Shown here in pieces: positions 1 through 64,000 of a stretch of DNA of 64,000 bases. The stretch is from Agrypnia vestita (Eukaryota > Arthropoda > Insecta > Trichoptera > Phryganeidae), in NCBI GenBank assembly GCA_016648135.1, contig JADDOH010001995.1, forward strand, positions 62,001-126,000, written 5' to 3'. Numbering within the stretch: position 1 is the stretch's first letter; every line of letters begins with the position of its first letter. The translations under genes and the position numbers were made by a program. The notes beneath the pieces are model-generated. The model worked only from the letters and a program-made list of their open reading frames with translations, was not told the DNA's origin and did not search any database.

Positions 1-347
1 TCATTTGTGATTTTTCTGTGTGTAGGAGTAGAGGCTCCATGCCTGTGCCTTATGTCGGTGCTTCTCACTCTGTCCATCAATGTGACTCCCGCTACCCCCC
101 TCAGAAAACTCATCTCGGCAGCCTGGGTCCTTGCTCTCACTCTCTCCGTTAGGATCTAAATTTGATGGCCATATATTAGGGTGGGTCTGTACACAGATTT
201 GAAAACAGTCAATATTGTCTTGACATTAAGCTTGGATTTTCTTAGCACCATATTATAAAGAGAACGTAGAACGCTGGCTGCAGCTCCGATTCTTCTATTT
301 ACATATTTCACTTTCCTGCCTCCCTTCGCTAGAAAATACCACCCCAA
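1..347 (-). pseudogene. LINE reverse transcriptase C-terminal fragment
   Basis: The minus strand encodes the end of a non-LTR retrotransposon RT, running off the left edge of the window. Visible stretches are VNRRIGAAASVLRSLYNMV and TVFKSVYRPTLIYGH, then in the same frame LTERVRARTQAAEMSFLRGV. These match the thumb/connection region of insect endonuclease-RT polyproteins. A TAG at about 153-155 stands where the family normally has a Trp codon, and a frameshift near position 40 precedes MEPLLLHTEKSQM. It is therefore a broken, 5'-truncated copy. Family membership is secure from the motif string; the exact clade is not. Confidence 0.8.
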
Positions 348-837
348 GGTATTTGAATTTTTCGACTTGCTTCAGCTGGGTCCCCTGTATGCTGATTGAG
401 CACTGCCCTTGGTCTCTAATTTTTATTATTATTGTTGTATATTACCTCTCAAATATCCTTTGAATCACGATATGCAATGGATAACTGGTGAAATATAGCT
501 GATAAGTTTAAATGCTTTTAGTAGGTTAAACGATCGAAGATGGCGGAGGCGGCTCACGCGAAGTTTCATTTATACTATGGCCCATATTGTCACTTTATTA
601 CCACTATTTGGGGTTCGAGTAAAACACTTAGGTACCTAAACGAATAAATTTATTTGGAAATAGTTATAACAACAGTTTTTTTTATAATAGTTATAAAAGT
701 TGTGTACAGAAGTCTCTAGGACGTTCGCGACCGAAAATTATTACTTGAATCTCGCTTATTTTGGTTAGAGATTACAGAAACTTAAGTTTGAACTCGCCTG
801 GCGTCTGGCGTCGAGCAATACATCTATCTCATTGCCA
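348..837. other. AT-rich intergenic sequence, nothing recognised
   Basis: There is no ORF, RNA gene or repeat I can support here. A short GC-richer patch near 530-560 is not recognisable. Confidence 0.5.
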
Positions 838-1512
838 GTAGCAAAAATTGCTAGGGAGTCTTCTTTATTAAATTTTGAATATAAAATAATTGTTACACTT
901 TGGTGTGTGGTGGTGGTGAAATGTCAACAGTTAAGGAGATAATCGCCAAAATTAAATTATTTCAAAACTTCTGTAAAACAGTGAAGAATCATGAAAGCAA
1001 CGAATAATAACAATTCGTATACTTTGATAAATTCAAAAATCTGATTTGTATTCGATATAAATTACTTTCATGATCTTCTGTGTGTAGTTTTATGGGATAT
1101 TCTGCCGTGTATATGTGACCTCTCTGGTCAACGTTTCGGATCACATTGCAGGGTCTCCATCATCAGGCCTGATGTGAAAGCATGTGCTGATGTGTAGGTT
1201 AAGTACTGGTACCCTACCGAAGATCGGATCCCATTGCAGAATCCGAAACGAAGGCCGGGACTTAACATATACACGGCAGAATATCCCAGAAAACTACATA
1301 CAGAAGATTCTGAATGGCCGTGAAAACCTAAGAACATTTTTTTACTTTCATGATAGTCTAACATTTATTGAAAAATAAGTCAGAAATATTGAAAAAAAAA
1401 TGTAAACTTCGATGTCACTTATTTCCTTAACTAGTTATATTTAACCCAAAATGTAAAGAATATTTTTTGTTTAAATTGAATGAGGAAGTCTCCTCCAAAG
1501 TTTTTGCTATTA
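838..1512. mobile_element. Palindromic MITE (family P1), interrupted by a hammerhead element
   Basis: Two imperfect inverted arms, about 838-1061 and 1355-1512, share AACAGTTAAGGAGATAA-like and TCAGAAATATTGAAAA-like blocks. They recur as inverted pairs at 32830-33290, 8538-8920 and 45942-46393. No coding capacity is seen, so it is a non-autonomous fold-back or MITE-like element. The centre is split by a separate 267-bp insertion (1075-1341) flanked by a 13-bp direct repeat, so the MITE is the older of the two. Confidence 0.6.
1075..1341. mobile_element. Retrozyme-like hammerhead element with 13-bp TSD
   Basis: A discrete 267-bp insertion flanked by a perfect 13-bp direct repeat, TTACTTTCATGAT (1062-1074 and 1342-1354). 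Its ends form an inverted repeat (GGGATATTCTGCCGTGTATA near 1093-1113, complement near 1270-1290). Inside are two hammerhead-like cores facing each other. On the minus strand CTGATGA is at 1166-1160 and GAAA at 1137-1134. On the plus strand a decayed CCGAAGA is at 1217-1223 and GAAA at 1245-1248. Relatives are at 32371-32545 and, truncated, at 53370-53470. Retrotransposition by a Penelope-like enzyme is inferred. Confidence 0.65.
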
Positions 1513-1519
1513 GATATTA

Positions 1520-2520
1520 GATAAAGTAACAAGCAGCTCTACACTTCTCTAAATTATTCCAGAATCTTTGGTTTCTATATGTAAACTAAAGGTTTTAGAA
1601 TGAATTTACTTGAACAATTTGAAATCAATAAACGCATAAATGATCCAAATGTAACTATATAAAGTAGTCAATAAAGAATATCTTCTCTCCACTTCTTAAT
1701 ATGTTAAAGAAACCCAAAATCAAGGCCATCATTTAAAATAATTTGTAATGTCAAAATCCAATGAATTAAATAACAACTGAATAGAAGCACTTTGAAAATA
1801 TTTCAGCTAATCACGAGGAATTTTGATAATTAAGTGTAACCTAGAATTTTATAAGCCGGGGAATCTATAATGATAAGTGCCTAGGAAAAAAGAATCTCAA
1901 TATAGGGCTTCACCGAAAACATCTAATTATCCACAGGTTAAGGGGTAACATAACCTTAAAAATAAGATGATTATACGTGGTATATCCACTGTTTGATAAT
2001 GGCCTCACAAGCCGAATCAGCTGTCACATTTAAAATAACACCGGCAGAACTTAATGATAATATTTATTAAAATTTAATTTATTTTAAATTTCATTAAAAA
2101 TAACTTTTCTGTAATTTTTTTATTCAAGACCTGCATTGGTGCATAGTTTCTAGACCACAATTCAAAGCTGTCTTGTAAACTCACCGGTGGCTAATTGCGA
2201 CCACAGAGGCTATAACCCATTTGCGTCACGCAAGATAAGTCACAATCCTGTCACTAGCCGGTACCCCAGTCCGTGTACCTGTCTCCTGGGAACCATCGCA
2301 TTGCGCCTGACTCAGCAATATTTCTCTAGCTTGGTTGGCTGAGCATCATTCGCCATTCTGCAGTTTAGCATCCGTAACGTCCTTTAATATTTATTTATTT
2401 ACATTTAGATGACCTGTGCAGCGCCTTTGTAGTGAGAATTCACCTCAAGTATACTTTGCACACAAAAATTATTTTGACAAAATTTAATTAATGTTATAGT
2501 ACATACCCACTATAAATTAC
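1520..2520. other. AT-rich intergenic sequence
   Basis: No gene seen. Positions 2100-2400 are less AT-rich but contain no ORF or known element. Confidence 0.4.
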
Positions 2521-2528
2521 TTTTTTGT

Positions 2529-2564
2529 CTACCGGTTTCGCGACGTAACTCATCTCTTCGTCAG
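2529..2564 (-). ncRNA. Hammerhead-like ribozyme motif
   Basis: Minus strand: CTGACGA at 2564-2558, a stem II of about 6 bp with one mismatch (GAGAUG/CGUCGC), and GAAA at 2539-2536. The palindrome ACCGGT (2536-2531) follows, then A, with predicted cleavage before the G at 2529. Downstream AGTGGG resembles the AGTGGT box shared by other copies. Stem I is weak here, so activity is doubtful. Confidence 0.5.
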
Positions 2565-2579
2565 AGCCACTAAACTAGC

Positions 2580-3590
2580 ATGTAAATATCACTAAACGCC
2601 ACACCATAGTATTATTTACATACTAACACCTTCACAAAATACTCTTCTCATGCGTGTTACAAGTTACAACTGAAGGCTAACATGCACTAAGTTTCTTATC
2701 AAAAAGGATTAAGAATTTCAGTAGAGTAGAGAAGGAGATAGGTGGGGTCTATTGGGGATGTTGACATGTAGGGGAAATTTATTTGATTATCAGTTAGAGG
2801 AATGGTGTTTTTTATGGCTTTACAAATATTTTTTTTTCCATATTATTAAGTTTCAACCCCTCATTATTATTAGTATTTACTTCCTCTATTATGATATGTA
2901 CCATTGTCGTCGCTATCTGATGCTAAGGTGAACTAACTCGCCCACCCCATGGTTGTAGGGTTAAGGAGATTTAAAAAATATTTTTTCCATCTCTCAAACA
3001 CATCTTTTTCGTCCCTAGTGAAGTTTCTAACTATTTGCCAAAATAGCTTTCCTGCTGCATAATTTTTCCATGCTTGCTGTTTATCCATCTTCACCACTTC
3101 CCTGTTCTCCGATTTTTTCTCGAGGTACTTCTTTCGGTTTCCTTCCTCTTGAATACCAATCCATACGCGGTAAGCTTATTTCTTCTCTTGGACAGCTTTC
3201 TATACAGTTTCAGTTCACTAATTTTCATTTCAATAACCAATCATTCATCGGCTTTTGAATTGTGCATCTTTACCTATCAAAATATATTACTGGAACACTA
3301 ATTTTGCTGATTACCGAAATTTTCCTGATTATTGTATTTTTCTGAATACTAATGTAATGGTTCCGTATTCAAAATATTTCAAAATAATAGAACTTTGATA
3401 GCCACATTGAATGTCGAATGAATGAATGTGTTTTTTGTTTTGAAAAAGAATATCTGACAATTACGTCGTTTTTGCAATCATAACATAAAATCCTAATACA
3501 CACCTAAGATCGTAATTCAATAAACAGTTCTAATTTTCAATTCAATAACCAATCATACGTCAGCTTTTAAATTGAGCAACTTTATGATTG
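2580..3590. other. AT-rich intergenic sequence
   Basis: Only random-looking short ORFs are present. A short imperfect direct repeat (CAATAACCAATCAT) occurs at about 3231 and 3543. Confidence 0.4.
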
Positions 3591-3925
3591 GTACTAACTA
3601 ACTAACTTACCATCATGCCGTTTCCCCGTGGGGGTAGGCAGAGAGGATAGAGCGCCATACTCTTCTGTCCTGACATACAACTTTCGCTTCATCTACATTC
3701 ATACATCTTCGCCTGCAAGCTCGACGGTTGTTGAGGCTTCTAACAGGACCATCTTTCAGTGTCTGGTTAATCTGGTCATGCCACGTCTTCCGTGGTCGCC
3801 CTCTCTTTCTGGCGCCGTCAACATTTGCGTTATATATATTTCTTACCATTCTTTCCTCATTCATTCGCTCAACATGCCCAAACCACCTGATTGGTACTCG
3901 ATTCAAAATGGTCGACAATACATTA
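3591..3925 (-). pseudogene. LINE 3' tail (RT C-terminus)
   Basis: The minus-strand ORF contains RVPIRWFGHVERMNEERM, GRPRKTWHDQI, RRRCMN and WRSILSAYP, the hallmark C-terminal tail of a widespread insect endonuclease-RT family. The element's 3' end is the TTAGTTAG microsatellite at about 3591-3603. The frame is open for 101 codons, so this is one of the better preserved tails. The same tail recurs at 13510, 36775, 40000 and 44160. Confidence 0.85.
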
Positions 3926-3929
3926 TTTA

Positions 3930-4690
3930 TATTACTGGAACACTGATTTCAAGTGAATATATTTTTGACAGTTTAATGGATGCGCACGCATTTCGTAGTC
4001 TCGCATTCCCGCTACATGCTGCTCCCCGCCACACGCGCTTCCGCTACAATGCGCACGACGCGCTTGCGCAACTTCCGTTGCAATAAAAATATTGCCCTAT
4101 TGACACGCCTATTGAATATAACTTCAAAAATGCGTGTTATTTTTATACCCAACATAATATATCGTGTTTATTGTACGCCCGCTGGCCCGCCCTACGTAAG
4201 CCAGCCCTAAGCCAGCAAGCGGCATCTCCAATTCACAATTCTCGGATCGCGACTAAAGTGTCCGCGGCGAGAGCCACTCCCGATTTTTTACGTTCAACTG
4301 GGCTGGTGCTAGCGCGGAATGTATTCTGGGAATGCTGTCTTGTCTTTTGTTTATGTATTCAGAGCGGAGGTGGGGTTGGAGTGTTTTATTAGGAATTTAT
4401 GTATAATTTAGAGACAAAAAATATTACTTTGATCTGTACTGAGACGGTATTAGGTTCTGTTGGCCTTTTACACAATTTTACAGAATAGCAAAAATAAAGT
4501 TTAAAAATCGATTGCGATGGATATTAATAAAGATAAATGTAAGTACTTTTTGTCAAAAGGAGAAAAATTCGCAACCGAGTTATTCCCCAACATTCCCAGT
4601 GCCTACTGTTTTTTTTTTCTTAATTGTATTGATTGGAACATTTAATAAAAAACTTTTAAAATAACTGAAAAAAAAATCTTCTTCATTAAG
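3930..4690. other. Intergenic sequence with a GC-rich patch
   Basis: Positions 3980-4330 are CpG-rich compared with their surroundings, without convincing coding potential. The remainder is AT-rich with no recognised element. Confidence 0.4.
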
Positions 4691-4692
4691 AG

Positions 4693-4890
4693 CAAAATGA
4701 TTTTGTGGTGACATTATTAATTAATTATTGAATGTGTTGGCATTATGAATAAAACACTTAAACTTAGTTTTTTTCACTATTAAATTTGTATTTTTATTTT
4801 TTATAAATATAATCAATAAAAATATACTTTGATTCACCACTTATTTAAAAGACATAAATAATATGGTGGTGAAAATAAAGTACCGTATTT
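4693..4890. mobile_element. Relic of the hammerhead element family
   Basis: The family tail TTTGTGGTGACATTATTA (about 4703-4720, also at 10904 and inverted near 25352) is followed by an inverted pair: ACTTTGATTCACCACT and ATGGTGGTGAAAATAAAGTA around 4827-4884. These are the outer boxes of the hammerhead inverted-repeat elements with the ribozyme core deleted. Confidence 0.45.
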
Positions 4891-4899
4891 TAGGAATTA

Positions 4900-5340
4900 T
4901 ATTTAAAATTATTCTGTTTAAAAAACTACGCCTTGTTTACTAGGGTATTTTATTACGCAAGTAAAAATATTTTAATTGCATTGTAAATGTGTCTTAGACG
5001 TATGCGAGAAAGGATATAATTCCGCTGTGAACTTTTCGCCTATCCTAAATGACAAGTTTAGTTCATCTATGTAGATTCTCTGTGCATAGTACCGATACCA
5101 TAGAAGAGAAGCGCAAGAGGAGATAAATTCATACGATTCTGCTGCTTTTATTATTTTTCGTATGATCAATAAAGACAACGTGCTTCCACTACATAGTATA
5201 CCTTTACTATAATTGGATGTATTAATATACTCGTATAGTATATGAATAAATATACTATGTTCTTTACCTTTAACTATTCACATATATAAATACATTACGC
5301 AATCTCCGTGTGTAAGTACAAACATTTAGAGATACGTATG
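4900..5340. other. AT-rich intergenic sequence
   Basis: Positions 4990-5160 are less AT-rich (jagged 5' half, GAAGAGAAGCGCAAGAGG) but I recognise no gene or element. Confidence 0.35.
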
Positions 5341-5479
5341 TAAGAGGGTTGATCAAAAAATACGCGGAAATTTTGAATTTCGCGAACTGCATAATTCAAA
5401 TTTAATCACTTTTTTTTATCCCTGACGTATGTGAATATTAGAAGCCATATCAAATTGCTTACTATATTATTGAAAAGTG

Positions 5480-5720
5480 TACTCGGAGATTTTTTACTAA
5501 TGATAAAAATGGAACAAAGATATACTTTTTTATTAAATAGATAAATACATTTTTTTTTCAGTAAGGATAGTCACAGTTATTTGCAATGATATTTCTCTTC
5601 TACATGAGTAATACAACTCGTGAGTAGAAGAGGAGTATCATTTTAAATATGTTAAACAGTAAGTAGTATATAAGAAGAAAAAAGTAAGTAATATGCGATA
5701 ATCATAATGCAATTATATGA
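5480..5720 (+). repeat. Dispersed repeat, second copy at 57125-57370
   Basis: Both copies share AATAGATAAATA, TTTGCAATG, TATTTCTCTTCTAC, ACTCGTGAGTAG and GATAATCATAAT in the same order and orientation. Each contains a hairpin, CTCTTCTAC...GTAGAAGAG in this copy. No coding content. Confidence 0.6.
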
Positions 5721-6584
5721 GACAACAGTAAAATCAAAATTAATTGCCAAAAACAACACTGTTATAATGTCTCTGGTTCTGTATTCGCTAGACAGTCCTA
5801 TGCGACTTTTTCCGTTCCTCCGATCTGCAAAAAATTTAAAAAGACCAATCAATGAAGACATATCGAATAATGCCTGTATCTACTTATGTACGCGTATTGA
5901 AAGTTATATTCTTCGGCGTAAATAGAATAAAACATGTGCTGTGATGTATGTATACCTTGCATTGGAACATAGTTGGATAGACCTTGCGCCTGCTAAGTTC
6001 GCAGTCTGTGTCTCTTACAAGTGAACTTAGCTAGTATATGAATACACCCAATTTACTCTCTTTGACGGCTTAATTCATGGTGTGATAATGTAAGTTGCAT
6101 AAGTCATAAGCATTTTGTTGCATACTAAAATCTAAATGCGCCTAAAGAAGTATAACTCTTAAAAACGCTTTCAAAAGTGCACAATATCTGATGGGGACTA
6201 TTTGAAGGGGATATAATTAATATTGATGAAAAAATAAATTTTATTTATTTTTTCATATACGCCACCCTTTAAAGACTTTAAAACAAGTTTCTTATATAAA
6301 TATTTTTGTCTCTGTAAGACTTCTGTAATTTTTCTTAATTCATAATTATCTCTCTGTAGACAAAATCAGACAGTGTGTTCTCAAAAAATGCCTGTATATA
6401 AGAATATTTAAAAAAAACGAGCGAGCCTTACAGTGGTCGCATATGATGTGTAACATTTGAAATCTTACAATTAAAAATATCAATCGAGTAGCAACAGAAA
6501 TTAACATTAAAATTTTAAAAAAATAACAGCTATATATTTATTAATTAGTAAATACAAGTAAAGAAAATGTATGTGCATTTCTTT

Positions 6585-6800
6585 ATTATTGAATTTTGCA
6601 GCACAGTGAGCTGTCATTGAATTTTGGCAATGCCGATAAAACAGTATATTATTAGGTATATTGAAGAATTTGGTCATTAAAAAAATATTCAATTTTGCCC
6701 TACTGTAAGCTATCGGTAAATAATTTTGACCGTGTCGATAAAAAAGTGTACCTACTACGATATTAACGAATTTTGTGGACCTTAACAAGCATGCATGGTC
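6585..6800. repeat. Two-unit tandem repeat, about 117 bp
   Basis: Units share TTCAATTTTG, TGTAAGCTATCG/TGAGCTGTCATTG and GCCGATAAAACAGT/GTCGATAAAAAAGT. The minus-strand ORF across it is internally repetitive for this reason only. Confidence 0.45.
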
Positions 6801-7166
6801 AAATGAAAATGATATATATCAAAAATAAAGATTTTTGAGAAAAACGAAAACTTAGCGTATTTTTTGATCATACCTCCTAAACGTTTATATGTATAATATA
6901 CGTAAACGTAAACTTATGTAGAGAGGTGCTATTCGATTACCGCCCACTGTCGTTCCGGACCATGAGATATTTTAAGATTTAGTGTTGGAAGTTCTTCAAT
7001 GGATTAACCTATTCATGAACGTTCACCGGATTCGTGATAAAACTTTATTACTACATTATATATACGCCATTGTTTTGAAAGAAGAATAACTCAAATAAAT
7101 CTATTTTTTCTTGTGTGTATTTGTAAATAATTATCACTTTGTATAAACCTGTATTTATTGAATTAT

Positions 7167-7200
7167 CAACGTGTTTCGGGGCCAGAGGTCCCTTCATCGG
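7167..7200 (-). ncRNA. Hammerhead-like ribozyme downstream of a Penelope-type endonuclease
   Basis: Minus strand: CCGATGA (7200-7194, one change from CUGANGA), unpaired A, stem II GGGACC/GGCCCC (one mismatch), GAAA (7177-7174), CACG, then UU and GAU. A 4-bp stem I is possible (CUAU/GAUA). It lies about 22 nt after the stop of the endonuclease fragment at 7222-7345. The C replacing U4 of the core probably inactivates it. Confidence 0.55.
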
Positions 7201-7221
7201 GATATTTTAAATTTTTTTTTA

Positions 7222-7345
7222 GTACTGTAAAATAATTATTCGAAGTATGTAAATAGAAGGGAATTGAATAAATAATTTTGAATAAATGTTAAAACAATTT
7301 AAAAGGTAACGATTTGCAAAAAGGATTTGGTTATTTATAATCTTT
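7222..7345 (-). pseudogene. Penelope-like element endonuclease C-terminal relic
   Basis: The minus strand reads NQILFANRYLLNCF, matching NQVLFANSYLLNLF of the longer copy at 63439-64000. Only the extreme C-terminus survives. The frame then runs through unrelated AT-rich codons to a stop near 7222, immediately before the hammerhead-like motif. Confidence 0.6.
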
Positions 7346-7349
7346 GATT

Positions 7350-8030
7350 GGCTATATTATTAAAATATATATAAACCTACTTTTGTTTTGTCGCGTTTTA
7401 CAATGGAAAATTTTTAAAATATTTTTTATTTAAAGACCAATATTTTACAATATTCTACATTTTTTTCTGGATATTGCGTCTGACATGTTGGCCCCAAAAC
7501 ACGTTCCTGAGTGACAGTGTAACAGTTGTTGCTTATTGTATGGACTGAAATTAAAATAAATAAACGCATTTATACGTGCACGTGCATACATAAACATGAA
7601 TACGCACCAAAACGTATCATTTCACATCCATGTACCTATATTTGCATACATATGCAATAAAACTTTTATATTATAATTGTTAATTTTTAATATATTCCTA
7701 TTTATTTTTTTTTTATTTAATTTTTTAACAGACCGACAACAGGTCATTAATGACTCTAATGGATAGTGCTAGGGTGAGTATGTATGATAATGTTGTAACC
7801 TAACATTATTAATATAATCTAGAACACGTGCAATATAAAATATAAAATCAAAATAAAATTGAACACATACGTAATACAAGTTAACATAATGTGCAAATGA
7901 CATGATCAATATATTAATTATATATATATATATATGTCTATTATCACAGGAAAATAAAATAAGATATGTATAACAATATCTTGCATCCTCTCTACAACTC
8001 AGTGATAAAGAAATCTGAGCATAGTATCGA
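7350..8030. other. AT-rich intergenic sequence
   Basis: No gene. TTGGCCCCAAAACACGTT at about 7489-7506 resembles a further decayed hammerhead-family half-site. Confidence 0.35.
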
Positions 8031-8034
8031 GACA

Positions 8035-8480
8035 AAGATGGCAGTGTTCAAAACGGTATACCGCCAGAAGCTTACGTACGGTACTAAACGAACGAACACG
8101 CTCTAGAGTCCAAGCGGCCAAAATGAAGTACTTGAGAGGAGTGGCAGGGGTTACGAAATGGAATCGAATAAGAAACTCGACGATCCGAGACGATCTAAAC
8201 ATTGAACCACTGCTACTCTTCATAAAAAAATCGCAACAGACTAAGAATATCCGATGACCGAATTCCTATTGAGTGCGGTTACTGAGGTTAGACGTTAAGT
8301 CGGCCGCCCCAGACATTGGACGAGGCAACTCCAGAAACTGTGTGAGGAAAGGATGGGAATACAATGGACGGAGGCCGCACAATCAGCGCAAGACAGGGAG
8401 GAATGGAGGCGCCTGGTCGATGCAATGGGTCCCCGACCCAAATAGGACAAGGGGAAGAAGACGAGATGAGATGTATAACA
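8035..8480 (+). pseudogene. LINE RT C-terminal fragment with frameshifts
   Basis: The plus strand encodes MAVFKTVYRQKLTYGTKRT then, after a frameshift, RVQAAKMKYLRGVAGVTKW and IRNSTIRDDLNIEPLLLFI, and later WTEAAQSAQDREEWRRLVD and DPNRTRGRRR. This is the same family as the 1-347 fragment, extending to the AQDR...WR tail, here with several frameshifts and an internal gap. The tail recurs in shorter form at 17300-17450. Confidence 0.75.
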
Positions 8481-8537
8481 ATGCTGCTTACTCTACGTCA
8501 GTTGGCGCTGTTTTAACAGTTTTAACTCGCGGCCGAA

Positions 8538-8920
8538 ATACACAGGGTTATTTGGAAAACATTAATTATACCTTGATTATGAGTCGAAAATGTTGTAGCA
8601 ATCATGATCTAATATCAATAGTTATGGAGATATGCGACATCAAAGTTTTCATCTTTATTTCAATATTTCTGACTTATTTTTTATAAAACGTTGACTATCA
8701 TTACAGTAACTTATATCGAATATGAAAAGTAATCAATATAAGTTACTGTAATGGTAGTTCAACGTTTTAATAAGTCAGAAATATTGAAATAAAAATGCAA
8801 ACTTTGCATAACTCCATAACTATTGATATTAGGTCATGGCTGCTTAAACATTTTCGACTCATAATCAAGGTAGGAATACAGTCCTGCGAGGTTATTAATA
8901 TTTTCCAAATAACTCTGTAT
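8538..8920. mobile_element. Palindromic MITE (family P1), full copy
   Basis: The ends ATACACAGGGTTATTTGG and CCAAATAACTCTGTAT are inverted. The arms, about 170 bp each, are near-perfect complements around a centre at 8720-8740, carrying TTCGACTCATAATCAAGG and CATTACAGTAACTTATAT. There is no ORF of interest. The whole 383 bp could fold into one long hairpin. Confidence 0.75.
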
Positions 8921-10204
8921 AGATAGTAAAAGTAAGGCATTTTTGGCCGGTAAATTATTTACAAAAAATATTGAAAAATGAGAAAATTGTTGTTCATTGT
9001 AAATAAAAACATTATATTTTCCAAACGCCATTTCGGCGGTGAAAATAGAATCGAGAGGGAAAATGCCGGCCGAATTCCCACTTTTGAGTATTCTCTTAAT
9101 TATTTGTTTCTGCGTTAATATGAACGTTATTCGTTAATTGGATGGCGCACTCTTTGTGGACTTTCTCAGAAGACACAATTAATTTATTGTCCGTCTTATC
9201 CGCGCGTTAAATTGCTGCCAGTCGAGGGGAATCGGTCGTCTTCTGGGTGACAAAACAAAAACGAAAGCTCGGCCTTTGATGTCGAATAACTCATTAGGTC
9301 GAATGTCTTTGTCTGACGTATTTACGTAAAAGATGTTAGCCGCAATTTAAAACATCACACGCGCTGTCACAACTTTAAATTGGTCCGTTTGCTCAAGACC
9401 CGAGGCCATTTGTCACATAATATTGTAGTAGCATTTGCAAGGGAAATGAAACTGTGAAGGAAAAGAAATTCAAAATAGAGTCATACTTATGCAGAAAAGC
9501 GCCAGGCCACAATTTTGGTAAAAATGAGATGTTAGTGTCATCGGGCGGATTAAGATCAATTCTAAGTTCTACTAAAAAAAAACAAGTCATACAAAAATTC
9601 ACAGTAATCGCCTTCCGAAATATTTATTAATCGCGAAAAAACATTTTAAAATCTAAAGAAAGCGCCCACGCCACGTAAAACACTTTTAAAATAACTATTC
9701 CTCAAAACATATTCACCAGAAAACAGCTAGAAAACAGTTATTTAGCTATATATTTAGTATTATTATATGGTTTAAAAAATACATATTCACATGGTGATAA
9801 TAAAGTAAAAAAAAAACACCAATATTTCTCAATCTTTGCCTGTTTCAACACAGAGCTCTCTAGTAAGACAGGCATAGTAAAATCAAAACTTACCAATGTA
9901 TATAAGTAAAGAAATGAAATAAATGAAAAAAATAAAAATCTACACTTAAATCCACTTTAAAGTTATTAGAAATTGGCATTTATATATTATTTATAATTTT
10001 TGGAAGTAAAGAACGTACGAGGTTTTATGTAGATTTGATTATTCCATTTTTAGACAGTTTGAGTTTTATCTCAGTTTTTTTCAGTTTGAGTTTTTTGTGG
10101 CTGGCTGCTTTCTGCATAACATAAAAATTAGTCATATAGTAAAGCAGCAAGCAACAAATAATACAAAATGTCCTAGTCTTGATATACGAAATAAAAAACC
10201 CATT
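8921..10204. other. Intergenic sequence with a candidate regulatory island
   Basis: Positions 9020-9400 are clearly less AT-rich than their surroundings, have no ORF, and hold homeodomain-type TAATTG/TTAATT cores and balanced composition. That is consistent with a constrained non-coding element of the neighbouring gene (inference). Positions 9400-10204 are AT-rich with nothing recognised. Confidence 0.35.
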
Positions 10205-10560
10205 CTTCTTATGGTGCCATCTCGTATCGGATGTCTGCGATCATTCTGGTGATTACAAATTTATTTTCCGCCGCTCGGAACAACTCCGTCGAGTTATACC
10301 AGTCCCTCAAGTTACGCCGCCATGAAATGCGGCGTCTTCCTACGCTTCTTTTACCACTTTTTTCTCCCTGGATGGTGGGTTGGTTTAGAATTTATTTTGG
10401 TACTCTCATAATATGTCCAAGGTACTCGAGCTTTCTTCACTTGATAGTCCGCAACACTTCTCGGTCTTTTTCCATACGCTGGATGTCTTCAATATTTGTC
10501 ACTTTATCCGCCCAGGAAACTTTTAATATGCTTCTATAGAGCCACATATCGAAAGCCTAG
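10205..10560 (-). pseudogene. LINE 3' tail, second family
   Basis: The minus strand reads MWLYRSILKVSWADKVTN, RKLEYLGHIMR, GRRRISW and STELFRAAENKF then MIADIR, a standard C-terminal tail of another insect endonuclease-RT family. Stops and small indels interrupt it. The related fragment MWIHRKILKVSWTDKVTN lies at 44340-44560. Confidence 0.75.
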
Positions 10561-10974
10561 ACTTTGCGGATTAGTTCTTGGTTTATTGTCCGTGCCTACA
10601 TAGGAGAATGGCAAAAATATAACACCGAACAATACGCATTCTAAGTTGCAGGCTTAGGTCACGGTTAGAAAATAAAATCTCATTCTGAGAAACGAACTTC
10701 TTGCCATCTCTGTTCGAGCTTTTACTTCTTGAGATGGATATTATATATATAAAAATATGAAATACAATTTTGATGATCACACTTATCCTATGAGATGTAG
10801 AGATTTTAGGCTTCAACACATAAAACTGGCAGGAACGCAAAATAGTTGATACTATAAACTGTTCGAAGAATATTTTTTCTTCTTCTGTATGAAGGCTTGA
10901 ACTTTGTGGTGACATTATTATTAAAATAAAACACAAATTACTTTGTTTTCACCACTATATTAGATTAAAAAATC

Positions 10975-11007
10975 TACATGTTTCGAGAACAATGTTCTCT
11001 TCATCAG
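10975..11007 (-). ncRNA. Hammerhead-like ribozyme (left arm)
   Basis: Exact complement of the copy at 11030-11062: CTGATGA at 11007-11001, stem II GAGAAC/GUUCUC, GAAA at 10984-10981, palindrome ACATGT, then A with predicted cleavage before the G at 10974. The two ribozymes face each other at their 5' sides. Confidence 0.65.
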
Positions 11008-11029
11008 GATTATATGATGTCTAATAATC

Positions 11030-11062
11030 CTGATGAAGAGAACATTGTTCTCGAAACATGTA
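11030..11062 (+). ncRNA. Hammerhead-like ribozyme (right arm), best-preserved copy
   Basis: CTGATGA (11030-11036), one unpaired A, perfect 6-bp stem II GAGAAC/GUUCUC with AUU loop (11038-11052), GAAA (11053-11056), self-complementary ACATGT (11056-11061), then A17. Predicted cleavage follows 11062. Stem I pairs CUAAUAAU (upstream, read backwards) with GAUUUUUU downstream: six pairs with one internal U-U mismatch. The one deviation from the textbook core is the extra nucleotide between A9 and stem II, which all family members share. Confidence 0.7.
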
Positions 11063-11294
11063 GATTTTTTAATCTAATATAGTGGTGAAAACAAAGTAAT
11101 TTGTGTTTTATTTTGATACTATAAAGGTTTCAAATTGTTCAATGAACTGCCAGAAAATATGAAAGAAGTAACTAGTCCTACAACTTTTCGTAGGTTAAGT
11201 GCAAAACGTGTGAAATATAAGTTTAATGTACATACGATCATGTTATGTTATTTAATATTTATGTACTTGGTGTAAAAATGTACTTTTTACAACT

Positions 11295-12465
11295 AAATAA
11301 TAGTATACAAATAAAAATTTGTTAATTGTTTTTTTATGAACTTACATTATTTTTCCCCTTTCCTAGTTCATAAAACTTTGAATTCAATATTGAAAAAAAA
11401 TACCATCGAAAAATTTATGTGATCTTTCATATTAAAACTTAAACCATTAAATTTAGCCATTAAACCCTCAATCAGACCTACAAATAATACCGCCCTTCGG
11501 CGATTATTATTATTAACTTGTTTTAAATGGTTTGATTCCTGGATTCATTGAACATTCAATTCAACATTAATATTGTTATATTATAATCTAATTGTATTCT
11601 TATAATATCAAAATGTAAATAAATCAATAACAGTGAAAAGATTGATAAATATAATTTATCAAACTATAGATATATTCATAAAAACTTCAAAATCATATAA
11701 TATTCATAAAATCATAAATAGTGTATAACGTTCATAAAATATTTATACTTTGCACTCTAATGTCACTCTAGGACCATCTATTAGGGTCAGTAATGACTTG
11801 TTGTTGTTTTTTTTTGTTAAAAAATAAATAAAATGATTTGAAGGCTGAAAATAATGTCGTACAGCAGGTATACATAAAAACAAGTTGGTCAAAAAAGTAA
11901 TTGCTCTTTGAAATGTTTAGTTTATAATTTATCCTGAAGGAGGAAGGGTGATTTTGAAACCGGTTGGTGTTACCAAAAATATAGTGCATTAAACCAAGTG
12001 AATTTTCTTTCTTGTAGGCATCTATTTTTAAATAATAAAATAGATAAATCAATATTTAACTCATGGCATTGCATAGCCAGTCACTAACGAATCTGTTGTT
12101 AGTGTGTATTTTTTTATTATTGCAGTATAGTAGGACTTATATTTGTTGAATGTGTAATTAATTTATAAATAGGAAATTAAATAATATTAAAAATGTCTCT
12201 GTAGAAGCCCTGTATCAGCTAAAACTAGTGGGTGAAGAAAATTAATTTTTGTGAACAGTATATTTCATATTATTTATAGAATTATCATTATCAATTATTA
12301 AATTTGCATGCAGTTTACACATCAACACACCTCCCCCGTGTACTTAATCACTACCATGTGTCAACTGACGTTAAGCGCGTTGTTGCATTACTGTCTAGCG
12401 GGAAGCGGTCATATAAGTTTATCTCTTTCTCGCAAGAACCGCGATAACGCACACATTGAATATAC
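11295..12465. other. AT-rich intergenic sequence
   Basis: No gene or clear repeat; AT-rich throughout. Confidence 0.45.
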
Positions 12466-12694
12466 TAGGGGCGTGCAATGAAAACAAGAAGCATGACGTT
12501 TTTCTATGCATATTTTTTGAAAAGAAACCGAAATAAGAAATACGTATATCTCGTAATTTTCCTATCACAATAATTAACATATTATTCAGATTTTGATATT
12601 TCATAATATTCTGCCAGATAAATATTTAATTTCGATTTTTTTCCAAATATATCTTTAAATAAGTCATGCTTCTTGTTCTCACTGCACGCCCCTA
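12466..12694. mobile_element. hAT-type MITE with 8-bp TSD
   Basis: TAGGGGCGTGCAATGAAAAC at the left end and its near-complement at the right form TIRs of about 33 bp. The flanks GAATATAC (12458-12465) and GAATATGC (12695-12702) match at 7 of 8 bases. An 8-bp TSD and a YAGGG-type end are typical of hAT elements. At 229 bp with no ORF it is non-autonomous. Confidence 0.75.
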
Positions 12695-12702
12695 GAATAT
12701 GC

Positions 12703-13505
12703 ATTCCTAAAGTGAAACACAATGTTTCCTCTAAGATATGCGGGTGTGTTGTATATTTTGAAATAAATATTTATTAATATTTATTATTATTAATTAACGC
12801 CCTATAGGACTTTTACAATACATAGGTTTAGTGTACATTAACATAATAGGTATATAGTTTAGAGAAGAGAAAAAAAAACATAATACATGTAAACATAGTC
12901 ATGAAGAAGTGAGAAGAAAATACTTAGAATACAGATACAAACAAATAATGATAAATATATATTGCGAAACCATAATTAAAGTTGGTCTTAATAGACCGAT
13001 AATTGACCAAAATTTTCTTGACTATTCACTTATTCGACTCTAATGAGATGAAGCGTCAAAAATGGGTCGGTATATTGTGCAATTAACGTATAAATAATTA
13101 CTTTAGAATTAGATTTGTAGTTTTTTACGAGCCATACTAAACTTTTTTGTACAAATTTACTGCTCAGATGAGTTTACAGTTATAGCACTCATAACAGAAC
13201 AATGAAATAGAACATTGGTGACATGCCCAAGAATCGACCTGTGCCTTGCCACATTTTATTTCCACCCGTAGCAAGTCTGAGAGGAATTATTATAGGACCC
13301 AGATTGAAGGCACCCCAGGGGTGGGAACTCGTAAACGCTACAAACAAAAATACGTAAGCACAATAGGGTGGGTAGAAAAAAATATTTTTTTTTACTGCTA
13401 TAAATTAATATATAATATCATATAATAATAAATAAAATAAACGCGTGGAAAAATTGTCTACTTTAATAATTTAATCAAAATAAGTAATATTTTAAATCTG
13501 TTCGG
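12703..13505. other. AT-rich intergenic sequence
   Basis: Nothing coding. CCAAGAATCGACCTGTGCC at 13227-13245 is echoed by CCAAGAGCAGACCTGTGCC at about 40537, a short dispersed motif probably from LINE-associated sequence. Confidence 0.4.
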
Positions 13506-13509
13506 ATAT

Positions 13510-13800
13510 CCTAAAGAAAGGAGTGCTGAGATGGTTTGGTCATAGACATAGAACGTATGAGCGAAAAAAGGATGGTTAAGAAAATATATGGGGCGAGTTG
13601 AAGGCAGCAGGAATAGAGGACGTTCGCGAAAGACCTGGCATGATCAAATACTAAAAATATTGGAGGATGGCCCTGTTAAACAATGAATGGTTGTATGAAT
13701 GTAGCCGAAGAAAAAGCGGTGTGGCAAGATATAAGAATATGGCGTTCTATCCTTTCTGCCTGCTCCTGCGGGGAAACAGCGTGATGGTTAGTTAATTAGA
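13510..13800 (+). pseudogene. LINE 3' tail, degenerate
   Basis: The plus strand carries LRWFGH, a broken ERMSE region, RERPGMI (from GRPRKTW), LEDGPV and WRSILSA remnants, ending in the TGATGGTTAGTTAATTAG tail. It has several frameshifts and is shorter than the 40000 copy. Same family as 3591-3925. Confidence 0.7.
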
Positions 13801-14015
13801 TTTTAAATTTGTTAGTTACTTGTCATAGTGATTTTTTGGGAATGATATAATAAGAGAGGTTTTCCGTTGCCTTGTCTTATGGATTTTTCTGTAGCGGTCA
13901 TCTTCCCTATAGAAAAATATAGCGCAACCGATGTAAAATAAAATATCAATAATATTTTAGTTTATTTTACTTCAATAATAATAAAGTAATATAAAAATCT
14001 AATAAATTTCGTAAA

Positions 14016-14518
14016 TCTATATATATATAAAGAAACCCGTGTTTCCCTATCCGCCAAGTTTTCTCCACAACCAGCCACAATCACCCACCGATGGTTATGG
14101 TGGTGGATAGCCCTTGGTGTCACATCGAAAATATGCGAGTTTGGTGGGGGTGGCTATGCGTTGGTGGGAGTGGGTGAAAATGTACTTTCTGGCACATTGT
14201 TTTGTTATGGAAAGGCCGCAAATGCTTCAGATTGTTTCAAAATAGGCGCGCCGAATGTGTCGGTGAGTCTAGAAGGTTCCGGAAAAACCTCCTCTAGAAA
14301 GTTCTGGAAGGAGAAGGTTCCAGAAAATTCCCAAAAGTTCTATAAGTTTCTAAACTGAGTGGCGGAATGTGTCGGTGTGTCTAGAAGGTTCCTGTACATT
14401 CGATAAATTTCTTGAAAGTTCTGGAAGGCGAATGTTCTAGAAGGTTCGCGAAAGTTCTATGACGATTCAAACAGTGAACTAAAAATCTACGCGTGCGAAG
14501 CCGCGCGGGCACAGCTAG
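14016..14518 (+). mobile_element. Non-autonomous Helitron
   Basis: Starts TCTATATATATATAAAG after an A (14015) and ends with a GC-rich hairpin region (GCGTGCGAAGCCGCGCGG) followed by CACAGCTAG and a T (14519). The TC...CTAG ends, 3' subterminal hairpin and A|T insertion site are the diagnostic Helitron features. The interior has short degenerate subrepeats (GTCTAGAAGGTTCC twice, GTTCTGGAAGG twice) and no Rep/helicase gene. Confidence 0.8.
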
Positions 14519-14519
14519 T

Positions 14520-15617
14520 TTTTGTAAAATTTAAATCAATCGATTAAAAAAAAACATCGTTTTTCTTATATTTAGAGGAGGCAACTTTTTCGCGTTTTTT
14601 AGACCCACCCTAACGTACAGCCCGTTGCGGGGTTATGGACCTTCAAATTGCAACCACCTCCGCCGGCCGCGCCGCGCTGCCGTTAACGAAATCTCTTCTT
14701 TAATTATTATTATCCGCAATAAAATCCCTTACGGGCCGAGTTTACTGCATCGCGGCGCGCTCGCTGCGGGGCGGGTGTGGCTGCTAATTGCCCTTGACTG
14801 TTGGGTCCGACATTTGATATTTACTCCGGGTGCGGCCGGTCTTGGAGCGAAAAAATAAATTAACTACCCCCGAGCGACCACTACTTATTTACAGGAAGTC
14901 CGGTTAAACCCTTTCAAGACTGGAGGGTACGAATATGCCGAAGATGCCTCACTGCGATACCTCGCGGTCGCGGTTTCAGCTCGCTACTTCGATGTCGATA
15001 CTCGCTATTTACACGGATGGCGGTGCGAACATGGCGGTTCAGTCGCACCTCGATGTCGTAACACCTTTGCTGATTATTGCAGCTCATCCGTTAAGTTAAA
15101 ACTAGAGAAATGTAATTCATATGTAAACATTAAAGTAAGAACCTAAACATTTTATTGACTTCTTTTTAGTTTTCACTAAAATTCCTAGTAGAATCACCAA
15201 ATAATAACAATAAATAGTTAATGTTTATTTGACAGTTTAAAAGATACCTACAGCGATTGTGACACGAACAATACGGGATAAATGATAATGACGCCTCTTC
15301 CAATTAGCTCCATTCATTTTATACTATTTTTCAAATAAAAAAGGCTTAGGCGAATTTGACCAATCACTAGCCAGATCACATCGCTAAAAACAAAATATTT
15401 TGTTTTCACGTAAGCATCGAGATAAACCTCCATGCAGGCCGCAATGTATCGCAGTAAGGTATCTTTCAGAATGTGCGTTTATTTTTTATGATTTTAACTA
15501 TTTTTAAATTATTTTTTATGATTTTAACTCAATTTTACCGAAATTGGACCTCAAAATTCTCTCTCCTCTAAAATTTTGTTTTTGCATATAAACCCTTTTT
15601 AAAGAGACGCCTTCAAA
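14520..15617. other. Intergenic sequence with GC-rich island
   Basis: Positions 14610-15060 are CpG-rich and unlike their flanks, with no long ORF of believable composition. This is a candidate conserved regulatory block. The rest is AT-rich. Confidence 0.35.
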
Positions 15618-15629
15618 TATATTTTTGTC

Positions 15630-15845
15630 CTGTTGTATTATGCTATAATTTTTTGGTTATTCATTATAAATATAATTAAACTAATTAACTTTTTTTATCA
15701 CCACTAAATTTTTTTGGTTAAACCAACCGGACGTTCCTTCGTCAGGGTTTTAAGTATACCCTGACGAAGGAACGCTGTTTCCGAAACCGGTTGGTTAAAA
15801 AAAAAATTAGTGGTGATAAACAAAGTTAATTAGTTTAATTGTATT
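15630..15845. mobile_element. Retrozyme-like hammerhead element with 12-bp TSD
   Basis: Flanked by TATATTTTTGTC at 15618-15629 and 15846-15857. Inverted arms (about 15667-15747 and 15759-15845) meet at a short spacer. The right arm holds a full hammerhead-like core; the left arm has lost about 14 nt, namely the distal half of stem II and GAAA. Both arms carry the AGTGGTGATAAACAAAGTTA-type outer box shared with the Penelope copies. Confidence 0.75.
15761..15792 (+). ncRNA. Hammerhead-like ribozyme
   Basis: CTGACGA (15761-15767), unpaired A, stem II GGAA/UUCC (15769-15772 with 15779-15782), GAAA (15783-15786), palindrome ACCGGT (15786-15791), U17, predicted cleavage after 15792. Stem I: CCA upstream pairs with GGU downstream. 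Confidence 0.6.
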
Positions 15846-15857
15846 TATATTTTTGTC

Positions 15858-17289
15858 GCACAAAAGTTTATATATATGTAGTGGTATAATATTTCTAGGG
15901 AATGATTAAAAAAAATCTCAATATTGTAAAAAAAACACTAAATTTTTAAACCCTCATTTGAGTACAATTTGAATGATGTAAAATTGCATAATATTAACAT
16001 TCTCAATTCTAATATTACCATACACATAGGTACTTCATTTCACAGACATTTTAGTTAACTTCTGATAATTTCAAAGTGCAGTTAGGACTTTAAGCTGTAC
16101 TGATATTTAACTGTAGTCTATTGTACCGATGGTTGCCCATTGAATTCCAATTGAAAATCAGTTACCGATCAACGATTCGGTCAGATACGAATCTCAAATA
16201 ATGGTTATTGTGTAACCAGTTAAAATAACAGTTTTAATCATCACTAGCCCCGATAAGTCTCAGGAAATATTTTCTTTAAAAATAAACACGTAAATAAAAA
16301 ACACAATGACTCAAATAGGAAAACTTTAGTAGGTACCTACTAAAAGAATTTTTTGAAAACAAATTTATTTTTACAATCCCTACATAACATCCATTTTCTT
16401 TATAATAACTTGAACCCATAGAATACATTAAATAAATTGTTTATTAATATATTCTTACATGTTTATTATCTGAGTGTCATGTACCCATTATCCTGTTAGT
16501 GTCTCTAATAAATAAAAAAAAATAATAATAAAAAAAAAATAATAAAAAAAAATGATCACACTACATTGATACACTAAATATACATTTTGTCACGTGTCGT
16601 GCACTTATTTACCGATTTATTAATTAGTAATTGAGTAATAACTTATTAATTAATCACAGACAAGATTAACTTTACACGAATTAAACATAAAGCTATTCTT
16701 TAAAGTATACTATTTTGTAATATATCACTCATGTATTAAAACTTTATTATCGTTATTAACTTTATATATCGCTCGTAGAATATTCAATTATCGCGACAGA
16801 AGTCGCACTGCTATATTTCGCCAGGTACTCCGTTCTATTATCTCACGACTGACCGATCGACTTCGCACCAAACGAACTGTCAAAACACGACTCTACTTCG
16901 CCGCGACGTAGTTTCATTATTTATATTTGCAAAAGCTGGTTTTATCGAACCTCCTAGATTATTCTAGTATTTAAGAGAAGGTTCCCGTCGCTTCTAGGGT
17001 GTTCTAGTCATCTCCGGAAAGTTATAGATAATTATATACTATTCTAGGATAGTTTCGATCTTACTGTCATCATTCACAAATTATGAAGGATTGTATACGT
17101 AATCTCTTTTGCCATTACGTTACCATAAGAATGTTGCTATAGCAGGCCGAAGACACTTGTAATTGAGGTAGTGGGCTGAGTTAAATAATAATGTATTATT
17201 TTTTATGTATTTTGTGGCCAGTATTCTGTCAGTATCTCTAAAAATAAAATACCTACATTAAAATAAATAAAAGTGATAAATAATTATAA
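15858..17289. other. AT-rich intergenic sequence
   Basis: Contains an A-rich low-complexity run (16509-16556). Nothing coding is recognised. Confidence 0.45.
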
Positions 17290-17450
17290 CATTATAATTA
17301 ATTAAATGATGGACTGCTGCGAAGCGAGGTTGCAACTAAATTGGGCTGACGCGGAGAGCGAAGCCCAAGACAGGAAAAGTTGCAACGTTTATGAGCAGCA
17401 GGGACCCTGACCCAACAGGATAAGGGGTAGAAGAAGAGGAAAAAGAATCA
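17290..17450 (+). pseudogene. LINE C-terminal relic
   Basis: LNWADAESEAQDRKS, then PNRIRGRRRGKR in another frame, mirrors WTEAAQSAQDREEWRR and PNRTRGRRR of the fragment at 8035-8480. Very short and decayed. Confidence 0.45.
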
Positions 17451-18620
17451 AATGATGCTAGATCGGGGTCTATATGCAGAGTGATCCAATTTTTTTCATT
17501 CTAGTGCGTTAACCTCGCGTGGTTTTTATTACCAACCACATTATACTGATTCAAAACTTTCCCAATTTTTTAATGGGCCTTTGAATGCCGGACTTTGAAG
17601 ATTGGTTTTGTTAGCTAATTTTTAAATTAACATTTCTGGATCACATTCTCATTTTCAAATTCAATTCAAACACAGCTTTATAGCTAGACCGCATTCAAAA
17701 GAATGTGCGCAAAAAATATGTGTGTTGTTACGATGCCATAAATGAACACATAAGAAATTTTTCTAATAAGTAAGTAACCTTTTTTAAACTAAAATATATT
17801 TTTTTATTTGGAATATCATATTGAGGCTTGTAATACGGGCTTGCCAGGCAACTTTTCCCTGCTTTCTTCCCACTGGACAAAGCTAGGGAATGGTCTTTTG
17901 ATTGTGGTCGACCTATAGGAACTCCAATTCGAGGCCTGAATTCATTACTAAAATCGACCATTTAAATTTCCTAAACCTTTTTTTGCATTGATCCTTAACT
18001 GTACAAATGATTCTGGTTACTGTGTCACCGAAATTTTTGGAGAAACTCATACAATTTAATAGTGTAAAATTTTTTTAAGGAAGAAATCCCTCTTTTTTAA
18101 AACGCTTTTGTATAGAATGTGTTAGGAGAGAACGAAAAAAACACTTCTGGCAAAATAGAGTGCAAACAAAATGGAAAGCAAAGTTAGTTAAAACTGACTG
18201 ACAAAGTTAGAGACAGTTGTGTCAACTTTGATTGTAGTTGTGCGACGATGGTTTAAACTGTGTATCTCGTTTAATCCGTCGCGCGATCTCATTAACATCT
18301 GTCATCAAAGATCCTTTTCAGGCAGGATGCCACACATTTTTTGTCGGGCAACTGATTGTACAGTATATCCTTAACAGGAAAATCAATTTACTTGTACCTC
18401 TATCCGTACTTTTTTGTCGGAAGAAATGGACTTTGCCGCAACCCCAAATGGATTTTTCCATCAGGCAATGTCGACAGTAAATTTGTTTTCTGCGTCTATC
18501 AGGTTTTGATAACTTTTATTTATAACCCACAAGAGAGATGAGTGATGCATTTGGAGTATGGTTTCTTGGATTGTGATACGTTAAGCTGTTGCCGACACTA
18601 TAACGTAAATTAAAAAAAAA
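17451..18620. other. Intergenic sequence with unresolved ORFs
   Basis: Positions 17700-18540 have slightly less AT-rich composition and 60-80-codon ORFs on both strands, but I recognise no domain. A decayed DNA transposon is possible. Confidence 0.3.
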
Positions 18621-18690
18621 AGAGCCATATGGTAGCGTTAGTGATGGACATTGTTACATAGAGAATTATATTATTATATTAATGATTAAT
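18620..18690 (+). repeat. Single unit of the 150-bp satellite-like repeat
   Basis: GAGCCATATGGTAGCGTTAG and GGACATTGTTACATAGAGAA match the three-unit array at 21727-22190. Confidence 0.6.
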
Positions 18691-18778
18691 ACTAATGACG
18701 TACGTGGGGTGTAAAAGCAAAGACATTAATGTCCAAAAAATTAAAAAAACTAACCCATAAAAACTAAGTTTTTACAAT

Positions 18779-19059
18779 ACTCCCTTTCTCATTTTCGGGT
18801 TTCGTGTCTACCAGATGCGTCGGAGTATTTTCATATAACTTATTCAGTTGTATGAAAAAACCATTAAAAATTTGAAAAATCCAAAATTATACCATAATTA
18901 TTATTTTTTTTAACGAAAATTTAATAGATCTTCTTCGCCACGAGTCCGCTTGCAAAGTTTCAGCTCGATTGGATCACGGGAAAAGGGTTAAAAATGGATC
19001 CAAAGTTTTTTCGTCAGACAAGCAAGCGATCAGACGCCGCGAGTTAAAAGAAAGGGAGT
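18779..19059. mobile_element. MITE with ACTCCCTTT termini
   Basis: ACTCCCTTT (18779-18787) and AAAGGGAGT (19051-19059) are inverted and flanked by TA. An inverted-orientation relative at 47456-47848 shares GTTGTATGAAAAAACCATTA, GTTTCAGCTCG and GACAAGCAAGC-like blocks. Non-coding. Confidence 0.65.
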
Positions 19060-19548
19060 AAAAATGTTTTAAATGCAGTCACCGAGGATTACTAATTAAG
19101 AATGTACTGAATTCTAGATTTTATGTTTCTATCCTTTCCTAAATTATCTCTCCTATAAATTTATAGGCTATATTTCCTATGAAATCTCGAATTCAGTACA
19201 TTTTACATTAGTAATTCTCGATTACTGCATTCAAAGTGTTTATGGATGCTGGTGCCTTTACTTTTATATTCCCATAAAGGATATGACGTTATTCATTGAC
19301 CTATAAAATAGACACGTTATTTCCATACTTCAAAATAAGAATTCAAAAAGAGAACAAATCACATAATCAAGTAATCACGTAAAAATCAGGTAATTTGAAG
19401 TCACGGTGATTAAAATAACATACTCATTCTTACAATAGTGTATACTCTGTTCCTTTTTAACCGGGACTTTTTTTCGGCGTAGTTCTCGCAGTCGGCGTTT
19501 TGTTTCGGTCCGTTCACGCTTGTAACGTATCCATAGTTTAATATAACA
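19060..19548. other. AT-rich intergenic sequence
   Basis: GAATTCAGTACATT-type blocks form an imperfect inverted pair (about 19100-19135 and 19185-19205). No gene. Confidence 0.35.
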
Positions 19549-20204
19549 CTAGCTGTACGTACCCGGCGTTGCTCGGATTATGGATTAATTTGAAAATAAA
19601 TTTATGGGGAGGAAACAAAGCATTGATTCGAAAGGTATAGATTTGCATCGAAAATATATCCGGGGGAGGAGAAAAGGTAAAAGGGGAGGGAGGAAATATA
19701 GCTTATGTTACCCGCCGAGACCTAAAGAAAAAGTTTCCAAATTTTAAGTCCGATCTGACAAACGGTACAGATTGGCATCGAAAATATATCAGCGGAGGGG
19801 AAGGGATAAAAAAAATAGGGGGGAAATGCCGCATATGTTACCCGCCGATTCCTTAAGAATAAGCTTCCAAATTTTAAGTCCGATCGGTCAAACTATACAG
19901 ATTTGCATCGAAAATAAATCAGGAGAGGGGAAGGGTTAAAATAATAGGTGGGAAATGTCACCTATGTTACCCGCCGAGTCTTAAAGAATAAGTTTACAAA
20001 TTTTGAGTCCGATCGGCCAAACGGTACAGATTTGCATCGAAAATATGTAAGGGGGAGAGGAAGGGGTATGAGAATAGGGGGGAAATGTTGCCTATGTTAC
20101 CAGCCGGGTCTCAAAGCATAAGTATGCAAAATTTGAATCGAATCGGACGGTGTGGATTTGTATAGACAGACAGACAGTCAGACATTGACTTCTATAGGTA
20201 TAGA
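19549..20204 (-). mobile_element. Non-autonomous Helitron with tandem array
   Basis: On the minus strand it begins TCTATACCTATAGAAGTC (20204) and ends GTACAGCTAG (19549), inserted between A and T. The interior is about four tandem units of about 131 bp, each with GCATCGAAAATATATC, a purine-rich run, TATGTTACCCGCCG and AATTTTGAGTCCGATC. A GACA microsatellite lies near the 5' end. A second copy is at 53800-54345. Confidence 0.75.
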
Positions 20205-20349
20205 TTGACGTTATTAGTTTAAATTTTAATTAAACTTAATTAAATATCGATTTACATCCTGCGCTAGCTAATACATGACCTACACTTTGACAAGGTCTTT
20301 GAAAATTATAATCCAAATTGATACAATTGGATTTTGGTCAATTTTTGGG

Positions 20350-20895
20350 TAAACTTAATATTTATTTATTTACTTATTTATCTTAATAATTTAGTTCCAC
20401 GCATAATGTGTTGTGTGGGCTAACATATGATCTCACTTAGACATTGCATTCCATCTAATCATTTAAAAGTTTTTAAAATAAATTTTTTGCACTCCCTCCT
20501 TATATGCTCCATTATTTTGAATTTCCTTTGGCAGGCTATCGAAGATTTTTATACCTTAATACATCATACAATTATGTGAGGTGTTTTTCTTTTTCTTTGG
20601 CAGTCTTATGTTGTCGCTTCCTCTTTTATTGAATGAAAATCCTTATTCAGATTCATTCTGTCATCAAAGTATTTGGATACTAATCCATGTTTAATTTTAA
20701 ATATTTGCACCATTACATTATATATTATTCTTTGATTTACAGTTTCCAGTCCTAGGGCATTCAACATTTTTGTTATTTTAGTTATCCTATTACACTTCAG
20801 TATTATGCGCATCGCTCTGTTTTGCACTATTTGTAGTTTCTTTAGCATTCCTTCGTTGCTTATAAATAATATACTGGAACAATAATCTATGTGCG
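20350..20895 (-). pseudogene. LINE RT C-terminal fragment (Jockey/CR1-like)
   Basis: The minus strand reads HIDYCSSILFISNEG then LKKLQIVQNRAMRIILKCNR, followed by LGLETVNQRIIYN and, after stops, IFDSLPKEIQNN. This is the classic C-terminal RT region of Jockey/CR1-type LINEs. The 3' end has an AAATA microsatellite at about 20358-20385. It is 5'-truncated at about 20895. Confidence 0.8.
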
Positions 20896-20899
20896 AGAG

Positions 20900-21726
20900 A
20901 ATTATAGTTTTGTATATTTGCGGGTAAAAGTCCCCCGCAGTAGTGAATGTTCTAGAACAGCGGCCGTCTCGTTATGCAGCGCTGTACTCAGTCGCCAGAA
21001 ACTCATTACGCCATTCTGGATGAACTATTTCGGTTTAAACATCGCGCTCATTCGCTGTAATTGTAATTGTTCACTTTTTGTTTTTCTTGGCTGCACAGAT
21101 GCTCCTGCGCCCGGCCTCTTTTGTTTTATTTCTACGTCACTATTTTCCGACGATTTAACTCGCGTCGTTGTCTGGTGGCGTCGTTTTAGGTTACGTCATT
21201 CTGTATTTTAATGAAGATTACCAACAGGTTGTTCGCGATCCTAACAGATAGTCCTAGTGCGATATTAAAGCATAATGCAAAAACAGGATAACGTTAAATG
21301 CAGTCTTTTCGTAAAATATTTTTTTGGTTTAGAAATTAGAAACGCCGTGGAAAACACTGTCACGAGACGCTCAATTAAGAAAAACCACATATTTCACGAT
21401 TTTTTTCCGACCAATCTAGAAAAGTCTTAAAATATTTGGAACACACGTGAATATACCAGAAACTTCTAAAACTCGAAAAATTATTCTACAAAGTTGCGCG
21501 AATACGTAACCTAAAAATTAAAGGTCAAAAATTTAATCGCCCGCAAAAAAATAAAATTGACATATGAAAATTAATATTTCGAAGTATCTCGCTTTAAAGT
21601 GAAGATTTAAAAAAATGTATATTTAATATTTATACACATTAAATAATTTCCAAATGTATTTTAATCTATTTTTATTTTATATATCTATTTTTATTTTAAT
21701 CTATTTGTATTTTTATCTGTTTTTTT
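20900..21726. other. Intergenic sequence; GC-rich patch 20920-21210
   Basis: Positions 20920-21210 contain a 106-codon ORF whose product I do not recognise, together with CpG-rich, TAATTGTAATTG-containing sequence. It could be regulatory. The remainder is AT-rich. Confidence 0.3.
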
Positions 21727-22190
21727 TAGCTGTCAATGGAAAACATGATAGCACTGTACGGCAGAACTATAAAATATAAATAGATAGCTCATTATTATTT
21801 GAGCCATATGATAGCGTTAGTGACGGACATTGTTACACAGATAATTATATATTTTGATTAAAGTTTTAATTTTTTAGCTGTCAATGGAAAACATGATAGC
21901 ACTGTACGGCAGAACTACGGCAGAACTATACAATATAAATAGAGAGCTCATTATTATTTGAGCCATATGATAGCGTTAGTGACGGACATTGTTACACAGA
22001 GAATTATATATTTTGATTAATGTTTTAATTTTTTAGCTGTCAATGGAAAACATGATAGCACTCTACGGCAGAACATACATACAATATAAATAGATAGCTC
22101 ATTATTATTTGAGCCATATGGTAGCGTTATTGATGGACATTGTTACACAAAGAATAATATATTTTGATTAATGATTAGGTATTACCAATG
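21727..22190 (+). repeat. Three-unit tandem repeat, about 150 bp
   Basis: Units start TAGCTGTCAATGGAAAACAT at about 21729, 21877 and 22034. Each continues with GATAGCACTGTACGGCAGAA, TATAAATAGATAGCTCA and GAGCCATATGATAGCG. The second unit has an extra ACTACGGCAGA. A solo partial unit is at 18620-18690. Confidence 0.85.
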
Positions 22191-23000
22191 ACATCTGCGA
22201 TACAGTAATGGATGGATAACAGTATGTAATATAATTATTAAGTCAGTGTTTTCCTTTTTATTTAATAGCAATTTTTAAATCATACCAATTTTAAAACGGA
22301 ACGATGTCAGCTATTGGATGGGAAGTTACGGACATTCGAAATAATTATCATTGGGGATAATTCTACAAACGCAGGTATAGGTAATAGGTAGGTACACCAT
22401 CTTTAAAACTTCCGCACATCAAGCCTAGTGTGAAAGTTTTAAGGACGTTGTAGTACCTACCTGACGCATTTCACGACTTTTTGACTCAATTTCGAACTCG
22501 AACAAAGTGAAATTCGTTGTGCACACATGCACGCCCGTACACGAGCGGGACAGACACACCTGTGTGTGCCTTATCGCTTATTATTCATGCAGGAAGAACC
22601 GAATCCGTCGCGCAAGAACAAACTTGTTCGCCCACTCGTCCGAGCGCCTCGGGAGCCGCCTGTCCGAACTGCCGCACGCACGAACGTCTGCACCCGTCTC
22701 GCTCTGTTTCGCGAGAAAGGAAAGAAACGCAGTGACAGTCGTTCTAAGCTGTTCGCGAACAAAATATAAACGGCCCCGGCATTTCGAATTTCGACTGATT
22801 CTCGATTATCCGCTTATTTGTCGAAATATTATCGAAACGGATGGAATTTGATAGAGAAAATAGCATAAGACGGGCCTTATGCATCGGGTGGTTATTAAGG
22901 GTTTTCAATATGATTCAAAAGTGAAATAATGTAATATATATTTATATTTTCATAATTAATATAAATAAATATGTATATACTTTGCTATCAACACCTATTT
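22191..23000. other. Intergenic sequence; GC-rich island 22490-22800
   Basis: The island carries ACACACCTGTGTGTG (E-box), CTTATCGCTTATTATTCATG and a TATA-like ATATAAACGGCC. Overlapping ORFs exist in all frames, as expected of CpG-rich sequence. It may be an enhancer or a distal promoter/first exon; I cannot decide. Confidence 0.35.
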
Positions 23001-23018
23001 TTTGAGTATACCAACATG

Positions 23019-23045
23019 TTTCGGGGCTAATTCATAAGAATACAC
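23019..23045 (-). ncRNA. Decayed hammerhead-like motif of a Penelope copy
   Basis: Minus strand: GGCCCC-type stem II half, GAAA (23022-23019), then CATGTTGG and the downstream AGGTGTTGATAGCAAAGT box. The CUGANGA part is mutated to CTTATGA. It belongs to the Penelope copy at 24830-25275, from which it is separated only by the pogo-like insertion. Confidence 0.5.
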
Positions 23046-23049
23046 GGTA

Positions 23050-24760
23050 GGGTGATTTCGCCAGTGTTCCGGCCACCTTCAGTAGTCGGCCACCAATTAC
23101 TTCAACTTGAATAAACTTGACACTCGCAATATAATTCAACATTATTTTTGTATGCTAAGAAGTCGGCCACTATTCCGCGAAAGAAACACAAAACCGCACC
23201 ATCTTACGTTTATTTTAGATATCATTTAAGTAGACCCAAAAAATATGCCGGTGGTTATGAGCTATCAATTTTGATTCTGGTTTTTCGAAAACGTCGTTAA
23301 GAAAATTTTCAAACTTTAAGTAGAAGTTGAATTAATTTGTTTGCGCTGTATAAGTAGCATTTATCGGCAAAAACACGAACTAAATTTACGAGTTAATATG
23401 ATAAAATAGACATTTTCAATATTTTTATGTTGAAACTCGTGCGGCCGGTTACTGGGACAATTTTTTCTACAAAATCAAGTGGTCGGCAGGGGCGGCCGAC
23501 TACTGGCGGCAAATATTGGTTTTATTTTTGTCTCTTACGCTGTTAATAACACAAAATTTACTAAGATTTTATGTGTTATGTTAGTGAAAATATCACTACT
23601 ATCTAATAGCCAGTGGTCGGCCGCTAGTTATCACATTGATAATATGTTTTTTTTAAACTTAGATGTGTGGGCAACTGGTTGACGTGTAAAAATTGATGTA
23701 TCATTAGTCGGCCATGCAGCGTCTTAGGACGGTTTTGGTAGATGAAATTTATATTTTATCATCCTAATGTTAACTAAATATAGAAATTATTAATTTTGTA
23801 TCAATGGCTACTAAAACTAAAATACGTTTTTCATCAGTATACTGACGATAGCCTTCGAAAAGCCTTTTAAGCAGTAAGAGAAGGGAAAAAATACGCGCGG
23901 CTTATCAGAAATTGTTTGGAAAGTGATGTTCCTAGGGCAAAACTGCAGGACCGCATCAAGGATGGGTATTGGAATAAACACGTCAAGTGGAACCAAATCA
24001 CTTTATATTATCTGACGAAAACAAAATTGTTGAATCTTTAATAACCTTGTAATAGCATTAGCGAAATGTCATTTCCCTCTAAAAAACAAGAACTCCGACT
24101 ACTGTGCAGCAAATTGTGAAGACAGAATAAAAACACGTTTCTAAGATGAAAAACCGGGAGAAAGATGGTATTTATTATTCATACGCCGTTACTAAGAATA
24201 CGCAAATTATATAGGAAGTTGGTTTAAGGACTTGAAAACCCATCTAATAGAAAACAACGATGAAGATGTATTAGAAGACCTTAATCGGATTATTAATGGA
24301 GATGAAAGCGGCTTTAACATATAACCAAAATGCCCAATCGAAAAACATAATTATCTTTCTAGTTTCTAGCTGGTGATTATTAGTGTACCTATCGTTTAAA
24401 ATTAATATTAAAAGCTTAAAAAGATTTAAGTATAAATTGAAAAAAAAATCCGGTATAGGGCAAATTTCTAAAGGACGTCTGGCGGCCCTGTGCTAAAATC
24501 TGATGGCCGACTACTGACGCATAGGTGGCCGACAACTGACGCATAGATGGCCGACTACTGGCAAAACAGCCATTTTTCATTAAAATATTATTTTAATTTT
24601 TATGTTTAGGTTAATTTTAAAAAGCAATAAATGTAATAAAAAAAACTCCCTGTTCTTAAATACATACGTGTTTTTCTAAACCACCTTTCAAAAATGAACT
24701 TACAATGATATTCCAAATATGACATTTCTGTAAAATGGCCGACTACTAGCACAATCACCC
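23050..24760 (+). mobile_element. Degenerate pogo-like DNA transposon
   Basis: Ends GGGTGATTTCGCCAGT and ACTAGCACAATCACCC are inverted with TA on both sides (23048-23049 and 24761-24762). The body is dotted with GGCCGACTACTG-type 12-mers in both orientations (about 23080, 23160, 23495, 23615, 23710, 24505, 24530, 24550, 24735), likely transposase-binding or subterminal repeats. A decayed transposase lies between. It sits inside the pLTR of a Penelope copy. Confidence 0.7.
23825..24340 (+). pseudogene. pogo-type transposase remnant
   Basis: From about 23840 the plus strand reads TDDSLRKAF, stop, AVREGKKYARLI and VPRAKLQDRIKDG, the Psq-type helix-turn-helix that opens pogo/Tigger transposases. 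Further on are SFPSKKQEL, a degenerate KTGRK block and IINGDESGFNI (about 24290-24321). That last motif holds the first catalytic Asp of the DDE domain. Many stops and frameshifts; the region after the first Asp is almost gone. Pogo elements use TA target sites, in agreement with the flanks. Confidence 0.7.
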
Positions 24761-24829
24761 TATGCCTACTAAAAAATAAAAAATAAATGAATAACAAAAT
24801 GAAAATAAATATATGGGAGCTGAATAAAT

Positions 24830-25275
24830 AACTACTAATATAAAAACAATTTTAAATGATAACTATTTGTAAAAAGGACCTGGTTATTTATAATATAATA
24901 TATAATGGCGGCCCTAGTAGCGCAGTGGGTATGACACTGGCTTCTCACACCGAGGGTTTCGGGTTCGATTCGCGGTGAGATCACAATTTAATCTGTGTGA
25001 TTTACTCAAGCCTGGGTGTTTTGTGATGTATTACGCTTCTGTAATTGGGCCTCCTGGCCTGTTGAGGCGTAAAAAAACCATGTTTGATTGATTTTTCAAA
25101 ACTTTACATATACTACAAAAAAGCCATTAATATTCAATTTACTATTAACACTTTTTCTTATTTTCAAAATTTCTTTTTTATCCAACTGTAATCCGGTAAA
25201 ATTTATAAACCTTTATTGCTATCAAAAGAATGATCCAACCTAAACATGATTTTCAAATTCGGAATAAATATTGCT
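24830..25275 (-). pseudogene. Penelope-like element endonuclease fragment, twice interrupted
   Basis: The minus strand shows SNIYSEFENH, GSFFDSNKGL and an ILPDYS-like segment, then (after a SINE insertion) NNQVLFTNSYHLKL. This parallels NYFEFANHLL, GHSFDINKGL, ILHTNY and NNQVLFANSYLLNL of the 63439-64000 copy. Stops and frameshifts are present. With the SINE (24906-25078) and the downstream pogo-like element removed, its endonuclease end lies about 80 nt from the hammerhead relic at 23045. Confidence 0.7.
24906..25078 (+). mobile_element. tRNA-derived SINE
   Basis: A-box TAGCGCAGTGG (24918-24928) and B-box GGTTCGATTCG (24962-24972) are at tRNA spacing, which gives an internal pol III promoter. 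A tRNA-unrelated body follows (GATCACAATTTAATC, TTACTCAAGCCTGGGTGTTT) with an A-rich end. Inserted in the Penelope fragment; TAATAT-like sequence on both sides may be a short TSD. A 5'-truncated relative is at 57800-57942. Confidence 0.75.
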
Positions 25276-25279
25276 ACTT

Positions 25280-26380
25280 ACTAACTTACTGTTACTCAAC
25301 GCTAACAACAAAATTAATTTCCAACAAATAAGTGGCGAAAAGAAAGTATATTCTTGTTAATAATATCACCACAAAATCATTTCGCTATTATTAAAGAAGT
25401 TTTTATTTTTAATTTTGACACGCAAACAATTACATTGTATTTTAAATAAAACCTCATTTAAATTTAGTGAATTCCTTGAAACCAATTCGAATGACTTTTT
25501 TAAAACGAATTTTTCTGTCTGTAAATTTGGTTAGCGTATTCCGAAATTTTTTTTTTCGTTAATTTCGTTTGTGATATTGTAAAACTGTGATTACAGTCAC
25601 AGTTTTCATAGAACACGAATCACATTCGCAACGGTTTGACGAGAGGAGCAATTTATCTCTTTGTCATTTCATAGTCATCCCGGCTAATATACAATATTGC
25701 GTCTTCTTGGAAATTGGAAATATTCCTTTCTGAATTTGATTTTCACTTTTTAAGAAAAATATTTATTAATTTCATATTGCAGGAGATATTTGCAATAGCT
25801 TTTCATACCTTCAGCGTTCCATTAAACCCTGGGTGACCTCCCACAGCCGTCTGCTTCAGTATTCTCAGGAAAAATGACTAAATGTTGTGATGATGAATTT
25901 TTTAATGGACGTGGTGACATGAATCATCGTCCGGTCGTACAGAGCGGTCATGATTGTAACATAAACGAAATCATTTGTAATTATAAACATTCTTTTACAG
26001 TGACAAATAATAACGAAACACTCAAAACGAATTTCGCTAGACGGCTAATCGTAAGTCATGCATAATTTAATACTATTAGCTGTCCAGACTTGTATCCAAT
26101 CATTGATAATGTGTGACGCATAGTCAGGAGGCGTTTGACCAGGTATTTTATGACGCCGTACCGGTCTTGATCTGTATTTCTTTCACCGGATATGTCGTCT
26201 TGCTCTTATAATATTAACATTGTTATAATGTGACTGTTGCACTCAAAAATTTTTAATAGGTACGTCGAGATATGTCAATCGTCAATATTCATTGCAACGA
26301 AAATATTGAATGCAATTTAGTATTATTAGATTATTAGATGAGTATTGAAAAGACTGACTTCTATCAATTTTTATTTTTTT
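25280..26380. other. AT-rich intergenic sequence
   Basis: TAATATCACCACAAAATCATTT near 25362-25383 is the inverted family tail of the hammerhead elements. A 63-codon plus-strand ORF at 25874 is not recognisable. Confidence 0.4.
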
Positions 26381-27125
26381 TAATTAAGGATAAATTATAG
26401 AAGTCTCACAGAGACGAAGCTATTTGTATATGAGAAAAGTGGATGAAGTCTCTTATAAGATGGCTCAGGGCTTACAACCTGTATTCTAGTAGATATGTAA
26501 TAATTCGAAAGAATATCATAGGTATATACGTTAAAAGGAATATTGCTAAAAAAATCCACTTTGAAAAATAAAATATAGAGGTATTATTACCAGTTGCGAA
26601 ATCTATGTATACTAACTTGTTAATGAGAAAAAAAATAACAACAAATGTCTCTAGCACAGGCCAGTGCAATATATGAAATGTTCTTGATTCGAATTGTACA
26701 AGTATATATATATATATATATACATTTTATATTTATATACTCAATTAATTAATTAATTAATTTTATAGTTATATAGTATTTTGTTGTATATCTTTATTAT
26801 TTTTTGTTCTAACTATATTGTTCAGCTGCTCATCTCGGCACAGGTTCTCCCTAGTGAGATGAGCGGCTCCATCTCCTGTCATGTAACAAGATGAAGATAA
26901 ATAAATAAATAAAAATAAAAAAATATAGAATTTTTAAAAATTTGATAATGTGTGGATGTTCTTTCGATGGAATTGGTGGACTTTGCATCGTGTTGAGTGA
27001 TCACTTAAGTCGGCTCATACAGGTTGTAAGCCCTGAGCCATCGTATACCAGACTTACATCAACTTTTCTCATTTATGTATACATAGCTTCGACCCTGTGA
27101 GACTTCTATGATTTATCCTTAATTA
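26381..27125. mobile_element. Fold-back MITE with about 100-bp TIRs
   Basis: TAATTAAGGATAAATTATAG with GAAGTCTCACAGAGACGAAG at the left is mirrored at the right end. Inner arms share GGCTCAGGGCTTACAACCTG (26463-26482) and its complement (27024-27043). The spacer holds (TA)n and (AATT)n runs. A 194-bp relative is at 61690-61883, and a fragment near 6310. Confidence 0.75.
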
Positions 27126-27299
27126 AAAATTAAATGCTGGATTAGTTATTAAGATTATTTATAATTATAGATATAATGGATGAGTTTAATCTTCTTTAGC
27201 ACTATCTTATTAAACAATATATTGTAAATTACTGAAATATTTGAAAAATTAAATTTTTTTTTTTTTTTGCCATCGCATGCTTACTAACGTAAATAATAA

Positions 27300-27495
27300 G
27301 TGTGACCGTGTCGATGACACCAAATATAAGAAATGCGAGATGAACCAGATGTTGGAGTGTGATTCTGTTAGAGGTCGACAATCGACGAGATTGCGCGAGA
27401 CGGTGTATGAATGAGGATGAGGTGAGTGTTGTGTGTCAGGACAGAGGAGTGTGACGCTCTATCCTCACTACCCCGAGGGAAATTAGCGTGATGAT
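27300..27495 (+). pseudogene. LINE 3' tail relic
   Basis: GACCGTGTCGATGAC, CGACGAGATTGCGCGAG, GTGTGTCAGGACAGAGGAGT and CCCCGAGGGAAATTAGCG resemble the VCQDRR...WRSIL...GE tail region of the LINEs at 3591-3925, ending in a (GAT)n run. Only nucleotide-level remnants remain. Confidence 0.45.
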
Positions 27496-27499
27496 GATG

Positions 27500-28380
27500 A
27501 CAAGATAGTTAGTTTTGATATACAGGTATATTTATAAGTGTGTGTGCGATGGTTTATTTAAAAATATATCAATACATATATTATATTATGTATGTAAAAG
27601 GCAAGTACTGCAATTTACGTATATGTATTGATTATTTAAATTATTTTTTTACAACAAAATTGTTGTACGTATATTAAAATACCATTGTTTTTATACTACC
27701 AAATTGTAGTTATAAAAATAATGATATCATATTTCCATTTAATAATTTATTTTCTTGAACGTATGTATGTTTCAGTTATAGGCAATATTATATATTATTA
27801 TTAGTTTATACTAATTTTTCCGCTGTCTTGCGTACAAATGGGTACGTACTTATCTATCTATAAATATATTGGAAATTTAGTCTACTTTTAGTTGAATTAC
27901 TGATTTCGTATAATTCTTTACTCTTTTGCATTAAAAATAATATTAATGTAAATAATAAAGTTCGCAACATTTTTCGTCAACCAAATTGTCAAGTTATCGA
28001 CTGTAAATCAAATCTAAAAATATAAGTAAGTTAAATTTTTATAAATATTTTAATTTGTATTAATATTATACAACCGCTGATGCTATATTAAAAAGTGAAA
28101 AAGTGTAGAGAGTTATGGAAAGAATTTTAATCGTGCGTAAAGTTAGGTGATATAGCCCGAGAAATTATTTAATTCCCGCGATATATATCCTTTTGAAAAA
28201 ACGTGGAATGCGCAGTGCGCGGCGCGGTGGACTACTGGCTCGGTACCGGAGCGTGAAAAGGTGTCCCGGGGAGCAGAAGGCCGGCGTGAATGGAGCGCGG
28301 GGCAGGTAGAGGAGGAATTCCTCCGCGAGACAATGCACCCCACAAAAACTTGCCCAACACTCAAAACTGCGCGCCGCCCG
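27500..28380. other. Upstream flank of the kekkon gene
   Basis: AT-rich until about 28140, then steadily GC- and CpG-richer towards the promoter. No gene recognised. Confidence 0.4.
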
Positions 28381-28470
28381 ATCGCATTCAAAAATAGGAG
28401 GGCGACCCGCGGGGCGGGCGGGAGGGGGGGCGGGCTGCGCGGCCGCCGCGCTGCGCCGCCGTCAGTCGAT
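28380..28470 (+). promoter_or_regulatory. CpG-rich core promoter of the kekkon gene (putative)
   Basis: A dense run of GC-box-like GGGCGGG sequences (28411-28437) precedes TCAGTC at 28462-28467, which fits the arthropod initiator TCAGT and would place the start at A28464. No TATA box lies at the right distance. An unambiguous downstream promoter element is not seen. Inference from motif and position only. Confidence 0.4.
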
Positions 28471-28898
28471 TGAAGCGCTCGCCCAGGGTGGGCGTCCCGT
28501 GCTCTCTCTGCCGCTCGCGGACATCGCTCCCCACCACTACCCGCGCGCGCTCCGACTTACGTCACACCGACACTTTCCAAAGTTTACACTCCGCGATGTG
28601 TCCGGTGATTAACGGCCGATAGTGATCCGAGTCGACCCGGAAGGACTATACTTTAAATTAGCGCGGAAAGGTAGGCGCGAAGTGCCGACGCGGATGTCCC
28701 CGAACTCGGTTTAAAATATGTGACAGGAGTAGTGATACCGTTGTGAAGTGGCTCGGTGAGGACCCGTCCGATGATAAGCCCCGAGGCTCGAGGGTTCGAT
28801 CCTTGTTCAGTGCCGTCTTTGAACTCGAACAAAGCGACTTTCGGCGCTCGCCTCGCCGCTCGCGCCATGCGCAGCTAGGCGGGGACCCCCGGTTCGCG
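28465..28898 (+). promoter_or_regulatory. Kekkon 5' leader with upstream ORFs
   Basis: Upstream ATGs each open a short frame: 28596-28622 (8 codons), 28694-28714 (6 codons), 28718-28723 (ATG TGA) and 28771-28878 (35 codons, ending 20 nt before the main ATG). Such leaders usually lower translation of the main frame. A possible 140-nt intron (GT at 28671, AG at 28809-28810) would remove or break three of them; it is unproven. Confidence 0.5.
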
Positions 28899-30950
28899 AT
28901 GCGCGCAGTGCTGGCGCTGGTGCTGCTGGCCGGCGCGCTGGGCGCCGCGCGGGGCCTGGGCCGCGCGCTGGCCGGCTCGTGCCCGGCCGTGTGCGCCTGC
29001 AAGTGGAAGGGCGGCAAGCAGACCGTGGAGTGCACGGAGCGCGCCCTCATCACCGTGCCGGAGCTCGTGGACCCGGAGACGCAGGTGCTCGACATGTCCG
29101 GCAACAACCTGCAGATCCTGCCGCGCGAGTCCTTCGTGCGCGCCGGCCTCCTGAACCTCCAGAAGGTCTACCTGAGGAACTGCAAGCTGGGCCAGATCGA
29201 CGATCAGGCCTTCAAGGGCCTCACCAACCTGGTCGAGCTCGATCTCTCCAATAACCTGCTCACCGGAATACCCTCCGCGACCTTCAGAGACGTTCCGTTT
29301 TTGAGAGATTTGACGTTAGCTTATAACCCCATTCAGAAAATAGACGGTCACGCTTTGCAGACGGTTCCCAGTTTAGTCAAACTCGATCTGTCGCATTGCG
29401 AACTTCAGTCCATAGCGCCGAAGGCTTTCGAGGCGCTGGAACTGCTGGAGCTGCTCAAACTGAACGACAACAGATTGACGGAGTTGCGCCCGCGGACCGT
29501 GGAAACCCTGAGTAAGCTCCACGGGATAGAGCTGCACGGCAACCCGTGGGCGTGCGACTGCCGCTTGCGCGCCGCCAAGGTGTGGTTGACCGAAAACAAC
29601 ATCCCTTACCCCGTGGCCCCGGTGTGCGCCTCGGGCCCGCCGAGGGCGGTGGACAAGACCTTCGCGGAGCTGAACGTGGACGACTTCGCCTGCAAGCCGG
29701 AGATCCTCCCCGTCAGCAGGTACGTGGAGGCGACCACGGGAGAGAACGCGACCGTGACGTGCCGCGCCAGCGGCGTGCCCGCCGCCAGCATCAACTGGTA
29801 TTGGAACGGAAGGCTGTTAGTAAACAATTCCGCCTTCAGTTCGTACCAAAAGTTGTTCGTGTACGAAGAGGGCAAATTTGAGAAAAAATCTCTTCTCGTT
29901 TTGACTAATGCGCAGGAGACCGATTCTGGAGAATTTTATTGCGTCGCGGAAAACAAAGCGGGCAACGCGGAAGCGAATTTCACTTTACACGTTTCCATGA
30001 GAACGGCGGGAATGGCTACCCTAGGCAGCGGCCAGATCGTGGGCTTGAGCGCCGCCCTGATAGTGCTCATCCTGCTCATATTCCTCATCATACTGGTGTT
30101 GCTCGTGAGACTCAGGCGCGTACCGTTTTCCGAAAGCAAAACACCCGGAAGACTGGAGGTAGTCACGACGGTCAACGGAACGGCGCCGGTGGCTACCGTA
30201 AAAGCGGCTTCACCTTCTCCCACGAGCGGGGATCCGCCTCCTTTCGTAGACCGCAGAGCGCCGAATGACCTAAAATTTTGTAATCCCGTTCAGAAACCCC
30301 CCCGCCTGACGGACATGCCCTACGCGACGAACCATTACGACGGCCACGGGAGCATCGTGACGGCGACTCACGGCTTTGTATCTCCGACGACATCGGCCGG
30401 AAATAATCCCGATTTGATAAACGATACAAAAGTCCTGGGAAGCGGCGAATTGGTCGCGCCTTCCGGAACGGCGTGCGACCCCACCAACTCCGTCATACGA
30501 CCCGGGAGCGGAGAGTACAGCCGGGAGACCTGCGACTCCCTGTACCCCTCCGGACTGTGGGAGCAGACCGCGATACGAGATGCCTCGTCCGAAATGTTTC
30601 TGAGCAGAACGGGAGGCGCGGTAAATCAGGCCTACCACTACGACGACAAGACTCCTATAATCGGAAACGGAAGCGTAGACGGGTCCCAGGAAGAGCTCGG
30701 CTACGCCAGCCGGACCTTCCCCCGCGCGCACGCCGCGCACAACGGGTACCCTCCGGATTACGGCCTGCCCATGGTTTCTGGAGTGGACCCCAGAGTTCCC
30801 GGGGTGCCCATGCCCGCCAAAACCTTGCGGGTGTGGCAGAGGGGCGGCGTCCCCGTATTGCCTCCTGTCACGGCCCTCAAAAGAGCCCTGGCCAACAGTA
30901 GAAATTCGCCGGATGAAGGCTATCAAGAGGGTTGCGGAACGGATGTTTAA
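28899..30950 (+). CDS. Kekkon-family LRR-Ig transmembrane receptor
   Basis: A 683-residue type I membrane protein encoded in one exon. The start is ATG 28899 (G at -3): the frame is open further upstream but only from a GTG at 28743. Order: signal peptide (about 1-26), LRRNT with CPAVCACKWKGGKQTVEC (28-45), six leucine-rich repeats (about 56-213), LRRCT NPWACDC...DDFAC (215-265), one Ig domain with Cys288, Trp300 and DSGEFYC Cys348, a TM helix (about 379-403) and a 280-residue cytoplasmic tail. The tail ends GCGTDV, a class I PDZ-ligand type end. NAT and NFT are possible N-glycosylation sites. The NLQKVYL, NLVELDLS and VDDFAC signatures are those of insect Kekkon proteins, cell-surface modulators of EGFR or BMP signalling. 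I cannot assign which paralogue. Databases may call it LRR-containing protein 24-like. Confidence 0.93.
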   Translation: MRAVLALVLLAGALGAARGLGRALAGSCPAVCACKWKGGKQTVECTERALITVPELVDPETQVLDMSGNNLQILPRESFVRAGLLNLQKVYLRNCKLGQIDDQAFKGLTNLVELDLSNNLLTGIPSATFRDVPFLRDLTLAYNPIQKIDGHALQTVPSLVKLDLSHCELQSIAPKAFEALELLELLKLNDNRLTELRPRTVETLSKLHGIELHGNPWACDCRLRAAKVWLTENNIPYPVAPVCASGPPRAVDKTFAELNVDDFACKPEILPVSRYVEATTGENATVTCRASGVPAASINWYWNGRLLVNNSAFSSYQKLFVYEEGKFEKKSLLVLTNAQETDSGEFYCVAENKAGNAEANFTLHVSMRTAGMATLGSGQIVGLSAALIVLILLIFLIILVLLVRLRRVPFSESKTPGRLEVVTTVNGTAPVATVKAASPSPTSGDPPPFVDRRAPNDLKFCNPVQKPPRLTDMPYATNHYDGHGSIVTATHGFVSPTTSAGNNPDLINDTKVLGSGELVAPSGTACDPTNSVIRPGSGEYSRETCDSLYPSGLWEQTAIRDASSEMFLSRTGGAVNQAYHYDDKTPIIGNGSVDGSQEELGYASRTFPRAHAAHNGYPPDYGLPMVSGVDPRVPGVPMPAKTLRVWQRGGVPVLPPVTALKRALANSRNSPDEGYQEGCGTDV

Positions 30951-31770
30951 ATCAGTATTGAAAGCGCGTCGTCAAAGACCAAAGAAGACCTCTAATTTGG
31001 ATTCTGAGATCGAGCGGCTCGCTCTTAGCCCGTCTCCGAGGCAGCGAGCGGTACAATAGGCATCTTCGGGTGTCCATCTATCGTGGGACATGGCGTGTCT
31101 GGCTTCAACGGCCAGGGCGGAAGTGAATTTTATAATGTGGTTATCAGTCCTGCGCGTGTACCATCGCGGTGAGATGTTTATATTTTCTCATTTAATTTCA
31201 ACCCGTTGCTGTATAGTGTTTTCGTGATATAAGTGATTTAAAGGGGTGATAAAAGACTCGGTCGCAGTTAGAAGCCGGCTCCGTAATGGACCCGGGTGAT
31301 GTGGATGGACTCCTAATATACAATAATATTGGTGTGATACCTTGATGGCCGAAGGACTGAAGCTCTTCGGCCAATCTCCTGTACGTAATGATCTTTAATT
31401 AGACAACCGTAGTTAGTTACCTTAATGAATAGTGTAAATATGTATCAGAAGGCAGTAATGGATAATATTAGGGTACAGACGTAAGCCTTCGGGGCCCTTA
31501 CGCAAACGACTGATAGTAAATTTCGTATATGAATGCTTGGAGATGTAAATAAATATCGATTATTAATTTATTTACGTTAAAAAACAATTTAAATGATATG
31601 GTCGCCAAATAATAATATTATTTATATAAACTATATATATAAAGTACCATAATACAATATAATGATCCGATGTTCTCATGTCGCTCTGTATATATTTATT
31701 CGTTAAAAATTTGAATGTTTGTAAGAGGATGGAGAAAATATCAAAATAAATGTTTTATTATGAACCAAAA
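30951..31770 (+). promoter_or_regulatory. Kekkon 3' UTR with Pumilio-type motifs
   Basis: After the TAA at 30948-30950 the sequence turns AT-rich. UGUANAUA motifs occur at 31433-31440 (TGTAAATA), 31544-31551 (TGTAAATA) and 31687-31694 (TGTATATA). AATAAA hexamers are at 31548-31553 and 31745-31750. The latter is followed by a T/G-rich stretch and is the likelier poly(A) signal, giving a 3' end near 31770. Confidence 0.5.
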
Positions 31771-32154
31771 TAATTCTTCTTCTTTTTATTTCCTCTGCAA
31801 ACTTAACAAAGTATCTACCTGTAATAAGTAGTAGTCCACAAGATGGAGGTACACTACACAATGCAGTGCACTTTTTTAATCAATTCATAAATATAAATGT
31901 GGCTCCGTAATATTAACATTTTTCACATAACATCCTCAAAATAAATTTTCAATCGTATTCTGGTCTTCCAACTAAACCGATATAAAAATACCTATAAGTG
32001 TTAGAAGATCTACATACAATTTTAATGTACGGCTGAAATACAATATTGTACCTACCTACTTGCAGCAGGAAGTTCGCGTAAGGTAAGCCCCTTTATTATA
32101 TTAAAGAACACATGCTTATTGCAAAGTTGCAATTTTTTCAGAACAAAGTTCTGT
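31771..32154. other. AT-rich intergenic sequence
   Basis: Nothing recognised beyond short TACCTACCTACTT-type motifs. Confidence 0.4.
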
Positions 32155-32340
32155 GAAATTTAAAACCAAATGAATGAATCAATTAGAATGACATACAGAA
32201 AAATCAAATCCACGTTGCTACCGGGATTCGAACCACAAACCACTCCTGTCTGGAGTCGGATAGCAGCCAAATATTTTTCGTGGATTTGATTTTTCTGTTT
32301 GTCTTTCTAACTGATTAATTAATTTGGTTTTAAGCTAATT
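32155..32340 (-). mobile_element. tRNA-like sequence inside a long palindrome
   Basis: The inner inverted arms are exact: CAGAAAAATCAAATCCACG (32196-32214) and its complement (32279-32297). They extend imperfectly to about 60 bp (AACCAAAT near 32165 and 32330). On the minus strand the loop holds a tRNA-like body: GCTGCTA...TAGCAAC acceptor-like ends, CTCC-AGACA-GGAG hairpin and B-box GGTTCGAATCC (32234-32224). It lacks a D arm, so it is a tRNA-derived or SINE remnant rather than a functional tRNA. Confidence 0.5.
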
Positions 32341-32370
32341 TAAATAAGATTTATTAAACAATAATAAATA

Positions 32371-32545
32371 ATAATCATCTTCTAGTTTGTGTCTTCTGGG
32401 GTACGTGTCTTTACGACTTTTCCGGCCGATGTTTCGGATCCCGTTGCAGGGTTCATCATCAGGGCTGATGTGACACACACGTCAACGCGGCATAATACCC
32501 CAGAAGATACAAACCAGAAGATTCTGAGTAGCCGTGAAAACATTC
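32371..32545. mobile_element. Hammerhead element, relative of 1075-1341
   Basis: Shares TTTCGGATCCCGTTGCAGGG, TCATCATCAGG, ATACCCCAGAAGAT and GAAGATTCTGA.TAGCCGTGAAAAC with the 1075-1341 element, with inverted outer ends. The minus-strand core is CTGATGA (32462-32456), U, stem II GAACCC/GGGAUC, C, GAAA (32435-32432). The sequence after GAAAC (ATCGGCCGG) does not give the U-H cleavage site, so it is probably dead. Confidence 0.6.
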
Positions 32546-32829
32546 TTAATAATAAACATACTTTGGACCAATATTTTGCTTTCAGTAGAAGATCTAGATG
32601 TTTTTCATTTCAGTAATCTTCAAAAGCCATTTTAACTTTGATCTTCGGACGACCTTAAATTTCTTATAAATTTAATTTCATAAATACAATGTGTAATGAC
32701 TTATTCCTCAGGTGAATTATTTCTACTGATGAATTTTATTTATTTTTGGTAATCATAAATTAAACATAATAATATAGGTATTTACCTACATATTTTATGA
32801 TTATCTTTTAACTTGGTTCAATGCACAGA

Positions 32830-33290
32830 GGGTTTGGGGTAGTCGTCTTCAGTCACTTTTGAATAGAAAATATTCTTTACTTTTTACACTTGGAGTGAAA
32901 TTTCAACAGTTAAGGAGATAAGCGACATCAATGTTTGCAGTTTTTTTTCAATATTCTTATTTTCTGTATATCTTTGGACTATCACTGCAGTAACCAGTAT
33001 ATATAGAATATTTAAAATTCATTCATATAAATAGAAGTAAAATAAAATGACAAAAAATACAATTTTTTTATACATCGTCTAAAATTTTAATCACTTTATT
33101 TGACTCAATTTATATGTATTACTTTCATGAAAATCTAACGTTTTGCAAAAGATAAATCAGAAATATTGAAAAAAAATGCAAACTGTGATGACGTTTATCT
33201 TATCTGTTGACATTTCGCCCAAAATGTGAATAACATTTTCTATTCAAAAATGAATGAAGAAGGCTGCCCGAAGTTTTTACTACTAGCTAC
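32830..33290. mobile_element. Palindromic MITE (family P1)
   Basis: Inverted arms carry CAACAGTTAAGGAGATAAGC (about 32909) and GATAAATCAGAAATATTGAA (about 33151), with GGGTAGTCGTCTTC/GAAGGCTGCCC outer ends. Same family as 838-1512, without the insertion; GTATTACTTTCATGAAAATC at about 33114 is the empty-site equivalent of that insertion target. Confidence 0.6.
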
Positions 33291-33886
33291 GAGACACCCC
33301 GCATAATGATGTAACATTGCTTTAATTCCATAATTTTTATTTATTTATATTGTGATTTTTTTTAAATATATGAAGATATACCTACATATATTTTATGTAA
33401 ATTGCATAACTGAAATTATCATGATTTTGAAGTACTCTGTAGGAAGTCTTCCTCGAATATTTTTTTAGACGTACAAAGTCTTTTATCTTATGTTATTTTT
33501 CGAAATTTTGATGATTTTTTTGCGAATTCGAAGAATAAAGGTATTTTATGGCGTTTTTGGCCCTTTAGCATTTTGCGAATAAAAGTCTAAAAAGTAATTA
33601 ATCTGTAAACCTTCAAAGCGGGTACTCGTTCTACGTTAATACGACATTCGATAATAAATACACATTATTCATTAAATTTCATCGAAAAATGATGTTCTAA
33701 ACTTGTCGAGATTAAGCGTTCGCTTGTGTAATTAAAATTTTATATTGTACTTAGAAAAAAATTAATGTAAAGATAATTAATAATTAGACGTTCAAGGACT
33801 TATTTTCTTCATTCTATCGTTAAAAAATTATCCCCTACAATTACGTACTACAAAATAGCCGAAGGCACTTTTTTAAGAAAAGATAT
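33291..33886. other. AT-rich intergenic sequence
   Basis: No gene or recognised repeat. Confidence 0.4.
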
Positions 33887-34156
33887 TTAGGTACTTACTG
33901 CCAGGTGATTTACTTTACAGTAATTAATATTGTTCCTTTGAATATTTTTTATTACTTTATGTACAGAGGCGTATCTTTCCTTATTCATTAAAAATATATG
34001 TTTTCTTATTATATATAATATATATTTTCTACTTTCCTCTATTCGTTTGTTAAATGATTTCGTCAGACAATCGAGTTTCACCTTTTTAGGTGGTACCACT
34101 GGATAACTGTAATGGTCCAGCGACTGTCCGTCTTCCGAGCTATGTAACCTTTTCAT
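33887..34156 (-). CDS. Unrecognised 89-codon ORF, possible first exon
   Basis: Begins MKRLHSSEDGQSLDHYSYPV with G at -3 of the ATG. The first 45 codons are hydrophilic, balanced in composition and contain a PPKKVKLD basic patch like a nuclear localisation signal. After about residue 45 the frame becomes AT-rich and looks non-coding. A possible splice donor (AAAGTAGAA) lies near that point. I do not recognise a family. It could be the first exon of a minus-strand gene or chance. Confidence 0.25.
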   Translation of the reverse strand: MKRLHSSEDGQSLDHYSYPVVPPKKVKLDCLTKSFNKRIEESRKYILYIIRKHIFLMNKERYASVHKVIKNIQRNNINYCKVNHLAVST

Positions 34157-34690
34157 TACTATTTAATTTTTGATGCTTTTTATTATATAAAGTATATTTG
34201 ACCACTCACTTATCCATATACGTTTTTTCTTCTTTACTTAATACTTGTGCGTTCATCGAATCTTGAGTATCTTTTTAGTTGGGAGTTAACTTTTGGCAAC
34301 CATATTTGAGCACCGAAATATGCATCCCGCCTCATTCTTAAAATAGCAACGTTTTTATAATGGTGATTGTTACTCCAATATTTAAAAATAGAAAGGATTT
34401 TCGAGTGATTTCTTATTGTATGTTAAGGAACTAGCAAATTAGGGATGGGAACGGATAAAACCATTTTTATAAAAAAATTCTATAATGGTCTTAAGATTCA
34501 TTTTTCCCGGTTCCTAGGGTATTGTACTTTGATAATAATAATACATAGTTGGATCATTAATATAGCATCGTTTTTGTGAGTAAATCACTTCAAGGGTGCT
34601 TTCACACAAAACAACTTACTGGCTAAAAACACTTATTTATTACTTACTCCTAGGTGACATGCAAAAAATGGAATTAACATTTATAACTAT
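34157..34690. other. AT-rich intergenic sequence
   Basis: Nothing supported. Confidence 0.4.
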
Positions 34691-34890
34691 AATAGTTGGG
34701 AATGCTGGAAAGAATCGGGTATTTTCGCGGAGTGCATACTAGGAGTGGGAAACATTAGGTAGTGTTATAACGGTCTGATTCTGTAGGTTTTTATATGATT
34801 GTCTAAACAAGTGCGTCTTTAGTTGTTTTTTGAACTGTGTTAAGCTGTTTGTTTGTCTCAGTTAATAAGTAGTTTATTCCACAACTAAAA
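34690..34890 (+). repeat. Dispersed repeat, other copy split at 50050-50160 and 51945-52035
   Basis: GTGGGAAACATTAGGTAGTG, GATTCTGTAGGTTTTTATAT and TTAGTTGTTTTTTGAACTGT recur in order at the other locus. There the two halves lie on either side of the mariner at 50405-51690. Confidence 0.6.
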
Positions 34891-35325
34891 ACAATTTGGA
34901 ATTATTTTATTAGCCCGTGTATACGGAGGAGATTATTGACTCGAGACAATCTCTAGCTACGAAATTTGTTCTTGAATTTTGAATGTGAGACAACTTTTCT
35001 CTTTTCTGATCCTCATATCTCAAAGTTATGCTGTACTGCGCAATGCGTATTTATTGAAGCCCGTGTAATTGCTTAATCAATTTACATTGAGGATCTTTAC
35101 ATTTGTAGATGATAACTTTAGAAAGTTGTAGATCTACATGGTCTAATTAATGTGATTTGTTGAGTGAGGGGAATGTGGAGTAGAGGGGATTTATAAACAC
35201 TTGTCATTAGCGGGAAGCAGGAAGTTGCATTTTGTTTCTATGTCTTCATAGACTGGTGCAATATCACTTTTATTTACCTAACAGTTGTGCAATATACCTA
35301 TCATAGTAAGTTAAAATAGGTACAT
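34891..35325. other. AT-rich intergenic sequence
   Basis: No feature recognised. Confidence 0.4.
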
Positions 35326-35328
35326 TAC

Positions 35329-35595
35329 ATCGTCGCTGTATATATAATAAAGCCAATGTGCCGTTTTAGTACATTCTGTGATAAACGAATGAAACTGTTT
35401 TAAAAAATAATTGCACAGACTAGATTTATAAAAAATATTTTAAATAATTACTAGGCAGACTTTCCAGATGAACGGCAATGTTTTTTTTAGTATATCTCCA
35501 TTATTTTATGAAAAATTGACAAATTGATTCGTTCATCTCAGAATGTATTAAACGGCACATTGGCTTTATTATATGTACAGCGACGATATTTTGTT
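35329..35595. mobile_element. MITE with about 60-bp inverted repeats
   Basis: ATCGTCGCTGTATATATAAT and AAGCCAATGTGCCGTTTTAG at the left are mirrored near-perfectly at 35535-35590. About 267 bp in total, no ORF, superfamily not assignable. Confidence 0.75.
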
Positions 35596-35599
35596 ACAC

Positions 35600-36379
35600 A
35601 TACATGGATTTTAATATCGAACCTCCACGATGTGTGGATATCCTTAAAATATACCTGTTTATTTGATGACGAAGCGACACGGATTTGTATCATCACATAA
35701 ACCAGTAACTGCAATCTGGATTTTTTTTAAATATGATTTTTATTAATATTATATAAAATTAGTACAGGTATTTTTTTTTAAATATATAAAAATCCATTTA
35801 TTTCACATACAAGTACAATTTCTCCATCCAAAGGGATCAAATATTAAATAAAAGTCAAATGTCTTGACGTGTTTCTATATTTGAGTTTTGGGGTAACATT
35901 CACCATTTTGTATTTGTAATTAAATTAGTATTAATTTGTTAATTTAACGCATATTTAGAATATTTTAAAATGATGATATTTCTAGTTATCAAAGATTGGC
36001 TACCAGCAGTAGTTATTTTTTAAGAATCGTCTTATCTCAAAGTAAACTTATTTCAAATTATATTTCCTGCAATATATTTTAATTTTATCATTCTATTAGA
36101 TTGTTTCACAAAAATATCACAATAGTATTTTGTAATGCACATATATAACAATTTTTTAAGACTGCCGGAAACGCAAAGCGTAATATTCTCATTTTTCATT
36201 CTAAATTGGCTATTATCTGCTCGATTAGTATTCAACCAGACGATCTAAGAATTTTATATGAATATGGATGCGTTTAGTTACACGATATTGCAGTAATGGC
36301 TTCCTTTTCATACGGCTGAAATATTACTGCGAATTATAATGGTTGAATCATGCACACATTAGAAGGGTATATTAAGTAA
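35600..36379. other. AT-rich intergenic sequence
   Basis: No feature recognised. Confidence 0.4.
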
Positions 36380-36600
36380 CTAGCTGTAACCCGTCAAAAA
36401 TGACGGAAAGTTCGCGTCTTTGCTAAGCCCTAGTATATATTTATAGTATCTTTTTGGCGGCCTACGGAGAGGCAGTCGTAGCAACATGCGTCAATCGGTT
36501 CGGTGGCCCGTTTTTTAGCAGTAAATTCGAACGAAATTACGAACGTTACACGAAGTTACAGGGACAGACAGACGAACGGACAGACAACGAAATTATTATT
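36380..36600 (-). mobile_element. Helitron 3'-end fragment
   Basis: On the minus strand it ends GGGTTACAGCTAG followed by T, as in the other Helitrons, and contains the GACAGACAGACGAACGGACA microsatellite seen near their 5' parts. The TC start is missing. Confidence 0.5.
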
Positions 36601-36774
36601 TTCATATTTAACTCTTGCAAGAACTGATGAAAAGATCTACGTTTTTATATAAAAATATTGAAACAGTTTTTTGTGAGATTCAATTTAAATTTAATTTATT
36701 TAAAAATAATATGGACATGCCAAACTTACGTTCAATTTGTACATGATAAAAATCTTTGAAACATTATAATTTAC

Positions 36775-37560
36775 ATCACGCCGTTTCCCCGTGGGGGCAG
36801 GCAGAGATGACGGAGCGTCACACTCTTCTGTCCTGACAAATAACCCCGGCCTCATCCAAATTCATATATCTACGCAAGCTGTATAGGCTCCTAACAGGAC
36901 CATCTTCTGGTATCTGGTTAACCTGGTCTTCACACGTCTTCCGCGGCACTTCTGGCCGTCGACACTTGCGTTATACAATGTCTTTCTTAACATTCTTTCC
37001 CGATTCATTTTCTCAATATACTACAATCGCCCGAGCGATCATTTTTTAAATTCTATTAGCCATGCATAGATCAGGTTTACATACATTTTTTCTTAATTTG
37101 TTTAGTCTTTTCATATCTCATTCATAATCATAAATAGATTTCACACAAACATCTAAGTGATCATATTTCCACTGCATTTAGTTATTTTGTTCCTCTTTTG
37201 CCAGCTCCAAGCTTCACTTCTATGCATCAGTGATGGTACAAGAATTCCATTATGAACCGCTTGTATTACTTCAGTAAATGTGTGCATATTTCTTTTAGAA
37301 ATTATTGCCTTCAAAGCACCGTTCACCTTGTTTTCTCAACCTTCCCTCTTCTATCGAACATACTTCCCAAATATTCATTGCCTACTTGTATTTCACATTT
37401 CTATTTGTATTTCGTTATCTTACTTTCCTTCTTCTCGAATACCATAACTTTTGAATTGTTTGCATTCATAATAAGATCACTTTGCTTGAATCATACATAC
37501 TATTTACCAGACTCTAAGTTTTGTTTGCTCATATATATTTTTCTAATCATAAATATACAA
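36775..37560 (-). pseudogene. LINE RT C-terminal fragment and tail
   Basis: The minus strand carries GILVPSLMHRSEAWSWQKRN at about 37190-37250, equivalent to LVPTLMYRSESWNWQKRN of the 39980-40445 copy. Degenerate tail sequence follows to GAAACGGCGTGATGT at 36775. Many frameshifts. The 105-codon plus-strand ORF here is antisense to it. Confidence 0.7.
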
Positions 37561-39299
37561 AGTATTTGAACAATGTTTAAATACTAAAACATTTGCACAG
37601 GTAAAAATCGAGAATCATTTATACAATTATACCTAGATTGGCTTGATTATTTACATGTTGATTTAAATAGTATCTTTTCATATATCTGATCTAAAACGGT
37701 TTATAAAAGTCAGTTAGTAGGTAGGTACGTGATATTTTATAAATTAGACAATGTTTACTGAAAATGTACCTAATCGAAATTTCTCTTTGAAATTTTTATT
37801 TTTATTTTAGTGCTTTTCCGGTTAACCAACGTTCGCGATCATTATTTTGTTTATAGCAACTCGAAAAATATTGACTGTGTAGGTACTTCGCGAACCTTTT
37901 TGCCTTAGATGTTTCTGCCAGGATGTCCTTCGTCTTTTAGAGGACTTCTTTTGTTAACTTCCCTGCTTTGAGATGCAGGATATTGTATTTTTCTGAATGT
38001 TTGTCTCATAATATGGACAGAATATACAAATTTCTGGGTTTTTATTGGTTTCATGATTTCCCTTTCGCATCTGGATTATCACATTTTCACTAGTGACCCG
38101 ACTCTTGTCAAGTTAAAATTCATTAAATATAAATTTTCGATTCGACAGATATATTTTACTAACTTTTAAGCCGTCCAAGGGTGCTTATTTATGGTTTAAT
38201 TAAATAAATATTTGTTTATGTTTTCTCTTTTATTTATTTGTTTGGAAATATAACAGATACAAGTTAGTGATAAATGTATATATATAAGAATATAAATAGA
38301 CAGTGTTAAACATGTTAAGTTATATACTAGCATATTTCACGTAGTCAATAATTTTGAAATATAGAAAATAATAATAATAAAAATAAAAAACAAGAGTAGT
38401 AACAATACGAGGTAAATAAAATCGAATAAAATAAGTAACAATATTAAGTAAAAACATGTAAGATAAATTAAACTTTATTTATATCTTGCAATGAGGAGTA
38501 TTATTAATTAAATATTAATTCATTGTTGCGACGCAGAATAATGTTCACTTGTATTCTTAGATGAAGACATAACATATATATCAATATCGGTGAACTATTT
38601 GCAAGCTCGGCACATTCCCACTATGGGTGAGCGTAATCCGGTGTTGGTGCGAGCATTAGGTATGTGGAAGAGGCAGAATGATCTACTATAGCCCTTGTTG
38701 GGACGTAAATGTTTATAAGTGATAATAGGGGTGGACAATTAAATTGGTTTCGACAGATCTTACACAAGTTGAAAATGTCAAGAGATTTTATGTTTATGTA
38801 ATAATTGGATTGCATAAGACAAGTTGTGTCTTCTTGTGCTGATGGCTATAGGCACCCCTATTCCCAGATCGACAAAAGAAGATTAAATTCTAAAAAGGTA
38901 CCTACTTATGATTTTAAATGAACACTACTAATACTTATAGCTTAAAAATTAGGATATAGGTAGCATATAGTTCCGTCTTACTGTAAATCTATAGTAATAG
39001 CTTCCATTTTAAATGGTGAAATGATTTTCCTAAACCTAAATAAATTCTGAAACTTAAGTACCCAAAGCTTGTCACCAAAAAAAAGAATTTTGTTATTCTT
39101 ATAAAAATATTTATTTTTATATCCAGGCATTCCACACAGACTAAATAAAAGTGATGATTTATAATTATATTATTAATTAATTTTTTAAACGTAAAATACT
39201 AATATCCGTGTCCCATTTAATTAATTCTGAAGAATTTTCTATTCGAGAAATAGTAACTGCAACTTTTCTAAACGAAGGAATATAGTGTAAGTAGGCAAA
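37561..39299. other. AT-rich intergenic sequence
   Basis: No gene, RNA or repeat recognised. 38150-38560 is very AT-rich. Confidence 0.45.
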
Positions 39300-39630
39300 T
39301 ATTCATCATCATCGTTCTTGGCACTACAACCCTTGGTGTGTCTTGGCCTCCTCAATAATTTTCCTCCACTCATCTCGGTCTAGTGCCAGCTCTCTCCAGT
39401 TTCGAAGGTCTAAGGCAGATATATCTTTGAGGACGTTGTCACTCCATCTTAGTTTTGGCCTTCCTAAGCTCCTTCGCCCTGTTGGGTGCTTGGTGGCTTT
39501 GGTGCTTGATGCTCGGGCATTCTCTCCACATGACCCAGCCACCGAAGTCTTCCCAGTTTTATAAATTTTGTGACGTTTAGCTCCTTAAATATAGTATAGA
39601 GCTCACTGTTGTAACGTCTGCGCCAAAGTC
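39300..39630 (-). pseudogene. LINE 3' tail, third family
   Basis: The minus strand reads RRRYNSELYTIFKEL, KLGRLRWLGHVERM, GRRSLGRPKLRWSDNV and NWRELALDRDEWRKII, ending AKTHQGL. This is the standard C-terminal tail of an insect endonuclease-RT. One frameshift separates the two halves. A (GAT)n run marks the 3' end at about 39303-39314. Confidence 0.85.
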
Positions 39631-39979
39631 CACAAATATTATTTAAGAGATAATTTAAAACCTATTTTCGTAGTTAGAAGTTAAAAACCGTTTTTTAAAG
39701 ATAAAACGTCAAAATATTTATTTTAACTTTTCAGGAAGTTGATTATTAAACGCGCTTTATGAAGCTTATTAATACGGAAGAATATCCGGTTCAGAAAATT
39801 CTAATTGAATTCCAATCCAATCGGAATACGGTCGTTCGTTAAAATAAAAACGTCAAATATACCTAGGTACCTAATATTTATTTCTAGTGAAGTAGACGTA
39901 GATATATTGTTTATTATAAATAATTGTTTTTTTAAAATTATTAGTATAGTAAGCTTGTTGTATAGAATATGGGATTTTT

Positions 39980-40445
39980 TTAATCTAGTGCCAACTCTAA
40001 TGTATAGAAGTGAATCCTGGAATTGGCAAAAGAGGAATGAAAGTATACTGAATGCGGTAAAAATGAGGTCACTAAGGCACTTGTGTGGAAAATCTTTGGT
40101 CGACAGAGTGAGGAATGAACAAATTAGATGTGAATATAATGCTGGCTGTAATGTGGTCGACAGAATAAAGAAACGAGTGCTGACACGGTTTGGTCATGTA
40201 GAACGTATGAGCGAGGAAAGGATGCGAAAAAAAGATAAGAAAACGTATGAGGCGAGGTTGAAGGCAACAGGAATAAAGGGCGGCCGCGAAAGACCTGGAA
40301 TAATCAAACGCTACAAATATTGGAGGATGGCCCTGTTAAAAGCCTCAACAACCGTAGAGCTTGAATAAGAAGATGTATGAATGTAGCCGAAGCAAAAGTT
40401 GTGTGTGCGTACCTGCGGGGCAATGGCGTGTTGGTTAGTTTGTTA
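39980..40445 (+). pseudogene. LINE RT C-terminal fragment and 3' tail
   Basis: An open frame from 39985 to 40365 reads VPTLMYRSESWNWQKRNESI, VKMRSLRHLCGKSLVDR, VVDRIKKRVLTRFGHVERMS, then a frameshifted GRPRKTW region (GGRERPGII). The tail ends GGGGCAATGGCGTGTTGGTTAG at about 40437. Fullest copy in the window of this LINE's last 150 codons. Confidence 0.85.
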
Positions 40446-40769
40446 GTTTTAATAAATTAGTTACTTATTAGAACCATTTATTTACTTTTTACGTTTTTTT
40501 TGTATATCCAATAGCAGAGAGCAATTCTGCAGGTGTATCCAAGAGCAGACCTGTGCCATTGTGGGTCATTTTCATTTTTTTAACGTGATAAATGATCCGT
40601 CTGGAATGTCACACACTGGCGCTTAATGCGTCTGCATTCCTACCAATCATCTTGAGCGATGTTGATCGCAGCGTTTAAAGGGGACTATCATAACTACATG
40701 ACGGAAAAGTTTTTGGCAAAAAAAAAAATTTCTGCCTTTTTGGATCTGCAAAACGCGCATGGCAGAGCG
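40446..40769. other. Intergenic or LINE-associated sequence
   Basis: Contains the CCAAGAGCAGACCTGTGCC motif shared with 13227. No ORF of note. Confidence 0.35.
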
Positions 40770-41315
40770 AAAAGGCTAAGTTGTAGATGGTTTTGTCTGA
40801 ATACGTGATGAAGGGAAGCTCACCCAGGCAATTGCATTCCTGTACGAGGGAAGCAGTGCTTGCGTGAGAATAAATAGGACATTCACATCAAGATTTGATA
40901 TTACAAAAGGTGTTAAACAGGGATGCATAATGTCACCAGCATAGAATTGATTGAATGCGATGGAATTGCGGTCGATTCGATGTAAGTGTAAAAATCTGTG
41001 TTCGATAGAGTGAGGAATAAACAAATTAGAACTTGATGTGTTGCTGGCTGTAGCGTAGTAGATAGAATAATAAAAATGCATCGCTGTGTAGAGGATGCAA
41101 AAGAAAATACAGGTGTTGAAGTGGACAGCAGCAATAGATGGCATTCGCAAAAGACCAAATATCGGAGGACGGCCCTGCTAAACACGTCAACAATCGAAGA
41201 GCGTGAATGGTGGTGGAAGCATTATGGTGGAAGCAAGAGTGGCGTGCCAGGATAGAAGAGTGGCGTTCTATCCTCCCTGCCTACCTTTTCGGCGAAACGG
41301 CGTGACGTTTAGTTA
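40770..41315 (+). pseudogene. LINE fragment with internal deletion
   Basis: The plus strand has GKLTQAIAFLYEGSSACVRI and FDITKGVKQGCIMSPA (RT motif B region), then jumps to LNAMELRSIR (from NAVEMRSLR) and, further on, the WRSILPAYLFGET tail. The YADD region and everything between is deleted. Overlapping minus-strand ORFs are shadows. Confidence 0.75.
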
Positions 41316-41727
41316 CATTGTTTGGTATATTAATATCGCAGGAGACCGTCCCCTGTTCTCTTCCCCTCAACTGTCCTTATGATTACAAGTTTCTTAGAGA
41401 TTTAGTTAATTTTTGGATAATAGTGATTTTTGTGCATCCCGTGGTCCACGGAATTTTCAGCATCCACCTCTAGAACTGCATCTTAAAGGGATGCAATATG
41501 TTCCCCTCTTCTTTATCACTGTACGTGTTTCCATTCTGTACTAGAGATTGCACTATACATTTGAGTAGTTTAAAATCAAAGTCTACCTAACTCCTTGAAC
41601 TATTTTTGTGGCAAATCAAACAAAAAGTTTCACATTTTGTGTGTAACTTCAATTAGCTGATTTTTAACAAACAATAACTTAAGATTAATAATTTGTGAGC
41701 TTAGAATATATATTGACACACAAATAT
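41316..41727. other. AT-rich intergenic sequence
   Basis: Nothing recognised. Confidence 0.4.
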
Positions 41728-42990
41728 TTATTTATTTATTTTGTTTTAGGGAAAATTAACAGCAAAACAACAATCTTAAAAATATGAAATAATGGTTTTT
41801 ACAATTATGCCAATTATAAATTTTCCACTGAATATAAAAATTAACTTTAATTTACTTTAATAGCGAGTGGAGAGGGTGGAGGGGAATGTGGGACGGGAGT
41901 AGAAAGGAAGATATAATGTACAAATTAGTTTGGGTGCGGTAGTGTACATATTGTTTCTTTTATGTTTCTTATTGTTGCGTTGAAAATGTCAATGTGGTGA
42001 TAGTTTGTGTTAAATGAATTTGTGGATCTGTACATAAAGGAGTTTTGATTTGAGTTGGTCTTACAAAAGGGGAGATGAAAAGTAAGTGAATGTCTGTTAT
42101 TGCGAGTTGGGATGTGGTAAGATATTCGTTGAAGAAGTTCCGGACTATCAACTAGATTGTGTGTTATTTTGAATAGCATCACCGCGTCAGTTATGTTTCT
42201 TCGACGAGTTAGGGTCTGCATGTTAAAAAACTTCGCAGAGTCTTCATTGCTTATATGAGATCTAAATGAACGGAGGTCTAGGTATCTTAGGAATCTGTTT
42301 TGGACGCTTTCAATTCTATTTTCGTGTACTGCATAACCTGGATTCCACACCTGAGATGCATATTCTAAAATACTACGAACGTATGAGAAATAAAGTGTCT
42401 TGAGAGTACTGATATTTTTGAAATGTTTACATGTGCGTATGACAAAACCAAGCATAGATGATGCGTTGGTGACTATATAATCGATCTGTTTGTTAAAATT
42501 TAATTTACTGTCAAGTATCACCCCATGGTCTTTGCTTTCGGATTTGGTAGATAATTTTATATTGTTAATTGAATATTCATTAGAGAATACCTTTTTATTT
42601 CTTGTAAAGCGTACAACGAAGCATTTAGAAACATTTATTTCCAGGCTGTGGGCATTGCAATATGTGTTCAGACGATGTAGGTCATCTTGCAGCCTTAGAC
42701 AATCTTCTAGTGAATTTATGGGAGAAAAAATTTTCATATCATCTGCATATAGGATAGTTTTTGAGTTTAGAAAGCAGTCACCTATATCATTGATATAAAT
42801 GTTAAATAGCAATGGTCCCAGCAGACTGCCTTGAGGTCCTCCAGATGTTACAACAACAGTGTTAGATTTAAGCCCTGCAACCACTACAATTTGACTACGG
42901 TTGGAGATATAAGAAGTAAGCCAACGATAAAGATTGCCGTGAATACCTATCTTTAAAAGCTTGTTTGATAGTGTTGAGTGATCAACCAAT
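41728..42990 (-). mobile_element. 5'-truncated non-LTR retrotransposon
   Basis: Contains an open RT frame (41925-42989), a 3' UTR with a pyrimidine-rich run (41870-41910 on the minus strand), and an AAATA microsatellite end at 41728-41750. Truncation at about 42990 is typical of incomplete target-primed reverse transcription. Confidence 0.85.
41925..42989 (-). pseudogene. Reverse transcriptase, C-terminal 354 residues
   Basis: Motifs in order: KLLKIGIHGNLYRWLTSYIS, GGPQGSLLGPLLFNIYINDI (motif B), the catalytic YADD box with the second and third Asp (residues 82-85), KDHGVILDSKLNF, then SYVRSILEYASQVW and the NRFLRYL thumb region. Jockey/CR1-like layout. The frame is uninterrupted, so the copy is young. 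However, the fingers, the first catalytic Asp and the endonuclease are absent, so it cannot move by itself. Confidence 0.9.
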
Positions 42991-43129
42991 ATAAATATAA
43001 AAAACTATATTTTGACACTCCTATTGATATTGATTCTTATTAGAATGGACCGATTTGTCCGAATTATCCTCAGACTACTCATTGTCATTCCAATTCCAAT
43101 TCGTCATTACATTTCTGCTTCCTATCCTC

Positions 43130-43460
43130 TATATTTTAAAGTGAAGTAATTGGTATCAAAAGTATTAAAAAACATCTTTTATCAGGTATTATTGATTATT
43201 TTTTTTTAATGGAAGTAAAATAAAATGGTCGAAAATTTGCAGAATATTTTGCATTTTGTTTGACTTATTAAAGCTAATGAATTTTTAAAAGTCGATATGT
43301 GTAATTTTGCCGCTAATCCAACGTTTACAAGGTAATTATTAATATTGGAAAAAATGCAAACTTTGAAGTAGCTTATCTCCATAACTGTTGATATTAGGAC
43401 AATGTTGCTTGGACTTTTCTTACTTATAATTTAGATAAAATACCTGTATAGTATTGTGGA
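43130..43460. mobile_element. Degenerate P1 MITE arm
   Basis: ATGCAAACTTTGAAGTAGC, TTATCTCCATAACTGTTGAT and TTAGGACAATGTTGCTTGG match the right arm of the P1 copies at 8760-8870. Confidence 0.55.
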
Positions 43461-43879
43461 TCAGTATGATCCATGAATATAAACCCGATATATAAAACCA
43501 GGTTAATTAACATGATGTATAATTATTTATTTAGTTAATTAAATAACATTTAACTGAATAAATGATTAACAACGCCAATCGGCGAGTTTGCATGTGAATG
43601 TATATGATTGTAAGTGAGATTAGAGTGTGGCGTCCCATCCTCCTTGCCTGTATATGATGGATAGTTTGTTCGTTAGTTCAATAGCTATTGACTTTTAATT
43701 ACAATACATCCAAAAAAAACTATCTTCTTATTCTTCTTGAACCCTAGTCTTTCAACGGACGTTGGCTATCATCTATTTATTTACTGCGGCCCGAAATAGA
43801 AGTCTCCTCACATGTCCGATTTTCATTGTTGTAATAACTATTTTTTATTTTATTTATCCGAATTATAACATTGTTAGAG
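43461..43879. other. AT-rich intergenic sequence
   Basis: A fragment of LINE tail (TAGAGTGTGGCGTCCCATCC) is at about 43620-43660. Otherwise nothing. Confidence 0.35.
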
Positions 43880-44335
43880 GAAATTAAGAAAAAAATTTTA
43901 AAAAACTCACATGAACATGACCGTTGTACAAAAAGAAAAAATGAAATAAGTTTACCATTCCGAAAGAAAAAGATCGCAAACTTCTATGATGTACAGTGGT
44001 ATGAAATTATATGTGAAACTACCAGGGGACATTAGGGATGAAAACAATATAACGACTTTTAAGAAAAAAATAAGAAAATATTTGATACTTACTTTTGGTC
44101 AAAAATTGAATACACTTTATATCTTAAATGTGTATATTAGGAAATATAAAAAATATTGCATTACCTACTTTAAGAATAAAAAAAAGGATGCCCCTATTAA
44201 AATCCTCAACAACCGTAAAGCATGCATGAGAAGATGTATGAATGTAGCCGAAGCAAAAGTAGTGGGCCAAGATGGAGGAATATGGCGTTCTATCATCTCT
44301 GCCTATCCTTGCGGGAAACGGCGTGGTGGTTAGTT
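43880..44335 (+). pseudogene. Two LINE tails fused in one ORF
   Basis: Positions 43986-44140 encode MKLYVKLPGDIRDENNITTF and KKKIRKYL, the end of a Jockey/CR1-type RT. From about 44180 the same frame encodes NNRKACMRRCMNVAEAKVV and WRSIISAYPCG, the tail of the other LINE family, ending GTGGTTAGTTAG. The 115-codon ORF is an accidental chimera from one element inserting in another. Confidence 0.75.
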
Positions 44336-44339
44336 AGGT

Positions 44340-44560
44340 ACTCGAATATAACATCTTCATTCGTTACTTTATCCGTCCAGCTCACTTTGAGAATTTTTCT
44401 GTGGATCCACATCTCGAATGCTTTTCAAGTTATCCCATCAATTTTTCAGTGAGCGTCCATGCTTCTATTCCATAAGTTTATATAGAGAACACGTAGAACA
44501 TGACCATTCGCATTCGTAATCTTCTATGGTTTAGATCACGCTTAGTACGCCAGAATAAAT
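44340..44560 (-). pseudogene. LINE 3' fragment, second family
   Basis: The minus strand reads FEMWIHRKILKVSWTDKVTN then EDVIFEY, matching the copy at 10205-10560. Confidence 0.65.
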
Positions 44561-45284
44561 CTATCTATTTTCATTAAAAAATAGTAAAAAAAAATATCCG
44601 GAAGAAGAGAATTCACTGACAATATTTCCTAGTACACCGAATAATCAACACAAACTACGCATACATCGATTCCTCGAATCACCATTACATAAAATGTGAT
44701 TTTGTTTGGATTATTTACAAAGGGATTTTTTCTGGGGAACATTTTCGAAGCCTTCAACGTGAACAGTATTATTATTATTATTATCGAGGGTTTAAAAACT
44801 CGAGCCTTCAGCGATTGTTTTTCTCGCCCTGTTTACTTAATACATTTCAAACTCGAAAGAATAGGGGACGAAAGTCGGCTTGACATTTTTGCAGATACAC
44901 TTTCAAATACGATTTGTCAATGTGACCTATAAAGCTAAGTGGATTCCTGTTGGGTTCCGGAAAATAACTTGTGTAGAGTGTGCGCGGTATATATTTGTTT
45001 TGGAATGTGAAATATATCGAACAATCGTCTCTATTTTATTTATCAAAAAAAACACGTTCTTATATCACATATATAAATATATATATGGAGGGTCCGGGGA
45101 AAGGATGTGCTAAATCTTATTTTATTTACTAATTAAAAGTAATATTTTGATAAATAAGATTTTTACATGTCATGCCAGGACAATGAGCATTTACATCAAA
45201 CTGAAATAATGTATATCAACATTTAAACATTAATTTTTAGATTTCGTTGGTAAGATTTCGCTTATTTGTTTTACAATAATGCGC
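44561..45284. other. AT-rich intergenic sequence
   Basis: No recognised feature; 44700-44960 is slightly richer in GC. Confidence 0.4.
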
Positions 45285-45289
45285 TATAT

Positions 45290-45940
45290 ACACAGGGTGT
45301 ACCAGAACTAGTCCACAATACTTTACATATTAAATAAAAAGTTCTTTCAATTGAAGTTTCCGATAGCAGATTTGCTACCACAAAATATTCAAAAGCTCAA
45401 AATCGACAACATGTTTTTAATACTGTCAATCTTTTATGAAATGTGTCTCCAAATTCTATGTATTTTTTTCAAGTCAACAAAGCCTGGGTAATTGTAGTGA
45501 ATGTGTAGTTTTTTCTTACATTTCCGTATTGGATATCTCTTGAAGGCCTTAACGAGACGTTCTTCGGCGAGAAGAACAGGGGATCCATTTGGGAATCAAT
45601 AATTATATATACGTGTATCGAGTCCATCATAATCCTTTTACCCGATAATGTTAGAATATTTCAGATGTTCTTTCACGAGCGAATTGTATTGCAACGGCTA
45701 GACTTAATTAAAAGTTAACGATCCTTAAGCATTGAAATTGAATTTCGTACCTTTGCTAGGAAACGAAATTTAAACTTTACAGACTTCGAGATCTGATTAG
45801 TCAAGGTTTATTTCTCTTTTGTATTCGGTTTAAATTAAGAAAATCGCTGGTGAGTTGTCTGAATATGCGTTTTAAAAATATATTTTCAAACTAATAAGTA
45901 AAACCATTCTAACCCCCAGTTGAACGCCATATAAGCAATA
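45290..45940. other. Possible decayed P1-related element, then intergenic
   Basis: TACACAGGGTGTACCAGAAC and TAGTCCACAATACTTTA at 45289-45328 resemble the left end of the P1 copy at 45942. No matching right end is seen. Confidence 0.35.
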
Positions 45941-45941
45941 C

Positions 45942-46393
45942 ATACAGGATATAACAGACCTAGTCCACAATACTATAGGTAAATTTTTGCTTTAATTAAA
46001 ATGTTCAAGCAACCATGATCTAATTTCAATTGGAGAAATGCGAAATCAAAATTTGCATTTTTTTTTCCAATATGTGTGACATATTTTTTGTAAAACATTA
46101 GACTATCATTACAGTAACTTACATTGAATATGAAAAATTCATTTCCTTTAATACAAGTTAAATAAACTAATAGAAACTTCCCAATTCCAATGTGAAAACA
46201 TTCCAATTGGAATTTCCGCAGGATTTTTATAATTTTATTTAATTTGTGAAACGGACATTTTTTTCGTAATCTATATATTGCGTAATTCCATAACTATTGA
46301 TATTAGGTCATGGTTGCTTGAACATTTTCGACTCATAATCAAGGCAGGAATCCACCTCTAAAGTATTGTAGACAAGCTCTGTTACATCTGTAT
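45942..46393. mobile_element. Palindromic MITE (family P1)
   Basis: The ends ATACAGGATATAACAGACC and its near-complement at 46375-46393 flank arms with AACCATGATCTAATTTCAAT, CATTACAGTAACTTAC and TTCGACTCATAATCAAGG, as in 8538-8920. More diverged than that copy. Confidence 0.65.
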
Positions 46394-46439
46394 ATAAGAT
46401 TCAGGGTAAAAATGTCTTAAATATATATTTAGGACGTTT

Positions 46440-46865
46440 TTACCCTGTTTTATAAATTTATAATTGGCTTCAAAATGGACCATCTTTATGTATCTGGATA
46501 ACATGGTCATATAAAGTTTTCTATTTCTATCACCTTGGTTACACAGCTTTCCTACTATTCTCTCGTTATTCATTTGTTCAACCAAGTCTATAAGTACATC
46601 TTTTTTTAAATCTATTCACACACTAAGGTCAGCTTTACATTTTTTTCTAATTTGTTTATTTTTATCATTATTTTTTTTTTAATCATAAAATGATTTGCCA
46701 CATATACGCATAAGGGATCTCATTTCTGTTATAGTCAGTCTATTTTTGTCCTCCAGGCTTTACTTATATCTGTGCGTCAATGTTGTTACCAGAATTCCAT
46801 TTTTACCGATAATTTTACCTCTTTCGACAAATTTTCAATATAAATTATTGCATTTGAAGCACTTA
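46440..46865 (-). pseudogene. LINE RT C-terminal fragment
   Basis: LVEQMNNERIVGKLCNQGDR corresponds to HVERMNEERIVKK-type tails. Upstream sequence parallels the 36775-37560 copy segment by segment, for example GTTGTTACCAGAATTCCATT. Heavily mutated. Confidence 0.6.
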
Positions 46866-47455
46866 AAATATTTATAAAAATACTAAAGAAATATTAAATA
46901 CATAAAAAGTGTATTTATTATAAAAGTAAAGAATCCACAAAAAAAATTTAGCCCATTAACACATTTGAAAATAAAAACACACTTGTTCTTTAGTTCTACT
47001 TCTTTAATTTTTGTGAAACGCAGGTGTTGATACCTATAAGAATTAAAAATAATAATGTTATCATATATAACAAGTTGTATACCTTTCCTCTTCCACATAA
47101 TACCTCTCCTTAAAATATTATTAGTATTTTAATAGAATTGTTTCTTACAATTGTACAAAAATATGAAAATCTACTTGTTCTTAAAATTAATAAGCTGTTC
47201 CTTTAAATAATTTTCACATAAATACAAATTATTGTTTAGAAAATAGTTAGATTGACAATGCTCTAATAAGTTAAAACTAGTCTCACAAAAAACAAACAAT
47301 TAGATCCAAGAAACAAGTGTGTTTTTATTTGATTATCGAGTTCTAAAAAATTATCTCCGAAACAATAAAAATTACTTAGCCCATTTCGACTGGAAAATGC
47401 TACTTTTTTCATTGGTTTATTTTAAAATGCAAATTCAGCGTGTTTTAAGCTTTTT
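46866..47455. other. AT-rich intergenic sequence
   Basis: Nothing recognised. Confidence 0.4.
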
Positions 47456-47848
47456 ACTCCCTTTATATTTACTTGTGGCGTCTGATTGATTGTTTGCTTG
47501 TCTGACAAAAAAATTTGGATCGATTTTTAACCCTTTTCCCGAGACCGAACCGAGCTGAAACTTTGTAAGCAGACTCGTGGCGACGATCAAAAAGATCTAT
47601 CAAATTTTTGTTAAAAAAAATAAGTATAGTATAATTTTGGATTTTTAGAAATTTTTAATGGTTTTTTCATACAACTTACTAAGTTGTATGGAGATTCCGA
47701 CGCATATGGTATACACTCAACCTGATTATAGTATAATTTTGGATTTTTGGAAATTTTTTATTACTCCCTTTCGTAGCGTCGCCCGACCGAAGCCCAACGC
47801 GTAGGTTAAGTGCCAAACCAGTTTCCACTAGTAAATGAGAAAGGGAGT
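47456..47848. mobile_element. MITE with ACTCCCTTT termini, second copy
   Basis: Inverted relative of 18779-19059 with TA flanks. A third internal ACTCCCTTT (about 47763) and an unrelated GC-rich 60-bp stretch suggest a small insertion or a rearranged end. Confidence 0.6.
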
Positions 47849-48565
47849 ATAATAAAAACTTGGTTTTTATGGATTAGTTTTTTATAGTTGATAATTTTGT
47901 AGGGTTTCTAAAATTGACTTAGCGCCTTCTTTCTGTAGATCCTTCATATTTCTTAAGGTGCTATTTATTTTGAATTTGAATTCATAAGTGATAAATGCCC
48001 ATCGGCTCACAAATTAAAATAATGTCGCTATCTTTGTCTAAAGACATCGTTTAATATTTCAGTAATGCTACCCCTTTGTAGTTTTGAATCGAAATCGGTT
48101 TTTGATTTACAACTGCTACCGATTATTATTTTTCAATAGAAACAACGTATAGAGACTATTTAAATAATGAATTTTAAAATGATGTGATGTATAGGTTAAT
48201 AATACCTTCGTGACTGCGGATTTTGAAGAAATTAATAAAAAGAGCTAAGTAATCAATATTCAAATAGCTTTTGCTTTTTGATCTGTCTGAAAAGTTTGTG
48301 AAAATCAAGGGGTAAACGATTAGCATAACGTCAACTAATATCATATTTAAAAAAATAAAAATACGCTCTTATAAAAAAATATGAAAGGGGAGAAAATATT
48401 TTTTTAACAGCCATGATGATGGGATCAATCACAGTACGTGCACATGTCAGTAAAACCGAAAGCCTGGGGCTGATATTAGCAATTTTTTGTATCTTTTTAT
48501 CATAGGTTTCAAAAGTATAACTATTTGAGTAGCACTGTGATTACAGAGTTTTACGTAGTAATGTG
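47849..48565. other. AT-rich intergenic sequence
   Basis: Nothing recognised. Confidence 0.4.
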
Positions 48566-48575
48566 AATGTACAGT

Positions 48576-48930
48576 TATTTTTTTTTTCAATTGATTGAGC
48601 AACATAGTAGATTGACATTGAAAAAAAAAAATTCATATTTTATTTGTATATATGTACTTTTATATGAGTAATTCCACCAATATGTTTCAGAAATTACCAT
48701 TCCATCATCAGCGAGTTGTATAACTGTAAGAATATCAGAATGAAATGTCTTTTGTTTCTTGTTTTTCTAAATTATTTGAAATTTAAAAAAAAATATTATT
48801 ACTGAAGTTCGTGATTACTCGCAAGTAATATTTTGTCAGTTATTCAACACCCTGATGATAGAATGGTAATTTTTGAAATTACTCATATAAAAGTAGATAT
48901 ATAAAAATAAAATAATCAAAATTTTTTTCA
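48576..48930. mobile_element. Retrozyme-like hammerhead element with 10-bp TSD
   Basis: Flanked by AATGTACAGT (48566-48575 and 48931-48940). Inverted arms (about 48617-48720 and 48848-48930) share TACTTTTATATGAGTAATT. They carry opposed hammerhead-like motifs, minus 48711-48678 and plus 48852-48876, the latter decayed (GAAAU). The spacer is about 130 nt, much longer than in the other copies. Confidence 0.7.
48678..48711 (-). ncRNA. Hammerhead-like motif
   Basis: CTGATGA (48711-48705), U, stem II GGAA/UUCU, GAAA (48688-48685), near-palindrome ACATAT, U, predicted cleavage before the G at 48678. Stem I pairing is poor. Confidence 0.45.
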
Positions 48931-48940
48931 AATGTACAGT

Positions 48941-49680
48941 CCATTTAATCTTGGTTTTATATATTGAAAAGTGGCACTTCTGTTTCTTTACAAGAGTGAA
49001 CATATCAAAAAACTACAAAAAAATATCATTCTTATCCCAGAAAAATATACAAAAAATGTCCAAATAAATACATAGGTATTTATACGCATTACCATGGCAA
49101 CCACTAAATGTTTTATAACTCATTTCATTATAGATGGCCACAAAAATGACAATGCTAACTAAACGGGGCATTCTCTGAAAAATTTAAAAATAAATTTTAT
49201 AAAATTTCAAAAATCTCAAAAAGCATAGGAATTGGCACAATGTAACTTGTCCAAGGGTATGCTGAAAGCACCTTGTCGATTCTCTAAGCCCCCGAGTCTA
49301 TTAGGACAAGGAGATGAATATGATGATGATGATGAAAATTTCAGTCTTAACGTACATAATCAATGTTTATATAAACCTAATCATACGATTGCTAATTGTT
49401 ATATCCTTTTTTTAAAATACGTTTACAGTTACACATTTCACGTCAAGTACAGTGTTAAGAAACCGTTTTCTTATAAATGCATTAACATTTAATTCTTTCC
49501 CCCTGTACATAAAACACACAAATGCAAAGTTAACACATCATCAAAAAATGCCATTTACAATAACTTAATTTTAAAAATCGTGAAAATATCAAAGAAGTCG
49601 GAACTGCATGGATATGAACCGACTACATTTTGAGCTTTGATACGGAGTACATCGGGTTGCCGGTGGTTGAACCCGCTAAT
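48941..49680. other. AT-rich intergenic sequence
   Basis: CCCGAGTCTATTAGGACAAG with a (GAT)n run at 49290-49340 looks like the extreme 3' end of a LINE tail. Otherwise nothing. Confidence 0.35.
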
Positions 49681-49684
49681 GGTG

Positions 49685-49765
49685 GACGTGCTTGTACGGG
49701 TGAGTGGTTGCGGGCTCGCCCACGGACACACATATCAGAGGTTCGATCTCCCGGCCGGTCGTAGA
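49685..49765 (+). mobile_element. Possible tRNA-derived SINE head
   Basis: B-box GGTTCGATCTC (49740-49750) lies about 37 nt after an A-box-like GGTGAGTGGTTG in a GC-rich stretch. No complete cloverleaf. SINE or tRNA remnant. Confidence 0.35.
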
Positions 49766-49769
49766 GTAA

Positions 49770-50404
49770 TTCCAATATTTGTTTTCATTAAAAGCGTCAT
49801 TTATTTAATGCAAACTCTAAGAATTGTAAGCCACTCAAATACGCAATACTGAATATTTATTTATTTATTATATACCTACCAATTAAATAATAATAATAAT
49901 ATTTGGATAATTTATATAGCGCCATTTTCGTGATTATGTGATGGCTAAAAAACTTAATTACTATTACTTGCATACTGTATGACATTTAAAAAAATGAGTT
50001 TGATGATTAAAACTATAGCTGAGAGGGCCAATAATAAGTAATTAGGTATTTTCACTATAATTAGGTATCAACACAGAGTGCATTTTTGGAGTGGAAAACA
50101 TTAGGTACTATTGTTGTAGCAGTATGATTCTACAGGTTTTTTTATGATTATCCTATAACTCCTGTTTTTTCCTTTCCTATCGTGAATCTCAGTCATTTCA
50201 TCAGATTTGACAGGATAAAAATCTTATCAACAGAACCGCACCATATACCTATAGACTAATGAGAGAGTCCATTAAAATATAAAAACATCCTAATTTCAAT
50301 GAAGACCACAGTTACAAACTATCAATTATTTGGCGCCCTGTTTTCACAACTTTGATTCCACCTTTAAGAGATGTCGTAGAAAAGCCCGAAGATGTATTAG
50401 TATA
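49770..50404. other. AT-rich sequence with half of a dispersed repeat
   Basis: Positions 50050-50160 match 34690-34800; the rest is unassigned. Confidence 0.4.
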
Positions 50405-51690
50405 TTAGGTCCTTACATATGAAATTGGCGTTTAGTATGGGAGGAACATAAAGCCGATTTTTTTTTATTATAATATATTTATTTAATCAAAGTATGTACC
50501 ATTGCTATCTATTCGCTTTTGTCATCTCATAGGTAGTTCATCGATCCCTTTACTAAAAAAACCATTCGGACGGGAATCAATAAAATCTTTGAAGGCGGTT
50601 TGGACTGCCCCATCGGAGTTGAATTTTTTCATTTGCAAGAAGTTATCAAAATTTCGAAAAAAATGGTAATCTGTTGGGGCAAGGTCCGGAGAGTACGGTG
50701 GATGTCTTAGACATTCCAATTGAAGCTCCTCTAATTTGGTAGCCGTCTGTTGTGCAGTGTGTGGTCTAGCGTTATTATGAAGCAGCAGTGGCCTAGAGCG
50801 ATTAACCAGCCTCGGTTGTTTAGCAGCTAGCTTTTCCATCATGGTTTGCAGTTGCTGACAATAAACATCTGCCTTAATCGTCTGGCCAGATTTAAGAAAG
50901 CTGTAGTGAACGACACCAGCACTAGTCCACCAAACGCTCACAAGTAACTTTTTTGGAGTCAATTTTCGCTTGGGGCATGGTTTGGCTGGTTCGGCAGGGT
51001 TCAGCCATTGCGATGAGCGCTTCCGATTATCGTACAGGATCCACTTTTCATCACAGGTAATGATTCGATTTAAAATCCCTTCATTATTGTGCCGGTTGAG
51101 TAATGCAACGCAGCAGTCAATGCGCGTTTGTTGATTTGCTTCACTCAATTCGTGAGGTACCCACCTTTCAAGCTTTTTCACCTTACCAATTTGCTTCAAG
51201 TGGATTAAAACAGTTTTATCACTAACACCGCAGCCTGCAGCTAACTCGGATGTGGTTTGCGATGGATCCGCTTCCACAATAGCCTTCAATTCTTCATTAT
51301 CAACTTTGGTCTCCGGCCGTCCACGGGGCTTGTTCTGCAGGTCGAAATTTCCAGAACGAAAACGTTGGAACCAAAAACGCACTGTGTTTTCTTTTGCGGC
51401 ACCGTCGCCGTACACATCATTAATCCTTCGAGCCGTTTCTGCAGCACTAGTGCCACGGTGGAACTCGTACTCGTAAATAACGCGATATTTCAAGTTTTTC
51501 ATTTTATAAACTGAGTGACGCAAAGAATAAAACAATTGGGGAAAGAACAAATGAATTATAATTTTCAAAACACAAATACATGAGTAAATAGCTGTATAAA
51601 TTTGGATTTGGAATTCCTAACCAAAGAGAAGATATGTGAGATCAAATTTGCCAGTACGGAAAAACGCCAATTTCATATGTAAGGACCTAA
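50405..51690 (-). mobile_element. Complete mariner transposon (1286 bp)
   Basis: Perfect-looking TIRs TTAGGTCCTTACATATGAAA at 50405 and its complement ending at 51690, flanked by TA on both sides (50403-50404 and 51691-51692). Length, TA duplication and a single transposase frame are typical of mariner. It sits between the two halves of a dispersed repeat, so it may have inserted into or near it. Confidence 0.95.
50522..51502 (-). pseudogene. Mariner transposase (DD34D), inactivated
   Basis: Start chosen at MKNLKYRVIYEYEF (51500-51502), which is closer to family N-termini than the upstream in-frame ATG at 51568. Order: paired-type HTH region (SAAETARRINDVYG, VRFWFQRFRSGNF), second HTH, then the DDE domain with TCDEKWILYDN (first Asp), LLLHNNARPHT and YSPDLAPTDYHFF (third Asp). 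The family has HDNARPH; here the second catalytic Asp is Asn (AAT for GAT near 50774), spaced 34 residues from the third. A TGA at 50522-50524 replaces the Trp of the family's RW; the frame would otherwise continue QKRIDSNGTYFD to a TAA at 50483. Both lesions fit G-to-A changes. Such a protein should bind TIRs but not cut. Confidence 0.95.
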
Positions 51691-52170
51691 TATATTGCAC
51701 ACTGGCGACCTCTGTTGTAGAATAATTGAACACTCCACAACAAAAGGCATATAATTTACGACCTCGGAAGAAATAATCAGTTCGGCCTACACCTCCACCA
51801 TAATAGGACGTTTTTCAAATGACGCTGGATAAGACTTCAGCGAAACATCGAGATCTGCCTCTCTGCAAAAAATACGGTTCGTATAAAATAACCATTTTAT
51901 TTAACACATAAATATGTCGAATGACCGTAATAATAACCTTAACGTCTTAAGTGTGTAGTTGTTTTTTGAGCTGTGGTTTAGCTGTCTGTTTATCTCAGTT
52001 TGTTTGGTAGTTTATTTAATAACTTTGGTACAACCACAGCGAAAGCACGGTACCAAATTATCTTGTCTAAAGATTAAAAAAAAATTCAATGGATGATAAG
52101 AGTATTTACCTATAGCATTTTGTAAATAAAATACTTCTAGTTAGTACAACATTTTAGTACAAGTTTAGAT
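51691..52170. other. AT-rich sequence with half of a dispersed repeat
   Basis: Positions 51945-52035 match 34810-34870. The rest is unassigned. Confidence 0.4.
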
Positions 52171-52175
52171 GGTAC

Positions 52176-52717
52176 TGTAACGATATTGGCCTATTCAAAT
52201 AGACATTGCTAAAAAATTATACGAAAATAAAAAAAAAGCTCATGATAAGGAGAAGCTCCACAATTCATAAATACTCTATAATTAAATATTTGCCGGGTAA
52301 GTAGGTGCAGACGAGCCTTTATTATTTCTGCGCGCGCGCGTGTAACGCATGCTTTATTTTATTTTTGACGAAACGGGCCAACCAAGGCGGTTGCCGGCGA
52401 GGCGGACTGAACCAATGAAAAACGTCCTAGGTGACATCACCGCTAGATGGTAGATGATTCAGAGACTAGGGGTATTACGGTGGGATGGTGAAATGGCGAG
52501 AAATTTTGACTATATAAGCCATACAAATTCGAGGAACGGCCTTGAGTCTTCAGCATCAACGTCGGCCGGAGGCCCTTGTGGAGAGAGGACCGAAATACCA
52601 TCAGTGAGGCAGAGAGGCGGTAACGGTAACTCGAAGATACAGCTAAGAACTTCCAATATTATTTATTTCTATTGCCTTTTATGTGTATTCAATTTGGAGC
52701 TCTTTTGGATCGTAACA
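52176..52717 (+). mobile_element. Possible solo LTR or pol II promoter block
   Basis: Begins TGTAACGAT and ends ATCGTAACA, an LTR-like inverted end pair. Inside are CCAAT (52412), TATATAAG (52511-52518) and TTCAGCATC about 40 nt later, in a GC-rich context unlike its flanks. No target duplication or primer-binding site is evident, so the ends may be coincidental. Confidence 0.3.
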
Positions 52718-52719
52718 AA

Positions 52720-53799
52720 TTTTGATACATGCTGTGAATTGTTTCGTTACGTATTTTGGACTTAGGGATAATTATTACTATACGCGCATCAGATTTAATA
52801 TATAATAAATCGTAATTTTGTGGCTGTGATAATCCAGCCGGCGATCTTTCATAATACTTATGTAATTTTCAAATACATCGCTGCCCAAACGGACAATCAT
52901 TTAAATTGATATCCATGTATTACCAAAGATATAAACGCTTTAAAATGGATTATTTTTACTATCGAAGTGTGTTTATTTTGTGGGACTTCGCGATTGCTTG
53001 CCTGATCTTGATTCAATTTGTAAGAGAGTTACTTACAAACGGATGTATCTTTATGCAAAGGAATTTTATGTTATCTGTACTGGCGATTGAATACACGGGT
53101 TACCGTGTGATTTGTCTAGTAGCAATATGATAATTATTGTATTGCATAAGTGGTGTGCAATCCGGTCTCCAAAAGTAGATCTCAAATAATATATTAGACT
53201 TTTAACAAATAAACTTTAAGTAAAATCGCTCTTAAAACTTATTCTTAAAGCCTTCTCTTTTAAACTTTCGATTCAAACTTCCTTCAAAAAAAAAAAAGCT
53301 TCACCTACAATACACCCTTACAGAAGCCAAACGTTACAGTACCTATACCTCTAGCTTAAGTCGCATCTCTAAAATATGGCGCTAGTTATAACATCGGCCA
53401 GAAAGATGGTAGAAATATGGCAAAATATCCCAGAAAACTCAAACCAGAAAACTCAAACCGAAAGAAAACCATAAGAAAAACAAGAGGCATTTTTTATTGT
53501 CGAAATTTTATGTCATTTTGATTCAAAATTATGAACGGAAACATGTTTTTATTGGATGACACGGCATACCTTTGGTACATATACATCATTTTCACGTTAA
53601 ATTCTGCTTTCAAGGTTTTAAGGCAATTTTTACATTAAATTAGGATCACCTGACATTTTTTTATTAAACACAGATATTAAAGTTTTGAATCATAATTTTT
53701 CAATTCTTTCGGCGGACTGCGATTCATTGTCCACGAGCTGAAATTTTTTTTATGTTTGAAATTAATAAATTGCTGATTTAAGGAACGTTTTATTTATAA
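52720..53799. other. AT-rich intergenic sequence
   Basis: Positions 53370-53470 hold a truncated copy of the 1075-1341 element's end (AAATATCCCAGAAAACT). No gene. Confidence 0.4.
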
Positions 53800-54345
53800 C
53801 TAGCTATTCGTATCCGACGTTGCACGGGTTAAGGTTAAGTTGAAAATAAATGTGTGGGGGGAAACAAAGGATTGATACATACGAACGGTATAGATTTGCA
53901 TCGAAAATATATCGGGGGGGGGGAAAGTAAAAGGGGAGGAAGGAAATGTCACCTTTGTTACCCGCCGGGTCCTAAAGAATAAGTTTACAAATTTTGAGTC
54001 CTATCGGTGGAATGTTATAGATTTGCATCGAAAATGTATCAGTAGGAGGGGTAGGAGTAAAGGGGAAGAGGGGAAATGTAGCCTACGTTACCCGCCAAGA
54101 CCTTAAGAATAAGTTTAAAAATTTTGAGTCCGATCGGTCAACCGGTACAGAACTGCATCGAAAATATATCAGCGGAGGGGAAGGGTTAAAATAATAGGGG
54201 GGAAATGTCGCCTATGTTACCCGCCGATTCCTAAAGCATACGTATGCAAAGTTTGAATCAAATCAGATAAACGGTATAGATTTGTATAGAGAACAGACAG
54301 ACAGACAGAGATGGACAGACAGACACTGAGTTTTATAGGTATAGA
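53800..54345 (-). mobile_element. Non-autonomous Helitron with tandem array, second copy
   Basis: Minus strand from TCTATACCTATAAAACTC (54345) to ACGAATAGCTAG (53800), between A and T. About three internal units of about 131 bp match those of 19549-20204. GACA microsatellite near the 5' end. Confidence 0.75.
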
Positions 54346-55737
54346 TGCAGCTCAAAAATTTTATATGCATTAAAATCGGCAGTTTTAAAAAAAATATTAC
54401 GACTGCTACTTAATTATTACTTAATTTTCTTGTTAACTCCCAAACTACTGGAAAAATATACGTATTTGATTGCACAGTTTTAAAAATAAATTTGTCAGAA
54501 TACAAAAAAATCGGCTTTGACCCAAATATCGTACCAAATAAACACAATTTACTTTAAATATTGAAAAAAAAAGTTTAAACATTATAGTTATACCAAAACA
54601 CAAAGTTACAAAACAATTGTTATGTTTGTAACGTTAACTTTGTGATTGGACATACTTCTTAAGTACAAAAAACTAACAAACTTGTAATAAATAACCCTAT
54701 TGATTGTTTTTAATGTCGACCGATTTCTGTACGCACGACAATAGTAAGTTATTAAATGTATTTATATTAATGATAAAAATAATCAATATTTAGTTTTATT
54801 TAAATTTAGAAGTTTTTTGACGTAAAGAACATATAAAAAATTTAACCGAAACACTGTACACATTAATGAAAAAGAGTTGTTGCCAATGTGGAAAATGTGG
54901 AAATATGTTTTTTTTCCACTGAAAATATAATAGATTGGAACACTGATATGCCGGTGCAGATATTCCACAGATACCCACAGACATTCGTGCAACCCATGTC
55001 ATGTCATGTCAAGTTGACTGTAGATTGAGATGTTGATAAATCATTACAAAAAAAGATTGATGTAAATATATATAATACATTACTTTTTATCATAACTTCC
55101 GTAGTCTTACTTAACACGATATTTTCAGTATATCTTTAAAAAATAATTGTTAGAATTTCTTTGAAACGGAATTTCCTACACCAGCGGAGTTCGAGTATTT
55201 TCGAAAAAAAAAACTCAATAATGAGACACAATTATAAAAAATACTTCTTTGGCATTTGTGCTGTGTTACATACCTTGCGTTTGAACATAGCTGGACAAAT
55301 GTTCATTCACATTTCGCCCTGCCCCATTACGATCGCAGTTTGGGTACCGTACGCATTTTGTTTAGAAATGTGTTTGGTCAATTATGTGGCTTTTATTTAT
55401 TTTCGTAGATGGCGGTAGTATGCCACCATACTTATTGTATAAAAACTTTGAATAAATATTTAATAATAATCACATAAATTACATAAAATTTGAGAATGTA
55501 AATTATTAAGGGTAGTTATTGTTTACATTAATTTAAAAAAATATATTTATTGGATAGTTTCTAAGATATAAACCAAAACATATCAAAGCTCCAACATCCA
55601 CACGCTTGACACCAGCCTCGCAACATATATGCAAAATCAGAAGCCTTAGCTCGTAGTGTGCGTCTTCGCTGTGATGGCACTTGCTGGACATTGATTTATG
55701 CTCCGCGCGCGCTCATTAGTCAAATGAAATTGCGCGC
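54346..55737. other. AT-rich intergenic sequence
   Basis: No gene or repeat recognised. Confidence 0.45.
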
Positions 55738-56143
55738 GTCTTATTTCCTGTTACGCATTTCCATCCTTTTTCAGGAAATCACATTCCAAAGATTGCAGGA
55801 AAGCGAGAGAGAATATGTTACACATCAGAAATACTTTATTTTGCCCTTTTTGAAGAAAAATGCTGTACTACAAAGATATAAAAAATAAACTTTCATTTAT
55901 AAATGAAAGATATATTGTTTATTTATACTCTTCGATCATCGTCTTATTTCCTGTTACGCATTTCCATCCTTTTTCAGGAAGTCACATTCCAAAGATTGCA
56001 GGAAAGCGAGAGAAAATATGTTACACATCAGAAATACTTTATTTTGCCATTTTTGAAGAAAAATGCTCTACTATAAAGATATAAAAAATAAACTTTCATT
56101 TATAAATGAAAGATATATTGTTTATTTATACTCTTCGATCATC
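55738..56143 (+). repeat. 203-bp tandem duplication
   Basis: Units 55738-55940 and 55941-56143 are nearly identical. Each holds the palindrome CTTTCATTTATAAATGAAAG and CTTCGATCATC at its end. Head-to-tail, two copies only, and recent by identity. Confidence 0.9.
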
Positions 56144-56220
56144 AGAATCAAAAACAACAGCTTCTTTTTAAAATATAATTTTGTCCCACACACAATAATA
56201 ATTACACAAATTATTAATTA

Positions 56221-56260
56221 CTACCATGGTTTCGGAAGGAGCAGTCCCTCTCATCATCAG
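56221..56260 (-). ncRNA. Hammerhead-like ribozyme (left arm)
   Basis: CTGATGA (56260-56254), U, irregular stem II, GAAA (56233-56230), 8-nt palindrome ACCATGGT (56230-56223), A17, predicted cleavage before the G at 56221. Stem I: CAU upstream with GUA downstream. Confidence 0.55.
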
Positions 56261-56304
56261 GTATAGTTAGTGACTATTAATACAACTTTTATTATTAACT
56301 ACAC

Positions 56305-56343
56305 CTGATGATGAGAGAGACGGCTCCTCTCGAAACTATAGTA
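56305..56343 (+). ncRNA. Hammerhead-like ribozyme (right arm)
   Basis: CTGATGA (56305-56311), U, stem II GAGAG/CUCUC (56313-56317 with 56327-56331), GAAA (56332-56335), 8-nt palindrome ACTATAGT (56335-56342), A17, predicted cleavage after 56343. Stem I: CAC upstream pairs with GUG downstream. Left and right copies differ in sequence but keep both helices. Confidence 0.65.
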
Positions 56344-56393
56344 GTGATTGATAACTCATATTGTGGGTTTAGTACAAAGTTAAAATAAAGTTA

Positions 56394-57124
56394 CTGCCAA
56401 ATCTTTCGATGATGCAACAGCTACAGTTTCAGATTTTTCCATACCATACCTTCTGTGCATCGAGGGCATTAGTAATGCAGCAAAATGAGTAGGTAATCCA
56501 CAGTAATTACGGAATTTTTCAATTCGAATTCGAATTTTAGAAATCGCGAGACCTTGGTTGATTGCGCGCAGCTTCTTTTCAGCAAAGCCTTAAAGAAGGC
56601 CATCGAACATAAGAGGCTCCACGAATACAGAGAGACACCAAAATATTAAGTGTGAGTATCTTGTAACTTGAACCGAAAATGATAGTATTGAACCAATAGA
56701 AAGTAGATGATTTTATCAGGAAGGTTGTTTTCTTGTATTATTTATGAGACATTATGTTTAAGATGATATGCGAAGATTATATTTAAGAATCGGGAACATA
56801 TTTTGAGACGCAAAAAAAAAGAAAAAACAGAATGCCTCTGCTGTAGTACATTATGGTGTATTAAATAAACAATAATGAAGAGTTATTGTTTACTATTAAA
56901 ATGACCCCTGAGCATCGTTATTAATCCACTACCCTGAAGCTAATTGCTAATTAACGACTAATTACTGTTAAAGGTCAATTCATAGGGATGGATGTTAAAA
57001 ATATATTTTAACGTGATACTAAAACCAGTGTATTAATATTAAAGCCAAAATAATGATAGTGTTATTTAAAAAGAGGCTTATTATAGATTACAAAATTTTT
57101 TAAAAATTACATCATTATAATGTA
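56394..57124. other. AT-rich intergenic sequence
   Basis: Nothing recognised. Confidence 0.4.
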
Positions 57125-57370
57125 TCTATGTATTATTTTATTTAATAGATAAATATTTTTTTTTACAATAAATATAGTGACAGTATTTGCAATGGTATTT
57201 CTCTTCTACGTGAGTAATATAACTCGTGAGTAGGAGATGAGTATCATTATATTTTAAATATATTAAATAGTAGTTAAGTAGTACATACTATGTACTTATA
57301 TATATAAGAAAAAAACTAATATTCGATAATCATAATTCAATTATGAAGAAAACTGTAAAATAAACTAAAA
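57125..57370 (+). repeat. Dispersed repeat, copy of 5480-5720
   Basis: See the first copy: same order of blocks, with CTCTTCTACGTGAGTAATA...ACTCGTGAGTAG forming the hairpin. Confidence 0.6.
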
Positions 57371-57589
57371 ATAAGCAAAAAAATTAAAAATGAATAAAGT
57401 AAAGAGAAAAATAATGGAAAATTTTAAGCAAAGGTAATAACAGTATACAGTATAAATAATATTACATTTAAATATATATATATTCTAAAGCATTAAATAG
57501 TAGTAATAAAGCAGTAAATATAGTTATCAACTATATTTATATAATAAAATAAAAGTAATATAGTTGACATGAAATTATTTGAAGACCAT

Positions 57590-57785
57590 GAAAATCAGAC
57601 TTTAAACCCTTGTATCTCAGAAAGCTCCTCGTAGTCCTATTGACGGCCATGACAATAAGAGTTTAAACTGAGATACAAGGTTTTAATATAGAGGTCATGA
57701 AAATAAGACTTTAATTTAAGATACAAGGGCTCAAAGTCAGACTGTAAACACTTGTATCTCAGGAAGACCCTCATAGTCCTATGGA
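57590..57785. repeat. Tandem and inverted repeat, about 141-bp period
   Basis: CCCTTGTATCTCAGAAAGC and CACTTGTATCTCAGGAAGA units recur 141 bp apart, each followed by GTAGTCCTATTG/ATAGTCCTATGG. Inverted GAGATACAAGG blocks lie between. Confidence 0.55.
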
Positions 57786-57799
57786 AATTGGACAACACT

Positions 57800-57942
57800 G
57801 TTTTTTCATACTGGAGGTTTCGGGTTCAATTTCCTATAAGATCACAATAATAAATCTATATTATTTACTCAATTCTGAGTATTTTTGTGATGTATTTTAC
57901 TTCAATAATTAGGGCTCACGACCTGTTAAAGCATTAAAAAAA
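57800..57942 (+). mobile_element. tRNA-derived SINE, 5'-truncated
   Basis: B-box-like GGTTCAATTTC (57833-57843), AGATCACAATAATAAATC, TTTACTCAATTCTGAGTATT and GTGATGTATTTTACTTC follow the body of the 24906-25078 SINE. The A-box is missing and the tail is A-rich. Confidence 0.65.
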
Positions 57943-57944
57943 TA

Positions 57945-58560
57945 TCAAAGAAGAAAGTTAAACGTTCCTGATTAGCGCACTCAGTCATTCAATAATGTTC
58001 AACTATTTATCAGTAGAAGGTATCATTCAAACTCCTAATTTGCCTTGTATTTATTTTTACTTTCCCAGTGTATTTCCATCGAGCATTCTTTTTGGAGTTA
58101 GTGAATTATGTATTCGTTGTAAATATGTATATATTTTTTGTAATTTGAGAGTCGAGGCTTCTTGTAAAGACTATACAGTACACAGATCATTATTTTAACG
58201 TATTATCTACCACGAGTCTATCATTTACGGGTCCATAGATATGGCTCAAGAGTTTTTATAATCTTCCAAATATTAGCGTTCAATTTACTCCAATTTATTC
58301 CGTAAGATACCGCTCTACAGAAAAGTATTTTTAAAATGGTCAAAGTATTTTTCTGTACATTTGTGGAAAAAACAATATGTAGGGGTTTTTGTAGAATGTA
58401 CCTAGAAATAAGGATAAGGGAGAGTGTTTTATGTCCTGCGGCTATTCGTTTAACGGCTTTTCTTTAGTGATATTGGAACAAATGTAAGTAATGTCTTCGA
58501 ACACTTCAAAATTGAAGGTATCCATTGTATTGTTTTAAGGGTAAGTTTATAGTACTCCAT
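57945..58560. other. AT-rich intergenic sequence
   Basis: Nothing recognised. Confidence 0.4.
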
Positions 58561-58570
58561 AATCACACAT

Positions 58571-58688
58571 ATGGAAATAAAAACACTTGTTCTTATTTCC
58601 ATATCTGTGAATGAATGCCCCCATGAGGCGAAACGTGTTTCAAAAAATTAAAAATTTTAAACATAAAAACAAGTGTTTTTATTTCCAT
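58571..58688. mobile_element. Decayed hammerhead-family inverted repeat
   Basis: ATGGAAATAAAAACACTTGT at 58571 is mirrored by ACAAGTGTTTTTATTTCCAT ending at 58688. Between them TGAATGA, GCC...GGC and GAAACGTGT (58630-58638) look like a mutated ribozyme core. Confidence 0.4.
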
Positions 58689-59018
58689 AGGCATCCATTC
58701 TACCTACTTAAAACTGATGTATGGGCTAAGTGTTTTTTCTTATGTTCCTGCTTTGCCTCATTATCTTGGTTTCCTTTCTTTCACATTCATACCAATACCT
58801 AGTCTTACGGTGAAATACTGAAAATAATGCTAACTTTGAAGTCATTTTTCTCCACAACCATTAATAATAGGAAACCTGTTATACCTATTTAATATTACTC
58901 AAAAATTATCTGCATTTGACCTTTTTTCAGTGGATGGAGGTGATTTGAAGGACATTTGAGGTCCTACGCGTAAATTTCACATTACACAGTAAGTATAATA
59001 AGACAAAATCGTCACAGT

Positions 59019-61040
59019 TATAGGCTGTAATGCAGAAAAGGGCGTTGGGAGTTTTATGAAATATTAATAACTTTTTTCGGTATAATCGAGTATTCTGATT
59101 TTCATAATGTCGTAAAATAATGTCGCACAATATTATTTATTTATATTCAACGAGTATTTTCAATTTAAAAATCGTAATAATTTTCATAGTACGTTTTGAC
59201 AATTTAGCCTTTTCCTTTGAATTATTACACGTATCTATGGTTAGGATATAATCATAAATAATCAAATATTCTAATAATGTTATAAAATAATGTCGCACAA
59301 TTATAATTATTTATATTAATCGAGTATTTTCAATTTAAAAATAGTAATTATTTTCATAGTAAGATTTGACATATCAGCTTTTTTCTTTGAATTATTACAC
59401 GTATCTATGGATAAGATTTAATCATAGATAGAGAAGTATAAAGTGGACTATTCACTATTTTGGTCGGTGGACTGTTATGTACTATAGTGAATGGGCCGCT
59501 TAATAAGAGCTCGCATTTTTTTTGTACAAGGTTTTATTTGAAGTGTCTTGAGTGCCTTTATTAAAAAAAAATATAAAATAATGATTTTTCAACATTGAAA
59601 AATTGTCACTTTATGGTTAGGTTAGGTTTGGTTACTTGATTTAATAACAAATTTATAGGTTAGCTTATGTTTGGTTAGTTGATTTAATAACAAATTTATA
59701 GGTTAGGTTAGGTTTGGTTACTTGATTTAATAACAAATTTATAGGTTAGGTTAGGTTTGGTTGGTTAATTTAATAATAAATCTATAGGTTAGGTTAGGTA
59801 TGGTTACTTGATTTAATGACAAATTTATAGGTTAGGTTAGGTTAGGTTTGGTTGGTTATTTTAATAATAAATTTATAGGTTAGGTTAGGTTACTTGATTT
59901 AATAACAAATTTATAGGTTAGGTTAGGTTTGGTTACTTGGTTTAATAACAAATTTATAGGTAAGGTTTGGTTAGTTAGTTTAATTATAAATTTATAGGTT
60001 AAGTTAGTTAATTTAATAATAAATTTATAGGTTAGGTTAGGTTAGGTTTGGTTAGTTAATTTAATAATAAATTTATAGGTTAGGTTAGGTTAGGTTTGGT
60101 TAGTTAATTTAATTATAAATTTATAGGTTAGGTTAGGTTTGGTTAGTTAATTTAATAATAAATTTATATGTTAGGTTAGGTTTGGTTAGTTAATTTAATA
60201 ATAAATTTATAGGTTGGGTTAGGTTTGGTTAGTTAATTTAATTATAAATTTACAAGTTACGTTAGGTTAAGTATGGTTAGTTCATTTAATAATAAATTTA
60301 TAGGTTAGGTTAGGTTTGGTTTGTTAATTTCATTATACATTTATAGGTTAGGTTAGGTTTGATAAGTTAATTTAATTACAAGTTTATAGTTTAGGTTATT
60401 TAATTTTATTGCGAATTTATTTTTAGATCACGTTATGTTTCGTTATTTTTATTTTCTAGTTGAATGTATAATTTATTCAATAATTTGTGGAATCATTCTT
60501 TAATATTATTATGTGTTCAATTAAAATTGTGTGTAATGCAGTATATTTTATTGTTTTTTAGTACCTACTTTTATCTTTGAATAAAATATCGTGTTGTTTA
60601 CAGTTTGCATTTTGTATAGATAAAATGGATAAAATCTTTTTGGTCTATTTCTATGATAAAATCGTTTATTTGTTAAGTTTATGAAGAAAATAATTACGAT
60701 TTTATAAATGGAATTACTTGTGTAATATTAATAAATATAAGAGTGCGACATTATTTTATGACATTATTGAAATACAAGGACACTTAATTATACCGGAAAA
60801 ATTTATTTATATTTCATATAACTTCCAGAATTCAAAGGGAAAGGCTTAATTGTCAAAACTTACTATGAAAATAATTACGATTTTTTAATTGGATTTACTC
60901 GTATAATATAAATAAATATAATTGTGCGACATTATTTTACGACATTATTAGAATCAGAATACTTAATTATACCGAAAAAAGTTAATATAATTATTATTAG
61001 AAATCCCAACGCCCTATTCTGCATTTATCCCCAGTTATAT
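59019..61040. mobile_element. Fold-back element with tandemly duplicated TIRs and TTAGG minisatellite core
   Basis: TGCAGAAAAGGGCGTTGGGA (59031-59050) is mirrored at 61003-61023. The left arm consists of two related blocks of about 170 bp (59095-59255 and 59275-59420), the right arm of two (60640-60780 and 60830-60990), all sharing AATAATGTCGCAC and TTTTCATAGTA. The core (59611-60410) is a minisatellite. This resembles Foldback/Galileo-type architecture; no transposase is present. Confidence 0.7.
59611..60410 (+). repeat. 43-bp minisatellite with TTAGG motifs
   Basis: About 18 units of GGTTAGGTTAGGTTTGGTTA followed by GTTAATTTAATAATAAATTTATA-type spacers, with variable numbers of TTAGG in each unit. 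TTAGG is the canonical insect telomere repeat, but it is interspersed here rather than contiguous. Confidence 0.9.
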
Positions 61041-61689
61041 ATTGAAAGATAAATTGACTGTCTTGCAATTTATTTGGAAGCTAATATTAGAGTTTACTTT
61101 ACATTATTATTAAGCATACATGGTAAAATCCGTTTATCGTAATTCTCCTGCAAATATTTCGTGAAAATATAGAATCGAAGTAAAATTAGTGGCATATTTT
61201 TTCACACAAGATTTTTGGTAGACAAAGTATATTCCTAGAACTGTAAGCAAGAATAAGGGGTATTCTTATTTGAATATGTTAGATCAAAGGGATGATTTTA
61301 TTTTTCTGAAACGGGACGGTTAACACAAATACTGAAAACGTCTTCTGAGGTAGAATATTATCAAAATATTTATAGTTTTTTTAAGAGACAAACAATTATA
61401 TTGTTAAGTCATTGTTTTGTCACCGTTTAGAGATATATTTTTCAACCGACTATTTTATTTATTTGGTTGAAAAATATTGCACCTATTTGTTTTAGATATT
61501 TCAATAAAATGTAAAATAACGTTAGGTTGGTAGAAAGATAGAGAGATATTGTAAAACAATTATTTATAGATTTGGTATCCATGTTTGGTAATCTTAATAA
61601 ATTCTCAGAATATACATATAAAAATAAACATTTTTATATGTACATCCTAAGAAAAAAATTACTGAATTCTGTCAACAGAGGGATAATTA
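61041..61689. other. AT-rich intergenic sequence
   Basis: Nothing recognised. Confidence 0.4.
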
Positions 61690-61883
61690 TTAATTAAGAT
61701 AATATAAAGTCTCACAGAAACGAAACTGTTTATACGGGAAACATGTATCAAAGTATAAAGTTTCATTGTATAAATTGATCACTTAAGCCAGCTATACAGG
61801 TCATTAGCCCTTGGCCACCCTATTAACATGTCTTCCTTATAAAAAACTTCCTCTCTGAGACTTCTATAATTTATCTTAATTAA
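61690..61883. mobile_element. Fold-back MITE, short copy of 26381-27125
   Basis: TTAATTAAGATAATATAAAG with GTCTCACAGAAACGAAAC, and the mirrored CTCTGAGACTTCTATAATTT with ATCTTAATTAA. The inner blocks GATCACTTAAGCC and ACAGGTCATTAGCCCTTGGC match the larger copy. Confidence 0.7.
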
Positions 61884-62375
61884 AATAAAGACATAATAAA
61901 ATTTGAAAACGTCACATTTTGTTAAAAATTGAGCACCTTGTTAAAATGTCACATTCATTTTAGTGTCTCTTGTCTAGCCGTTGCACAGCAAAGGCGTATA
62001 AAAACGTAACATATGTCGTTGACCGAATTAGATTTTCATTTATGGCGTAAATAAATACTTTTTATGTCGTTTCTTGTGCCATAACAATGATTTATGACAG
62101 TGAAATTGTGTCTCGTTGGAAATATTGTCTTAACGTTAGGTGTCAACCTGTTTTCTTATGTCGTATGATAAAGATTAGAAATTCAGGTCACCTACTTAAG
62201 CATCAAATATTTTGATTTTGTTATTTAAAAGACAAAGACAAGATGAGAAGAAATGTAAAGATCGGAGAAAAACAAATAAATCACATTGATGATCATCTGA
62301 TATTTTACATCAAGACATAACTTTGTTTACAAAAACACTTGAATTTATTTATTTAAACAAACTAAATAAACAAAC
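61884..62375. other. AT-rich intergenic sequence
   Basis: Nothing recognised. Confidence 0.4.
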
Positions 62376-62395
62376 ATTTTCCTCATCAGGCTGGT
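62320..62395 (-). ncRNA. Hammerhead-family relic
   Basis: Minus strand CCTGATGAGGAAAATGTTTG (62390-62371), then GTTTAAATAAATAAATTCAAGT and AACAAAGTTATG. The 5' core and the downstream box remain, but the distal stem II half and GAAA have been deleted. Confidence 0.45.
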
Positions 62396-62409
62396 AAAAA
62401 ATAGTCTTC

Positions 62410-62915
62410 AACCTAATATAATACGTAAATTTAATACATATTAAATTAGGTACATTATATCAAATAACAAAATTTAATTGAAAAGATAATTCTTTTATCT
62501 GAGTTTATAAATATAAAATCATGGCATCACGAAAAGGCATTCGAAATTGACATTTAATGTCGGAAATCACTGGAAATATTTTTAGGATAGGTGGATAAAT
62601 TTATATGGTTATTTATATTTCATTTCAATTATTTCTGACTATTCCAAATTATTCGATTGTTAATTCCAATCCAATATGGTATCCAAATTATCCGACATGT
62701 ACCCAATAAAACAATTTTTTAATCAAAAGCTTGATATTACTCGATTAAATTTGTTGTTGGTAGATTTTAGATATTTGATTTTAAAAATTAATTTATGAAT
62801 AACATTCTACGCCAATAAACAGTATTATTATTTTAATTAAAAAAAAACCTATAAGCTTTCTACAAAACGGCATTAACGCGAACGACGGATCTACAATAAT
62901 TTACATAATTGTAAG
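62410..62915. other. AT-rich intergenic sequence
   Basis: Nothing recognised. Confidence 0.4.
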
Positions 62916-62921
62916 TCCATA

Positions 62922-62953
62922 CTGACGAAGGCACAGTGGTATCGAAACCAGTA
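62922..62953 (+). ncRNA. Hammerhead-like ribozyme motif
   Basis: CTGACGA (62922-62928), A, stem II GGCAC/GGUAUC with one mismatch, GAAA (62944-62947), CCAG, U, A, predicted cleavage after 62953. AAGUC upstream and GACUU downstream give a 5-bp stem I if CAUA is bulged. Confidence 0.45.
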
Positions 62954-63318
62954 GACTTCAATGAGTGTGATTTACACAATGTTAACTTTTTGAAATGAAA
63001 AATTATGTAACCAACAACAATATTAAGCATTGATTGAAACATCAAAAATATAATATTAATAATGTCAAAACTATTCTAATACTCTCGAAACCCGAGGAGT
63101 AAAATATAATTAACTCAAGTAAATGTAACATACATGTTTTCCATCCATTTTAATGATTATCATCAATAATCTCTACAATTTTAACGCCAAATTCATCAAT
63201 AATATATTGTTGAAGAAATATAATTTAACTTTATCCGTTTAAATTATTATCAAAAACATTATTATTTTTAATTAATATAAATTAACTTTGTTTAAACCAC
63301 TTATTTATTGAAAAAAAT

Positions 63319-63352
63319 CAACATGTTTCAAAGCCAATGGCTTCTTCATCAG
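63319..63352 (-). ncRNA. Hammerhead-like ribozyme in Penelope 3' pLTR
   Basis: CTGATGA (63352-63346), A, 6-bp stem II GAAGCC/GGCUUU (one G-U), GAAA (63329-63326), palindrome ACATGT (63326-63321), U17, predicted cleavage before the G at 63319. Lies about 87 nt downstream of the endonuclease stop at 63439. Downstream AAGTGGTTTAAACAAAGTTA is the box shared by the family. Confidence 0.65.
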
Positions 63353-63438
63353 GAAAACAAAAATAATATTTAAAAATCGAAGTATAGATCAAAATATTAA
63401 AAAGTTATATATGGAAAATAATAATATAAAGTACCTAA

Positions 63439-64000
63439 TTAATATGAAAATAAATTTAAAAGATAACTATTTGCAAAAAGGACCTGATTATTTATAATAT
63501 TCAATTTACTATTTACACTCTTTCTTATTTCCAAAATTTCTAATTTTTCAAATTGTGATTCTGTATAATTTGTATGTAAAATTTGTAAACCCTTATTAAT
63601 ATCAAAAGAATGACCCGTAGCCAAAAGATGGTTAGCAAATTCAAAATAATTATTACTATTTAAACACCTTAAGTGTTCTTTAATTCTAATTTCAAAATTT
63701 CTACACGTTTTTCCTATATAAAAATAATCACAATCATTACAAATTAATTTATAAACACCCGATTATTTAAAAAAATTATCCTTATCTTTATTATTTAATA
63801 TGTATTTTTTAAATTTATTATTAGTATAAAAAGCTGGTTGAATAACATTTGAAACATTTTTAACTATTGAATTAGAAATTTCATTATTTATAAATATAAT
63901 TTTCCTCCAATGTTGATCAGAATCACAAATTGAAGGGTAAACAAAAGATTAAAAAAAAAATTCTTGTACTTTTTATTTAACATAATATCAATTAATTTTT
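63439..64000 (-). pseudogene. Penelope-like element: end of RT linker and GIY-YIG endonuclease
   Basis: Runs off the right edge. The minus strand reads CDSDQHWRKIIFINNE, VIQPAFYTNNKFKKYIL and KDKDNF, then an in-frame TAA (63763-63765). It continues GVYKLICNDCDYFYIGKTCR (GIY and YIG motifs with the CxxC characteristic of Penelope-like elements), RIKEHLRCLNSNNYFEFANH, LLATGHSFDINKGL and finally NNQVLFANSYLLNLFSY. Apart from the stop the frame is intact. In the family this endonuclease nicks the target for reverse transcription. Confidence 0.88.

Follow-up and report, generated by a model that had tools for sequence, protein, structure and literature searches.

A stretch of 64,000 nucleotides from Agrypnia vestita (Trichoptera; contig JADDOH010001995.1, positions 62,001 to 126,000), here called the window, carries hammerhead-ribozyme-like motifs on both strands, and the question it raises is which kind of element brought them there. 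All twelve sites named in a preliminary description of the window were found where it had placed them. The CUGANGA and GAAAC signature claimed for the whole set is exact at 11 of the 12, with a stem II of 0-3 mismatches between CTGANGA and GAAAC; the twelfth (7164-7204, minus strand, listed as 7167-7200) has CCGATGA instead, so that its catalytic core is altered. Stem II has 2 mismatches at 32432-32462 and 3 at 1134-1166. When a strict filter was applied (CTGANGA, stem II of 5 bp or more with at most one mismatch, then GAAAC), 9 sites passed, whereas 300 shuffles averaged 0.007 and never exceeded 2; with no mismatch allowed in stem II, 3 sites were observed against 0 in the shuffles. CTGANGA by itself shows only a roughly twofold excess (29 against 15.3), which taken alone would favour random matches to a loose pattern. 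The full-motif counts rule such matches out, and the repeat homology described below extends outside the motif, leaving chance a negligible probability.

The cores are listed below with their E-values under three motif models. R1 was built from all twelve cores, and the training rows of R2 were A+, B, D, G and H.

63316-63356, minus strand: core D (CUGAUGA, stem II GAAGCC/GGCUUU, GAAA, CAUG, UU, stem I); held-out R3 E 0.0025
7164-7204, minus strand: core G (CCGATGA), following an endonuclease tail at 7291-7353; held-out R3 E 2.8e-4
10971-11011, minus strand: core A-; held-out R3 E 8.5e-7
11026-11066, plus strand: core A+; held-out R3 E 8.5e-7
15757-15796, plus strand: core B+, block CCGG; held-out R3 E 1.1e-5
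56301-56347, plus strand: core C+, block CUAUAG; held-out R2 E 0.25, not significant
56218-56264, minus strand: core C-, block CCAUGG; absent from the held-out R2 list at E up to 2
48675-48715, minus strand: core H; held-out R3 E 0.062
1126-1170, minus strand: core K; held-out R2 E 0.64
32424-32466, minus strand: core J; held-out R2 E 0.24
2526-2568, minus strand: core F, single, block CCGG; held-out R2 E 0.58
62918-62957, plus strand: core E, single, block CCAG; held-out R2 E 0.14
11930-11969, plus strand: extra decayed core (CTGAAGGA, GAAACCGGTTGGTG); R1 E 0.0022, R2 E 8.8e-4, R3 E 0.051
15721-15749, minus strand: broken partner copy of pair B, arms aligned; R1 E 0.013
48848-48899, plus strand: broken partner copy of pair H/I, arms aligned; R1 E 0.39
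23009-23042, minus strand: possible further copy; R1 E 0.16, R2 E 0.02

Five of six held-out cores were regained by R3 at E 0.0025 or better, the sixth being H, and R2 brought none of the six remaining cores under E 0.1, with a best value of 0.14. The decayed core at 11930-11969 was in no training set of R1, R2 or R3.

The cores take the minimal type I form of hammerheads in Penelope-like elements (PLEs), with CUGANGA, stem II, GAAA and a closing stem I; helix III is absent or reduced to a short block able to form dimers, followed by UH. Among the twelve cores, 65.9% of cells are paired in stem I and 78.1% in stem II. The block 3' of GAAA had been described as self-complementary throughout; this holds at 8 of the 12, compared with 6 among the 133 remaining GAAAC sites (Fisher p 3.2e-7), and fails at E, G, H and J. 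The UA or UU said to precede the cut gives way to UC at 32432-32462, in the register used, and at 1134-1166 the block consists, in the same register, of two bases only (CG).

Covariation of stem II between copies, noted in the preliminary description, was borne out. In a twelve-row alignment that excludes the broken B-, 48852+ and K+ copies and the decayed 11930+ core, and with the identical A+ and A- entered once for the count, five of the six stem II pairs had changed on both sides. The covariation score of the whole structure was 0.388 against 0.192 in shuffled controls, none of 500 reaching the observed value, and was at most 0.182 when the structure was slid. Two simpler counts did not stand clearly above shuffled data. 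Pairs altered on both sides numbered 9 against 7.0 (37 of 500 shuffles did as well), and additional pair types numbered 20 against 18.0 (113 of 500). Because the covariation is between element families, it indicates that selection acted on the mobile elements before insertion; the RNA-level selection that had been proposed stands in that sense and not as selection at these loci. The partner copies show decay: the GAAA side of the core is missing from B-, helix III and the cut region are missing from the 48852 copy, and the K+ core is degenerate. The Rfam covariance-model check suggested at the outset gave no hammerhead at the gathering threshold or at E up to 10, the 10 matches in the window at that limit all being to other families; the silence is probably explained by published minimal PLE hammerheads having no closed helix III. 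Below-cut-off Rfam matches to plant microRNAs at pairs A and C were read instead as long near-perfect hairpins that score against models of hairpins.

The link from these cores to PLEs is provided by an endonuclease frame close to the end of the window.

63442-63762, minus strand: stop-free frame of 107 aa, C-terminal piece of a PLE-type frame with a GIY-YIG endonuclease (PF01541)

The domain matched PF01541 at E 5.7e-6 (27.0 bits, cut-off 22.6), and four of eight candidate database proteins matched the frame at 40-52% identity, one of them with PF01541. GIY-YIG thus lies at the C-terminus of the frame, as in PLEs, and core D is located 85 nt downstream; core G comes after the tail of the same endonuclease protein (tblastn E 3.3e-4). 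Two cores are tied in this way to a PLE-type endonuclease frame; the hammerhead identity and the Penelope-like connection hinted at earlier were both correct. The region of D matches the arms of pair A (76% over 99 nt, E 1.1e-10) and B+ (41 nt, E 4.9e-4). In a homology search with this GIY-YIG-linked repeat only A, B and G matched, with none for C, F, H/I, J or K; a post-motif profile also links E, but E was among its training rows. For C, F, H/I, J and K the tie to PLEs consists only of their core and pair anatomy. In the window, which ends at 64000, no GIY-YIG domain was seen at the remaining cores and no PLE reverse transcriptase was seen, and the frame at 63766-63948 (minus strand), upstream of the endonuclease piece, had no Pfam match above cut-off. 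The carriers of the motifs are most likely PLEs.

Six core-bearing pairs (A, B, C, H/I, J and K) are arranged head-to-head as inverted pseudo-LTRs (pLTRs). The pairs are listed with no strand assigned, together with two related pieces.

10846-11125: pair A, pLTRs; arms identical over 83 nt; 13-bp candidate duplication at 10846-10858/11113-11125
15618-15857: pair B; minus copy deleted through the core; 12-bp candidate duplication at 15618-15629/15846-15857
56211-56354: pair C; arms 85% complementary; no convincing duplication
48566-48940: pair H/I; core 48675-48715 (minus) and broken core 48852 (plus); 10-bp candidate duplication
1062-1354: pair K; core 1126-1170 (minus) and degenerate plus partner; 13-bp candidate duplication at 1062-1074/1342-1354
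32360-32556: pair J; core 32424-32466 (minus), other arm coreless; 9-bp low-complexity candidate duplication
4779-4928: pLTR pair with no hammerhead cores, found by nhmmer with the post-motif profile, whose training rows included these arms
25317-25395, plus strand: pLTR and ORF-start piece with no core, a training row of the post-motif profile

Candidate target-site duplications of 9-13 bp flank the arm ends in five of the six pairs, C being the exception, and in all five bounded pairs the arms are unequal, one being longer by 17 to 66 nt; inverted pLTRs, a one-arm tail and target duplications are together the anatomy expected of PLEs. In a control of 400 draws at each element's own spacing, with C left out, the duplication length was reached by 15 draws for A, 10 for B, 6 for K, 36 for H/I and 93 for J, so that the candidates of A, B and K are fair and those of H/I and J weak. 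An earlier control with 200 random window pairs gave 0/200 for A, 2.5% for B, 8% for H/I, 14.5% for J and 64% for C, and 13% for K, at 9 bp since its window had been shortened. The 400-draw control is the harsher of the two for A, H/I and J. The minus arm of pair A continues for 57 nt beyond an ATG (MSPQSSSLHTEEEKIFFEQ), presumably the start of the ORF; counted from the first base of CTGATGA, this ATG is 92 nt downstream. In both A and B the short arm ends at most 10 nt before the presumed ATG; in K it ends right after AGAAG, and in J some 3 to 10 nt beyond it, according to which duplication is taken. Between the arms of the pairs we saw no coding body. A part of the coreless ORF-start piece, 25357-25414, matches 4663-4720 at 84%. 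One arm of the coreless pair at 4779-4928 begins with GACATAAATAATAT, a single case of a possible link between arm start and cut site.

The reading that we favour, at a probability of roughly 0.87, takes the motifs for minimal type I hammerhead ribozymes belonging to pLTRs of several GIY-YIG PLE families, present here as short, mostly 5'-truncated and decaying insertions; confidence is reduced because repeat homology is missing for C, F, H/I, J and K. The arrangement of the sites fits PLE insertion. In an intact element the motif would sit at the junction of tandem copies, past the end of one frame and ahead of the next frame's start; the block that replaces helix III, being self-complementary, may allow two copies to pair, and tandem transcripts would then be cut as dimers. 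On insertion, the element protein would cut both target strands and prime reverse transcription from each, beginning at internal RNA positions close to the ORF start, and two 5'-truncated cDNAs joined mid-element would leave a head-to-head pair. The transcript of such a pair is predicted to form a long hairpin in which the ribozyme is hidden, and the pair copies are therefore probably ribozyme-silent relics.

The same PLEs could have left mirror pairs by self-priming on an antisense template instead of by priming on both target strands; palindromes where the inverted copies meet led to that proposal for Penelope of rotifers (PMC3846280). This route is a tentative second possibility, against which stands the clustering of short-arm ends, before the presumed ATG in A and B and near AGAAG in K and J; two separate starts explain it more simply, an argument that is weak with so few copies. 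It is unlikely, going further, that the body-less head-to-head pLTR pairs form a self-standing non-autonomous PLE class, copied in trans by priming on both target strands. Were this so, the unit would be two inverted pLTRs, each with a hammerhead, the mirror pair would yield double-stranded RNA, and the pair frequency (six among about twelve core-bearing insertions) would make the class a counterpart to MITEs that carries ribozymes.

Metazoan retrozymes, which are non-autonomous, repeat in tandem with units of about 170-400 nt, carry a type I hammerhead and propagate as circular RNA, are a very improbable source. Retrozyme-like repeats are known from insects and PLEs have been suggested as their helper (in the portions available of PMC7229834 and PMC7761336), yet no same-strand cores in direct tandem occur at retrozyme spacing: the nearest (11030+ and 11930+) are 900 nt apart with differing blocks. 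Moreover, the pairs are inverted, helix III is a loopless block and one core is joined to the GIY-YIG frame. This source was dropped when direct tandem units of about 150-400 bp with a hammerhead were not found among the sites. Foldback or MITE-like DNA transposons with an acquired hammerhead, scarcely more than a formal alternative, would match the short inverted repeats, their flanking candidate duplications and the undetected PLE-repeat homology of C, H/I, J and K. A DNA transposon would, however, be expected to have equal termini, and the unequal arm ends in 5 of 5 bounded pairs led to rejection; in addition, the long arm of A passes the presumed ORF start, and the A and B arms match the repeat adjoining the endonuclease frame.

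Under the PLE reading, footprints of PLEs are the best explanation for hammerhead motifs dispersed over the two strands of an insect genome. The mirror pairs, with their candidate duplications and unequal tails, would be natural records of insertion by these little-understood elements, in agreement with recent in vitro cutting and extension of both strands by a PLE protein, and a genome-wide collection of such pairs could discriminate between double priming and self-priming.

A literature search found no paper on hammerheads in beetle Penelope-like elements, and the term 'solo pLTR' was not met among the matches listed. Metazoan non-LTR retrozymes likewise carry type I hammerheads in repeated non-coding animal elements but, as the accessible text of PMC7229834 and PMC7761336 describes them, consist of direct tandem monomers, with a stable helix III in most invertebrates, neither of which is seen here. 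The class was, as had been supposed, already partly described: minimal type I PLE hammerheads (Cervera and de la Pena 2014; Lunse, Weinberg and Breaker 2017, as cited in PMC7761336 and PMC6155905) have almost no helix III, lie in pLTRs and are thought to act as dimers. The window cores resemble them in conserved core, stems I and II, near-absent helix III and pLTR placement, with no clear ribozyme difference from what the available sections of these sources give; the blocks in the window vary by family (CAUG, CCGG, CUAUAG, CCAUGG, CG). The arrangement, earlier called unusual, is in fact known for PLEs, in which head-to-head inverted pLTRs with a one-arm tail occur (PMC3846280 and PMC8969392, each in the part available). 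Adineta vaga Penelope shares the inverted pLTRs, an optional tail on one arm, a pLTR extending into the ORF start and target duplications, of 8, 9 and 10 bp in the excerpted text of PMC3846280; unlike it, the window pairs show no coding body between the arms and have candidate duplications of 9-13 bp. The PAc element (Poseidon) of Anolis carolinensis (PMC11167929) is also a GIY-YIG PLE with a hammerhead near the pLTR/ORF junction, whose protein cuts and extends both strands and whose reverse transcription starts inside the ORF, by which the authors explain the 'tail'. Its ORF starts at stem II of the ribozyme, in contrast to the presumed ATG of A-, 92 nt downstream of the CTGATGA start. The window thus holds a known kind of element with added structural detail, rather than a new class.

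On sequence, the feature is read as relics of pseudo-LTRs (pLTRs) of Penelope-like elements (PLEs) bearing minimal hammerheads, correctly observed and, as the preliminary description hinted in saying that the class may be partly described, of a known kind. All twelve sites listed there (here, cores) are present in the window at their listed positions, and the reported CTGANGA is found at each except 7167-7200, which reads CCGATGA and was left out of the strict-motif count. The strict motif joins CTGANGA, a stem II of 5 bp or more that is allowed no more than one mismatch, and GAAAC; the window holds nine copies, and 300 dinucleotide shuffles averaged 0.007 and peaked at 2. Looser forms number 10 to 11, compared with 0.07 to 0.26 in shuffles.

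The twelve cores were aligned (11 distinct rows) and base pairs scored on a model of stem I, stem II and helix III. Paired cells reached 76.6% (63.2% shuffled) and the covariation score 0.388 (0.192 shuffled), neither value being attained in 500 shuffles, although kinship among sequences can by itself beat shuffles and the alignment register was picked by the analyst. All six slid-register controls scored below the true register, the highest at 0.182. Two measures were less striking, namely pairs with two-sided changes (9 versus 7.0 shuffled, equalled in 37 of 500 shuffles) and further pair types (20 versus 18.0, equalled in 113 of 500). The covariation claimed for stem II is borne out, with five of its six pairs altered on both sides. 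The claim of a self-complementary block after GAAAC stands for eight cores and fails for four; between GAAA and UH, such a block is present at 8/12 cores and 6/133 other GAAAC sites (Fisher p 3.2e-7), two of these six (11956+ and 23022-) falling at likely decayed hammerhead copies. The blocks vary between cores (CAUG, CCGG, CUAUAG, CCAUGG, CG) yet stay self-complementary, as would be expected if two molecules paired there, since blocks of 2-6 bases are too short for a fully paired one-molecule hairpin.

Six pairs of pLTR arms point outward around a centre, and candidate target duplications were found for five of them.

Head-to-head pLTR arm pairs (both strands) and candidate target duplications, with the number of 400 same-spaced random draws equalling each; these controls may be inflated by tandem arrays within the window
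Pair A, 10846-11125: 13 bp, 15 of 400, fair
Pair B, 15618-15857: 12 bp, 10 of 400, fair
Pair C, 56211-56354: no convincing duplication found at arm ends
Pair H/I, 48566-48940: 10 bp, 36 of 400, weak
Pair J, 32360-32556: 9 bp, 93 of 400, weak
Pair K, 1062-1354: 13 bp, 6 of 400, fair

With the candidate duplications as borders, one arm outruns the other at the outer end in all five bounded pairs, by about 66 (A), 39 (B), 44 (H/I), 35 (K) and 17 nt (J). The long arm of pair A continues 57 nt beyond an ATG, taken as the presumed ORF start, into a frame beginning MSPQSSSLHTEEEKIFFEQ. Another head-to-head pLTR pair lies at 4779-4928, its arms ending just before the expected hammerhead position and one arm starting near the expected cut site. 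Two tandem 203-nt copies, 98% identical (55737-56142), adjoin pair C.

Upstream of core D (63316-63356(-)), on the same strand, is a 107-aa stop-free frame (63442-63762(-)) whose GIY-YIG match exceeds the curated cut-off; 85 nt lie between the frame and the aligned core. The PLE layout is alike, with a GIY-YIG domain at the frame end adjoining the hammerhead-bearing repeat (PMC11167929). Core G (7164-7204(-)) is preceded, upstream, by a 21-aa stretch matching the end of that protein (E 3.3e-4), and a further fragment, interrupted by in-frame stops, lies at 25129-25287(-) (E 2.9e-6). Four database proteins, all unnamed, match the GIY-YIG piece at 40-52% identity in a search limited to proteins of similar length, which placed full-length PLE proteins outside its scope. 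Both the arms of pair A and B+ match the D region, the former at 76% over 99 nt (E 1.1e-10), the latter over 41 nt (E 4.9e-4). Downstream of the core, A, B, D, E and G align around AGTGGTG...ACAAAGT in a profile trained on the same rows, so that its scores are not independent. Sequence search in the window found no homology to the D repeat for C, F, H/I, J and K, which are placed with PLEs through their cores and, for the pairs, their anatomy.

A model of all twelve cores recovers these by construction and one extra site, 11930-11969(+) (E 0.0022). A model trained on C+, C-, E, F, J and K recovered A+, A-, B+ and G with E-values no higher than 2.8e-4, and held-out D and H at E 0.0025 and 0.062; training the other way round, on A+, B, D, G and H, placed none of the six remaining cores below E 0.1. 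The Rfam hammerhead models, proposed earlier as a check, gave no hammerhead match in the window, in our reading because the PLE form has no helix III and does without the customary contacts between loops, as described in passages of two reviews (PMC7761336, PMC6155905). At 10966-11071 and 56204-56361, plant microRNA families of Rfam match below threshold, probably an artefact of the hairpins that pairs A and C form.

One PLE protein has been shown to cleave the target on both strands, to extend both, and to begin reverse transcription within the ORF (PMC11167929). The most likely mechanism here is priming on both target strands, with an internal start in each case; it would leave two outward tails of unequal length and a central join, which fits the look of the pairs in the window. 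The main rival, proposed in a passage of PMC3846280 and still plausible, is that self-priming on an antisense template made the mirror pairs. For priming on both strands, the similar end points of the short arms suggest, from few cases, preferred start sites for reverse transcription: they end 9 nt (A) and 4 nt (B) before the presumed ATG, directly after ACAGAAG (K), and about 3 to 10 nt beyond a matching AGAAG, by choice of duplication (J). At the ORF-start end of A's long arm, adjoining the presumed reverse-transcription start, is a GAAGAA...UUCUUC hairpin (10853-10891(-)) with a weak score (E 0.0068) in the model from A+, B, D, G and H.

The hammerhead copies probably have little present-day role in the window. 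Decay proceeds arm by arm, the second-arm copies B- and 48852(+) missing parts of the core, K+ being degenerate and J having a core in a single arm. In pair A, the youngest-looking, the arms show no difference over 83 nt, and the transcript is predicted to fold into a hairpin (-147 kcal/mol) in which the ribozyme pairs with its own antisense.

Elsewhere in the window, a GC-rich single frame at 28662-30947(+) encodes an LRR-Ig protein resembling insect kekkon-1; the 120 listed of 706 matches include insect proteins annotated as kekkon-1 or LRRC24. Of the named proteins listed, that of the beetle Nicrophorus vespilloides matches best (67%), and one unnamed protein reaches 93%. The remaining features are:

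50525-51616(-), mariner-like element, 364-aa uninterrupted frame with Mos1-type HTH and Transposase_1 domains
41928-43004(-), retroelement frame with reverse transcriptase domain (RVT_1, E 1.2e-15)
3611-3822, 13597-13794, 40257-40406 and 44184-44337, both strands, mutually related repeated pieces
19534-20222 and 53881-54318, arrays of a related ~130-nt tandem repeat, 34 kb apart
59527-60493, repeat array, most units 43 nt, flanked by long inverted repeats

The literature searched, in part as excerpts and with the two founding PLE-hammerhead papers outside its scope, did not present mirror pairs of pLTRs that lack a coding body as a class of their own. For rotifer Penelope, passages of PMC3846280 describe the same feature set as seen in the mirror pairs of the window: an inverted pLTR, extension of the pLTR into the first codons, an optional one-arm tail, head-to-head as the commonest order, and target duplications of 8 to 10 bp.
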